The translations under genes and the position numbers were made by a program. A stretch of 64,000 nt of DNA from the NCBI RefSeq assembly GCF_000204055.1, contig NW_006768785.1:531958-595957 (forward strand), given 5' to 3'. Below, piece by piece: positions 1 through 64,000 of the stretch (position 1 is the stretch's first letter; each line of letters opens with the position of its first letter). The notes beneath the pieces are model-generated. The model was not told where the DNA came from and ran no database searches. It saw only the letters and a list, made by a program, of their open reading frames with translations. The stretch comes from Melampsora larici-populina 98AG31 (Eukaryota; Basidiomycota; Pucciniomycetes; Pucciniales; Melampsoraceae).

Positions 1-1397
1 CTAAGGAGACGACGAGTGGGGAGGGCTTGCTTATGCAAGTATGTGAGGGTCACATGATCAGTGCGAACGACCGTGTCTTGGACTGCTCCTGCGACCTAGT
101 TCCGCCATTTACGCCAGGCGTGAATGATAGCCAAAAGCTCACGCTCTTGAGCTGGGTAGTTTCTTTGAGCCTTATTTAACTTGGAAGACTCAAAAGCAAC
201 CGGATGTTCCTTACAATCATCCCCAACCTGAAGCAATACTGCGCCCAGTGCGTAGTCACTCGCATCGGCTTCAATGATGTAAGGTTTCCCGTGATCTGGA
301 CTAATCAAAATGGGGGGTTCTAGCAAAGCCTGTTTGAGAAGGACAAAAGCCTTTTCATGCTTGGCAGTCCAGAGCACTTTGGATTTCTTTGTAACATTTC
401 CCTCGGTTAGTGCATATAGGGGAGATGCTATCTTGGAAAAACCCTAGACAAAACGGCAATAATATCCCGTCAATCCTAAAAAGGAGCGGACTTCCGTGAC
501 ATTTGACGGCCTGGGCCATGCTTGGATAGCCTCTAATTTGTCTTTCATTGGACGAATCCCCGAGGCCGAAACAACATGGCCGACGAATTGGATTTTGTCC
601 GCAAACAATTCTGATTTGGCACCACTGACTTTTAAGTCATTCTGTGCCAGAGCATCCAAGACGAGACGTACGTGTTCCTCGTGCTCCTTGTCCGTCTTTG
701 AATAAACAAGTATATCATCCATGTATACTTGTCCAAACTTGTCCAAGAACTGACGTAGCACATTGCTCATCATTCGTTGAAAAGTGCTTGGGGCATTTAC
801 TAGCCCAAAAGGCATTACAAGCCATTTGTAATGTCCGTACCTAGTGCTAAAAGCAGTCTTTGGTACATGATCAGGGGAAATCTTCATCTGGTGGAAGCCC
901 TGTTGGAGATCAAATTTGGAGTAACGCCTTGACCTGTGTAACTGGTCGAAGCAATCCTGAATAAGAGGGAGAGGATGCCTGTCCCTCTTTGTGACGGCAT
1001 TGATGGCATGGTAATCAACACAAAACCCAAGTTTCCCAGATGCGTTCTTTGCAAAAAGGACGGGTGAGGACCAAGGTGAGGTTGATGGTTGTATGAATCC
1101 ATTCTTTTCCAGCGTCTCTAACTTCTTCTGAAGTTCTGTAAGCAATAAGGGCGACATAAGCCTCACAGCTTGCGCGATGGGTTTAGCATCACCAGTGTCT
1201 ATCAAATGTTGTACAATATGCTCTTTCTTGGGAGTGGATGTAATATCATCAAAAAGTGATTGATAATCAGAGACGACCTTTGTCGCCACCTTGTGCAGCG
1301 CCGGGTCAGAAGTAGAGATTTTGGGTAGGGTACTAGGAACATCTTCCCTTGGGCCCTGGACCTCGTCTGCCAAACTGACCGTCTCTTTAGTATGCAC
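1..1397 (-). pseudogene. pol: gypsy reverse transcriptase and RNase H (partial)
   Basis: The RT frame (1397-444) has the classical gypsy blocks in order: SKFDLQQGFHQMKI, the stretch from TAFSTRYGHYKWLVMPFGL to NAPSTFQRMM, the catalytic QVYMDDILVYS, and FVGHVVSASGIRP. It stops at TAG after CRFV, where the family continues as KGFSKIA; the readable continuation (GFSKIASPL) lies beyond. RNase H (377-96) has EADASDYALGAVLLQ with its first catalytic Asp, and ERELLAIIHAWRKWR. Another stop at about 96 precedes further readable sequence (VVRTDHVTL). The enzyme is recognisable but inactivated; the rest lies left of the window. Confidence 0.9.
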
Positions 1398-1433
1398 TAT
1401 CCATGATTCGACATTTTGATTTCGGCAGAATTG

Positions 1434-2302
1434 TCAAAATTGGGATCTTGTACACGGGGCATCATCTACATCTAGATGTCCCTCCCTGTCTATAACATGG
1501 AGTGTTTCGGAAGGACTTGAAATGGCTGCTGGTCTGAATGACTGTTGCATGCCTTCTGTATTCCAAAGCACCCATGTTCCCGTAGTCCAATCTGTGGACT
1601 CAGCGTATTTGGAGATCCAAACCATCCCAAGGATCAGATTGAAAGACGCTAACGGTGCCACACGGAGCTCGTGACTAATGGAAATGATTCCAAAGTCAAC
1701 CTCCACTGTGGCTAAGTGGTTACACTATACAGTTTACCCCACACACCATAAACTAATGGTCTTTTTGGGTTTCGCCTGGTTATAGTCTGACGCTCATCAA
1801 CATAAACTTGAGAAACATAAGATTGTCTCGCCCCCGTATCCAGCAGGATCCTGGTTGAGACATTGTTCAGTGTCAGAACGAAATCAACACGGGGAGACCC
1901 TGAGTCATCTTCAATAGTTGCCAAACTATCCCGAAAGCGATCCAGGATAGTTCCAATTAGCAATTTATCGGGCTCACTGGCCGGTGAGGATGCGTTTGCA
2001 TGCTCAATTGTTAGGCAACAAGACTCCTTACAAGGAGCGCTCGGCAGGTAGTCGTATAACCTGGGAGCTTTAATCGGTGGTACTGACTCTTTTATAGAGT
2101 TAACACTCATGACCTCCGAAGGGACATCCCGCTCATTGGACTGCTCTGTACAAAGTATAGCCTTGTCAAAAGGCTGGGTAGGAACATGCTCCTCTGAAGA
2201 GGTCACGATGACCTCCGGCTCAACAGTAACATCAGAATAATCCGAAGATTCATTACGACAAGCGGTAAAGACAGTATTTGATGAAACAGACAGACGAGGC
2301 AA
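1434..2302 (-). pseudogene. gypsy aspartic protease region, frameshifted
   Basis: The protein encoded at 2302-1712 contains LLDTGARQSYVS, the DTG active-site loop of a retroviral-type aspartic protease, preceded by about 140 residues of low-complexity acidic sequence. It ends near 1712; a second frame (1706-1434) continues with LATVEVDFG and FNLILGMVWI, the C-terminal half of the protease fold. The two halves are therefore separated by a frameshift. A TGA after RSQF at about 1434 separates this part from the RT, with readable sequence (QFCRNQNVESW) on the other side. Confidence 0.8.
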
Positions 2303-2328
2303 TACAATTTGAGCTAATAATGCATTCC

Positions 2329-4020
2329 CTAAGCTTTTGACTCCCCGGAGCCACTGGCAACAGCAGAAGAAGAAGAATGGTTACCTTTAGCCTTCTCAAA
2401 ATAGTTGATAGTGCGCGGAGTAGGTTTAACAGGACAAGTCAGGTTGTCCATGGTCCCAAAGGTATGGCCCTTCTTGTTGCAATTGTAACAGATAAGATCA
2501 GACTTGTTTCGGCTATCCGGTGACTTTCTCTTGTTATTTTGTGGCTTGTTGTTCAACAATGCAGCCGACGCAGTTACAACAGCATTGACAGAGTTATTCT
2601 CTGAGCAAAAAGAATTGTTGCAGTCCGTAGCACACAAAACCAATTGAGTGAAATTCATCGGTTTTCCGGCACGGGCGTCTTGTTCGATCTCGCTTTGGCA
2701 GTATCGTTGGAGAGCAGGGGGCAACTTGCTGAGAAAGACCGTACTTTCTTGGTAGTGGAACCCCAAATGTGCAGCATCGTTCTGAAGTACTCGGAAACGG
2801 GCGACTGCATCGGAAACCTTTTTGCTAGGTCAAAATTTGAAATTGTCAAAATGCTCTTGCATATTGATAAGGGATAGCGAACTAGGAAAAGATTCAATCA
2901 AGAAGGTTTCGAGATCCTCGGAGCTTCGAGGTTGACTGGTGGAGCCAATAACTTGATTAAGCTCGGTTAAAGCGGCGCCATCAAGGAATTGAAATGCTAT
3001 GAGGTGCCATACTGACTTGTCCACATTGAGTAGCATCAAAGCTTGGGAGAGATTTGCGAACCACAGATGAGCGTTGAAGGAACTAGTTGCGTCGAATTTG
3101 TCAAACTTTTGGGTGACGAGGGTCTTGCAGATCTTGTGGTAGTCCTTATCCCAAGGCACTCCTTCTTCAGGGGCTTGAGAATATCAAGACGAGTTATGTA
3201 CAACCGCTCGACTCCCACTCCTTACCCCTGGATCGACAGAGTCACAAACGTTAACGATTCATACATTTCGATGAGAAAACCCGGATGGTTGTCGAGCTGT
3301 GACGGTGTTGTCGGACAAGGTGACACTCTGCACACCCTGGGCTAAGCGAATCCTATCCGCATCCCTGGTGGCTTGCCACTGACGAAATTCTTCTATAGCC
3401 ACCGGGTCGGTCAGAGTGACTGGTAATGTAGGTTTGACTTCCTGCAGGAGAACATCGTCGTTCTCGGCTCCCGAGGAAGAGGAGTCGACAGCCTCTCGAA
3501 TTCGACCATGATAGCCGGTGAGAGGATAACCCTGAGTTGTTGCCGATGCGGTGGTGTCTTGCAACGGAGCTTTTCCCTTATCCAAGACATCTTTGTCGAC
3601 AGAAGCTGCCCCAGCTGAAGCCGCCATTGACTTTGCAGGGGCTCCTGAGACTGACGGCGGAATGGTCCCTACCAGAGTCAAAGGGAGAGATTTGGGTGTG
3701 GCCTTGCTTTTGTAGCTCGTAGGGGAATCAGGTTGTTCCCCTTGGTAGAAACCATCGCGGTTTCGTCCCAACAGCGAATGAGAGAATTTGGGGATCTTGA
3801 ACAACTTTCCCAACTTGAATCAACGGAGTGTCTTAAAGTAGTCCACTTGCTTTGCGCTGAAGGCGTCAAATTGCTCTTGGGTGAACTTGAACATGCCGTC
3901 TGATTTGTCCAAAGTGTCTGGCTTTGGTAATTGAGCTTTCAAGGCCGAGATTTTATGCTGTCGAAGATTTATCTGAGCTAAGACTGGGTTTTGACCTTGA
4001 GTGTTTGAAGAACTAGACAT
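2329..4020 (-). pseudogene. gag: gypsy gag (capsid/nucleocapsid) region, broken
   Basis: The reading begins with MSSSSNTQGQ at 4020 and continues in several frames to about 2329. The capsid-like middle part (3159-2830) contains the stretch from WHLIAFQFLDGAAL to LETFLIESFP. Near the end is a zinc-knuckle-like CYNCNKKGHTF followed by a late Cys. Its spacing is C-x2-C-x4-H-x9-C rather than the usual final x4, so it is an unusual or damaged knuckle. A TGA follows TLR at about 3820 and the reading then continues as FKLGKLFKIP, which suggests CGA to TGA. Other stops split the capsid part. Confidence 0.75.
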
Positions 4021-4319
4021 GGTGTTGTATGACTAGCAATACAAAATCAACTGACATAAGTTACTTGAACTTCCTCTTTTTCTAATATAATCTTAAAACA
4101 GCGCTTCAGAAAAAAATGTCTTGTGCTCACTTGAATATAAAAGGATTCTTTATAAAAATTTGACCTGTTTTTTTCGTAAAACGTTTTCTATAACAAGCTT
4201 GCTATTGAGAAGTTTTCTGAAGATCTGAATAACAGACTGTTTTTTTAGAAAATTTTTCAAAAGGAAACCAATTTATAAATGAGGACGTCAGATGGGATCA
4301 ATTTCGAAAGAAAGAGGAA

Positions 4320-4332
4320 GCTCTCGCTACCA
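4320..4332 (-). other. Primer-binding site (tRNA-primed minus-strand start)
   Basis: Immediately downstream of the LTR end on the minus strand is TGGTAGCGAGAGC, one base after the terminal CA. A TGG start just past the LTR is the usual form of a tRNA 3'-end primer-binding site. The matching tRNA was not identified. Confidence 0.6.
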
Positions 4333-4333
4333 G

Positions 4334-4892
4334 TGTAACGGGGCGGAGATAGGTACCCACGTTAAGTGATAAGATCCAGTGACCTTAGGGGGGGAAGCTT
4401 GAAATAAGAAGATAAACGAAGAAGGAAAGATCACAGATCTTAGACTTTGAGTAAAGGCTAGTATAGGAATGGTTTAAAAGGGGACAATTGAGTTCTTGGT
4501 ATGAGGACAAAAGCGTAGATGCTTTTAAGAGGATTCGGATAATAGTCTTTGGTTTGAAAAAGGATTTCAGTAATTGAAGAGAAGCTGAAGTAAAGTGTTA
4601 TTGCAGAAGTAAAAGTAAATTGATAAAAGATAAGGTTGAGAACTAATACAAGTGTATGAGTTCTCTACTATTTATACAACAAGTAGACATCAAGGTACAA
4701 ACAACCTATGATGTCAATTACTAAACAAAATGAAATACATGGCACAACTGCCTGGTTAGATAATCGGTCCAGGTATACATGCTACATGACCAGGACTAGT
4801 CATTCCTGAGCGTGGCGTGAGTTCTAGCCTAATGTGGTTATGGCTGAAGGACGCCATTGTGATTGTAGCTAAGGGCCTACGGCCCTGCTACA
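4334..4892 (-). repeat. 5' LTR of the gypsy element
   Basis: On the minus strand the LTR would start TGTAGCAGGGCC and end CCCCGTTACA, giving TG...CA ends and 559 bp. The right edge is where the host reading frame breaks; the left edge abuts the primer-binding site. A TATA-type promoter lies inside. The partner LTR is outside the window, so the ends cannot be confirmed by comparison. Confidence 0.65.
4668..4676 (-). promoter_or_regulatory. TATA box in the LTR
   Basis: The minus strand reads TATAAATAG about 330 bp inside the end of the LTR next to gag. This is the position expected for the RNA polymerase II promoter that starts the genomic transcript. Assignment rests on motif and position only. 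Confidence 0.5.
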
Positions 4893-5307
4893 TCGTCAAG
4901 AAGGATACACGCGTACCTCAACTTTTCGCTGCGCCATTGGAGGATGCGGACCACGCAAGGTTGACCGTGTTTTTGTTGACCTTCAACGCTTCCTTTGGGA
5001 TCCGTCTTGTCATCACTACAGGCGTTTTCCAAGATTTGTGAAAGCTGGAGTAACTGGTGTGCTTTGAAGAAAATCACCCTCTCTCTTGATTTCCTTAGCT
5101 GTGGTGCAATGTGTTAGATCCTGAAAAATGCATTGGAAGGAACATCCAGAAGGATCACTCACCGTGGCAATTCTGGAGCTCTGTCGGATTTTCTTTTGTG
5201 ATTTCTCCAATCGTATGGGGTCCCAAGATTGCAAACAATATCTATGAAAAGATCAACCAACTGTCAGCCAAATTATTTAGTTATGGAAGAGTATGTTGGG
5301 ATAGTCC

Positions 5308-5701
5308 TACCTTTTAGCAAGTGATCGAGCATAGGTATCCAATGACTTCTTGATGAAAGTGTCATGTTCTCCACCGACTGAAACATATTACATCATGTGA
5401 AAACCGTTATGTAAAAGTTTCACTATATAAATCCTACTGGAGCAGTCAAGGAAAGGTGCTTCTTCTTCACCTTTCCTTTGTCTCTTTCTCTGACTGTTCC
5501 AGGTAGGATTTCTCTCTGTTTTCTGTTTCTCTGTTTTTTGTCTGATTTAGTCCGTGAAATTTACACACCTTTCCTTTGTCTCTTTCTCTGACTGTTCCAG
5601 AGCTCAAGAGAGTATGCAGAGAGACACATACCTTTTAGCAAGTGATTGAGCATAGGTATCCAATGACTTCTTGATGAAAGTGTCATGTTCTCCACCGACT
5701 G
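5308..5701. repeat. 73-bp direct repeat including a splice donor
   Basis: 5308-5380 and 5629-5701 are the same 73 bp with one C/T difference. On the minus strand both encode GGEHDTFIKKSLDTYA(R/Q)SLAKR followed by a GT donor. The 248 bp between the copies differ from the gene and contain a TATATAAATCC motif, so an LTR fragment or a local duplication is possible. Confidence 0.85.
5468..5600. repeat. 35-bp direct repeat
   Basis: The 35-bp pyrimidine-rich sequence at 5468-5502 recurs exactly at 5566-5600. Both copies end CTGACTGTTCCAG. They lie between the two 73-bp exon copies and look like the ends of a short duplicated or inserted segment. Confidence 0.85.
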
Positions 5702-7656
5702 CAACTCCGTGGTACTCACCACACTCAACCAACTTGTAGAATATCTTCAAGCAGGTATTCCATAGCCACTTGTTGTCTTTTGAAGATACACTTTTTGAAA
5801 AGTCTGGTTGGAAACTTGAAATCACTGCGGTCTTGAGCATGGTGTGCATGACGTTCAGCTGCGGCGGGGTGGCATCCTGATGACCGGCTCTGTCCTTGTA
5901 TGGGAAGCAGGGGTCACCCGTTTCATTGATGGCAGAAGCACCAGGGTCTTTGGTTGAGTTGGGTGTATTGTTGGGTGTCGGAATAGGGTCGGGCAGTTGC
6001 GAGCCATCTGCAATCCCTATCAAAGTATCGATGTGAAATCGGATACAATCCTATCAGGTCAGGAAGCTCAAACTGTCAGTCCTATGTAATGTCTTGAGTT
6101 GTGCGATGTTTAATCCAGGAGCTTACTGCGGTTCTACCGCCACGTCTCTTTGATGGAGGTGTGATGTTGTTGCTAGACGCTCCCACAAGCTTATGTACCA
6201 AATGAGTCAACATCTTCACCTTGCCTTTGAGTAATTGAACCTTCTTATTAGTTTGGATCAAGAGGATGTGTAGAGTTTGATTGTCTGGAGCGTTCGTGTT
6301 GATGTTACTCGAGCTTTACAATTCGTATATGTACGGATAAAGTGAGTATCTTTGATTGCATACAAGTTTACCCCAGGGTGTATACAATGTATGAAACAAC
6401 GTACCTTTTATCCTGGTTGTGTTGTTTGGGTTCAGGTGAGTGGGCAGGTAAAGAGTTTTGTGATTGGTGCACCATAGGTCAAGGGGGGTTAGAATCTGCC
6501 TGTCTGATGTGATCTAAATCGGAGTCTTCTGGATCTCCGTTGTCTGGATCTTTGTCTTTGGGATTCCAATCAGAATGTGATGAAGGTGGATTCTTCGCTT
6601 GACCCTTGCCTTTGATATCAGGTTTTTTCAAAGGGGAAGAGGTGGAGGAGAGGACAGTTGGGCGTGGCTGAGGGTACAAAAGCCGGCGATGTTCAAGGCT
6701 TGGAAGGAATGGGCTGGATCAATCACCTTCAGGTGTGCCTGTGCTCGCATTGTGTATCTGGCCTGTGTTTGATGTTGCTGCAAACATGAATAACATTGTC
6801 AATCACTGGCCAACATCATACACATATGGATTGGTCAAAACTCACAGGCATGATTGTGAATAGAGACATGCCTCTCTGCTGGCGTCACGGCAAAAGTAAA
6901 AGATGAGCTGACGGTTGGTGGATTAACCGCTTTTGGTGACCCGCAAGGGATAATGACTATGTAAAACATGATATCAGCTGAATATAAGGACTCTTGTATA
7001 CTAGTTTTGAACAGGACTTACTCAATTTGGCATATGTATGACAGTTCTTCAATAGATCATCCCTTGAAAACCCACTAGTATCAAGCCCAACATCCCTTAA
7101 CATCTCAATCAGCTGGTTGTTGTCATATTTGCTGTATTCGGTGTTGATATCTGAAATGTCGTTGATTCTGGTGAAGCATTGTCTTTGACCACAGGCTTTT
7201 TTTTCAAATTGCGTCTAGCGGGAATTGATTGGTGTGAAAGTCGGGGCCTTTTGGGTTTGACTTGCTTTGACTCTAGCAGATCAAGCAACCTTTCACGAGT
7301 TGTTTTGGGACCAACGGACACCCCCGTTTCCTCAACTGTGTCGATGTTGGGAGCTATATTCAAAAAAACTTCAGTTGAAAAGAAGAGGATTGACATTCAT
7401 CAGAGAAACTTACAAGGTTGGGATTCCGAAATTTTTTGCTTGACTGGCCTGGTTCTAATAACACCATCCGGGATTTGAGCTAGAGGATTAGTCAGATCTG
7501 GACGTTGACTCCGGAGAACACGGCCTTGAATGGTAGACTTATTCTTTTTTGGTCGCATGAGCAATTGATTTACGAAGATTTAAGGGGTACTTCATAAAAG
7601 ATGTGAGCAAGAACTATGAGGAGCAAAGTCTTTTTATAAGTTGAAAGTTAAAAAAA

Positions 7657-8266
7657 GGCTGTTGCTATTTGCAGCCCACATGAAATCCATGTAGGCGCTG
7701 TCCAAATTACGCATACACGGTTGTTTTCCGCCAAAAAGCGCCTACATTTATGATGTAGGCGCTCTTTCCTTTGCCAAATGCCGCCTACAGGCTGAAAAAC
7801 CAATGTAGGCGTCATCTGGGTACGCCTACATTCTAAAAAGAAAATGTAGGCGCTTTTTTGAGCGCCTACATTGTTTTTTCCATGTAGGCGCTTAAGTTAG
7901 TTATAAGGGTCTTATACACGTGTGAATACAAATCTATAAGGGTGCTTGTATTAATACACAAGGGTGTTGGTATTAAAATATGTAGGCGCACATAAAGTAC
8001 GCCTACAGTCAAAAAAAAAGATGTAGGTGCATTTTTGTGACACCTACAAAATGTAGGCGCTTCAAATTTACGCCTACATTTTATTTTTAGAATGTAGGCG
8101 TACACAAATGACGCCTACATTGGTTCTTCAGCCTGTAGGCGTCGTTTGAAAAAGGAAAAAGTGCCTACATCATAAATGTAGGCGCTTTTTTGTGGGAAAC
8201 CTTCATGTAGGTGCTGTTTTGGCAGCGCCTACATGGATTTTGTGTGGGCTGCGAATAGCAAGGGCC
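7657..8266. mobile_element. 610-bp hAT-like MITE built of alternating GTAGGCG motifs
   Basis: The ends are inverted repeats: GGCTGTTGCTATTTGCAG on the left and GGCCCTTGCTATTCGCAG (reverse complement) on the right, continuing through CCCACA to ATGTAGGCGCTG. TAAAAAAA lies directly outside both ends (7649-7656 and 8267-8274), an 8-bp duplication as hAT elements make, though it is A-rich and so weak evidence. Inside, TGTAGGCG-type motifs occur about 12 times on one strand and about 10 times on the other, largely alternating, so the element can fold into a series of small hairpins. It has no coding capacity. Confidence 0.8.
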
Positions 8267-8274
8267 TAAAAAAA

Positions 8275-8671
8275 TTGGAAGAAAGTCAAGACCAGAAGGT
8301 AAAACAAGCTGATTCAAGACTATAAAAGTATAAGAAAAGGTTAAGATTTATCCATATCATGAGTAGAGGGAGACAAAGATGATATGTTGACATCTTCTCT
8401 TGATGTCAATTTATCATAACAATGGACCTCAGCGTCGTATATCTCAACAATGGCAATGAAAGTGGGAAGCATGCCATGAGTGATGCTACGCTGCAGATTG
8501 TCTGACATGGCTTTGTTGCTTTCGGCCTTTGATTATCTTCGTAGCAATACATGGAATTGCAAAACTCGTGGAAGACATACTCTGGTTACCAATGACGATT
8601 GATATGAGTGCCTTAGTGTTCCCTTACAATTACTACTGTTAGTCAAATTCCAGTTTGTCAGTCAAGTCAGA
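8275..8671. other. Intergenic, nothing recognised
   Basis: AT-rich sequence between the MITE and the next coding exons. No open frame, repeat or motif stands out. Confidence 0.5.
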
Positions 8672-9600
8672 TCAATGATGACCCTGCAATAGTGGGTTGT
8701 CAACGTGAACTTGGTCGAATTTTATGACTATAGTGCCAAAGTTGCAAGTCTCATTGTTAAGGACTAACTTGAGAGTGTTCCAACTTATATAATCATTTTC
8801 ATTTTCACTCATAGATCGCAAGAGAGTTTCAAGCAATTTATGGGTATTTGTTGGATCCATCATTGCTTTGGGAGAGAACTGACAAAGATGCCTTAATTGA
8901 TAATCACATATAAGAAAGTAAAAGGATGTGATTACATATATGATATTGTATACCCTACAAAACAGTCATCTTTTCTCCAGTTGAGCTCATTTGGGTGCCA
9001 TGATCAGAGCCTGCAGTCTCATCAATTGCTAGCAAGAGCCTCTTGATTGGCTCTGATAGATCTATTAGGGCCATAACTATCAGTCTCCCCCTTAATACCC
9101 CCACACGCAGCTACAAGTTTCTCAAATATTTTTCCATGACCCGCGATCCTGGAAGCAACGCTCTTCCACTTGATGTTAAATTCACTAATTTGACTTTCAA
9201 AAGCACTGACCCCGTCCGCAATGATTTGAACCCCTTGAATAGTGTTGTGCAAAAGATTCAAAATGTGTTTGGCCTTGTGTTCTAAAGAAAAGAAAATTTA
9301 GCGGTGATTACATGAACAGTCCAAATATATACCACTTACGATGTTGTTCTTGATCTTCTTCTTGTTGCGGGTTCAGGAGCAACCTCGCAATCTCTTTTTG
9401 AATTGATCCAATTATTTTTTCAAACTGAGTAAGTCTTTCTTCAAACTTTTCATCTGTAAAGGAAATTAACAGACCAATACATGGTATAACTCGATTGACA
9501 CAGGTGGAGAATACTCACATGTTGAAAGTTGATGATTGTGTCGTTGCCTCAACTCAATTTCCACAACATCTGGTTCCTCCGGGTCGACAGACTGCAACAT
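8672..9600 (-). CDS. Hypothetical coiled-coil gene, several short exons
   Basis: Short minus-strand coding pieces follow each other: VDPEEPDVVEIELRQRHNHQ (about 9590-9530), DEKFEERLTQFEKIIGSIQKEIARLLL (about 9455-9345), HTIQGVQIIADGVSAFESQI...KIFEKLVA (9282-9022) and MMDPTNTHKLLETLLRSMSE (8863-8672). The heptad-like spacing of hydrophobic residues suggests coiled coils. Candidate splice sites lie between the pieces (for example an intron around 9283-9344), but the full model, and whether 8672-8863 belongs to it, are uncertain. The FEERL.QFE segment resembles LEERLAHLESS in the gene at 10983-12953, so the two may be related. Confidence 0.4.
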
Positions 9601-10982
9601 ATTGATGATGTTACAAAAAGTCCTGTAGTAACGATATGTTATCAAGCGTATTGGAAAAAAACGGGTTCACTGAGTTCAGACTAATGACAATATCGAGTGG
9701 ATTGGTATGAAGAGCGAATAACTAAAAGCAGCTACTCACTATAGATCAAGGAAAAGGATCTGGACTAAGAAATAAATCTTTGAGTGTACAATAATGCTGA
9801 TGTACTCAGAGGGATTGTTTTGTGCGGAATGCTGGACTGAAATTACGGAGCAAGAGACGTACAAATATTTGTAAATTTGCTGTGGTCCACGGGGCATGAG
9901 TTGCTTCCTATTATATTAATTAGGGAGTGGGGGTTGGTACAAGGAGATAGACCGTAATTATCATGATACCAAATAATATAACTATTGAAGCCTAATGAGA
10001 CCATGAGAACTTCAAAACTTGATCTGTGTAAATGAATTCTTTGCTGCGCTTATATGATGAAGTAGAAGGAATGCTGAGGAATTTTGGAGAGAAATAAAGT
10101 CAGTCGTTTTGTGTAACTTGAAACAGATTTTGATCAACTGAGACAATGTTACACCGTCTGGTAATGGAACCCACCTTTTAGCTGAATTGAAATGAACAAA
10201 AAGTACAATCTTCAAGTGATTTGCTAATTGGCATGTATTTCGATTACATGCCAATTATCAAATTCCTTGATTCTTAATGATGACTTTGATAGATGTAGAT
10301 CAGATTGATTTGCAAAAATAATCCAATTTAATGGGTTTTGTCTCATGGCATGTATCTCAATTGTTTTCAACTATCAAGTTCTACCATTCTTTCTCAAAGA
10401 TAAAATCCAATAAACGTAGATTAGGTTGATTCACTGAAAAATGTGATTATCAATCAAGTATTTTTATACAAAGTGTAAATAGAAGATATCAACCTGAAGT
10501 AGAATCCAGATGGAGTATAGTTCAAGAGTAGTCAGATCATAATGCCAAGTAAAAAACCATCTAGCTATACAAATGCAAAGAATATAGAGAAATATATAAA
10601 GTGAAATGATGAGGATGGATAAAGAATTTCAATTCAAATGAAATTGGAAAAAGTGATTTTGAGTATAAAAGTGGGTGAGATGGTTGCCTGGTGTGAAGCA
10701 CATCCATGATCCTCTTTGAAATAAGAAGTCTTGGCTGATCATCATGAAAGATGTGTGCGCAGTGATTTTCTATTTGATGTTTTTCACAAATAAAACTAGA
10801 GATCAAATATAAAGTGAGATACAAAGACAGAGTCAAAAGATAGTGAATTGAAACTAATGATACAAGCGGGGCCAATCCACAGCGTAAAGTCAAGAGCTAC
10901 TAGCTATGATTGAAAAATTTTTATATCTGAGAGTAGAGATGATCTCAATTGATCAAGGGAGTCAAAATCATCTCAAAAATTT
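9601..10982. other. Intergenic, nothing convincing
   Basis: AT-rich sequence with a short frame at 10561-10893 (minus) that has no recognisable domain and is rich in hydrophobic and Leu/Ser codons. I see no gene, repeat pair or structural RNA here. Confidence 0.45.
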
Positions 10983-12953
10983 TTATTTGGATACAGGACT
11001 GTCGTTGTTGCATGAATCAGGAATGGGTTGAGAAATTTCATTGTCTTTGCTATCAGATGAACCATATTGATGTGGCTTCCAGCTAAAAGCTTCCTGAAAA
11101 CTCTGTGATGAGCCTCTATCTTGGTGTGAGGAATATCCAAGTTGTCCTGTAGGTCGCCTCCAGTGATTCAACTTTACCTTCAAGTATGCTTATTTCTCTC
11201 TTGGCTTGTTCAAGAAGGCCCGTATGTTGAGAAATTACTTCAGCTGAAAAGAGGGTGTGAGTCAGCCAATTGATGTTTTTAAGTTTGTGTATGAAAACCG
11301 AGCTACCGTTTGATTGTGATTGTTGGACTTCTTGAAAAGGACTGTTACTAGCCTTTCTCTTGATGTTCTTGATGGAACTTTCCAGATGAGCCAAGCGTTC
11401 CTCCAAAGTTTTCACTGGATGAAAGAGGTTATGGAAAGATAAGTATCAGACAAATGAGGATAGTTTGATTACGTGCAGACCTCTCTGTTCCCTTTGCCGC
11501 CTCCTCTTGGAACACATCCACACCGGTTTTCTTGTTGGAGGAAGAATGTGGTTCATCCATTCTGATTACTGAAATGTCTTGCCCAAAGACTGGACATAGC
11601 AGAGGTGAATTCAGCATTTACAATGTCAAACAAAGAGAGAGATCAATGACATACCAAGATTTCCCATTTCAAATATCTTGGTATCAAAAAACTGAATGAG
11701 ATCCAGTTCTTCGGCAGGTTGATCTTGGTTCGTTTTCTCAATGTTTGGTGTAGAGATTGATATCTTTGACTTCGCAGAGTGATTGGCTGTGGAAGTGGTG
11801 GCCAAAGGCTTCTTCAATGTTTTTTCAGGGACAATTTTTGTATCAATGATAGGTTCAAACAGATTCATTTCTTTGGGAAGATGATCTTGCTTCGGTTTCT
11901 TGATTATTGGTGTGGAGGTGGATCTTTTCACTTGGCCATATGATTGGCGGTGGAAGTGGTGGCCAGAGTTTTTTTTATATTCTTTTCGGGAATGATCGAG
12001 GGAACACTTGGCAAAAGGGTATAATTGGAGGCTCCATTCGTATCAACAATGGGTTCAAAGATCACCTGTTTGAGATTCTCGAGCTCCATATTTTCATCCT
12101 CATTGCTAAGACTTGAGATTGAAGAGAACTGAGGTGATTGAGGAAGACCACCAAGCCACTCGGAAACACCTGGTTTAAGGTTCCAGCCTGACGAGTTTTG
12201 GTGTTTTTGGATCTTGGTTTGTTGATCAACTGCAAATTAAGACATGAGATAGAAAGGTAGGTCTGAGAGCTAAATCAAGTCAGTAAAAATACTTGACAGT
12301 TGGCTTACTTTTTGCTCCATTCTCATTTTTGAACCTTCACCGAGTTGACTCGCCTCCACCTCAAACTCCACCTTGATTTGCTTAGAGGAGATATATCCTT
12401 ATTGAGACAATACAATAAACATGTACTTGATCAATATATTTATGACTTGATAACAAAAGATCGGAAAATGGCTCACCAAGAGAAAGGACACGTTTGTCCA
12501 GTTTGGGAACTTCCAAATTGTGGGACGCAGGACGCTTTGACATGCGTTCACCTGTATGGAATTCCTTAACTACCGTGGGAGAGGAAACTCAAAGATTTTC
12601 TAGAGTGGGATAAGCGTGATTGGCAAGCGCAGATGAAGGAGCCGCTGGTTCTGACAGGCCAAAGACTGACACCATATAAAAGATAGAAAAATTAAAATGT
12701 TGTTGCACGAAGAGCAAAGAACAAGAGCTTTCGGCCTAACTGGAATATGATATAAAAAGGGAGAGGCATTGAACTTACGGTGAGGTTGTACGTCTCTGAC
12801 AATCTTAGCCACCTCTGCTTTTTTAGCCCCGGATTTGATAGGAGTCATGGGGTGATTGATTCGAAGCCAGTCAAGCATGATCTGTTTGTTGACGGACAGG
12901 TTGCTGGGATTTAGTGTGCTTTCTATGCTACATCGACCAGTAGTTTCAGACAT
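10983..12953 (-). CDS. Hypothetical multi-exon protein with SAP-like start, internal repeats and coiled coil
   Basis: The start at 12953 reads MSETTGRCSIESTLNPSNLS, then QIMLDWLRINHPMTPIKSGA and KKAEVAKIVRDVQPH, a SAP/HeH-like helix-turn-helix pattern of the sort used for DNA binding. A clean GTAAGT donor follows at about 12780 with a GTGTCAG acceptor at about 12670. The middle (12100-11640) repeats a unit containing FEPI.DT, PEK..KK.LATTSTANH.AK and STP.I.K..QD two to three times. The end (11415-10983) has LEERLAHLESSIKNIKRK and LLEQAKREISILEGKVESLE, both coiled-coil-like. Function unknown; the complete exon model is not resolved. Confidence 0.45.
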
Positions 12954-15900
12954 GGTAATGATGTTAACGGATGAGATGCAGAAGAATTCAAAGGTAAGAT
13001 AAGAGAAAGAGTTCCGTAAATCAAGAAAAATGTGTAACAGAAGAAATGGGGTCTCAGCGGCTGAATCAAGCTAAAAGATGATCGAATCTTGAAGGTTTAT
13101 AGAGGTGTGTCAAACAAGAACGAAAATCGACAAAGACAAAAGTTGTGAAGCAGGAATGAAAGAAAAATCATCAAGTGGTTGACAGTATAAGTAGAGATTT
13201 TGCTGTACATATACATACGTATTGCAGGTGCCATTGTGCACATTACTTGCTTAGTGAGCTGAGCTAGGCTGAGCTATTGAGCTTTTCACTGCTCAAAAGA
13301 ACCAGAGATTCCTTTTCTTTCCTTTCTAACTAATAAAACTACGACTTTCTGCAACGGTTGCTTAATTTAAGCTCTGATTCTGCTCCTCAGTTGACTACTT
13401 CTCCTTCCTTCCATGCCACGCTTTCAGACTGGCCCCAAGCCCTGACAGCCAAATTGGACCAACCCTGATGCCTATTAACACACGGCGTCCCAAAGCAACA
13501 CACAAGCCTATCCCCATCCCATCTGCTTCCTCACCTTCCTGACCAAGGCCTAAGCCATCCATCTCCCTTGCGACTCCGAGTGCCAATCAACCACTACCAC
13601 ACCAACAATTCAACTCCATAGCCTGCTTCCTCTTCGCGACAGCCAATTCTCAGTGCCAAGGCCTTACTGTGTATAAACACAAACAGATACCAGATGTGAT
13701 GCTTAGAGCAGGTGCGTTGTTTGCTCAATCCTTAGCTATGATCATAACAAAATCATTCATGAGAACTTCACCCTGCTCTTGCAACCAATACTCATCAAGA
13801 AACACCACTTTTTTAAACAAAATCAATTTGGGCAACAAACCTTTGACCTATGACAAATCCCTAAAAGACAATCAATTGTAGAAGAAGTTTCAAATTCCAA
13901 ATTACAACCATCAAAAAACAATAAACGGAATCAAATATTTTTTAGGAATTGAAACTTCCCAAAGCATCAAATGATTTTTTCAAATCTTTTGTCAATTTTA
14001 TCAAAATGAAATAAGATTGTTTTCTAAGGGTTGATATATCACTCGATTTATGCTTGTGCTGTGATGACCCGTATTGCTGTTTGCTTCACTGCAGTGGCAT
14101 GCGGTTGATTTCAATGGGTATCAGAGCTAACATATCTATCTAACAGGCATTTGCGTTCCAATTGGATTACCACCTCTCATGGTTTTTGTTATAACAATCT
14201 TCAACGAAGAAACCGCGATAACAATTTCCTTGGATCGAGTTTTACCCAGCAACGAGTCTGATCATTGGGACCTTTACTCAGATTTCCACATATGCTCTTG
14301 CCTGCTCTTGATTATGGAATTCAACTTGCTCCACTGACTATTCTGTCCTCCGTTTCTATTGTTAACACTACATTCTCAGAAAACCCTTTAGAATCATTGA
14401 CCTCAAGGACTCCAATGACCCTCATGAGTTATCCTACGTCCAACACTCCTTTTCATCAATTAACAGCCTATTTGGACAATCTGTAGAGTCACCCATGGTA
14501 ATATAACTAAGTGGTCATCATCTCACAAGTGTTTATCTTCATCGCTTGATCTCAAGATTGGTTCTTTTTAGAGCAACCTTCATTTGCACCTATTGGTACA
14601 TTTGTCATTGCACAGACTCTCACATCCTTCAGCATGCTTTGGTAATCTTGAGTTTTCAAGTGTTCAAGGTATTCCCGTATGGGTCAACGTCCCACATCAA
14701 CTCCTCTTAGTCCCAGCTCAGCTCAGCAACATCACCCTGCTTCCCATCCCCGCTGTCGACTCAGTGACCCTTCGCGTCAGAGCCATCCACATCTCTTCGT
14801 CTCCAGCCATTTGCTCCAAGTCTAACCAGCCTACAATACTGCAACACTTGCCCCAATGATATTGAAGACCCGACGCTTTGACGAAAAAGCCATGGCAGCC
14901 CCCACTACAACGTGCCATGCCAACTCTCCCTATTTGCTGAAGCTGAGAAATGGTACGCCTGGACGATTACAACTTCAACTCAATCGGAACCCGATTTCAT
15001 CATCAGAATTCTATCAAACGAAAAAACCTCAATAAATCAACTTCAAGTCTTCAAGCTTCTAAACAAAGAAATCAACATCAAATCACAATCAAAGTATGTC
15101 AATTGATCAAGCGTAACATTGGATATGAGTGGCACCATTGCTTTCAACCATCATTATAAGATGATGAGGCCTACTCGAACTTCAATAAGATGCTAAAAAA
15201 TCAATCGCAGTTTCTATAATTCAAAGTTTTACGCGATTTGTGATTGAGATCAAGGTGTTTCAACAGTATCAGTCCTTGGGTTGGTTATGAAAGCCATGTT
15301 ATGCGAATAAGCATACCACGTGCAGTTAAGATGGTTGGTGATCAGATTCCGTGATATTATCCACCCAAATGATTGTAAATGTCATGAATCACTGAAATAA
15401 ATAGCACATTTCAAATCCAAAAAGTAAGTCATTAACCAGATGAAGGGAAGTCGCTTTCCAATGTTTCCAGATAACAAGGGCAGCCCAGGGTGTGAGAAAG
15501 GTGATCTGATATTCAACTCCATCCAGTATATCAACAGCCTGGGTCAATATCAGGTATCAGGCAATCCAACAATGAACTCGAAACAGCTTATGCTAGGTCC
15601 GATTGCTTGGATTGTAAAGGCCTTTTATATATATCACTCTCTGCTTTGATATATTTCATCAAATCTTTGGATTGCTCTTCCATTCATTATTTCTTCAAAA
15701 AATCAATAGAAAGTCAATCATTCTCTTCGACTTTGTACAATTCAAGAAAGCAAGTTACATACCAAGGTGGATGAAACTTTTACTTCAAATTACTTGAGAA
15801 CACTGTTGACCAGTTATCTAATAAATTATTTATTTCTTTGGCACTGGTAAAACAATTAAGATTTCAAAATCAATATTAACTCTTAGGAAAATTTTCCTAT

Positions 15901-16249
15901 TTATTTTATGTGTTGCAATCAGAAGATGTAGAATCAAGAGAGATTCCAAGAATTTGAATCCAAGTAGATATAGAGTGTCCATGTATTTTTTGGACATCAC
16001 TTCCACTTCTTCATTTCAAACTTATTCAGTTCCATCCACCGCTAAATCATCAAATGAAAGAGGACAACTTAACTTACCTTCTTGTGTTGATCAAGGAGCT
16101 GAACATCCAGTCTGTTTATTATCTGAATCACAAACCTTGAGGTTATTCAGGCAAAGAGGATCTGTAGTTATTTCAAGGATCAATTCCTTACATTTGATCT
16201 ATTCTACTTTGATTTTCTCAGGATGATTTATTATATACTTTCAGTTGAT
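12954..16249. other. Degenerate DNA, no gene recognised
   Basis: Several short plus-strand frames (14265-14486, 14584-14859, 15954-16226) show no domain I can name and are interrupted by stops. The stretch 13380-13660 is rich in proline codons without a clear start or end. The region is best regarded as decayed repeats or gene relics. Confidence 0.45.
14115..14127 (+). other. Possible retrotransposon primer-binding site relic
   Basis: TGGGTATCAGAGC resembles the initiator-methionine primer-binding site TGGTATCAGAGC with one extra G, and is preceded by a CA that could end an LTR. No second LTR or gag was found, so this may be chance or the remnant of a copia-type element. Confidence 0.25.
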
Positions 16250-16520
16250 TTCTTTTCGAACCGCTTGGATTGATCAATCAATTCAAATGGAGAAATTTGA
16301 CCACAGCAGAAAAGTATTCCAGAGCTGTTTTATGGTCTCATATAGGTGAAAAGATGGGGATCAAATATGTAACTGAAACTCCTGAAGCATTATCAAATTT
16401 GTTAAAAGTTTAAAAATTGAGAGCTGTAGTCTTTGTGGAATCGAATGTTTCATTAGGTGAAGCTACTATAAACTGATCAGCTAGACCTTATCCTATATTC
16501 CTCAACTAATAAAAAACAGG
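16250..16520 (+). pseudogene. Unrecognised gene relic
   Basis: The plus strand reads FKWRNLTTAEKYSRAVLWSH then IGEKMGIKYVTETPEALSNLLKV, stop, KLRAVVFVESNVSLGEATIN, stop. Composition and hydrophobic pattern look protein-like across the stops, so this is likely a decayed exon. I could not assign the family. Confidence 0.35.
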
Positions 16521-17329
16521 TAAGTATTTGAAATTGAATCAATCAAGACTTAAAGTGATTTGGATCTGACACATGAAATGGGTTCAGTGAGATTTCTTCT
16601 GTTTCTGTTTTTCTCTTGTGATAAAATGGTGTAGTGGATGAGCAAGTGAAGGTGGTTTGGGATGATTAATGAAGACATGACCTCAAGAAGCCATGAATTA
16701 TTCCAAAGTGTAAAAAATGGTCAAGACTGGTTTTGAAGAGCATGTCCACTTCAGAAGCTGCACTTCAAAACTTCTTGGCTGAAGATGTGCGGGAAGAGGT
16801 GGGGAGACCATGTTACTTTGGATCACAGGTGTGGCAGGGTAGATCAGCCAAAGAAGCGCCAGACCATTCTGATTATGCATCTAGCCTCTCAATTCAAGGC
16901 AAACTCATCAAGGACTCATGATACAAAAATATTAAAGTCATTGTTAGGTAAGCCAGCTTTAATCTCATCCCTGGATGTGAACATGAAAAGATGTTTTATT
17001 CAGACTTAGAGCTACTATACTCAATCCTGCCCTTCCCCTAATTTGGTATCTTGCATAAGTGTGATTCCTCTTTACAATAAACTGGTCAAATGTGCTTATA
17101 CACTTCAACCTGATCAAGCTTGCATCTTAGCAAGTGGATCTTGGTATACATCTGCTCCTTTGAATTCTTACATAAACAAACTTTACACCTTCTCATTCAA
17201 ATCCAATCGAGAAACAAAACAGCACCTCATATCAAATTAATCATATTCCTTGCACCAATGCATAACATACACACGGATGTTGTTCATACACCTTCAGGTA
17301 CGACATGAGAAATTTGTCAAACACATTTA

Positions 17330-17890
17330 GCATCCATGATTTGAGATGCAGCAGAGGGGTATAACTCTACACTTTTGGCATGTGGAGCCACAGGAAGTGG
17401 GAAATTCATTCAATGATTGGGAGTGAAAAAGAAATTGCAATCAAACCTGGAGCAATAAATTCAGTACTTGATTTCACTGGACAAGATCAAGAAAAATTAC
17501 ATGTGATTAGAGTTTCATATTTAAAATTTATAATGAAAAATTGGTGAATTTCCAATTGATCAACAACCAGATCCAATGCCTAAGATATATGAAGAGTGTC
17601 AAGGTAGGATGTTTGTGAGATGATTGGTCTCTACACCTTTGCTGGTGTAGAAGATGCAATGATATATTGTTTTGTTGGAATCAAGGCAAAAGACTTAAAC
17701 AACTGAATGAAATCAAGGTGCACTAGAGCTGGTGCAATACTTTCTTTTGTAATTGAAAGTAGACCAGGGATTTGTCAGCTTGGATTTCCTACTACTTCAA
17801 ATGTGACCAGGGAAGCTACACTCAATAACAACACATCACACTTTGAATGGTGTGCAATAGATAAGTTGAGCAATGATAGGTGATCAGAGG
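17330..17890 (+). pseudogene. Kinesin motor-domain relic
   Basis: The plus strand reads GYNSTLLACGATGSGKF, the kinesin P-loop region (family GYNGT..AYGQTGSGKT), but the Thr after GK is Phe and a stop follows. Then come KPGAINSVLDFTGQDQEKLH and VIRVSYLKF, matching the PRAI..IF and VRVSYLEIYNE blocks. Downstream (17705-17870) KSRCTRAGAILSFVIESR matches the SSRSHTIF...IESR switch I block. Frames shift and stops intervene, so this is a fragment, probably of a CENP-E-like or other host kinesin copied into repeat DNA. Confidence 0.6.
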
Positions 17891-18268
17891 TGTGTAATGG
17901 GCGGCCAGGTCGAGTCTAGTACAGGCATGTGCTTTGCCTCTATGATACAGGGAGGACATGGAGGTTTTGATACTTAAATGACCAAGGGGTGGCGCAGCCG
18001 CCCAGGACCTCGTTACAAATTATATGATGACATCCTAATTGAGCTCGGAGACACTGTTATTTGCCTTTATCATATCTCGTCTTACAGTTTCTGATTGATT
18101 GGGTCCCTTTGCGTCCATTCAGGTTTATGAGCCAAATCCTTGGTTTTCCACATGGAACTGTTACGAATCAAGATCGACATTCAGGAATCACCATCGACAA
18201 TGACAGTATATGTATGTAGCAACCAAATGATGATACCATTGTCAAAGCACATCACAACCAAACATTCC

Positions 18269-18438
18269 TACGGAATACATACAGGGCCATCCTGACACAA
18301 GGGCATTACAGGGCAGATATGTACTTTTTTTCTATTCCAAATTCAGCCGTGCACCAATCCATGTACACCATGGCCAGTCTGACACACAAAACCAGAATTT
18401 TGAATCACTCAAAACTTGACTGTCAGTATGGCCCTTCA
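18269..18438 (+). repeat. E1 left terminal inverted repeat
   Basis: This 170-bp arm is the reverse complement of 27354-27523 with only a few substitutions and two compensating 1-bp indels. It contains the motif GGCCA..CTGACA twice in one orientation (near the tip and mid-arm) and once inverted near its inner end, a likely array of transposase-binding sites (inference). Confidence 0.9.
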
Positions 18439-18734
18439 GTGTATCTATGCCATCCTTAAAGGTCCAGACTGACAAAACTTTCAGCCAAGTTAAAACTCCC
18501 ATACATAAATACCTTTTTATACGAAAACCCTTGCCACCCTTGCACATCACCGACACTTAGGGCTATCATAGTGTATAGCCTGTCTCCTTTCCATTTTGTA
18601 TCGGTTACACATAAGCACTTCATTGAAATTCTTCTGACTACTCTACTCACCTTCACATCATCACCTTGCATTGTTGCTCGACACAACTTTGAATCAATTT
18701 AATTCAACTACATTCTCCCGAATCACATTTGATC

Positions 18735-20297
18735 ATGCCAACCTACCTCAAAAAAGATTTACTGAATCAAGTCCTAACCAATGGTTTTGAAAACAATCTC
18801 AGCATTAAAAACATCCAAGAAAATCTTCAATGCATCCACAACATCACCATATCAGAGAGGACAATCTTTCGGTATAACAAGAAATGGAATTTGAAAAAAT
18901 CTGATGCTGCTCCACCAAAACCAGACATCTCAATCACATTCGATGCAATCTCTAAACATTATCATGAAGGCAAGAGTAACAGTGAGATCTTGATTGCGCT
19001 GCAAAATCAGGATCAAATCGAGATTGGCAAACGAACACTTAGACGACACATGAAAAAAATGAACCTGACTCGCAAGCTCGATGATATTCAAAAGGAACTT
19101 TATACAGTTGAGGAGATGAAAGATATTATCAGAGAAATTCAACAGGAGAACCATGAAAACACTGGTATTCGATCATTGAAGTCATTGTTACTTAGTGAAC
19201 ACAAGATTCACATACACAGGTACTTGACTCTTTTTTCCAATTATCACATTCAGATGTGCTTACTGACCATTTCTATCATTTTCAGAGAACGGCTTGCTGA
19301 GATCCTCAGACAAATCGATCCTGAAGGAGTTCAAAATCGCCGAAAACGAGCTCTTGTCCGTCGGACATTTCGATGTCCTGGTCCCAATTATATATGGTCG
19401 GCTGATGGACACGACAAGCTACAAAAGTGGGGCCTACGGATTTATGGGTTCATTGATGCATGGTCACGCCGAATACTTGGTCTCTTTGTACATGTTACTA
19501 ATAGTGACCCTCGGCATATCGACATTTATTATCTTGAGATGGTCAAGCGCTATAAGGGTATTCCTCAATATCTTCATACCGATCATGGAACTGAAACAGG
19601 CGACATGGCTGCCAGTCATTCAACACTTGCATTTATTTATGCCGGTTTAAACGAGGCCGAAGCACTCAAGAGACACAAACACAGCAAGTCTGTTCATAAC
19701 CAGAAGATCGAGTGTTTCTGGGGTCAATTATGTCGCCATCATACCCGAGGAATCATTGACGGGTTCTATAAGATGATGGAGCAGGGCAAGTATGATCCTC
19801 TCAAACCACTTGACCGGTCAGTTCTTTTGATTCTAACATTCAATCAGCCCTTTTTGAACTAACTTCCGTTTTTATACAGGCTTCTATTTCTTTATTTATT
19901 CATACCCTTCATGCAGACCCACTTGAACAAATTCAGTAAGCAATACAACACTTACAGAAGACAAAAGGATCCCCAAACTGTGCTTCCCAGTGGCACCAGT
20001 GCAGACTTTTGCTATCAGAACCCACAGGAAATGTTTGGTGAAACCGATCAATTAATTCCAGTACCTTCAGATGAAATCGATAAACAATTCGCTGAGAAAT
20101 ATCCTGATATACAAAGTCTCTTTTCATATACTCCATCCTGGTTGTCCATAATTGCTGATGCAACAATGATCACCTTAAATCTGCATCATGATCGGCTCAA
20201 GTTTGTAAACATTAATCAAGCATTCTCCTTGATGAAACATGCATTGATTGCTCAGGATTGGAGTGGGACACCCTTCGAGGGACTAGAATTTATTTGA
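18735..20297 (+). CDS. Integrase-type (rve-like) DDE transposase of E1, apparently intact
   Basis: Three exons fit one open frame: 18735-19219, 19286-19816 and 19880-20297, with GT-AG introns of 66 and 63 bp, giving 477 residues. The start MPTYLKKDLLNQ is the first ATG of the frame. Residues 1-150 hold helix-turn-helix-like segments (SERTIFRYNKKW and KRTLRRHMKKMNL). The catalytic core follows: WSADGHDKL (Asp about 202), LHTDHGTET (Asp about 261) and QKIECFWGQL (Glu about 304), giving D-58-D-42-E. The core type is that of fungal integrase-like transposases, which cut and join the element ends in the nucleus. The C-terminal third (LPSGTSADFCYQNPQEMFG) is shared with the E2 copy. It is the only transposase in the window with all three acidic residues and no internal stop. 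Confidence 0.88.
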
Positions 20298-20536
20298 AGT
20301 CATTAATTAATTTTTTTGTATTTCCTTTTATCAAAATTATAAACCTGAAGCCAGTTCAACAGTGGCCGAATCAGAAATAGGTAAAACTTGAGATTTTTTT
20401 GTTAGTGTATGAAAGTAAAATATTCTCATTCAAATTCAATCCCATCACAGATATATCTATCAAATGCATAGATAGTATTAGTCATTCACCATGAACATCA
20501 TTGCCAATGAAATATGATCATTCAACCAAGCATTGA

Positions 20537-20963
20537 GTTGATTTAAAAAAAGTTGTTTTATGGTAACCCAATCCAACAAAAATATAAGCTAATACAATGT
20601 GAACTCTAATGATGGACAAATAAACTACATATGAACAAGGGTGTGGAGGTGTCAGCTATCTGTCAGCGCAACCACTGTTCACCCAGATTCGAAGGATACT
20701 CCTGAGTCTGCGGCAGTGAACAACATCCAGCCTGTAATGTGTTTCATATCATGAATATGACTGTAGTGAGTTCAAACCCAGGGTGGGAAAGGATTATGAC
20801 CAATTTGTGAAATTATGATTTCTGATCCAAATCATATAATGATGATCATCTCTATGAGACAAAAGCTTTGAAGAATGCAGTAAATTGAATCTGAAATGTT
20901 CCACATATATAATTGATAATTCTTTCCAAACTTGTTTGATCAATAAATTTTATGTACACATGA
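20537..20963 (+). repeat. Left arm of 427-bp inverted repeat around the TET/JBP-like gene
   Basis: Begins GTTGATTTAAAAAAAG and ends TATGTACACATGA. It matches the reverse complement of 24201-24627 without indels and with about five mismatches (roughly 99% identity). No clear target duplication flanks the pair. Confidence 0.92.
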
Positions 20964-21072
20964 TTGGTTAGTCAATCTTATGACATAAACTATAATTGAC
21001 AATTCTTTCCAAACTTTTTTGATCAATAAATTTTATGTACACATGATAGGTTAGTCAATCTTATTACATAAA
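20911..21072. repeat. 79-bp tandem duplication at the inner end of the left arm
   Basis: 20911-20989 and 20994-21072 are direct copies with only a few differences, both running from AATTGA(T/C)AATTC to CATAAA. Only the first is mirrored in the right arm, so the second copy arose on this side alone. Confidence 0.85.
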
Positions 21073-21232
21073 TACTTCATTGATTGGGTACTCAATTTTG
21101 ATAGTCTATATCCAGGGACTGTATACTTTCTGGTATTATCTTTTGGTTTCATTTCTTATCATTCTCCAAGGGATTTATCCCAACTTGTTTCTTTTTATTT
21201 TCCTCTTACTATTATCAATCATTAGTCCCATC

Positions 21233-24182
21233 ATGATGAATTATTCCACATTCAATCCTAACACAGCTGGGTCTCATTACAATAATCATTCAGATGATTA
21301 CCATCATGAATATCATGGATCTAGTCATCATCATTCTAGGGATGTTTATGATCAATCAATTGCTACTCACCAGCAACCTTATCATCATGGATCAATCAGT
21401 CATCAGCATCATCATCAATATGTTCCCCCCATCATCATCCCAATCATCATCCTCATCATTTGAATGAGTATCCTGATGAATCTTACAATCATTCCCAATG
21501 GCAGTCCATTGAACCCAATGAACCCACACACCATTCTAGTGATACCCCACCTCATAACACTACACCAGATTGCAAATTTACCGCTGAGTTTAGAAAATTA
21601 GGCAAACATAGAAAATTATACACACAGCAGAAGGGGTCAGAAAAATATGAAAAAATAAGGGTTGCATAGCCCTGCATGTGCCTATAATTTTGCATATTTT
21701 TTCATGTTTCTATGGCAGCAGTGTATATCAGGTCAGAAACCCAGCTTTTGTCCAAAACTGGCACTTATTTAGTCATTAATCTTGTGAGACAAATAAAATT
21801 GTCAATTTTGGTTCACCATATGTAATTTCTTTGCATTCTAAATGCTGAATGTTTGATTTACAATGTACACATTGGAATGGGCGGCATGTGTCCAAAAATG
21901 ACTAAGGTACAGCAATCACAGTCCCCATCAGCAAAGCAAGAAAAGCTTATAAATCTTTGCCGCAATGGTTATAGCATCTAAATGAAAATTGTAGATCCTG
22001 GGTGTGGCTTTCATAATTTGTGACTACCAAATTGATTGGAAAAAAATTGGTGTCTTTGTGAATATTCAAACATTTCTGCCCAAACCTTGGTAGTTTTGGA
22101 CATAATTTGGGTTTCTGACCAAATATACCTGAACATCATTTTTCTTTGAAACATCTTCAACACTAAAGGTAAAAATAAGAAACAATATGTAAAAGAAGGA
22201 GACATCAAAGGTGGATTCGGCCATAATTTTTCAATTTTTTTCAACCCCTTAAGCATTGCTCAGAATTTTCTTCATTTTGACTTTTCTAAACTCCATGGTA
22301 AATTTTTGATTTGGTGTAGTGTAACCAGTTTCCATTGATTGATGAGCATCATCAGTTATATCATTATCATGATCTCGCCATCAATCCACATCCACATCCA
22401 TATCCACATCCACATCCATATCCCCATCAACATCAACATCAACATCAACATCAACATCAACATCAACATCAACATCAACATCAACATCCAAATCAACATC
22501 CAAATCAACTTGATTATTATCATAATTCATCAAATAATCAACATCCAAATCAACGTGATTATTCTCATAATTCATTAAACAATCAACATCACCCTCATCT
22601 TGTCCATCCTGGTAGACAAAATCATCAAATCTCAAATTATGCACATCAATCAAGTGTTCATCAGCAAAATAAGCTGAGTGAACATCAAAAGCAATTAGCT
22701 GGTCCTTATCATACATTGATCAACCATGCTCATGAAGCAAGAGCTACTCATGATGGGTGGGTAAAACCTCAACACCAAACATCAAATATTACTATAGGGG
22801 ATCAAGGTGAGTATTTTTTCTTCTTTAAAACATATGTTTACTTATATTCTTATCCATGCACAGGTCAAGTGGGGTTGAACCTTGGATCATCTAGGATGGG
22901 TATGTTATATCAGTCTTCTAATATGACATAATTTTGAGCTGATCTGGATTAAACTCTTTATATAGATCATAGGCGGGACGTGAGTATCCTTTTTAAACAT
23001 CAATAGTCATGATTTCATTTGTTCATTGCATGACTTGGTCATTACAGCATGCACGAAGGCGTAGGGAGAAGATATTCAAAGGTGTGGTGACAAACTCAGC
23101 TGATCTTAAAGTTCATTATGTCAGGGTCAACCGATTTTTTGGGCAAAGAACATCAGAAGTCAAAGATGCTATCAATATTGCAAATTCTGAATTGACCATA
23201 CACTTACATGAGAAAATTTGTGTTATCTATGATCAGAATGAGCAGGAAGTCATAGGCATTATCCAATTTTTGCCTTTCAGAGAGATGAGCAACAAGAAAT
23301 TTAAAGAATTGGAAGAAATTTCAAAGTACCTTGCAGAAGAAAGAAGATTTTGTCAGGAGATAATGGGGAATGCATTTCAGCGATCAGGACACATGTATGC
23401 GCTTGGCTGGACAGCTGCATTTCATAAAAAATATTTTTATGGTGAGTAATGGGATTCCTTATGATTTACAAAGCAAACTAATAGAAATCTTCTCTCCTTG
23501 ATAAGCTACTTATTTACCTCCATTACATATCCGAGATGATCCTATTGCGTGTAAAGAATTGATGGCACGTTTACCCTTTAGAGAGGATATCGAGAATTTT
23601 TATATCTCTGAATTTGGTAGTCTATCAAAGCACTTCTTGAAGATCCAACAAGAACAGACTCGAGAACTCAAAGTACCTACATTGGGTCAACTAACCGAGA
23701 ACAAGGAAGATGACAAGACCGGTCTAGGTTCAAATCTCACCTTCACCTTTGAATCTTTCTCCAATGTTCCACATCAAGACCATGATGTATCCAAAACAAC
23801 TTTTTTCCTCTCAGTCCCAGTATTCAACAATGGCAAGCTTGCTTGTCATTCAGAGGGATTTGATGTGATCAATGGACGATTACTATTTAATGATTGGGGT
23901 ATTGCAGCAGATCTAGGTTCATGTGATGGTGCTGTTACAGTGATCTACTTTGGAAATAAGGACCGACATTGTACTCTTCCTTCTCAAGAACCATCAGGCA
24001 GGTTTACTGGATTAAGTAGTTCTGTTCAGATTAGTAAAAGACTTTTTGAAAGGGTAACAGCATATGCTACTCCTGAATCTCAATTAGGAAAGGGTAAAAG
24101 TGTGGCTAGCCCAGAGAATCTGGTTCTAGAATATAGCAAAGACTTGGTCCAGTGTTTTTCTGATTTTAATATCATAGTTTGA
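21233..24182 (+). CDS. TET/JBP-like 2-oxoglutarate/Fe(II) dioxygenase gene of E1, with a MITE inserted
   Basis: The likely start is ATG at 21233 (MMNYSTFNPNTAGS); the hydrophobic stretch before it is probably untranslated. Coding continues to 21557, is interrupted by a CACTA MITE (21558-22321), and resumes in the same frame with a His/Gln/Pro-rich tract (HPHPHPYPHP then repeated HQ) at 22375-22490. Later exons include about 22866-22931, 23060-23440 (NRFFGQRTSEVKDAI; GNAFQRSGHMYALGWTAAFH) and 23503-24182. The last exon has the catalytic core: NLTFTFESFSNVPHQDHD carries HxD, DRHCTLPS a candidate distal His, and GRFTGLSSSVQ the candidate 2-oxoglutarate-binding Arg. TET/JBP enzymes oxidise 5-methylcytosine or thymine in DNA; the substrate here is unknown. 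Whether the MITE is spliced out is not visible. Confidence 0.75.
21558..22321. mobile_element. 764-bp CACTA-type MITE inside the TET/JBP-like gene
   Basis: The ends are CACTACACCAGATTGCAAAT on the left and, reverse-complemented, CACTACACCAAATCAAAAAT on the right, followed on both by TTACC and GAGTTTAGAAAA. TAA lies directly outside both ends (21555-21557, 22322-22324), the 3-bp duplication made by CACTA (CMC) elements. It has no transposase. Removing the MITE and one TAA joins DTPPHN to QFPLIDEHHQ in a single frame. Confidence 0.9.
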
Positions 24183-24200
24183 AAATAAGAAAAATCAACT

Positions 24201-24627
24201 TCATGTGTACATAGAATTTATTGATCAAACAAGTTCGGAAAGAATTATCAATTATATATGTGGAACATGTCAGATTCAATTTCCTGCATTCTTCAAAGCT
24301 TTTGTCTCATAGAGATGATCATCATTATATGATTTGGATCAGAAATCATAATTTCACAAATTGGTCATAATCCTTTCCCACCCTGGGTTTGAACTCACTA
24401 CAGTCATATTCATGATATGAAACACATTACAGGCTGGATGTTGTTCACTGCCGCAGACTCAGGAGTATCCTTCGAATCTGGGTGAACAGTGGTTGCGCTG
24501 ACAGATAGCTGACACCTCCACACCCTTGTTCATATTTAGTTTATTTGTCCATCATTAGAGTTCACATTGTATTAGCTTATATTTTTGTTGGATTGGGTTA
24601 CCATAAAACAACTTTTTTTAAATCAAC
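24201..24627 (-). repeat. Right arm of 427-bp inverted repeat around the TET/JBP-like gene
   Basis: Inverted, nearly identical copy of 20537-20963, starting 19 bp after the dioxygenase stop codon. The high identity contrasts with the decay elsewhere and implies a recent origin or gene conversion. Confidence 0.92.
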
Positions 24628-24741
24628 ATGACTCGAGATCATTTATCATTCTTAATGTAGAATGATATTATTTTGATATTGGTGAAGATAGTTTCATTAT
24701 AGGAATGAATTTTAGGAGGGTAGTACAAAAAGATATATACA

Positions 24742-27075
24742 TTAAGTTTTTTTCTTTGGCCGAAGTCTCTTTCCCCAATCATCTTCTGCAGGTTGTTCAC
24801 TGGGAATACTACTGAAGATATCAGCAAAAGAATATTTACGAGCATCATGATCATAGTCATGTCCTTTGGATTTTGCTTGGGCGATCATATCTTCTTCATG
24901 AATGATCTCATGTTCATGATTCAAGGAACGACCTGGTAAAAGTGGAAGTCCTAGATCCCGACAGAGTGAATAGCATTGATGATCCTTCTTGAACTTTTCA
25001 ATACCCTCTTGAGCGGTGTTGGTCTCCTCAACCCAGGCATTTCTACATAATAATATAGTCAGTGGAATGCATATCAAAATAAAAACATCTTGGCTTACTT
25101 GACATCTAGAATGAGGGGGTCGGTAAGATATTCACCAGCCCCTTGTAGATCAGCAACCAGCCTCTTATGATCATTTATCTTGTAGACATAGTGTGTAAAT
25201 GCAGCAAGGGACAAGTCGACAGTACTCGTAACTGATTGTATCTTAAAACACATATTTGAGGTGTACTTTTTGAATGGCCATACATTCTCAGGTTTAATAT
25301 CTTGAGAGTTCGATCCAGAATAGGCTACAAATGATTTTACAAGCTACTTATTCGATGTCAGAGCCTCCATCATAGTAGATACTTATATATAGACCAAATA
25401 TGCTTACCTTAAAATCGTTTATTATAGAGTCATAAGGCCAGCCTATTTTTGTTTCTTGGAATTTTTCTTGGAAGAGCTTTAGATACTTTTTGAAAGCCAT
25501 GTAGGTCTGCATAGTCTTTATATAAGGGTCCAATGGTCTTTTCTTGAACCTCTCATAATTGATCATCTGCTTAGCCACTAGCTTACATATGTCACCCAAT
25601 GACTCTCCAACTGCTTGATAGCAGATACGAGTGGAACCTCAACCAATCTCTTGATCAACGAAAACCTTGAATCTAAATGGGACAGGTACCCAGGTGGCTC
25701 AACCCTCTTTGAATTGTAGCACAAGCTTCCTACCTTCAGTCAGCTGTAGTTGATTCGACACTTTAGGTTGATGAACAGGTAAAGGCTTTGCAAACATAGC
25801 TACACCCATTGGGTTGATGTTTGCCGAGTCATCTATGAATGGGAGTGGGAAAGGGTTCAGATGAGATTGGACACTCCTGAATAAAACTGAGACTCACATG
25901 TAGTATCATCTTTTATTGTTTCAAGATCATTTGTAACGGTATTTAACTTAGTAACCTTGGTACCTTGTAGTTGTTGTGACCAACGAGTTTCATAATTGAA
26001 TTGAGTGGGAAGGATGGTGCCAAAAGGCACAAGAGTTGTTCCACTTCCAGGTTTGAAATGAGCTGAATCGTTGGATCTCACAGAATCGATAATACTGGAA
26101 TTGACTATGTTGGCAGAAGGGTCGGAGGTGGAATGCTGAGTTAGGAGCTGAGAGGTGTATGGTTTTGCTGTGGATGATGAGCTTGAAATTTTACTCGGAT
26201 CAAATTGTGGAAGGTCATATTCATCAGAGCCAGACGATATCTTAGTTGGTTTGCCTTTTCTTTTGCCTTTTTCTTGCTTTGATCGTCTCTTAGGTGCATG
26301 CAATTGTGATGACCCAGAACTAATACAAGTATCTAGCTCCTCTTCAGATGTTGATGGTTCGTTGTGTTGTTGCCTTTTCGATTTCTTCATCTTTGTATGC
26401 TTGTCTTTCTTGCCTAAAGTTCCAAATCGCTTGTTGTACCGGTCAGAATTGAACTCAAGCTCTGAAGTAATTTTGCCTTCACACTTCAAAGTGTCCTCCA
26501 GCACATCCTTCTTGATCTCGACAGGATTACGGCCAGCAGAATTAAGTGTGAAGAAACGATTATACAGATGGTACTCAAAGGGAAAGTCTGGAAGATTTTT
26601 CTTGGCGTCTTTTATTGCTGGTAGAAAGCTACTATAGACAGTATTGCACACTCTATCAAATAATAATTTGGGTGATTCATTCAAGATGATTGGAATTTTG
26701 AAAGATTTTGATTGAGCTGGTAAGTGTTTTTTGGTCGATGTTCCATTATGATACATTTTAATCCTGGCAAGAAAGTTATACTGGGTGATCAGAGGCTGGG
26801 GTGGTGGATCTTTTTATTTTTGATGGGACACATAGGCCTTGACGTTCACGAGACTTTGCTTTGAGGAAATGATTTTGTAGGGTTTGAGTATCTTGCTTCT
26901 TAGCTATGGCTACTTGAGACTGATGGAATGCATGGTCGGCGGTTGGTGTTGTTGTTGTTGAAGAGTTTGACGGATGTGGTGCTAGAGATGCTGAAGTAGT
27001 ATCATGACTATTGGTGGCCACTAATTCGATGATGCATGGTCTACAAGCACCTTCCACTGTTGGTTCAACAGACAA
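24742..27075 (-). pseudogene. Alpha-type protein kinase (MHCK/EF2K-like) of E1, with in-frame stops
   Basis: Minus-strand exons give a Ser/Lys-rich N-terminal part (26756-25857, including FKIPIILNESPKLLFDRVCN) and then the kinase. The N-lobe reads FRFKVFVDQEIG, stop, GSTRICYQAVGES, LVAKQMINYERF (25740-25400). The core reads AAFTHYVYKINDHKRLVADL, then QGAGEYLTDPLILDVK (25270-25100), and the zinc-binding end reads TAQEGIEKFKKDHQCYSLCR DLGL (25040-24960). These are the hallmark blocks of alpha-kinases (LV.DLQG...LTDP; GI..F...H.CN..C..L.L), which phosphorylate Ser/Thr. Two in-frame TGAs (minus codons at 25699-25701 and 25639-25641) each follow Gly where Arg would fit, so CGA to TGA is likely. 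The upstream start near 27075 (CRPC motif) is uncertain and a frame change near 26776 is unresolved. Confidence 0.82.
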
Positions 27076-27353
27076 AGTGTTACAAAGTCAACAAACTAAA
27101 GACATGTTCAGAGTAGTTGAAGTGATGTGTGATCAATGAGAGGATGTCCACTAGCAGCTCAGAGAATTCGTGGGGCTATGGGTAGCATGGAAGAAAGGTG
27201 GGTGATGTGGAATGATGAGATGATCAAAAGTAGCAAGCTACATATAACCTAAGTGTCAGTGGTGCTATGTTCTTGTGAGCTCGTTTTACAAGGGTTTTGA
27301 TTGGTTCGAAGATTGTCTGTCGGCTGGGCCTTCTGGGTGCTGCATGCCAGACA

Positions 27354-27523
27354 TGAAGGGCCATACTGACAGTCAAGTTTTAAGTGATTCAAAATTCTGG
27401 TTTTGTGTGTCAGACTGGCCCATGGTGTACATGAATTGGTGCACGGCTGAATTTGGAATAGAAAAAAGTACATATCTGCACTGTAATGACCTTGTGTCAG
27501 TATGGCCCTGTATGTATTCCGTA
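27354..27523 (-). repeat. E1 right terminal inverted repeat
   Basis: Inverted copy of 18269-18438, ending GTATTCCGTA and followed by ATTCC, the candidate target duplication. The same GGCCA..CTGACA motifs are present. Confidence 0.9.
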
Positions 27524-28125
27524 ATTCCAATATCATCACAAATCATTATCCTGATATTGTTGTTTAACAAATGAGTCATTCGGAAGGTGGATCTTGTTCG
27601 AATCACCAACAAATAGTTATACTCATTCCTGAACCCTGATACAATCGGCCTCTAGCAAAGGCAACCAAAGCAGACAAGTGAGTCATCCCAATCTAATCAC
27701 GACTTATTACTCTGAAGTTGTTTAATCCATGACTCACTTAGAGGGTCAATCTTGTACTCATGCCTGAACCCTGATACAATTGGCCTCTATCCAAGGCAAA
27801 CACATCAAAGAAGTGAGTCAAACCAACAGATATATATTCATGTTCGTTTCACCCCATCATGATCTCTGTTCCCCCATCTGACTTTGATTCTTATTTGCAC
27901 CCTTGTGCGCATCATGACCTGCTCTTTGTAATCAAAACTTGTGTTCCTCAGGAATTGTATGAACTTCATTGGAAGAGTTTTTGATCCACCACTCAGGCAT
28001 CTCTTGATTGATACTTTTGCAAAGTGTGATTTTGACCAGGTGCCAACAATCTTTTTCTACTTTGCTGTCTAAATTAAAACTTTCTATTAAGCTGAAAAAT
28101 CTTACTTTTTGATCAGACTCTCAAC
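27524..28125. repeat. Subterminal-type direct repeats upstream of the Tnp2 element
   Basis: 27619-27685 and 27754-27820 are 67-bp direct copies sharing CCTGAACCCTGATACAAT and ending AAGTGAGTCA, with several substitutions. Weaker related pieces lie at 27566-27600 and 27728-27750. Repeats of this kind near the end of a CACTA element often bind its transposase. No CACTA terminus was found here. Confidence 0.6.
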
Positions 28126-29052
28126 ATGCCGCCAAGAAAACGGTCCCCTACTACCCAGAACGGATCACCTCTTAGTCCTCCGCCCGATTCCACCACCAGT
28201 GGTGTGAAACCTCCTTCACCTAATCCTACATCCCCCCTGGGAATTTCATCTAGTCATCATCTCAAGTGTCCACCTGTTGACAATCCTGTACTTGAGAAGA
28301 TTCAAAGGCTTTCTGATGATGAGCGTAAACTATTCCTTGCTCACAATTTTGATAAAGTCAGCAAGAAGCCGAACAAATTGCAATATTACAACATCTTATA
28401 TCTATCCAATCCCGGAACTTCAAGCAGGCCTTCTCACCTTAAAGAATCACTCATTAACAATTTTCTGACAAATGTCAGACCTTTACTCAAGCTGCACTTG
28501 TTACCTCCTCCCGCGCCAAAGCCCACTGAACCCGCGTCAAATTTTGACCCTCTTGGCCGCAGAACCACCCAACAAATGCTTACCACAGCCATCCGCCAGA
28601 GTGACCCAGACGCTACGTTACCAGCTCTTGCCAATATTGATGATGTTTTGATTCTATACAAGGAATATGTTGACCCCGAACTTAAACTTCCTGTAAATGA
28701 GTGATTCACTGTTAGACCTTGAATTGTCCCTGTCACTCGGCTCAAGAACGAAAGTATGGAAGATCTTTTGTTAGCTCTACGATATTATGCTCCTTGTGTG
28801 TTTGGTAGATCCTTGGCTATGAACAAGGAGACCCTCATGGACCTCTACATAAAGTTTGTTCGTGATGAAACCCCACGTAGCAAACTCATACTTGGCTTTC
28901 ATCACACGCTATTGCATCTAACAGCCTCTGATCTGCCTCACGACCCGATGGACACTCAAGTCAGTTTTAGTTTTCTTCACACATCTTCTTTGAAATACGT
29001 AATTGATTCAGAACAATTAACATTTATGAACTTGCTTTTTTTCATCTCATGA
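28126..29052 (+). pseudogene. First gene of the CACTA/Tnp2 element, function unknown, broken
   Basis: A start MPPRKRSPTTQNG leads into a Pro/Ser-rich region, then NPVLEKIQRLSDDERKLFLA and SHLKESLINNFLTNVRPLLK. The frame meets TGA at 28702 and another at 28717 (FTVRP, stop) but continues readable to RLKNESMEDLLLALRYYAPC and MDLYIKFVRDETPRSKLILG. In both cases Arg would fit. The gene precedes the Tnp2 transposase on the same strand, like the second gene of some CACTA elements. No domain recognised. Confidence 0.55.
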
Positions 29053-29407
29053 ATTCACAGGAAGGAGACTGAATTAGAGCAAGCCATCATGTGATGATGT
29101 ATTCCACACCAATTCAATTCTTTCATACAAGTAGCTGATATTGCGTTTCGGATTTTTCCAGATTTTCCCTTGCTCATGTAATTCCATAAATATTGGTTTC
29201 CCGCTCTTTGTCCTGCCTGATCAAAAACTTGACTTGTCCTGAAGTACTGTGCTCTTATCTAAAGGTACTATTTGAATCTACCAATCCACTGACTCACTAT
29301 TCCAACACCAAAAAACAATAAAGACTGAAAAAAACTTTTCAGACTCCGTTTCTTCACTTTTCCATTTTCAACTCTTTCAAGATCAAAAATAGTGGTGACT
29401 TTTCCTT

Positions 29408-32400
29408 TTGTTTTGTAAGATCGCCTTTGAAATCAAAATCAGCTTCTTTCAAACTCCATCCACTGCAATGCCTCTACGTCAAAAGAAAACAAACCAAGCT
29501 CATTGGGTAGTATGTCTCTGTACTGCTTATGAATGTTGTAGTCAATCCTACGCAGACGCCAATGGCCGCCATCACCGAGGTGTTGAGGTTTCACCTGAGA
29601 CCCGTATTACACACAAACACGCTGACTTCCGTAATAAACTGCTCAAATCTCCTCCTCAAACACCAGAACAACCTATTCAAGCATCAACTTCTTTGGCTCA
29701 AGACGCCCTCTTGTCTCCGTTAAGACAACTACACCTGGCTACAACACCTTCACCAAGCCACTCTCATCATTCAGATCAGGATCCTCTGGTTCAACACGAG
29801 TTCCCTGCTAATATTGATGAGAACCACCTGGTCATGATGATGATATTAGTCCTTCGGTCAACCCAGATTCACCAAGACAATCTCCTGCTCAAAGGGCATC
29901 TCGTAAATCTCAGTCTCCATCTACACAGACCTGCTTCGAAGCCACCTTGGCCAAAGCGTCAGGTCAGCAAGTGTTTGGCTGTGGTAAATTTATTGTCAGA
30001 CTTTTCAAAATCATCACTTCTAAATTGATATGGGCAATTCAATGTTAACTGGTTAATTTTTTTTTGACAGATACTTATCACACCTTTGACGTGAAATCAA
30101 TGAATCCGCTCATTCTCCATGTGGCGCTGACGGCTGCCATTCTCAACATTTTTGGTCAATCTTCCAATTCAGTTACCAAGTGGATCTTAGATGTCCAGAA
30201 GATCACGATAGAGCTCTTGACTACTTGCGAAATAATACCTACAAACTCCCACATTCAGAAGCTCTGGCCTGAAGAGATCAAAACCTTAAAACAAATACCA
30301 ACATCAGTTGATACTGCCTTTCGATGGTTAGAGGTCAATCCCTCACTCACCTTTATGAATTGCTGTAATGCTTGCTTTGCAATGTACCCAAAATCCTGTA
30401 CGCCAACTTGATGCAATCACCAAATTGCAAGCATCCCCGGCGGACCTCCCGATTTAATTGATTCCCGCAACAATACCACCTTATCTCCTGTTGAGGACTC
30501 TGAACCCGACTTTTCAGAGAAGACTTGTGGCGAGCCTCCGTTGAAATATGTTCGTGGTCAAGAAAAACCAGTTTGCTGTTATGCTTTTCAGAGCTTGTCT
30601 GATTGGATAGGACGTCTTTTATCTCGTCCTCAGATTGAGAAGCACCTTGAAGAGACATCTTCTGAATCCTCCAAGCCTTATGATCCCAATTCTGAGATCA
30701 ACGACATATGTCAGTCTAGACTCTGGAAAAAATTCCTTGGTCCTGATGGAAAGCAATATACTTCTAACATGAGTAATTTGACTTTTGCACTTTTTGTCAA
30801 CGCAATTAATCCGTTTGGCAACAAACAAATCGGACCCCACACTTCAATCCCATTGGTCATTCTAGTTTGTCTTAGTCTTCCTCCCAAACTTTGACATAAA
30901 CCTGAAAACATGTTTGTAGTTGGAATTGCTCCTGGTCCTCGCGAGCCGTCGCTTGAGCAAATGAATTGGATATTACAACCCCTTGTCACCAAGCTTCAAT
31001 CTCTATGGACCACTGGATTGCTTGTCTCTCGGACTTACAACTACAAAGATGGTCGTCTAATCAGAGCGGCCCTCATGGTCTTCGTCGCTGATATACCTTC
31101 CCTCGGTCGCTGTCTTGGATTCCCTAGCGCTACGGCAACTTTCTTTTGTTCCTTTTGTCTCCTTACTAAGAAAGAGATCAACAACCTAGATTGAAGCACA
31201 TGGCCACGTCGTACATGGTGCCAGCACAACAAATGGGCTTGCAAGGCTCGAGATGCAACAACCCTCAAGGAGAGCAAGGATATCTTTAACAGTCATGGAG
31301 TACGCTATTCAGTACTTATAGAGTTGGATTATTGGAATGCAATTGAATATCAAGCAGTTGATTCAATGCATAATCTACTTCTTGGTCTAGCTTCGTGGCA
31401 TGTTCGCCGTTTCTGGTCCATGAAGGACCTCAAAAACAACAAAGAGAAACTCCCACCAATCACTACAGTAGAATTGCTGAAACTCATTGCCGAGCACTCA
31501 GAGCCGTTACCACGTCAATCACACAGGGACCCTTCTCCAAAGGATCTGGATCCGTCTGATTTTGACATCAACAATCAAGAATTTGCATCCGACCCTTTGT
31601 CAAGTGATCCAGATTTCAACCCGTTCAAAGATTCTGGGTGGAATGCAGAATGGCATGCTCCACCACTCGACGAGGTCATCTTTGATTCTACTGTTCTTCG
31701 TCACATAAATGCAATTATTCCCAAAATTCATACCCCAACATGGATTAAACGGCCAATCCCAGCTTTAGGAAAAGCTTCGTTTGGTAAATTATAAGCGGAT
31801 GAATGGAGAAGCCTGCCAACTTTGCAGCTACCATTAGTCCTTGTTCCTATGTGGTCCGGCCAAGACCATGTCAAAAAATCCCTCTTGAAGAATTTTGTTC
31901 ATCCGGTCTCGCTTATCAACTTAGGTCTGAAGCGTGTAATGACCACATCACACATCAACAGATACCGCTACCATGTTCAAAAATACCTCAAAAGTTCTAT
32001 ATTAATCTTTCAGCACTGCAAACTGGCTCCAAATCATCACATGGCAATCCATCTCGCTGATTGTCTGGAGCAATTTGGACCTGTACGTGCCTGGTGGTCG
32101 TTTCCTTTTGAGCGTCTCATGGGAAATATTCTCAAAGCCGGTCATAATAACCATATATGTAAGGTGGTCCTTCTTTGATCTTCATATTGGGTTTCCTTAT
32201 GCTAATTGATTTTTGGTCTTTCTTTTTGTAGCTGAGCTTGAAATTACTTTCCTCAAACAGTTTTGTTGTGCATCAAACCTTCTGGCTCTGATGGAAGACA
32301 ATAAGCTGCCCAAAGATCTTGACCAGTGTAGCTCAAGACTTCAAGCGTTGTTCAAACTGCCGTCCCGGAAACCGAGGAGACCTTCAAACTCTAAGCTCTT

Positions 32401-32932
32401 GCCTTTGTCAGATAAAGTTCTCAACCTCTTAGTTAATTACTTGAACAGTGCAAAAAAAGACGAGTGCATCTGGCTGCAACGCGACAACTGGGCCTCACTT
32501 GCATACACTCCAGTGCCGGCTCGAGGACAATTTTACAAGCGTATCAAACACACCGACGGGTTTATATTGACCTTCACAGATAACCCAGTCAATTCTTGTG
32601 TCTATTCCAAGACGCCCCATGGTACTGATATGTTTGGTCGAGTTTTTTCAATATTGTCTCATTCTTGAACACCAGTACAGGGCCAGCATATCGCTGATGT
32701 GTGGATCCATGCACAGTGCTTCCCTTCTCTTCCATCTACACAATTCAATTCATTCAACTCCGCTGAGCAGATAGATTTACAGTGCGCTTTGAGAATGTGG
32801 AGTCCTACTCAGGAAAAACTCATCAAGATAAATGAAGTCATAGCGCAATGCACGTGGGTTATGTACAAGGCGGGCGAGATGCATAGTAGTGTGGATGTAC
32901 CTACAATAGGCATGAGTATACAAAAGCGCTGA
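29408..32932 (+). pseudogene. CACTA/CMC transposase (Tnp2 type), inactivated
   Basis: Coding starts about 29468 with MPLRQKKTNQAHWVVCLCTA YECC, then HHRGVEVSPETRITHKHADF. After introns and breaks, SLTFMNCCNACFAMYPKSC and SQSRLWKKFLGP-like blocks follow. The core is IAPGPREPSLEQMNWILQPL, RLIRAALMVFVADIPSLGRC, FCSFCLLTKKEINNLD and YQAVDSMHNLLLGLASWHVR, all hallmarks of the basidiomycete Tnp2 family (CMC superfamily, cut-and-paste). C-terminal pieces run to about 32932. In-frame TGAs at 30892 (KL, stop, HKPENM) and 31192 (NNLD, stop, STWPRRT) sit where Arg is expected. Not functional. Confidence 0.85.
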
Positions 32933-33429
32933 ATGTACCATATATTCAATTCTTACAAAAATTACCTCTAAAGCCTGTTACATAAACAAGTGTCTGTCTG
33001 ATTTTTTGTGGCCCTATTTATAATATATACAACTAGGCGCAGTTCTGAAATTTCAAGGTGAATGTATGATGAGAAGAAACTAACACATTCTGATGAGATC
33101 TAGTGTTCCTTAAAGTTTTTCTAGAGTACATGATTTTGAGATGTAATTTTTCTGCATATGGTGGCTTGATAGTGTTGGGTAGAATCCAGATGCTGAAGCA
33201 GTGTCTTGCATAAAGAATTACCACTGCTGATCAAGATCTCAAATGTATTTGAATGAAGTATAATGAGCAGTGAGATGGCACCCAATACTATTGACCTTGG
33301 TACGCACAATGAGACTTTTGTTGCATTCACTATGATGTTGCCTTATAATCTTGTGGTAGGCAAAGATGGGGAAAGCCCGTTTTCTATAACATCTCTTGTT
33401 TACAAAACTCAGGAGTTTAGAAAATTTTC

Positions 33430-33493
33430 TGGAATTTTGTGAATAAAAATAATTCTGTAAACTCCACGGTAAATTTGTATTATGGTGTAGTGT
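33430..33493. repeat. Probable right terminus of a CACTA element
   Basis: The sequence ends TATGGTGTAGTG; reverse-complemented it begins CACTACACCATAATAC and continues AAATTTACCGTGGAGTTTA, close to the termini of the MITE at 21558-22321. It lies downstream of the Tnp2 gene, as its right end should. No matching left end was found. Confidence 0.6.
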
Positions 33494-36400
33494 TAGATGT
33501 TATTCCCTTGGATACATCTGAAATAACTTCTGGCCTACTTTGGACTTTGAAGACTTTGACTTGGAATGGCTACAATGGCCCCTCTTTTGGCCGGTTTGTA
33601 CTTTGGCTACAAATTACTCTTCAGGATCAGTCTGTTGCATACAAGCTTTGAGGTTGATTCAAGGAAGATCCCTCAGGAAACCCCCATATTTCAAACACAT
33701 TGTCTTCACTACCTTGAGAGGCCACAGCTTGTATGACAATGCCTTGGTGTGTGCAATGGATGAACACAGCATTGAGTGTCATTTGTTGCTTGAGTTGGAG
33801 TTTGGAGAAATACTTGTAAGCAAATTTTGAATCATAGTCAAACATTGAGCAAAGAACAGTTTTCTGATGTGGTTATATCAAACAGGAGCTGAATTACAAA
33901 CTAAACGGACTGTTGCAAGACATGCCTGACAGTTTGGTTGGATAGACAATTGGATGGTAGGTTGGGTTTTTATTCTTTGCCAGTGTCATAAAATATTTTT
34001 TTCACTATGCCTATTTGTCCCCCCATCAGGTTTAAGTTGTTTTCTGTGTCACAATTGTTGTGAAATACATCTGCAGCTCCTTAAAGATCTTTTGTTATGA
34101 TTTCTTTGTAGGTATGAGAATGTAACATATCCATTTGGACTAACCCTTATTCAGTTTTGCAATGATTTCTTGCAAATGTCATTGGTGAAGGTATGTTTGC
34201 TGTTGTGACAACAATTGCGGAAGGGTTCACATGTTTCTGATTTAGGGGATACAAATTTGAATCTGGCCATGCGGCCGGATTTTTGGCCAGATCTCATTTG
34301 GCTGTAAATTCAAATCTTGTGGCCAGATCTTTGGCCAGAAAATCTAAGTTTACAGCCAAATGAAATCTGGCCAAAGATCTGGCCGCATGGCCAGATTCAA
34401 CTTTGTATCCCCTAATTGTGTACTTGGCAACAATGATGATTCCGGCGTGGCACTGTGTAATAAAGTCTCCACAAAATTTTTGCAAGGGTCTGCCTTACAC
34501 TCCAAACATTTTATGTTGGTTTATATATCAAATGCAATTCACCTTCCTCACCTTGTACAGAACCACCATAACACAGGTGGTTCGCCAGTCCATGAAGGGC
34601 TTGCGGATAGCGTGACAGGTGGGCTTGTGAAAGACGCACCGACAGAGTTGGGGAAACTCTGTCTCTCGCCGAGGTGCAAATTTTCCCACGCCCTGTCAGG
34701 AACAGATTCCTTGCAAGACCTTCAGTCCTCTCATACCACCGACTCACGGTGGTTTTCTCACGCTAACCACCCCACCCACCCAGCGTGAAGAGTCCCACCC
34801 ACCGACCCTATGGAGGATCCCAGCCCGGGGCCACTTGGTCCGACGAAACCAAGCCCCAGGGCCGGGGCCCTGCACTACCCCAACCCGCGCTGCCCTGACG
34901 TAACGTAAGGGCGGCGCATCTGGGTACGACTCTTACCGGCGGAGGTGCCACAGGCACTGTGGCCGCACAATTGGTTGGCCAAGTACTCACCCACATTCCA
35001 CCCTACAGCTCTAACGAGCAAGAGTAGAATGGAACCTTTGAACCCCCTTTTCACCATGGCACATCCTAGATTGCCATTTCATAAATTTCACATCAAGCTC
35101 CTACCGTTTATCTACTATGTGATTTGGTGCTGTCTACCTATTCATCGCTTGCATCGTTTGAAATTGGAACCATATATGTCTGTCTTTTTGGTGGACACCA
35201 CAATGCATGGAAATTGGGAGATGTGGATCACTGGGGTGTGTGCTTTGGGCAACATTAAGGTCAGTTTGCAGTTTGCTATTGGGTTTATGGACAAAAGCTA
35301 ATGATGTGGATACAGACCCTAGAAGGATTTTGCAATGCCATTCCTCATCATTTCTTTGCTTCTCAGGCCGTAGTTGGCTCACACTGCATGGCCGTTGTCA
35401 ACATGACCATTGCAGAGGACGCTTGAGAGCCAGCTCTCTGTTCAGCCCAATACTTTTGGGTGGAAGGCCCTGTGCTGTACCACAGGGCCCATCCTTTCCT
35501 CCAAGAAACCCAGCACAATTGACCTTGACGGGCTTAGATCAGGGTTTGATACTTTGGCAAACAAAATTTCCGTTAGAGGTTGAGGGAAAGTTGTTCCGTA
35601 CAAGAATCAACACACCCGCTCATATGACAAGAACAATCTAATCTACTGTTTTGCACAGGATTGATCACACTGTGAGTCAGTTATCTTAGTTTGTGGCCAG
35701 CCTTCACCTTACCTGACATAAAGTATGCACACCAGACATTACATTTTGAAGAATTTGTCACATTGTACAGTTGTGATGTTGATCTTATTGTTTGATACCC
35801 AATGGTGGGAACATTTTCAATTTATTTGGGAATGCCATAGGATATGAAGCAGGTAATGGAACTTGGATTGTTCAGCTTTGTTAGTTCTACTTTAACCATA
35901 AGGCAAACCATTCAACTCACTTGGTGATATTCAATGCACTGAGATGCAACTGGTCAGTAGGCCACCCCGGAACAGAGGAGGGAGGGACTCTGTCCTAGTG
36001 TGAACAAGTGGTGAAATGTATGAGGCACAATCAACCAGATTTTGACCATATGTGTGGATGGTACAACTGAGTGCTTTAGAGGCAGACTAATTACTTTTAT
36101 TGTGGGTTGGGATCATATGTTTGAAACGGCAAGCATCAATCCACGTGGGTAACTGGAATGAAACATTTGATTTGCAGTATGACCAATGAAAATGCCTTGA
36201 GTAGGATCTTTGTGAAGTTGTGTGAGCATTGAGTGAGGCATGTCATTCTTATTCCATGGATTCAGCAAGCATGGTCAATGGTTTCAGAACAAATTGGACT
36301 ACATATTGAAAGTTTCTGGTCATTGATGTTGTTTGCATTTATCACAAAAGACTTTTCTCCAATCACTCCCTTTAGTATATGCTAAGATTGTCATTCATCT

Positions 36401-36520
36401 CAAGTCTGCATATTACCTGAATTGTTATATTTGTTGGCAATGAACACCTGTGCAAATCCTGGTGAAACATAGTCCTGCTGTTTGACAATGCACTGGAAAT
36501 AATGAGGCCTTTATAATGAC
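33494..36520. other. Degenerate DNA with a GC-rich patch, no gene recognised
   Basis: Plus-strand frames at 33540-33830, 34945-35301 and 35207-35641 are open but show no domain I know. 34600-35000 is markedly richer in G and C than its flanks, so it is probably a separate inserted sequence. The last part may be the unrecognised start of the Helitron gene. Confidence 0.4.
34245..34412. mobile_element. 168-bp palindromic MITE with TA duplication
   Basis: Left end GGGGATACAAATTTGAATCT, right end (reverse complement) GGGGATACAAAGTTGAATCT; both continue into GGCCATGCGGCC. TA flanks each side (34243-34244, 34413-34414), as for Tc1/mariner-type insertions. The interior repeats TGGCCAGATCT-like pieces and is nearly one long hairpin. 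Confidence 0.8.
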
Positions 36521-37925
36521 TGGATTCCATCTTGAGATACCCCATTATGTTGGACCACAAAAGGACAAATGTCAGGGCTGTCATGCTTTGAGTTGGATTG
36601 CTGAGCACCCAAAAGGGACTACCAAATTGCAACCTTACAAGTAGCTGGAAGGCTGTCACACAGGAGAAGTAGAGTTACTGCTGCATTACTTTGGATCACC
36701 AGCTGTACCTGAATTTTTGAAGCACCTGTTAACCTCAGAAGACAGGGGTAAGTGATTTGTATGAAATTGAACCATTTCAAACGTCCCTGACACACATCTT
36801 TCCAGTGTCTTGTGAATTCAGGAAACATATTAAATCCTACAACAATACTCTATCTTTTACTTCACTTGAAGCACATTTCAACTGGACAGTGGATGGACCC
36901 TTTGCAGTCAATACTTTCAGAATATTGGGAGAGTTGACACACCAAATTGGGGGGATGCTGCCCAGTGAAACATTTGGACCCGGCTCCTCACAAATTTACT
37001 TTGTGGGGGACAGAAGAGAAGACAAAGATCAGCAGAGGCCCAAGGCGTCTGGAGTCAATCTCAAGACTTGAATACTTGCAGTCTTTCAGTCTTTCTTCAA
37101 CTGTTTCAACCCATATGCCCAGTGCTTTTGCCACACTGCAGAAATCTTGAGAGGACATCAAAACATGGCATTGCGGCTATGGGCAATATTGCCTACCACC
37201 TGTGGTTCTCAATGATACAATTGACCCACAACACAAGAGGTGGCCATGGTGGTAGAAGGTGATGGGTCTGTCGTTGCTCAGTTGAGGGAAGTAGTCACCA
37301 TGTCTGTGTGGTGTTTGCTTGTAGACAAGCGCACACAAGTTGCCCTTGTGCCTCAAAGGCAGTCCGTGTGCGCTCATTGTTGGCCAACTACCACAAGGAC
37401 ACAGTGAGTATTATACAGGTGTAATGGGAGTCTGGAAAAATCTTGGATTTGTACATGGGGTATTTAGCCTTGTGCTACCCTGTGCTGTGCCCATGAGGTG
37501 CTCAGGAATTTGATGAGCATTACCAAATGCCAAATAGCAATCATGGGTTACATTTTCTTCATTTGTAACAAGATTTGCATCCAGTAAAGATAACAAACCT
37601 TGAACGGTTTGCTTATGTCCTGTTTACCAGATCAAACGTGTTTCCAGCCATTTTGGCATCTGGGAGTTTATCACAAGTGCTGACAGTAGATCTTTATGTG
37701 TGTGTGGAGTGGTGACGGCTACAATACATAAAGAAAATCAAGTGAAACTGTAGGAGTGTCTTTACTCAGGTGTTCTGGAGGCAATAGGCAGAAACAATGT
37801 TGCGCCCAGTCAAGCTGTCATCCTGCCTTCAACCTTCACCGTTGGCCAAAGTTATATGTCCAAGCTTCACCATGACTCAATGACATTAGTACAACACTTT
37901 GGTCAGCCAGTGTTCTTTATAACTA
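36521..37925 (+). pseudogene. Helitron Rep/helicase gene, 5' half
   Basis: The plus strand encodes YVGPQKDKCQGCHALSWIAE, the Helitron N-terminal zinc-like block; VELLLHYFGSPAVPEFLKHL; EFRKHIKSYNNTLSFTSLEA followed by FRILGELTHQIGGMLP, the conserved IR.YNNALAFTS...GE..HQIG.L.P region; and GRNNVAPSQAVILPSTFTVG with MSKLHHDSMTLVQHFGQPVF FIT, matching the Helitron_like_N block ILPSSF.GG.RYM...DAM..V..FG.PDLFIT. Frames shift and stops (for example after LQPYK) intervene. The sequence breaks off exactly at the insertion starting at 37926; its continuation is found at 54637. Helitrons move by rolling-circle replication. Confidence 0.82.
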
Positions 37926-37979
37926 CAGTGGGTAAACCCGAGTACATGTTCCGACCTGCCCTGCAAAATTGAAATTTCT

Positions 37980-39265
37980 CCTTTTGGGTCAAAGACGCGG
38001 CACTGAACTTGAATGTTCAGGACTGGCACCCAGACCAGTGAAAAGGCATTATCTGAATGAAGCTGGAAATATGGTCCTGGGGTTGTGAAATATGTTTTTA
38101 TTTATGGGGGTTTCAGATTTTTGGACCTAGGCCTTATGTACCTAGCTAGGTACTTAGCTAGGTATTAAGCACATAGCTGGCCTACGGTAGCAGGTAGCCT
38201 AGCACTTACGGCCTAACACTCAAGGACTTGTGGCTGAGCTTTGTGCTCAGCATATCTCATCTTGGGTATTGTCATCCTGGAGAGTTTGGAGTTGATTGAG
38301 CATCAAGATGATCTCCAGTAGGTGAATGATTGGCAGCTATAGTCTGGGTTTATAGTTATAAATCCAATGCTGATTGCAAATCTTTCAATTTCTTCCCTAC
38401 AATTCAGACTGATTAAATTTGTCATTGAACGTTCAAAGATCTTGAGCTGGTCACAACTATGATCTGCTTGTATGGTGTCCAACTTGGTTAAAATCTCAGA
38501 TTAATAAGTCTTGTTTGATCAAATCTTCAATCTGAATCATAAATCATAGTTGCTTGATCCATGTAAACTTGCTTAGCTTGATTTAGATTCTCTTGATCTT
38601 CTGCTAAGTAAAGTTGTAAGTTGTGATTTTCTTAATGAGAATTATCTTTTAAACTAACAATAGCTCAATTCGGAATGGGAATCTTTCAAATGAATTAGTT
38701 CAAATTGAAGTAATTGTTTGATTTTTGAAATTCCCCGCAAGATTTCTTATTCTTCATTTGTACTTGTAATACTTGTAATGCTTGAATGAGTTTGATTTCC
38801 AATACTAAAGATTTCATTCAATTGTTTTGATACTTTTAATAATGATTTTACATATTGATCTTTGACTGATCATCTTTCTCCAGAATAATTTGATGAGTGA
38901 CCAGTCAACTTTCTAGCTGATTTTGATCAAGTGATCAAAGTGTTGTGAAATTTTCTAGGAGGAAGTGGCTATATTAGTGATTAAATTGAATATAAGTCAG
39001 TGTGTTTGATTGATCAAGGAATTGATCTATCAGAATAATGATGGATTACCAAGAAAGCAGAAGTGTATTGGTTATCAGGTAATCAATGGTAGGTTGAAAT
39101 GATATTGATTCTCATTGCAGCATTTTGTGGGGTGTAGCAATGTGACAAGTACTTTTTGACAACATTCGCAGCATCAGGACCAACACAGCCTTGCCTGTTC
39201 AAGATAAAGCTCTCAATTAAAGATAAAAAGGTAATCAAAAGATGGGATAGAGATAAGGAGACCAC
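37980..39265. other. Non-coding, nothing recognised
   Basis: AT-rich sequence with a few short palindromes (for example around CCTAGCTAGGTACTTAGC at 38150) and no open frame with a domain. Confidence 0.45.
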
Positions 39266-42058
39266 TCACTCATATGCTGACCACTGACAATTGATTTTGC
39301 GGAAATACTTCCAAATAGTCAATAGAGGGCAGCTCTTGCAAGCGACCTCAAAACCCTTTTTTGCATCTTCAAATCGCGTATAGGAACAACTATGCTTACA
39401 ATACTCTGATTCAATAGAAGATACGTCAGCTAAAAAAATCTGTATGGAAACAAAACAACAAAGTGTACTCACCACCCTTAGTGTATGACCAAAATAACTT
39501 GATCAGGTTGAGTTCACAGTGGAATTTGGGGAGAAAGATGCACATGTGCCCAGCGTCCTCAATGATCTTCTGTAAGAGTGGCTTTTCATCTTTAAAATCC
39601 GACTGATTGCTGAGTATCTTGTAAGCGCAACACATGGGATCAGCCTGTTTATTTGGCCTTGATTCATCTGAAGGTTCAGTGATGAAGAAGCTGGCTTCTT
39701 TGGCTTCTTTCATCAACCAATACGCTTGATCCTTTGCATCTTGAGGCACACCTGATTTTTTACAGTTTAGACATTTGAAGACTGTCTTTCCCTTTTACTT
39801 TGCTTTTGTAGAGACTCCATAAGCCTTGTTCTTCAAGAACAACTTGGACACCTTTGGCTTTTCCTGCCAGAGTTTGATCAAGATAGTCGGGTGGGAAGAC
39901 CATGGACTGTGGTAGGCCTCAAAGCTCCTCTGGGATGTTGAGATCGTCAGTTGGGATGAAAGTATTGCGGAATATGTTCTGTTTACGTGCACTTCCAAGA
40001 TTCATATTGTTCAGACAAAGAGCATTTGGTCCAAAGGCCTCGTGAGCAGCTGAGCAATCAAAAACAAAGACACCTTGTGATTCAGGATAGGTCCTCCACT
40101 TGGGTAGATGACAGTGGCTGCATCATCTACAAAAAGTTTGAACTTTTCTTGTAGTTCTGGAGTAAGCGTAAGTTGGCCAGTTGTTTCAAGGATGAAATCT
40201 GATATGTGAATTAATTGACCTGCACTCTTGGATCAAAATTTGGTTGTTGAAGCGAGGAGCCATGAGAGACAAGGAGGTTCATTTGCGTGGACTGTTGATT
40301 CATCGTGATATACAAAAACAGTAGGGCGTTGATCACTGAGTTTCTCAGGATTTGGTTGAATTCCAATCCCCAGATTTTGTCCCTCATATAAAACCAAGCA
40401 CTGTCGAAGTTGGGTGACCTGGGCACAGAATTCCTTTTGATATATGACCACATCGGGTCTTTTGTGTCCGTCAAAATAGAGTGACTTGTGATATATCTGT
40501 GATTGGAATCCCAGCTTGCGCATCCACTTATAAGCAGTGACCTGCGAGACGGTTGTGGTGAAGTCCAACTGAGGTACAATGTTAGTATTGATGTGGTCAT
40601 GAAATATCTGAGGGGTTACCTGAAATATACACAAACAGGGAAAAGGTCAATATCATCACTGTCAGTGATCAGATGACTCTTTAGAATGAAAGTTGGACAT
40701 ACATATCCTGGCTTTAGCAAAGAGGCCCAAGACATGATGGCTTGAGAAACCCTCTTGTCATGTAGCATACAAGAATGTGGTGATGAAACACCCTGGTTAG
40801 ATTTGATCAATTTCTTAAAAGTAAGAATTTTATGAGCTTGAAGTCGTATATGGCGAGCCCAGCCAAGTCCACTTGACAGTTGTGCTGCCAGATCTTTCCG
40901 GATTGCCTCCCGTCAAATTGCAGACTGAGCTGTCATCATTGAAGCAGTGGTGCCCGGTGAAGGAAGTCCAGCAAGCTCCAATTCTCGGCGTCAGGAGTTG
41001 AATTCTTGTATCTCTCCGAGCTCAGATTTTGGAATTTGAAAGGAGGCGTTTTTCTTCTGCTGTTCTTCATAATAGATTATGGTTTGATTTAGAGCCATCT
41101 CGAGTTCATTCCAGCGCTCCTGAATAGCAATTGATTGAGATGGTGCTATCTTTTTACTCTTGGGTTTTGATGTTGTGTATTGTATAACTTTTTCATGAAT
41201 CCAATTCTGGTATTGCTTTTGCTTATTTGAGTTAATTTCATTTGAGATATCTGTGTCTTTGGGGATAGCTGGAAGTGGTGCAAGATTGGGCTCATCTAAT
41301 GGTGATGGATGAGAGTTGTTTGAGGCTGGTGCGTCAGATTCAGGAGTGGGATTTGGCAGATTAGGATTAGTCTGAGAAAAGTAAAATCTAATGTCATTTT
41401 TCCAGCCGCTTTCTTCTGTTTGACACGTCTGTAATGAGCTGTCTGCTTGGGGATACGTGGCNNNNNNNNNNNNNNNNNNNNNNNNNNNNNNNNNNNNNNN
41501 NNNNNNNNNNNNNNNNNNNNNNNNNNNNNNNNNNNNNNNNNNNNNNNNNNNNNNNNNNNNNTTCTCTGCAGGATGTCTTTGGAGATATCCAACTGCATTC
41601 CCAGCTATGTCTTTCCGTTTAGGTAAGGTTGTAGGAGGCTCAAGTGTGGATCTACTAGAAAAGATTGGCCAAATTGACTCGAGAAGGGTTTCTCAATCAC
41701 ATTCTGCTTTGTCTTGATCATCAGCAATATTGTTTTCAGCAAACCAGAGTAAATTAAGCTCATTTTCTTGACTGGCTTCATTGATTTCAAAGTCATCAAT
41801 GTCATCAGAAGCTTCATTTAATTTCATCAAGTCTGATAGTTTAATGAGTTGAGATTGGGCTTGGTGAACGTTGGAGCCTTCATTCAATTCCTCCGAGTCT
41901 GTTAGCCCAATGAGTTGAGGGTTCTGCTGATGGAAGTTGAAAGCTTCATTTGATTCTTCAGAGTCAGATATTTCAATGGGTTGAGACCGCTGATGTTGGA
42001 TGTTGGTCTCACGCTCTGGTCGCTTTTGTTGGGCCCTCTTTGCAGCACTGACCACCAT
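39266..42058 (-). pseudogene. Fungal DDE-superfamily (Tc1/mariner-like) transposase, inactivated
   Basis: The minus strand starts near 42058 with MVVSAAKRAQQKRPERE and an acidic Ser-rich region (IEISDSEESNEAF). It crosses the assembly gap, then gives TAHYRRVKQKKAAGKM and, past stops, TAYKWMRKLGFQSQIYHKSL, YFDGHKRPDVVIYQKEFCAQ and VFVYHDESTVHAN. Further frames read VFVFDCSAAHEAFGPNALCL and CIFLPKFHCELNLIKLFW. These match a common fungal DDE family (DGH.R.DVV..R..F; HDE.TF.AND; FLPKFHCELNPIE.YW). In the last motif NPIE has become NLIK, so the expected catalytic Glu is Lys. With multiple stops and a gap, the gene is dead. Superfamily placement is tentative. Confidence 0.75.
41462..41561. other. 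Assembly gap (100 N)
   Basis: Exactly 100 N, the usual placeholder for a gap of unknown length. Reading frames crossing it are meaningless within the gap. Confidence 0.98.
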
Positions 42059-42703
42059 TATGGTCTTGAAAAAGAGGCTAAAGGTTGAATAGGAATGTGT
42101 GAGGCACTATTGTACAATATGTAAAGGATCCCACTATTCCTATCCCCCTATCCAATATACGGTGCCCCACTCGGGTCGACCCAGGGGGCGTCAAGAGATT
42201 TGTAGCCTCTTTTTCCCAAAAGAGGGCTGCGTCAAAGGGCGCTATTTTCATTTTTTTTTATTCTGATATTTCTTGTGAAGGTAAACTTTCCAATTTGAAT
42301 ATGTAGTTTACAATCTTATCTTTTTCAATTTTACTGTAAACTTTTCATCTTTGTCAAAATTGAATTGGACAGATGAACGATTCTAACAGAGTTGGCGTAT
42401 TGGCATATTTGTTTATTCATTGGTGTAGTAAGTGGCACATATGAGATACACAATGAGACTAACAGAAAAAAAGATCAAAAGACACAAAAGATCACTACAG
42501 CTCTGTGATGTGATACCAATTTGCCCTAAAACAAGCTTAACATAGGTTTGGTTTTACCAGTAGCACTAGATTTGGGAAATAGATAAGTGGTAGGTAATGA
42601 ATGAGTGGGAGGGTAGGAATTACATTGGATGATTGGTCAAAAGTCTTGTTTTGGTTGACTTAGATTGGTTTGTTGTACTGTTTTTGCATTATTAGCCTTT
42701 GAA

Positions 42704-42857
42704 TACGGAAGCCCTGAGCAAGGGGGGTCCGCCAATCATCAAATCAAATTGTCAATTGTAAATTACAGTGGGGTGTTGGCCACTTTACATATACACATAA
42801 CACAAAACTACACCCCTCATTTCAAAAATCAACTCAAACAATCATCACCACTCACTC
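42704..42857 (+). repeat. E2 left terminal inverted repeat
   Basis: Inverted match to 53392-53545 with moderate divergence. Several differences are CpG in the right arm versus TpG/CpA here (GCGAGG versus GCAAGG). A GGGGTCCGCCA motif near the tip is echoed by GGGGTGT..GCCACTT further in. Confidence 0.88.
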
Positions 42858-43067
42858 TTCAAGACCTTCATCATCTCCCCGGATACACAGGACAGGCTTT
42901 GTTAAGCATCATGCTTAAAAAAGTAGAAGACTCATATTGGTGCATCGGATGGACACCATGGACGCGTAAGCCTCCCAATTTCTCCCCTAAATTACCCAAA
43001 TTCCCTTCGAAAATTGACTTTTATCCCTCATTCTCTAACAGTAGCTTTGTTATACCTCGAAATAGCC

Positions 43068-45575
43068 ATGCCTCTTCCAATCTTTCAAACTGGACCGTGC
43101 CCTGGGTGCAGTGCTCTTTTCAAATTTCGAATCAAAGATGTGTGCGATGAATGTACCGATCTGGAGAACATCAAGGAAGGATTGCAAATTCCACGAAAGG
43201 ATTACTGTGAGGGTTGTGGTGATGGATACCAACATTTGAAGGACAACATCTGTGGTCCTTGTTGAGGATTATCTTCTAATTTATCGGCAGTTGCATCTCC
43301 GCTTTTGAATGTCAGACTCGGCTTGAATTCAAACAATCATCAAAGCCGACAAGCTAGCTCTTCTCGTTCTTCCCGCTCTCTGACAACACCCGATATATTA
43401 ACCAAAATCGATGAACTTACTCCAAGTTCCTATAGTGAGGTGTCTCAAAGTCGAAAAATTGGTACAAAGATCCCAACTGCTGTCACCATTGGCCAGAAAA
43501 AACACAATCAACACAGCCTCATTAAAGCACCAACTAGCCTGACTTTACCAGATTCCCATCGGTCTCACTCATCAATTAGTCGTGGTCCAAGGGGCATCAA
43601 TCATCCATCAAAGATACAATCAACAAACAATACTAAATCCACACCAATTGATTTTGTCCACCAGATTGATGGCAACCCAATGCCACACAATTTCACTGCT
43701 TTCACGATCTCAGTGGATCTCAGCAATCGATCATGGTATTCAAACTTTAAGAAGGGTGCATTTGAGTTCTTCCGTATGAAATCAGTCGATAAATTACCAA
43801 GCAAATTTCAATTAGATGATGGGTGTCCTGAGGTCCCAGAATTTGACAAGCGATGGGTATACTTAGGTCAGGTTCGAAATAAGAGGAGTGTTATTTTCTC
43901 TTTGGAACAGCATGTTGTTGAGCTGTTGGAGCGTCCACCACAACGGGGTGCTTTATTCTTTGTGATGTTTAATGCCAACGATTATCTTCATGTCAAGCAA
44001 TCAGAAAATGCAGCTACCTACATATCCAACAAGAAGAAAAAGCGGCGGTATGGTGGTGACTCAGAGGCATACTTGCCTTCTGATGATCTTTCTGATTCTT
44101 TGGCTGGAGAAACAACAAATCATCTTACCATTTGCAAATCCAAACGATTACGATTACAATCTCCGTCAGGAAGCTGTGATGAATCACAGCTTCCTTCTCA
44201 AGGATCCGATGGTGGTGGTCTCCCAGATATTGATGATTATCTTGATGATAATTCCTCTTTCTCATCACATATTATAATTACAAAGCTGACTAAACTGCAT
44301 ATTATACAGGTCCAACTGTCACCCCGACACAATTGAAGACACCATTCAAGGAGACACAGAGTAAGTGAATGAAACTCCAATAGGTTATTGATTCAGGTAT
44401 GGTTTTGATACTTTTGAATATATGTAAGACCAAACACTCTAAGTAGTTACCTCTGAATCAGTAAACTTACCCGAGAAACGCACTTGGGTGTCAGAAGTAG
44501 GAGGTAAGTCAAATTACATTCCCAGTAGTGTCTATCAGCTCAAGGCTGAATCAATTGCTTTACTTTAGTTTTGGATCCTACATTGAAACCAATACCACTT
44601 GCAATTTCAAAATCTTTGGAAACTGCAGGTTGCTGCCCTGATAACACTCGACCGTGGTATTTAGGAATTGCAAAAACGTTAACTATCCTGCAGGAGTCAG
44701 AGGAATCTGATACTGCCTCTGTGGCTGGGGAGTTCGAAATTGGATGGATTCGCCTTGAAGACTTTGTTAAATTTAATGAAACCGACCCCTCCTATGTGGG
44801 TGATGTGATGCTTGGGAGTGAATTATTCACAAACTTCCTCTTGAATCCTTACGGCGGCTCTACATATGGTTCTTCAATCGATTACAATCCAAGTGATCCA
44901 AACTATAGGCTTTGTTTGAGTGCGGAGGTACAGAGATTGATTGTGAGCTTTCAAAAGAAGGTGATTGATAACTTGGGAATTGCACCTGATATGCGAGAAA
45001 TGTGTCTTTCACTCCAAGTAAGTCCTAATAGTATATTTTAATGACGTACTTCAACTAACTATTTACACCATTTGGTCAATTGCATACAGGTTGCTAAAAC
45101 TCTCACCTTTACAACCGCTCATGAATGCAAGGAACATCCCAGGCTATTTTTATGTAGGGAACAAGGAGTCAGAGAATTGGAATCTTACATGACTCCAACA
45201 GACTTTACACTAAAGAAACCGTACAAAAATCTGCACCAAATCATGCATGCTCTGGCCCATTCTAGTCTAGATGATAATGATGGCAAAGCGATGGTAGTGG
45301 TGTTGGAATCTCAGGGAGGATTAATTACTGATTTTTCGATGCTGAATTTGACGTAAGTACAGGTTTATAGCTAATAAAAACTTGCAGTACAGCAGTATAC
45401 TGATGCTAAGGTTGGATTTTTTGCTTCAAGTTGGCCGTTGGAGAGTGAAAACCAAGGTGAAGTACGGATTCAAAATTTCAGGGCTAGCCATCACTGTTCA
45501 CCTCTATGTGGTCTCCTTGGCCTCCATAAATGTGATGTACCATACGGAGAGCAGGGAAGTATTGATGAGATTTAG
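43068..45575 (+). pseudogene. Alpha-type protein kinase of E2, with an in-frame stop
   Basis: The start at 43068 (MPLPIFQTGPCPGCSALFKF) opens a Cys-rich zinc-ribbon-like region (CPGC, CDEC, CEGCG, CGPC). TGA at 43263 interrupts the frame, which then continues (LSSNLSAVAS) into a Ser-rich linker and SWYSNFKKGAFEFFRMKSVD, WVYLGQVRNKRSVIFSLEQH. Later exons give EIGWIRLEDFVKFN (44730-44775), MHALAHSSLDDNDGKAMVVV LESQGGLITDF (45240-45340) and GEVRIQNFRASHHCSPLCGL LGL (45455-45530). The last two align with the E1 kinase blocks LVADLQGAGEYLTDP and GIEKF..DHQCYSLCRDLGL, and the intron after the TD(P/F) block is at the same place. DLQG has become ESQG. This copy is more diverged and may lack activity. 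Confidence 0.72.
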
Positions 45576-46012
45576 CTGCTGTGGTTTGTTTTAATGCTAA
45601 ACTTCTACAGAGTGTAGAAAATGAAAAGAAATTGAAAGTCATATTTGACACTTTTTCATATACATGCAGTTGAGAGAAGTGGAGTGATTCTTGCTACATA
45701 ACAAATGATTTGAGAAGCAAAACAAATGAAGGTAACAAATGATATCGGATGAAAAGAAATTGAGATAAAAAAGAACTAGCTGCAGATCAGAGCAACTGCA
45801 AAACTGGTCAAGCCAGGCGCGCACATCTATGCCTTGGTCTTTGCCTCCCTGACATCAGACTGGCACCATGATCCAGTTTTAACAAGACTGAGTACATGTC
45901 ATTCTCCCTTTTCGAGAAGGTTCTGCATTGCACAAATAAAGAAGCAGTCATTCTTTTTCCAGCTCAGTCTAATGATCAATGTACATGAAATAAAGAAGCA
46001 TTCATTTTTTTT

Positions 46013-48332
46013 CTATCTCAGTCTAAAGATCCACATACAAAAAATCATTACTATGGCTTCCACTTCTTCCAATATATCACTACAATCCAAGATCTTACGC
46101 TCACAAGCTGAGGTGAAATTATATTGCTCCTCTGTGTCCTTCTTCACTGCTGCTTTTGCAAGGCTTGAGGTGATCTGAGAAGAACACCCTAGGCGAGTAT
46201 AATGAATTTTCTTACCATCTGGTCTTGGGATCTCCACTTCCTTCGATTGCATCGTTTGATGAAAGGTACTCTTAACACTCCATGCAATTTGCAAAGCATA
46301 TTTCCGGCCCGTTTTTAAGGCAATTTGCCATTTGGGAAACAAAAACCAGCCTCCCTCTAGTTCAAATGCCCCACTCTCAGTAACTATTTCCCAACTGATA
46401 GAATCTATGGGATACCAAAAACAATACACCTTACCCTTGTCATTATCTGTATGAGGCTTATTATGAAAGTTCCCAAAGGTAAACACAAAGTTACCACAAA
46501 AATTGGTTGGTGCTGGAGGATTGTCCTTACTGGTGGCAGACATTGGTGGTGCATCCAACTCCCTGAGTAGCGATTGTGACTGAAGAAATGCCGCATCGGC
46601 AAAGGTTTCGAATCGAGATCCGACATTCAATCCAAAGTTAGGAAGTTGACTTAAAAAGAGGCGATACAGTGATAGCAAGGATCCAATAACGGGCCGATAA
46701 GGTGAGAACATGATATCACTCGCATACCCAGCCCTTTGGCCAAAACAGTACATATTACCCTGGATAAGCGCTCCATTGGTAGTTGGCCGAGTCTTCTTGG
46801 CTTCAGGCAAAGAATGATGTAGTGATTCATCTTGCAAATCAGATGAAGTAAGAGGTGTAAGAGGTGATGAATCAAGGGCATTATTATCCATGCTCGATAT
46901 ATCTTCCAAACCAGTATTCTTATTAATGCTAATCTGTCTATCAATTAATGACCGTTCATCAGTTGAAGTTGTTGTTTTAATTGATGTTTTAGTTGCTTGA
47001 CATAAAGTTGCTTCAGTATTGGTAGTAAGTGGTTGGGGTTGGGCTTTGGGTTTAGGTGTGGTTGGTAGGCGTTGAAAAAGCTGGCTTGCCATCATGATAA
47101 AATCTACATCCTTTTGATGTTCATCAAAAGTTTCCTTCTTCATCTCTTCCAAGTCATCAAATTGAAAGGTACATATTAATTTCTTTGTAAGCATATCAAT
47201 GAATTGGCCATGTCCATATTTGTAAACAGTGTAGAGGTTGGAGATAATCTCCATGGTACGCTCGTAATCTTCCACCGGTAGGACTGGATCGTTAAATCGT
47301 AAATTTTCCTTATTCAAGCCACCTCCAAGCTTTTTGGCATTTGCCGGTGACTGATCCGACTGTCGTTCTTTATTAGCTGTATCACTACGAATAACATGTC
47401 TCCTGCAGAAGAGATAGTCATGCAGATAAGGCATGATACTCAGTCCATAGCCTTGCGGAAGAACATGAATGAAGTAATGCTTACACAATTCCCTGGCGCC
47501 TGCTTTTTGGTGTTGCCACGTACTCAAGACCGGCGCAGTTGGCATTATGATCACCTTCAGCCCTATTGGTGTTATCATCACCTTCAGCTAAGTTGCGCAA
47601 CCTGTTTTGGGCCCATAAACTATGGATACATACATTAGCATAGATCCATAGTTACTCCTGTGTAGTTGGTGACACACTTATGTTAAAGCTCTGGTACCTT
47701 GTTTGCGGCCCATTGCTGGAACTGAATATCTACAAGCTTCATGCAGCCAATATTCGGTTTTGGCGTAGCCATCCTTGGCCAGGTAGGTATGCGGAAAATG
47801 GATGAAAGACTTGAGTGCTATAAATGGCATAGGAAGCTGGAATGTGATCCATTTATGCTCAATTAGTTTAGCTGGAAACGTTACAAATGTACCGAGATTG
47901 TAATAACTTACGTCTTCTGTGCTATGTCCCTTCTGGCAATCTCGATTGATCCCTTCCAGGAGGTCTGAAAGCCACTTTACCCCAGGAATTCCATCTGGTT
48001 GCACATATCCACTGACAAATCATCCTTAGGGTTAGAAAAGAGCATGTGTAGATATCCTGCATATACAACAACCAAACACTGACCTCGGTTCCTCAATTAC
48101 GCTTGAATACCTAGGCCTCTTTCTATGTAACCAATTGATATCCTTTGTAGGATGATTGAGAGCAACAATTGCTTCATCTTTGGCAACACTGAACGTAGGA
48201 GATATGAGCTGAGAGACAGAAGTGGTAAAAAGGAAGCAATATCTAGGTACTTACGTATCCAAAGACAATATCCCCTTTGGATTGTTCTTCATACTTGATC
48301 ACTATGTGGTGGTCAGTCAACACAAATGCCAT
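46013..48332 (-). CDS. TET/JBP-like 2-oxoglutarate/Fe(II) dioxygenase of E2
   Basis: A likely start at 48332 reads MAFVLTDHHIVIKYEEQSKG with a GTAAGT donor shortly after. Following exons give AKDEAIVALNHPTKDINWLH, QPDGIPGVKWLSDLLEGINR (about 48000-47700) and a long last exon from 47581 to 46013. That exon has a Ser/Thr/Pro-rich linker, then FVFTFGNFHNKPHTDNDKGK (HxD), the GWFLFPKWQIALKTGRKYAL core, STFHQTM (candidate distal His) and YTRLGCSSQI (candidate Arg). The spacing and flanking pattern match the E1 dioxygenase (FTFESFSNVPHQDHD; NGRLLFNDWGIA; GRFTGLSSSVQI). The long exon has no internal stop. The substrate is not deducible; base oxidation of DNA is the family role. Convergent with the alpha-kinase, with about 440 bp between stops. 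Confidence 0.8.
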
Positions 48333-48747
48333 ATTAGTTTTCTAAGGGTCATTACACACCCAAAATAGCAGCCAAATCACCCGACCTTACCAGATGGAGG
48401 GTTAGTAAAGTTACAGGTGATATACTTGCAAGGTCTACAAAGTCAATTGATGATATCAACCTGAACCCGCTAATAAACCTCCAGATGGTAGGCCAACTTC
48501 TTTGACTACTATTGGGTAAGTATGATCATGGAAGAACTGATAATTACCTCATACCACAAAATTCAACCTCGCCTAAGATATCAAGGTGTGAAGGTCAGAA
48601 TTGATTGATTATCGATTTTGGTATTTTCAAGAAGGAAGAAGACAAGACTTACCAAGGTAAGTAGACAAGAGTGGAGTGGAAAGTTGTGAGTCTAGATCGC
48701 TTACCAATACAACCCAAATACAAAATTTTGTATACTTATTTTCCAAA

Positions 48748-49563
48748 CACTACACAAAATATAATATTTTCTGGGCAGAAAATTAAATTATTGATACACA
48801 AAAATATTGAGAGGCCAGGAGAAGGGCAAAAAATAAATAAAAATATGCATCTTGTTCCCTGCGGTGAGAGCTTCACTCTCCATATTTTTCCATATTTTTA
48901 CAGTCTGTATTGATAAGTGTACTAACAATAAACCTTCATAATCATCCAATTACAACCTGTAACAAGCACTGAAATTTGGCTCATTAGTGTTTAGAGAAAC
49001 TTTTGATTTCTGAAAACACCTATAACTTTGTCGAATCTGCCTCAAAACACTCAATTTTAAGTGCATTAGAAAGCTGAACTCTTCACCTCGAACTTTCATA
49101 AGATCAAGAACTATGTAGCTAGTATGACAATCATTCTATGGATCTGTATGTACAAATGTATAAAAAAGATGATATCTTTTTTAGCAGACCAGCATGCTGT
49201 GTGGTCCTCTTATGAACTATGTGGAGGACAATTCCAGCTTACCAATGCACCCAAAATCGAGCGTTTTGGACCGGAATTGAAAAAGTTATGAGTATTTTCA
49301 GAAATCAAAAGTTTCTCTAAACACTAATGAGCCAAATTTCAGTGCTTGTTACAGGTTGTAATTGGATGATTGTGAAGGTTTATTGTTAGTACACTTATCA
49401 ATATGGACTGTAAAAATACGGAAAAATATGGAGAGTGAAGCTCTCACCGCAGGGAACAAGATGCATATTTTTATTTATTTTTTGCCCTTCTCCTGGCCTC
49501 TCAATATTTTTGTGTATCAATAATTTAATTTTCTGCTCAGAAAATATTATATTTCTTGTAGTG
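48748..49563. mobile_element. 816-bp CACTA-type MITE
   Basis: Ends are CACTACACAAAATATAAT on the left and CACTACAAGAAATATAAT (reverse complement) on the right, with AAA directly outside both (48745-48747, 49564-49566). The inverted arms extend about 270 bp and are highly similar, for example through GGCCAGGAGAAGGGC and TCATTAGTGTTTAGAGAAAC. No coding region. It sits upstream of the E2 dioxygenase start, so it could affect that promoter (inference). Confidence 0.9.
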
Positions 49564-49566
49564 AAA

Positions 49567-51711
49567 TAAGATAGGTAAACAAAATTGGTCCAATTTTGGG
49601 TGTAAAGCGTTCATCCATTTCAATCTTATAACATCAATTTATTACACAATGATTAGCCATCCCTTGCCTAGTTATTACTAGGTGAGGTATGGTAGTATAG
49701 CGGGGTTTAGGCCTCCCGTATGGAGAGTTCTTCCGGGATAGTTACCTGGAGAACTCTCTCATTTGTGAGACCTGTTGCAGGAGGGCAAACAAGAGACTTC
49801 TGTGCGAGTCCTCTCAGATACAGGGGCTCACACAAGCCGCTTGTACCCTCCATGGTGTTACTTAACCTTCTACGCTTCAGCTGGGTGGGCGGGAGGACAA
49901 AAACTTTGTTAGTTCAAAACTGATGTCTATAAGTTGTACTCGTTAGGATTGTGAGGATGAGTATGAGGAGAATAATGATAATGTTAAGATGAGGACGAAT
50001 CACGAGGGGACGGTGTGACTACCTTTGATTATACCACTTACACATGTGGTACACTCGGAGTTACGCTCGGACCTCCTCCTGACCTCTGGGTCGGATTCGA
50101 TAAGATCTTCACATCTAGCATTTCACGTGGTACATTACCGCGACGTTACTCCTTCATGGACTCGTCTTGCATTTTGTGCCTCGAGCAAGAGGCAAAGAAA
50201 CGATACGATAACAAATTTGATTAACTGATCTGAAATTTACTGAATCTGAATGTTAGAATACGTCAATTAGTAACAGTATGTATTCTGGAATAAGTATCTG
50301 AAAACAGCTTTTCTGATTGAGTACTTACTTATTCAAAGATGGTGAAAAACAATCGATACTTTGTTACTTTGATATCAATAGTCGTTTCAATCGATCCAAA
50401 GTCACCAAAGGCCAGTTATGATACAATACAAACGATATGTAAGGAGCTGATCTAAGGAGCTCTTCCGATTGTTCCAAAGTCACCCAAATCCCAGTCCTGA
50501 TACAAATCAGTTGGAAAAGTTTGAGTTAGATGAAGATTGGAAATTGCAATCACTCAACCTGTTTAAAAGATACTAATTGAGATCGATCGATCGATCAATC
50601 ACACTCAAGTTACTTTTAATGATTAGAAAGTATTTGTTCTGATTGAGAGTATGAAGTGAAGAAAGCTGTATTGTTTGAAGGAGAGTTGTTGATATATCAA
50701 AGATACGATGAGAATAAAGAGGAAGAATGAGATATCAATTATCAATTCAAATTTAAGGAAGTCTTTAAATATAAAAGAATAAATAGTACATACCAATCAA
50801 AAAAAAACTTGAAATGTTTTCTGATGATCTGATTTTAGGATACAATTACCATATCACAATCAAACACAAAGTAAGCTTAGTTGTTTTGATGGGTGATTGA
50901 TTGAGTTACTAACTAAATGGTGATGACAGTTAGATATATCAACCTCATTTGCTTTTTTTGAAGAAAAGAGCAAGAAGTTCAAAACCCTGCGCTAAATTCG
51001 TTTGTTTATAGGTTGCTTGTTTGTTGGTTTGTTCGTTTTTTCGTCTGTTTGTTATGGTTTTCAACAAGAATTGATGAAATTCAGCTCGAGTTCGTAAGTC
51101 CGACAATACAGTTGGTAAATCACAGGAGATCACGAGGCAACACGTGATCCCAATAAAGCTTGTACATGTACGCACAACCTGGGGAAAATCTGAGTTTGGA
51201 CCAATTCAAGATATTCTTGTTGAACTTGCTTTGGTATTTGTTAATGCAAGAGGCAAAGAAATGAAGGTTTTTTTAAACAAACGTGATATTCAGGTACACT
51301 CAAAAAAATAAAACACATCTGACTGAAAAAAGTAACACAAAAGCAAACAACTGTTGCAAGCAAAGGTTCTCAAATGCACACAATGAAAAAAACTTCACTG
51401 AACCTATTGGTCTTATAAGTTTTGAGACCACTGAGTATTATTGATTGAGTTGGATCTTCTACTGATCGGACTAAACTAATTTTTCATTTGTTAAACACTT
51501 AGGATATTGGACAGTATAAATGTATAAAAGACATTGACAAAAAGCCCTTTCTCCATCAGTTCTCGCATTCTTCCACACCATCATCATCACTTTCGTCTAT
51601 AAATTTGTATTCACTTTTGTGCAAAGTTTCCAATTCTTCATCTTCAATTTCTTCAATTTCTTCATCGTCTTCGTCTTCATATTTGTGATTTTGAGAATTG
51701 TTCTCTGATTT
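49567..51711. other. E2 spacer, no gene recognised
   Basis: About 2.1 kb between the MITE and the transposase stop. Short plus-strand frames at 49720-50228 have no recognisable domain. 49705-49770 has a small inverted pair (GGAGAGTTCTTCC / GGAGAACTCTCTC). 51560-51710 is rich in CTTCATC/TTCAATTTC repeats. Its absence in E1 may reflect an extra insertion. Confidence 0.45.
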
Positions 51712-53245
51712 TCAATCATCGAGGTTCAGGTCCTGCTCTTTCAAAATTTGATGCATTGCTTCGAGGAGATCCCACACAGAGTTGATATCCAGTGTGTCTA
51801 CATTCCAACCTAGTTGAGATATCAAATTGGTGAACAGAGTACTGAATGGTTCGACTGTTACCACAGACAGTTCATCCCCGTCAGGATAGTACTTATCAAG
51901 CATTGCCTGTACAACATCGGCCGGTACAGGGGTAATGCCTTCTTCTCCATTGTAATCTTTGGGGACAAAATAGCATACATCGGCTGGTACACCAGTCGGA
52001 AGGGCAGAGTTACGGTTCTTGCGTGTCTGGTAAGAATTCTTTTCTTCAACATACTCGGCCATCATACGCTGGACTAGTGGGATGAATAAATGTAGAAAAA
52101 ATGCCCTGTAGGAGAATTAAGGTTAACTGATAGTGGAGAGGGAGATACTCATATAGAAAGTGAAATGACTTACTCTTGAAGTGGATCACTTGGGTTGTAA
52201 CGCCCTTCATCTACTGCCTTTTTGATATTCTTACGAATTGAGATGTTTTTTGCACGCATCAATTGTGACCAGAGTGATTTGATCTTTTGATTAAATGTTG
52301 ATTTAGTAAAGATCTGTCTCTTTCTAGCTTCATCTGCATCATCTTGGTGGAAAACTCTAGCAAACGCCATTTGATGAGTGGCCATATTTAATGTCTCAGT
52401 TCCATGATCGGTAGATGTTTGTTTTGGAAAGCCTCCACATGCTGCAACAGTTTCAAGAAATTGAACCCCAATTCGTCGAGGATCGTTGTTGTTCTTACCA
52501 ATCTTCAAGCTAAGCATTTGACGCGACCAGGTGTCAATGATGCCATACATGGTAATCCTGTAACGTTTAAGTTTGTCATGTCCATCGCTTGCCCATGTGT
52601 GATTTGGGCCACGCACATGGTAGACTCGTCGCTTCAATCAATGCCTTTTACGCAAAGCAACCCCATTGGCATCGACAACCGAAAGGAGTTTGGCCACAGC
52701 GTTTCGATTGAGCCGGACGGATTTGGCAGTTCCCATGATATGAGCCATACGATGTGATCCTGCATTTTCATCACCAGCTTGTTTCCTTTCAATCATCTTT
52801 CTTGCTGCTTCCTCAGCTGTAATAAGACCCAGCTCTATATCATCTTTACGCCAATGCAATCCTATTTGTTTTGATAATGATTTGAGCATCGTCATTGTAA
52901 ATAAAGGAAACTTGTGACGGGTTTGTATAACTCAAACCACTTCTTTTTGTTGCCATCGTTTGGTATGATATTCCTTCATGAGAGTTGCACACTGATCTTT
53001 GTTGGCTTGACTGAGGCTAGGTTGAGCAGTACTCAGCTTAAGTCGCTGGAGATGTCTTTGGAGGCTACAAAGAGACAGATTTTTGTAAGTAGATTGCTGA
53101 CAAAGGAGGTCTAGTAGTTGTTTCTGGGTGAGTTTTTGTTGACAGTGTTCAACCAAGAGTTCATCGAGTCCTGGGTCCAAGGGCATACTGATCATGAAGA
53201 ATCTACTGGCGGTTGTAATGATCAAATCAGTTTGTAGCATTCATC
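51712..53245 (-). pseudogene. Integrase-type transposase of E2, inactivated
   Basis: Homologue of the E1 transposase. The N-terminal part (53240-52932) has LCSLQRHLQRLKLSTAQPSL and ends in TGA at 52932-52934; 52895-52638 has AEEAARKMIERKQAGDENAG and SVVDANGVALRKRH, then TGA at 52638-52640. The core (52637-52170) keeps HTWASDGHDKL (first Asp) and STDHGTET (second Asp), but the third acidic motif reads NQKIKSLWSQL where E1 has NQKIECFWGQL, a Glu to Lys change. After an intron at the same position as in E1, the C-terminal part (to 51712) has LPTGVPADVCYFVPKDYNG, matching E1 LPSGTSADFCYQNPQEMFG. Not active as written. Confidence 0.85.
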
Positions 53246-53391
53246 AAGAGATGTGGAATGAGAACTTACTTGTATATATGCACGCAGTTGTGTGTAAGGA
53301 GGTTGGTGTTGAAGGGGGATGGTATACTGTACACTGATGAAAGTGTAATCTTAAGACTGGCGAAATTGATCTTGATGCCAATGAAAGGGCT

Positions 53392-53545
53392 CAGTGGGTG
53401 TTGATGATTGTTTGAGATGATTTTCGAAATGAGGTGTGTAGTTTTGTGTTATGTGTATATGTAAAGTGGCGGACACCCCACTGTAATAGACAATTGATGA
53501 TTTGATTTTGGGAGTGGCGGACCCCCCTCGCTCAGGGCTTCCGTA
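53392..53545 (-). repeat. E2 right terminal inverted repeat
   Basis: Inverted counterpart of 42704-42857, ending GGGCTTCCGTA and followed by the TTTGAA duplication. Both internal CCGCCA motifs are better preserved here. Confidence 0.88.
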
Positions 53546-53551
53546 TTTGAA

Positions 53552-54590
53552 GCTTCACCAAACACTCTCATCATTGTTTGTACATCCAATGACTGATTCG
53601 CGCTCTTGCTTGTCACGACCATATCTACCGAGTTGTCCTTTTCAACATTCGAATGGTCAAGCTCCTCGTCTTCTATGTTGTCATTGTCAGATTCGGCTTG
53701 GTAAGCACCATTATTCAATTCTTGCTCGCCAACAATTGAAGGCTTGATCAATAAAGAGATCCTACGTGCCTTCAAATCAACCTTGACCAGAGCTGCTTGT
53801 AGCCTCTTACCTTCCTTGTATGTTGATTGGTAAAAGAGGTGGGTTAGTAGCATCAAGGCTACTATTACAATAATTGCGTATTTTCAAAGTTGGAGCCAAA
53901 GTGATTGGAAGTTTATCTGTTTTGAAGGGGTCTATAGGTGGTGAAGATCGGGAAATGAATTTGATTGATTGAGTGATGTAATAATGAGATGTTAAAAGGG
54001 CCAAGGATGTAACAGAAAAAAAGTCAATGATGTCATAGCTATTGAAAGAAAAGCTATTGGAAAAGATTACTGAACATAGAGAGTATAAAGCGATAAACTC
54101 ATGATAGGTAAGATGATCAAAATCTAACGTATTTCAGTCCATTTCTTTGTATGAGGAATCGATTGATCAATTGATTTGTTGGGTGATGATGATGAATGAA
54201 AAAACTAAGTTGGTTTTCCTGGAACTTGAGTGATGGTTGAATGAGACCAAGACACAGTGGTTTGCGGCCCTGGCTTTCTTTTTGTTGATGATATTTCCCC
54301 AAAGGGGCGCAAAGCAAGTCAACTAAAACCAAATGAGGGCATCATTGTGGGATGACGCCCAAGACCGGAGCCCCCCAGGTCCAGCTCAGCGCTAGTGGTG
54401 CTCGGGTTTTGTCCGGTACCTTGGGTAATGCCCCAAAACATGGGGGGCAATAAATAGTGGGCTCCTATGTAAATATACGTACAGGTGACCTAGGCGGCAG
54501 ATAACTTCCAAACACCACTCCTAACCTATATTCACCCGCGAAAAAACCAAAAGAAAATAGGAAATTTTCCCAAAAATTCTGGACCCAAAA
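53552..54590. other. Flank of E2 inside the hAT-like insertion, no clear gene
   Basis: A minus-strand frame (53856-53449) runs across the E2 border, is acidic and Ser-rich, and shows no domain. 54350-54430 is GC-rich with CGGAGCCCCCCAGG and GCTCGGGTTTTGTCCGG, similar in style to hAT terminal regions. Confidence 0.4.
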
Positions 54591-54636
54591 CTCTATGCGG
54601 GGCGGGCTTGGAACACGTACTCGGGTTTAACCACTG

Positions 54637-55930
54637 CATAACAACCAACCAGGAATGGACTGGATTCCAAGAGAACCTGGAATATGGTCAAAACACTGAG
54701 GACAGGCTGGATTTGGGAGCTGGTGTGTTTTGGATGAAGTTCATGGCAATGTTGGACAATGTCACTTGGAAGGGGCAATCAGGTTTATGTCTATGCTGGG
54801 TATGGTCAATAGAATTTCAAAAGCGGGTGTTGCCACTTGCCCATCTGTTACCCATAATGAACAAGGAATCCCTGCCACAATCTGCTGCCAACATCAACAA
54901 ACACGTCTTGGCAAATTTACCAGGTGCAACTTCAAGCTGTGGGTTGCGCTGTGCAGTCAAAAATTTCACAGACCGGGGTTGTGGAAGAATGGGAAGTGCT
55001 GTTCAAATTACCATTGAACCAGCTCCGCAGTAACAACAATTCCCAAAAACAGCTACACCACAGGAGGGTTCTGTGTCTGCAGAGCGCCTGCTGCGAGGGC
55101 TGTCTGTAGCTGGGCCTCAGGGCGGCCTGAAATGGTCTTACCCCATCTCAAAATGGTCTGCAGAGAGCCCGACGTTTTTGAGAGCGCATTAGACCATTAG
55201 GGAACACCCTGGGGTCCAGCAACAGACGGCCTTCCCGGCAGGCGGGCTGCAGACACAGACCCCTCCCGCCGGTGTACGCAACTTATGCATGGCCAGCACA
55301 TGAACACATGTTTGAAGTTGACCATCAACAATAAACAAATTGTGATGTTGTACCTTAAAATGTGTTCCTCCTCATGAAGTACGGGTGTCATATAAACATA
55401 GAAATCCAATTCAGTGTGTGTGGAATTGAGTATATCTACAAATAAACGTTTAAACGGTATGATTGATCTGCACTTTTGATGGAATGTGAATATGAGCCAT
55501 TGAAATATGTAAATGGAAGGTGTATCAGTGCACCCAAAGGTGTGTGATTTGCTTTTTTTCCTCTCATGGTATTTTGTGACTAACTTCTCTGTTGGCAGCC
55601 ACGTGGAAGCTGTTCCATTTTGACATGAGAGGCAGCTATCCCTGTGTTCATCGCTTGTTGTTACATTTAGAAGGCACCCCACAAATCTATTACGTCAATG
55701 GGGAACAGCTGATTGAGAGGTTTGACGATGGCAGAGCCGGTAGGACCACTCTAACTTAGTTTTTTCCGCCAGCACGGGAACCTTTTACCGTGACACCAGA
55801 CGGTCCCGTGGTTCAAGATCTGTTTTATAGCAAGATGATTAAATACTTCTCTTGGAATGATGAAGGGCGTGTGTGGAAGGTCAGAAAGGGGCAATGTAGA
55901 AGACTCAGAAGAAACAAGTAAATCAAACAA
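54637..55930 (+). pseudogene. Helitron Rep/helicase gene, 3' continuation
   Basis: Right after the insertion end the plus strand reads ITTNQEWTGFQENLEYGQNT and DRLDLGAGVFWMKFMAMLDN, then VWSIEFQKRVLPLAHLLPIM. These are the Helitron_like_N block (NP.WPEI...L..GQ...DRPDL..RVF..K...L) and the HUH endonuclease motif EFQKRGLPHAHLLLIM, in which the first His is now Leu (LAH). After a small MITE, 55595-55760 gives WKLFHFDMRGSYPCVHRLLL HL with GRAGRTTLT, and 55800-55900 gives VVQDLFYSKMIKYFSWNDEG RVWKVRKGQCRR, both typical of the region before the helicase. Stops intervene. The first block joins the 5' half at 37925 without loss of frame logic. Confidence 0.8.
55056..55274. mobile_element. 219-bp MITE with TA duplication inside the Helitron relic
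   Basis: Inverted arms of about 75 bp begin CACCACAGGAGGG on the left and CACCGGCGGGAGGGG on the right (reverse complement), both continuing through TCTGTGTCTGCAG. TA flanks both ends (55054-55055, 55275-55276). GC-rich, non-coding. Confidence 0.75.
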
Positions 55931-56671
55931 AGCCTTTGCCAAATGGCTACTGACGGTAGGGAATGGTAGCCATCAGGAAGCTGGCTTTGGAACAGCTGAC
56001 ATCGGCAAATGTAGTATAGTCAGTATTACGTAGAACAATGGACTCCCCATTGGTCCAGCTCTAGCAATATACAGTCATCCCGCAATGTGAGCATAGCGTT
56101 TGCCGCAGAGAACTCCATCCTGACACGGTGAAATGCATACTTGCAAAGTAGGCACAAGAGCACAAAACAAATGATTTTATGTTACATGCTAGTATTTTGT
56201 TCATAACGGCATAATTTTGAATTGAACAGCATAGGCTGGGTGAGTATAGGGGGTGAGGGTATAGCGTAAGGTCTAGGGCCTGTATAGTATGTAGAAGACG
56301 GACAAAAAACAATGATATTCAAAGGAGAAGGGACAATTTAAATAAGTTCAACGAGTGGGTGATGTAGAAAGCATGTAGAAAACAAAAAAACAGTATACGT
56401 AAAACAAGCAACAGAAATCGACTAGATAAGGAGGAGTTGAGTGAAATAGATAGAAATTGGTTCAAGATTGAGAAGTTGAAGCTGAGTCTGAGGTCATAGC
56501 TGCAGGTCCAAAGCATTCCAAAAGATTGGTTTGTTTCAGTGGCGCAACATGTATGTGATTTACATCATCACTGATCTTGTACAAAGATCAAAGATGAGTT
56601 GCACAGCTTATCGTGCTATTGAGTTTGTTGAGCCGGCTGGCTGAGGCATAACTGATCTTTTCAATTGCTAT
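55931..56671. other. Intergenic, nothing recognised
   Basis: No open frame with a recognisable domain and no repeat pair seen. It lies between the Helitron relic and the pogo-type relic. Confidence 0.45.
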
Positions 56672-58500
56672 TTAGTGTCCAAGGTTTGCGGTAGCCTTCT
56701 GGTTTGGGTTTGCTATCTGGATCTTCTTGGATTTCAATTGGATTTTCATTTGACTCTTGACAATTTCTTTGAGAGAAGGCATTGGGCCCTTGACTTCTGG
56801 AGTTTGTTGTTTGATCTCAGGGTTGAGAAGCTCTTGGATGCTGATATGGGAGCTGCCTCTGCTTTCCTCTGATTGTTCATAATTTCCTAGCACTGACAGT
56901 TCTTCTGTAGTTGCTCCAATTGTATGCTGAGGTTCAGGATCATCAGCTGAAACTTGTTCAAATCTATCAGACCACGACTTAGAAGTGGTGTTGAATGATA
57001 AGGCTGCATGATGGTGGTGTGTTTCCAGCAGTTCTTCATTGTCTTGGCCAAGGTTTTGTCCCAGGCTTGTGCAGCCATTTGCATGGCTTCAAGAAAATTT
57101 AATTTCTACATAGATTTTGATGTCCATGTGGATTTATTTTTGTATCTTCTGATTACACAATGTAGGTAAGCGCCTTGATAGTGAGCCTTGAAAGCAGTGA
57201 TGATGTCTGCATCATGTGGCTTCAGGACACTAGTCATGTTGGAAAGAAAAAAGTGAACCTTGACGTTGGTGAGCTTGATCGTTATACACGCAACCACATG
57301 ACCGGAGAAGTTGTCACGTTTTGGTCTGCCTTCCGGAATTGAGCATCAAGCTTGGTTAACCATTCACCAAAGATAATAGCTGTCATCCAAGCTTTGACAT
57401 TAGCAATGTAGTCAAAACCATAATATGAGGCAGCATGTTGGCCAGATGGCTTGGGATTCTTAGAGACACCAATGACCAGGGGTTCAAGCTTGTCACTGCC
57501 ATTGGCGTTGCAGCCAGAATGATAAGCTACTTGGACTTTGTTACCCTTCAGTCCAGAAGTCTTTATGTTTGCAAGGGTACAATAAGGTGGCATTCTAGAA
57601 AAAAAAGAAATGAGAGCTGATCATTTACAGAGTAAAGGAACTTCAACACTCACTTGTACATCAAGCCTACTTCATCTACACTATATATGTCACAAGGCAC
57701 CTAATCCTTTGTGATTTCGATGAAGAACTTGCAAGCTTCTTCAGCGCTAATCATAGGATCAACGACCCAAGCTTTGCCAGAAATGAGTCAGCCTCGGTTG
57801 TTGTATTGCTTTTTGAATTTGCCAATCCACCCGCCAGGGAACTTCAGCTCAACTCCAGGGAGAGGGGCTAGAAATATTGCTTTCTTGCCAAGGACTTACT
57901 TGCTGATAACGAGCTTATGTGATACTGCTTCAATGAAGCAGTGGAATAGAGCTTTCTCCAGCTTAGGGTACATTGCCCTCCTTTGGCGCTTGACAGCATG
58001 GCCGCTGTGCAGAGTCCTTGCCTCCATCTTTTGATGTTGAGCAAGCCAGTGACTAGTGAACATTGGGTGATTTTAAATTTTGTCAAAGTTTCATTCTGAG
58101 TAGCTTTGTGCTTGTGATTCCATCCAACAACTTTGAGCCTGAACTTGAGATTGCGCACAGTACAAGATGCCTTGAACTTAGGAGCTTGGGGGGGAAGTAA
58201 TGTCGTTTTTTGTCTTTGAATGAGGCAAGGGAGGGAGTATTGTTGCTGGATGAATCAGAATCACTTGAGATATCTACTGGCCAAGAATGTGGGCTGACCG
58301 ATTGGATTTGTCGCTGGGGCGCAGTGGGCTTAAGAGCAGTTGCAGGGGTAGTTTTCTTGCCTGATCCTAGAAATTGTGCTGACCTATCTGGAACCTTGGA
58401 ACCATTCTCGAAAGCAATATCGTTTCAACGGAAGAGGTCATCAACAACCATAAGGAATCATGCTCACCTTTCAGCTTTGAGCAAACATGGTTGAGTTTGA
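56672..58500 (-). pseudogene. pogo/CENP-B-type DDE transposase, inactivated
   Basis: The minus strand begins near 58450 with an acidic Ser-rich leader (DISSDSDSSSNNTPSLASF). A CENP-B-like HTH region follows: VGWNHKHKATQNETLTKFKI and QCTLSWRKLYSTASLKQYHI (family CP.LE.AL..WF). The catalytic part reads SGLKGNKVQVAYHSGCNANG and EPLVIGVSKNPKPS, FDYIANVKAWMTAIIFGEWL, then LTNVKVHFFLSNMTSVLKPH DADIITAFKAHY. These match DDE_1 (K.R.T....ANADGSEKLP.L.IGK...P; LPPN.TS..QPLDAGII..FK..Y). The second Asp region (DNC.SH) is broken near 57300 and frames change several times, so the gene is dead. Confidence 0.82.
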
Positions 58501-59117
58501 CCACAATTATCATCTATGATTCCTCTTGCTTTTCCTTTTGCTAGGTATTCAATAACGAACTGAATTCTGTGTATCCCTTTTCAGAGATACTTTGCTCCAC
58601 ATTCAACACCAAAAACATTGTCAAGCTTTGTGACCAATTCCATTCCAACTTCTTCAGGATGAACACCCAAAATAATGGTGCCTCACAGAATGTGACATAA
58701 ATGTAATCATCTCTTGCGGCAGGCTGAATTTTTGGGCAGTGTTGAGCAAGCAGCATTCACCGGGTCTGAATTCTATGCTCACAAAGTGTTAGCAAAGCTT
58801 TTGACAAGCTTGTTGCTTGATTGATGACATATTGGTGGGGGGCTGCGCAAATGATTACACACACAGCTCAAGCCAATTACCACAGTGTTCATGTGTTTCC
58901 TAAGGGCTGTTATGACATTGCACATTACTTACATGCATAACAAAGAGCCTTTGTCAGGTCAAATTTCCCACCTTCCCTTCAGACACGCTTTTTGCAAGAA
59001 GTGTTCTTGCATGTGCGTGTTTACAAAGCTCTGCATTAATCAAAGGAGCTGCTACAATGGAATCAAATGGTGAGTTGGTGGTATTCACTTCTGATTGGAT
59101 GCACCAACAACAAGACA
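58501..59117. other. Intergenic, nothing recognised
   Basis: No domain-bearing frame or repeat pair between the pogo-type relic and the hAT element. Confidence 0.45.
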
Positions 59118-59125
59118 CCCTATCC

Positions 59126-62100
59126 AACGCCTAACCACCAGCAAAATCTTTTGCGAATTTTAGTGCGCTGCACTGCGCAGCAGCGCACTCGCAGTGGCCA
59201 AATTCTTCATTGCGCGCAACCACAACGCAATGGTTTTCTGCAGTGATGTAATTGAGGATATTTGCACTGGAATGGCTGGAATTCAGGGTATTGCGCCTTG
59301 TATTGCGGTGGAGTGATCAAGGGATGAGGGGAGAGGGTGCAGGTTAAGAATGGAAAGGAAGAAACAAGAATCAACATCCTTTTTAGACATGATTTGTACT
59401 GGCTCTAGCACGTACCTATTTAGACCCTCCACTATATACTGAACTACCCCTTCAATCACGCAATCCACATACCTTCTGTCACAAAGACCATCAACAATGG
59501 ACCTTGATATGGTGCATTTGACTGGACAACACCAGCTCAAAGCGGACCAAAGATACACACTGCATCAGCAAGGGGCAAAGATGGAAACAAACTCAGTATT
59601 TTTCCTCCCACATTCCCATGAAATTTTTTTCTTGCTTCAAAAGAAGAATCATAAATATTTACTTTTTGTTTTCGTTGTCATTCCCTCCCCAGCTAGCTTT
59701 TCATTCTCAGGTCTGTTCATCTTTTTTGGTCATCACTTCTCGTTATAAACCGGGTGTGGCTGCTGCTGCAAACCCCAAGGCAGCCAATCAAGCCCGCACT
59801 GAAGCTGCCAAGAAGGCAGCACAAGCAGCCTCCCGATTGTCCTCGTCATTGCTCCACGCTCCTTCACCTTCTGAAAGCCGCAGCCTTTGTCCACATAGCC
59901 CCCAATCAACCCGAACAGATCCTGGTTTTGTTGCCCAGCCACGAGATTCACGTCTTGCAGCTGACAACCCAACAAGTGACAACAGAGAAGGAGATGAATC
60001 ATCCTCTCAATAATCATCATTGGCCGAGTCCACAGAAGAGCAATCTGGGAGAAAGGGAAAGAAGAAAAGACGAAAGCTTTCGAAAAGCAAGAAGGGAAAG
60101 GGTTGAGCAAAAAGCAAAACAAAGGATGTGAAGATTGTCTCGCTCACCTTTTAGTCATATTGAGTGTCTCTTTGTCATGTATTCAGCGTTCTCAAGTCCC
60201 AAAGGCACTTGTCAAAATGGTTGAAAATGATTCCGATTATGAGATGATTCCAAACCCAAACCCGAAAAAACCTGGAAGAGCGAAGCAAACAGCTGGAGAT
60301 ACTGACGAGCTATTCAATTACTATGATAAACCTGAATGGGATGAAGAGAACGTAAGTCAGTTTCTAAAAGTCCTTTGAATCACCTATCACTCACTTTTCT
60401 TTTGATTTTTGATCTGTCTCTCGGACTCTTCATCTCTCTTCATCTCTGTTTCTTCCTCTCTCTTTATTGTACACAGCCTGAAGACACCAAACCGGAGTCA
60501 TTCCCTTGTAAATGGTGTGGTAAGTCTTATCAAGACGGAGCGACCAATCACTTTAACCTCAAAGGTCACCGGGATGGTGCAATCGGTCGTAAACCCTGCC
60601 GTTCCCGAGACAAAGCCATCGCAGCTGGTGTCAAACTACTTCCAACCCATCAAGAAGAAGTTGAAGCAGCAAATAAAGCCAAAGCAGCCAAAGGACCCAA
60701 GACATTGCTCCTTGACATGTTTTTGGAGATATCAAAGTTCACAGTACGGTTGCTGAACTGCATATTTGTCCTGTGGCTAGTCAGACAAGCACTACATTGG
60801 AATCAAATGGCTGATCCCTTGCTGATTGCGGCCGTTCAATTTGCTAATCCATCTGCTGTTTTGTACACACCAGCTTGGGCTGCAAGAGAAGCAATGAAGC
60901 TTTACAAAGGTATGCACAATGATGTGATACAAAGATTACAGGTGAGCTTTCTCTTTTGTCTCCGTAGTAATTGATAATCTTCTTCTGATATGCACATTTA
61001 TTATAGAATCTGCCTGGAAAATTTTGCTTGAGCCATGACGTCTGGACAACCAAGCGGGGCCGACAAGCCTTCATTGGGGTATCAGTTTTGTACATCAACA
61101 AGCACTGGAAATTCCATGTTCACCATCTCACCCACAAGCTAGTTGCCTGGAACCATTATGGAGCTCTCCTTGCTCGGCCAGTTGGATGTTTTCTCATTAG
61201 GCTTAACCTTCACAAGAAGATATGTATTTCTATCATTGATATTTTTGATTGTTTCCAATACTAATCTTTTGTTTTGTTGTTTTGTTTGATTTTTGAATAT
61301 CTACATGGTAGCTCAAACCACAGACTCTGGGGGCACCAACAATCTCACGGCAAAAGAACTGGAGGACATGTTTTGATCAGCTGAAGACCCAGTCTATTGG
61401 GATTCAAGCTGACATCAAATTCGAAGCTATGCTCACAAGCTGGCATTGACTGTGAAGGCTGGTCTTGCGAGTCTTCAGGTTAAGTCAGGAGTGTGTAAAC
61501 CAACTGCGCCCAAAGGACGAAAGCTTCCCTTACTTTTGCCCGATCTTCCTAAAAACCACAAGCCGCTTCCAACGATCATTCTCAATTAAGGTGACAACTT
61601 AATCGGAGATTGTGATGAAGACATTGAAAATCCACCCTATGAAGGAGATAGCAGCCTTAAACAGTGCATGGAAGACGATGAATCTGAGGTTGATGGCAAA
61701 GAAGATGACAATGCCGATGAAATCAAAGCCTCAGAGATTGTTTCAGGTGATTCATTTTCAAGAGCAATTCACAAGGTCGGTTTTCCTAAACAATGATTTC
61801 TCTTTCCATTCCCCATACTCAAGCAACTTCTCCAGCTTACAAGTTTCTCTTGAACAGTGCTCAAAGGTTAATAAAACAATCTCAAGGAATGGACCATTAA
61901 TGCAACTTTTTCATGTGATTGCCAAAGAAGAAGGCTACACAGGACCAGGCTTGATTGCAGCACACGGTCAGCGCTGGAACATATTCTTGGACATGTTGGA
62001 ACGATTGCTGAAGGCTAAAAAGGTACTTGAACCCTGTTGTAATATTGGAAACTGCAATAAACACCAACGGTCTTTGTTCAAGATTGTCAATCGGATGTTA

Positions 62101-63450
62101 AACAAAGATGAGGACAACAGCTTTGATGGCGTATTCGTTTCACCAGAGCATTGGAAGATGATCAAGGCTCTTACCAATGTGCTACACGTGGGTAGAGGTT
62201 TTTTTCCTTTCAACATTGGGTATTTCCTTACTAATAGTTTATTCAATCGATTCAGATCTTCTATACCTCAACCAAGTGCATGGAAGGTGATGCTCCCAAC
62301 GCAGCATTGGTCTTGTTCCAGTACACGACAATTGTCGGTGCCCTCAAAGCCATCAGATCCAACACTCCGTACGCTCGGCTAGCCAGCATGATCCGCATTA
62401 TGATTGTTTGACTTGAAGATTATCAAGAAGAAGCTCTCCATTGTCATGCGATCATCATGGCAACTATGTTGAATCCAAAACTTCGAGGCAAATTTTTTGA
62501 AAAACTTTTTCCTGAATGGAGCGAGTCAGCACACAATGTCTTGAAAGAAGTATATGATAATTTACTTCAAGTTCATCCCCCCACCGCATCCCCGACTCCA
62601 AAGGTTGCTTAACAATCTGAGCTCACCGCTCATAACATATTCAAGGAGTGCAGCATTTTTGCTTCACAAACTGAGGCCGAAGAACCTGGTGATGCTGAAA
62701 TTCACATGTGCGACGACAATCAAGACATATTGGATTGGTGGGCAGTGAGTTGAATCGATCTCTTTCTCTTCATTATTTTCCCCTTATCCTGACTTTTTTT
62801 TTTTGCTTCGTCAGTGTCATGAGCGTCATTCTCCAACCTTGGCTTCACTTGCACGTGACTACCTTTGTTGTGTAGGTACGTCATGTGTCTGTGAGCGCAC
62901 ATTCAGTGCTGCTGCAGATTTGATCACGGCTGATTGGGGTGGTTTGGCTTTGCACACAATCAAGCGCGCTGTGGGATATTGTGAGTGGCTTAAAAAGCAC
63001 TTCGTGCCCCCAGGAGATCATGGAGAAGCCTTGCGTATTGCAGAGAAAATAATGGGTAGGCAGAAGAAGAGTAAGAAGAGCTTTTAGTTATCGGGCAAGA
63101 AAGTAATCATTCATTACATCAAAATATCAAGGTTCAGCAGAAATTCAATGTGTCTCAATCATGTTGTTTCCCTCTTTGTACCCACCTTTCCTTAACTCTG
63201 AAGTTCCACCCTTTCTTAGTAGTATGAAACCAAAGGCGTCTGCCAGCTTTGTGAGAGCAATTTTCGCAACTTCTTTGGGTTGCGAGGAAAAAATTGTGTT
63301 GCGGTAAAATTGAGATCACCGCAACAAAATACAAACTTTCTGGAGTTCATTGCGCTCTCAGCGAAGCGCAATAGAACCATGCAGGGAGTTTTTTTGGGCG
63401 CAGCGCAATTTTTTGCTTTTTGCACTGCATTGCATTGTGGTTAGGCATTG
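59126..63450 (+). mobile_element. 4.3-kb hAT DNA transposon, full length but inactivated
   Basis: Left end AACGCCTAACCACCAGCAA and right end (reverse complement) CAATGCCTAACCACAATGCA form short imperfect inverted repeats, followed on both sides by GCGCTG/CGCAGC-rich subterminal sequence. CCCTATCC flanks both ends (59118-59125, 63451-63458), a perfect 8-bp hAT-type duplication. The single gene encodes a BED-finger hAT transposase. Confidence 0.88.
59750..63087 (+). pseudogene. hAT transposase with BED zinc finger and C-terminal dimerisation domain
   Basis: An Ala/Ser-rich leader (59750-60010) and an acidic exon (SDYEMIPNPNPKKPGRAKQT, to 60350) precede the BED finger SFPCKWCGKSYQDGATNHFN LKGHRDG (60500-60570). 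Next come PGKFCLSHDVWTTKRGRQAF IGVSVLY (61016-61090, family WTS...R.F..I..HW), an acidic block (GDCDEDIENPPYEGDSS, about 61605), and RWNIFLDMLERLLKAKKVLE with FVSPEHWKMIKALTNVLH. The last exon has PTLASLARDYLCCVGTSCVC ERTFSAAADLI, the hAT dimerisation motif, and ends at 63087. In-frame stops include TGA at 62409 (IMIV, stop, LEDYQEE) and TAA at 62610. The leader start is uncertain. Confidence 0.85.
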
Positions 63451-63458
63451 CCCTATCC

Positions 63459-64000
63459 CTCTAGTCCAACCCTTGTTGGGATTTCAAGACTGCCCCAAGA
63501 TCATCCATCTGTCATATTTGATGATTCCCGAATATTTCACTCAAATATAGAGTCCGAGGCTTTACTTGACACCTACAACAAACTCCCTCCGCGACAGAAG
63601 GCAAGTGGTCCTTCAACTTGAGCTAGTTTTTGTATCCTGGTTGGGGTTTCTCCAATGACCTCTCTAATGACCTCTCTTGTATTTTTTTCCGTCCCTTTGT
63701 TTTTTGTGAAAGGGATCAAACACAAATAGGGAAGTTGTACTTTTCAAACTTGAGTTTAGGGGCATGTTTGGTATGACTTACAAAAGTTTGTACCTTTTGA
63801 AAGCTACAAACTTTCTGACCCCGGAAAGTCGATTTTTGTTTCAAGATGACTTTTATCAAAAAGTCAACTTAAAAGTACAAAAAAGCCATAATTTGTTTGG
63901 CAGTGTATCAACTTCCTACACATCGACTTAAGTTTTCTCAATCATTGCACTCAACTCAAATGAAAAACGGACAGACCAATTGCAAACACAATGAACTTAT
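63459..64000. other. Flank of the hAT element, nothing recognised
   Basis: AT-rich sequence without a domain-bearing frame. Pyrimidine-rich and TTTGTACCTTTTG-type stretches are present but no repeat partner was seen. Confidence 0.45.

What the first reader, a model, noticed from the sequence alone, without database searches (positions are those of the whole stretch)
18269..53545. A transposon family carrying an integrase-type transposase, a TET/JBP-like dioxygenase and an alpha-kinase, present twice
E1 (18269-27523) and E2 (42704-53545, reversed) have the same three genes in the same order and orientation, bounded by inverted repeats that share TACGGAA at the tips. Seen: gene order, catalytic motifs, shared intron positions in transposase and kinase. 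Known: fungal TET/JBP genes have been described as cargo of KDZ transposons, and TET/JBP enzymes modify DNA bases. Inference: here a different transposase type is linked to such an enzyme plus a signalling kinase, so the element may edit its own chromatin marks and influence host signalling. Two diverged copies argue against chance nesting.
Basis: partly seen in the sequence, partly recalled or inferred. Interest (0 to 1): 0.93.

Follow-up and report, generated by a model that had tools for sequence, protein, structure and literature searches.

The report
Rust-fungus transposons with swappable DNA-oxidising gene
Two jumping genes in a rust-fungus genome carry a protein kinase and a TET-like DNA-modifying enzyme; this kind of element was described in 2025, but here a leftover gene tail indicates that the enzyme gene has been replaced inside a nearly identical copy.

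Summary
E1 (18269-27523) and E2 (42704-53545) are real transposons: long inverted repeats ending TACGGAA..TTCCGTA, target duplications (E1 5 bp, E2 6 bp), an integrase-type transposase (Pfam rva_4), a Tet-like dioxygenase (PF20515) and a convergent alpha-kinase. The combination is not new: Kojima 2025 (PMC12730594) describes it in rusts as TET+ IS3EU transposons; E1 and E2 are new members. 'Present twice' is an undercount: of 77 transposase loci, 47 have an alpha-kinase and 21 a TET gene within 15 kb. New, as far as my searches show, is TET turnover inside IS3EU. E2 and a sister element (C23) are 94% identical in repeats, transposase and kinase but carry different TETs; C23 still holds a 12-codon tail and stop of the E2-type TET, so that gene was replaced. 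Their relative C9 carries a TET 94% identical to that of a distant IS3EU. E1 has a fourth TET lineage. The proposed anti-silencing role got no support from an indirect test: C/T differences between E2 and C23 are 10.9-fold enriched at TCG, and transposase genes of TET-bearing elements are no less TCG-depleted than others (12 versus 20 loci).

The parts
18269..18438 (+). E1 left terminal inverted repeat (starts TACGGAA); ATTCC duplication at 18264-18268
18735..20297 (+). E1 transposase, 3 exons (18735-19219, 19286-19816, 19880-20297), 477 aa, rva_4/rve core, D202-D261-E304
20537..20963 (+). left arm of a 427-nt, 99% inverted repeat around the E1 TET gene; only these two full copies found in the genome
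22997..24182 (+). E1 TET/JBP-like 2OG-Fe(II) oxygenase, at least two exons (22997-23449, 23505-24182), preceded by a His/Gln-rich frame; HxD..H present
24201..24627 (-). right arm of the 427-nt inverted repeat
24742..27087 (-). E1 alpha-kinase gene (several frames; low-complexity N-terminal part 25857-27087, kinase domain 24742-25638)
27354..27523 (-). E1 right terminal inverted repeat; ATTCC at 27524-27528
42704..42856 (+). E2 terminal inverted repeat, kinase side; TTTGAA at 42698-42703
42927..45356 (+). E2 alpha-kinase gene (frames 42927-43265, 43266-44336, 44550-45041, 45045-45356); diverged, LESQG where DLQG is expected
46013..48019 (-). E2 TET/JBP-like oxygenase (46013-47587 plus an upstream frame 47678-48019), of a partly KDZ-linked TET clade; C-terminal end altered by a frame-shifting deletion
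46067..51369 (-). middle segment of E2 that does not align with its 94%-identical sister element at C23 (there 3.4 kb with another TET)
48748..49563 (.). hairpin-like repeat (356-nt arms) inside E2; 96% similar copy in L076, related ones in L014/L075
51712..53240 (-). E2 transposase, decayed (two in-frame stops, Lys at the third catalytic position)
53393..53545 (-). E2 terminal inverted repeat, transposase side; TTTGAA at 53546-53551

Best explanation
E1 and E2 are cut-and-paste DNA transposons of the IS3EU kind, of the TET-bearing subtype already known from rust fungi. SHOWN from sequence: the transposase-kinase backbone, its terminal repeats and target duplications; and that the TET gene between them is a replaceable cassette. 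E2 and C23, 94% identical in the backbone, carry unrelated TETs; C23 keeps the 3' tail of the lost TET; C9 carries a TET 94% identical in DNA to that of a distant IS3EU. INFERRED: the D-D-E transposase cuts at the TA ends and joins to staggered target sites. The TET enzyme oxidises 5-methylcytosine on or near transposon DNA and so counters methylation-linked silencing or C-to-T hypermutation. The alpha-kinase phosphorylates the transposase or a host factor to permit transposition (the least certain step). TETs turn over because recombination or template switching during gap repair, with other TET-bearing transposons as templates, replaces the middle of the element while the backbone stays.
For: Repeats and duplications: E1, E2, C32 (CAATAC, 6 bp), C23 (GGAAGC, 6 bp). 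Domains. Census: 45 of 77 transposase loci have a Pfam alpha-kinase within 15 kb, the nearest one downstream and convergent in 40 of 45; 1,000 rotations gave a mean of 9.3, maximum 20. TET within 5 kb: 11 of 77, rotation maximum 7; within 15 kb: 13 of 77, rotation mean 4.7. With added hits: both 15, TET only 6, kinase only 32, neither 24 of 77; TET lies between transposase and a convergent kinase in 13 of the 15. E2/C23: 94.1% over 2,187 nt and 94.6% over 3,372 nt, nothing aligned between. Positive control C32/C7: blocks of 92.4-93.8%, the TET inside the 93.8% block. Relic in C23: DILELPNRKWKP plus stop matches 11 canonical TET C-termini at 4 to 9 of 12 residues; of 3,341 control 12-mers before a stop none exceeds 5. 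E2's homology to that TET clade ends at window 46067 in 3 of 14 alignments and 1 to 56 nt earlier in the other 11. C9: transposase groups with E2/C23 (support 1.0), TET 94.4% identical to C32's over 392 nt. C23's TET has 91-93% relatives at C63, C12 and C15, none near a listed IS3EU transposase.
Against: E1's duplication is 5 bp, not 6. C32's left end reads TACAG, outside TAYGG. No Repbase IS3EU sequence could be compared. TET proximity at 15 kb (13 of 77) equals the highest of 1,000 rotations (13), so the wide distance alone is not decisive for TET. Two of the 15 loci with both cargo genes, C86:49073 and C100:30416, do not show the order. TET function: no protection seen (TTG/TCG ratio, 12 TET+ versus 20 other transposase genes, P 0.57), and E2/C23 C/T differences are 10.9-fold enriched at TCG, so TET-bearing elements do get hypermutated. 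C23's TET has DLD where HxD is expected. The kinase's role rests on linkage only; E2's kinase lacks DLQG, and C23's has three stops in frames open in E2. 24 of 77 loci show neither cargo, though recall is incomplete (E2's own kinase was missed).
Confidence: 0.87

Rival explanations
1. TET and kinase are host genes that happen to lie between unrelated transposon pieces (chance nesting).
For: The genome holds many TETs and kinases (at least 150 and 147 hits), so some neighbours are expected; TET proximity within 15 kb was matched by the best of 1,000 rotations; E1's TET sits inside its own 427-nt inverted repeat.
Against: Kinase within 15 kb of 45 of 77 transposases against a rotation mean of 9.3, convergent and downstream in 40 of 45; whole elements bounded by repeats and duplications at E1, E2, C23, C32; C32 and C7 keep the whole order in blocks of 92-94% identity.
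Confidence: 0.03
2. E1's TET lies in a separate nested transposon whose ends are the 427-nt inverted repeat, so only the backbone belongs to IS3EU.
For: 427-nt arms, 99% complementary, flank the E1 TET; E1's middle does not align with C32/C7.
Against: No other full copy of the repeat was found in the genome, I see no target duplication at its outer ends, and the two frames scanned inside it match only TET. An inverted duplication around a captured gene fits as well.
Confidence: 0.2
3. E2 and C23 each received their TET independently into a TET-less backbone at the same spot, rather than one replacing the other.
For: With two sequences alone the outer boundaries look the same either way.
Against: C23 keeps the 3' end and stop of an E2-type TET across the border, up to 9 of 12 residues identical to canonical ends.
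Confidence: 0.08
4. TET is decayed baggage with no benefit to the element.
For: No TCG protection detected; C23's TET has lost the HxD histidine.
Against: E1 and E2 keep HxD..H in open frames; many relatives are open frames; repeated acquisition is hard to explain without benefit (inference).
Confidence: 0.2

Closest known systems
TET+ IS3EU transposons of Pucciniales (Kojima 2025, PMC12730594)
   Same: TET gene between transposase and an oppositely oriented alpha-kinase; TIR over 30 bp, TAYGG..CCRTA, 6-bp duplications; seven Pucciniales species including M. larici-populina and M. medusae; three IS3EU families have TET in the transposase's orientation, as E1 and E2 do.
   Different: E1's duplication is 5 bp. 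In the parts read, the paper's Melampsora TETs form one cluster (M1); here one genome has at least four TET lineages on IS3EU-type elements, a replacement relic and a recent TET transfer between distant IS3EU lineages.
IS3EU/GingerRoot superfamily (PMC10045372, passages read)
   Same: TA..TA termini, usually 6-bp duplications, integrase-like core.
   Different: The paper has no occurrence of 'kinase'; TET was not searched in it.
KDZ (Dileera) transposons with TET
   Same: TET-bearing; E2's and C23's TETs fall in clades with KDZ-linked members in this genome.
   Different: No KDZ transposase among the listed matches lies in E1 or E2; KDZ elements make 7-8 bp duplications (PMC12730594 passages).
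Ginger1/Ginger2 and Polinton integrase-type elements
   Same: rve-type integrase core; Polinton also makes 6-bp duplications.
   Different: Ginger1 4 bp, Ginger2 4-5 bp (PMC10045372 passages); gene sets differ (recalled).

Membership tests
IS3EU transposon | TA..TA termini | tested here: met
   E1, E2, C32, C23 all TA..TA
IS3EU transposon | TIR over 30 bp ending TAYGG..CCRTA (rust TET+ IS3EU) | tested here: met
   E1 171 nt, E2 153 nt, both TACGG; C32's left end is TACAG, an exception
IS3EU transposon | 6-bp target-site duplication | tested here: inconclusive
   E2, C32, C23 6 bp; E1 5 bp
IS3EU transposon | IS3/integrase-type D-D-E transposase | tested here: met
   rva_4 over cut-off, rve and HTH_21 below cut-off; D-x58-D-x42-E in E1, D-D-K in decayed E2
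IS3EU transposon | transposase groups with Repbase IS3EU in a tree | not testable with these tools
   no Repbase sequences held
TET+ IS3EU of rusts | TET between transposase and convergent alpha-kinase | tested here: met
   E1, E2, C23, C32, C7, C3 read in sequence; 13 of the 15 loci with both genes by coordinates
KDZ transposon | KDZ transposase domain PF18758 in the element | tested here: not met
   no hit inside E1 or E2 among the matches printed (one search prints part of 207; 150 of 555 candidates scored)
TET/JBP-like 2OG-Fe(II) oxygenase | family profile over curated cut-off | tested here: met
   PF20515 147.5 and 118.4 bits, cut-off 27
TET/JBP-like 2OG-Fe(II) oxygenase | HxD..H iron-binding residues | tested here: met
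   E1 and E2 in the alignment; not met in C23 (DLD)
TET/JBP-like 2OG-Fe(II) oxygenase | oxidises 5-methylcytosine in DNA | not testable with these tools
   needs biochemistry
Alpha-kinase | PF02816 over curated cut-off | tested here: met
   E1 52.4 bits genome-wide though single exons are below cut-off; E2 21.6 vs 21.3; element at L076 99.5 bits
Alpha-kinase | catalytic Lys, DLQG, HxCxxxC zinc motif (motifs recalled) | tested here: inconclusive
   visible by eye in the E1 translations; E2 has LESQG instead of DLQG

The most novel reading that the evidence does not exclude
In rust IS3EU transposons the transposase and alpha-kinase form the heritable backbone, while the TET gene is a fast-turnover cassette that is overwritten by other TETs drawn from a genome-wide pool (Dileera-linked and other lineages). 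Three related transposases (C9, E2, C23) carry three different TETs, and C23 preserves the tail of the overwritten one. This would be the signature of an arms race in which elements keep exchanging their anti-silencing enzyme.
Probability: 0.7. Interest if true: 0.62.

Novelty: new member of a known kind. Interest (0 to 1): 0.45.

Why it matters
The architecture itself is published. The data add a directional record, with borders, of one TET gene being replaced inside an otherwise unchanged transposon, and a recent TET transfer between distant IS3EU lineages. Kojima 2025 reports transfers between superfamilies, only one of them above 70% DNA identity, without signatures at the ends (section 3.4 read). 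The census also suggests that part of the alpha-kinase family in rust genomes is transposon cargo: 48 of 147 kinase hits lie within 15 kb of an IS3EU-type transposase (no chance value was computed for this direction). That bears on papers that list these kinases among expanded or fast-evolving rust genes (one table row seen in PMC5295586 and two passages in PMC4150398). The TCG mutation signature gives a computational test of whether transposon TETs protect their carriers.

Tried and rejected
The 7-mer TACGGAA scanned genome-wide was useless (2,570 and 2,599 hits). Short-end scans of L076, L077 and L078 found no convincing ends; L078 may have been cut before its right end. TIR searches found only 5 hits each for E1 and E2, so ends diverge between subfamilies. 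The E1 427-nt repeat as a multi-copy transposon end: no further full copies. PDB sequence search: E1 TET gave only chance-level hits (best E 0.046), the transposase none at E 0.1. TET+ versus TET- TCG depletion: no difference (32 of 77 loci, those with sequence; age not controlled; one outlier, L013, dominates the TET+ mean, so the rank test is the one to read). The left end of the block shared by C23 and C63 was not resolved; the right end lies about 100 nt beyond the C23 TET frame. Empty-site queries were built but never searched; the last genome search went to C23's TET.

Rows and limits: the 77 transposase loci are the 74 rows (two of them below the cut-off) plus 3 loci seen only; other weak pieces were not added. 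TET rows are the 150 scored of 263 candidates, kinase rows 147 matches from 150 scored of 243. In one search, 51 further TET hits and the E2 and C23 kinases were added by hand. Contig lengths in the rotation test were known for part of the contigs and otherwise guessed from the largest coordinate.
Full report
WHAT WAS CLAIMED. Two elements, E1 (18269-27523) and E2 (42704-53545, reversed), each with an integrase-type transposase, a TET/JBP-like dioxygenase and an alpha-kinase between inverted repeats tipped TACGGAA.

WHAT IS THERE. The window is C21:531958-595957 of an unnamed 98.3-Mb genome in 243 contigs. The host is a rust by inference: of the 35 homologues of the E1 transposase 32 bear a name, and these are all Puccinia, at 32-44% identity, so the host is probably another genus. 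E1's inverted repeats align over 171 nt at 95.9% and are flanked by ATTCC on both sides. E2's align over 160 nt at 88.75%, flanked by TTTGAA. Pfam supports the three domains: rva_4 (7.8e-19; 2.7e-17), PF20515 (7e-43; 5.9e-34), and alpha-kinase, weak by exon but 52.4 bits for E1 genome-wide, across one stop that is probably in an intron. E1's transposase is open over three exons with D202, D261, E304. E2's has two in-frame stops and Lys at the third catalytic place, so E2 is a decayed copy.

HOW MANY. The genome has 74 rva_4 matches, two below the cut-off; with three more loci I used 77. A Pfam alpha-kinase lies within 15 kb of 45 of 77, and the nearest one is downstream and convergent in 40 of those 45; rotating positions gave a mean of 9.3 and a maximum of 20 in 1,000 rounds. 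TET (Pfam list) lies within 5 kb of 11 of 77 (rotation maximum 7) and within 15 kb of 13 of 77 (rotation mean 4.7, maximum 13), so at the wider distance proximity alone is not decisive for TET. KDZ transposases, the contrast, are near 1 of 77. After adding hits from the three TET protein searches and the E2 and C23 kinases: both 15, TET only 6, kinase only 32, neither 24; in 13 of the 15 TET lies between transposase and a convergent kinase, while C86:49073 and C100:30416 do not fit. Searches were capped and E2's own kinase was missed by the Pfam search, so cargo is probably undercounted. Kinase plus transposase is the usual backbone; TET was found in a minority.

THE TET GENE IS THE MOVABLE PART. 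E2's nearest relative is C23:635093-644020 (ends; sequence L079): 94.1% identical over 2,187 nt (repeat and transposase) and 94.6% over 3,372 nt (kinase and repeat), with its own 6-bp duplication GGAAGC. The middle does not align: E2 has 5.3 kb (46067-51369), C23 3.4 kb, each with a TET. E2's TET belongs to a clade with 46-60% relatives, 8 of 27 of them within 10 kb of a listed KDZ transposase. C23's TET belongs to another clade, with 91-93% relatives at C63, C12 and C15, none near a listed IS3EU transposase; several wider members are near KDZ transposases. In a tree, E1's TET, E2's TET and the TETs of C32/C7/C1/C2/C3/C9 fall in three places (support 0.99, 0.98, 1.00); C23's position in that tree is weak (0.09), so its assignment rests.

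A RELIC SHOWS REPLACEMENT. Across the right border in C23 (reverse coordinates 5581-5619; the aligned backbone resumes at 5604) the sequence reads DILELPNRKWKP followed by a stop. Canonical C-termini of the E2-type TET clade read, for example, DILELPDRNWKK and stop. The 11 canonical ends compared match at 4 to 9 of 12 residues, and none of 3,341 control 12-mers before a stop exceeds 5. Apart from this tail, tblastn found no significant piece of an E2-type TET in C23's middle beyond the weak similarity expected from its own TET. E2 itself has a small frame-shifting deletion at this place, so its TET ends in residues read from beyond the old stop. So the common ancestor carried an E2-type TET, which in the C23 line was overwritten by another TET. 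As a control, C32 and C7, equally close, share the same TET within a 93.8% block.

FURTHER TRANSFERS. C9's transposase groups with E2 and C23 (support 1.0) and not with C32, yet its TET is 94.4% identical to C32's over 392 nt, beginning about 25 nt outside the TET's 3' end (91.4% to C7's over 475 nt, beginning some 80 nt further out), while the C9 and C32 transposases align only over 235 nt at 63%. Only the 3' part of C9's TET was held. E1's transposase groups with C32 and C7 (support 0.69; their wider clade 1.0), but E1's middle does not align with theirs; its TET is of a fourth lineage (relatives at C8:403, C67:157, C2:847) and lies in a 427-nt inverted repeat found only in E1.

HOW IT WORKS. 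Inferred from the family: D-D-E cut-and-paste at TA ends with about 6-bp staggered joining; TET against methylation-linked silencing or mutation (proposed in PMC12730594); kinase role unknown, most likely a regulator of the transposase or of a host factor. A test of the TET idea: among 134 C/T-type differences between E2 and C23 with unchanged neighbours, 48 are at TCG, 10.9 times the background share, the context named for Pucciniomycotina in PMC12730594. TET-bearing elements are thus hit by this hypermutation. The TTG/TCG ratio of transposase genes does not differ between 12 TET-bearing and 20 other loci (rank test P 0.57; 32 of 77 loci had sequence). Age is not controlled, so this is weak evidence against strong protection.

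WHAT IS KNOWN. Kojima 2025 (PMC12730594; abstract, passages, section 3.4, part 1 of 2 of section 4 and the legends read) describes TET+ IS3EU families in seven Pucciniales species, with 6-bp duplications, TAYGG..CCRTA ends, and TET between transposase and opposed alpha-kinase, in three families in the transposase's orientation. IS3EU has TA..TA ends and usually 6-bp duplications (PMC10045372, passages). E1 and E2 fit, apart from E1's 5-bp duplication. Eleven papers hold IS3EU and kinase (10 listed) and one holds alpha-kinase, transposase and rust; by titles and abstract starts only Kojima's is on this subject. I found no report of a TET replacement relic in the listings, in an open-access library only. 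Iyer et al. 2014 on TET/JBP and KDZ was not read (recalled, and cited within PMC12730594).

VERDICT. Real and correctly placed; the type is known; the turnover of the TET cassette is the part that deserves attention.

Noticed in passing
C21:602852 to about C21:613900 (beyond the window's right end): A third E2-type end (85% over 102 nt) faces a transposase 10 kb away; a probable further IS3EU within 65 kb of E1 and E2, which could settle the order of TET changes.
   Followed up: no
window 48748-49563: Hairpin-like repeat with 356-nt arms inside E2; a 96% copy lies at L076:1-603 and others in L014/L075: probably a foldback or MITE family.
   Followed up: partly
E2 versus C23: C/T differences concentrate at TCG (48 of 134; 10.9-fold over background), i.e. 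hypermutation acts on TET-bearing transposons.
   Followed up: yes
C75:368691, C28:351167, C12:540468, C86:67971: A longer IS3EU subgroup (TET about 11 kb and kinase about 12-13 kb from the transposase) with a further diverged TET fragment in the transposase's orientation.
   Followed up: partly
window 22320-22700: His/Gln-rich repetitive frame just upstream of the E1 TET domain; whether it is part of the protein is unknown.
   Followed up: no
window 447-1433 (-): Reverse transcriptase frame (RVT_1, E 9.1e-33), a retrotransposon piece at the window's left edge.
   Followed up: no
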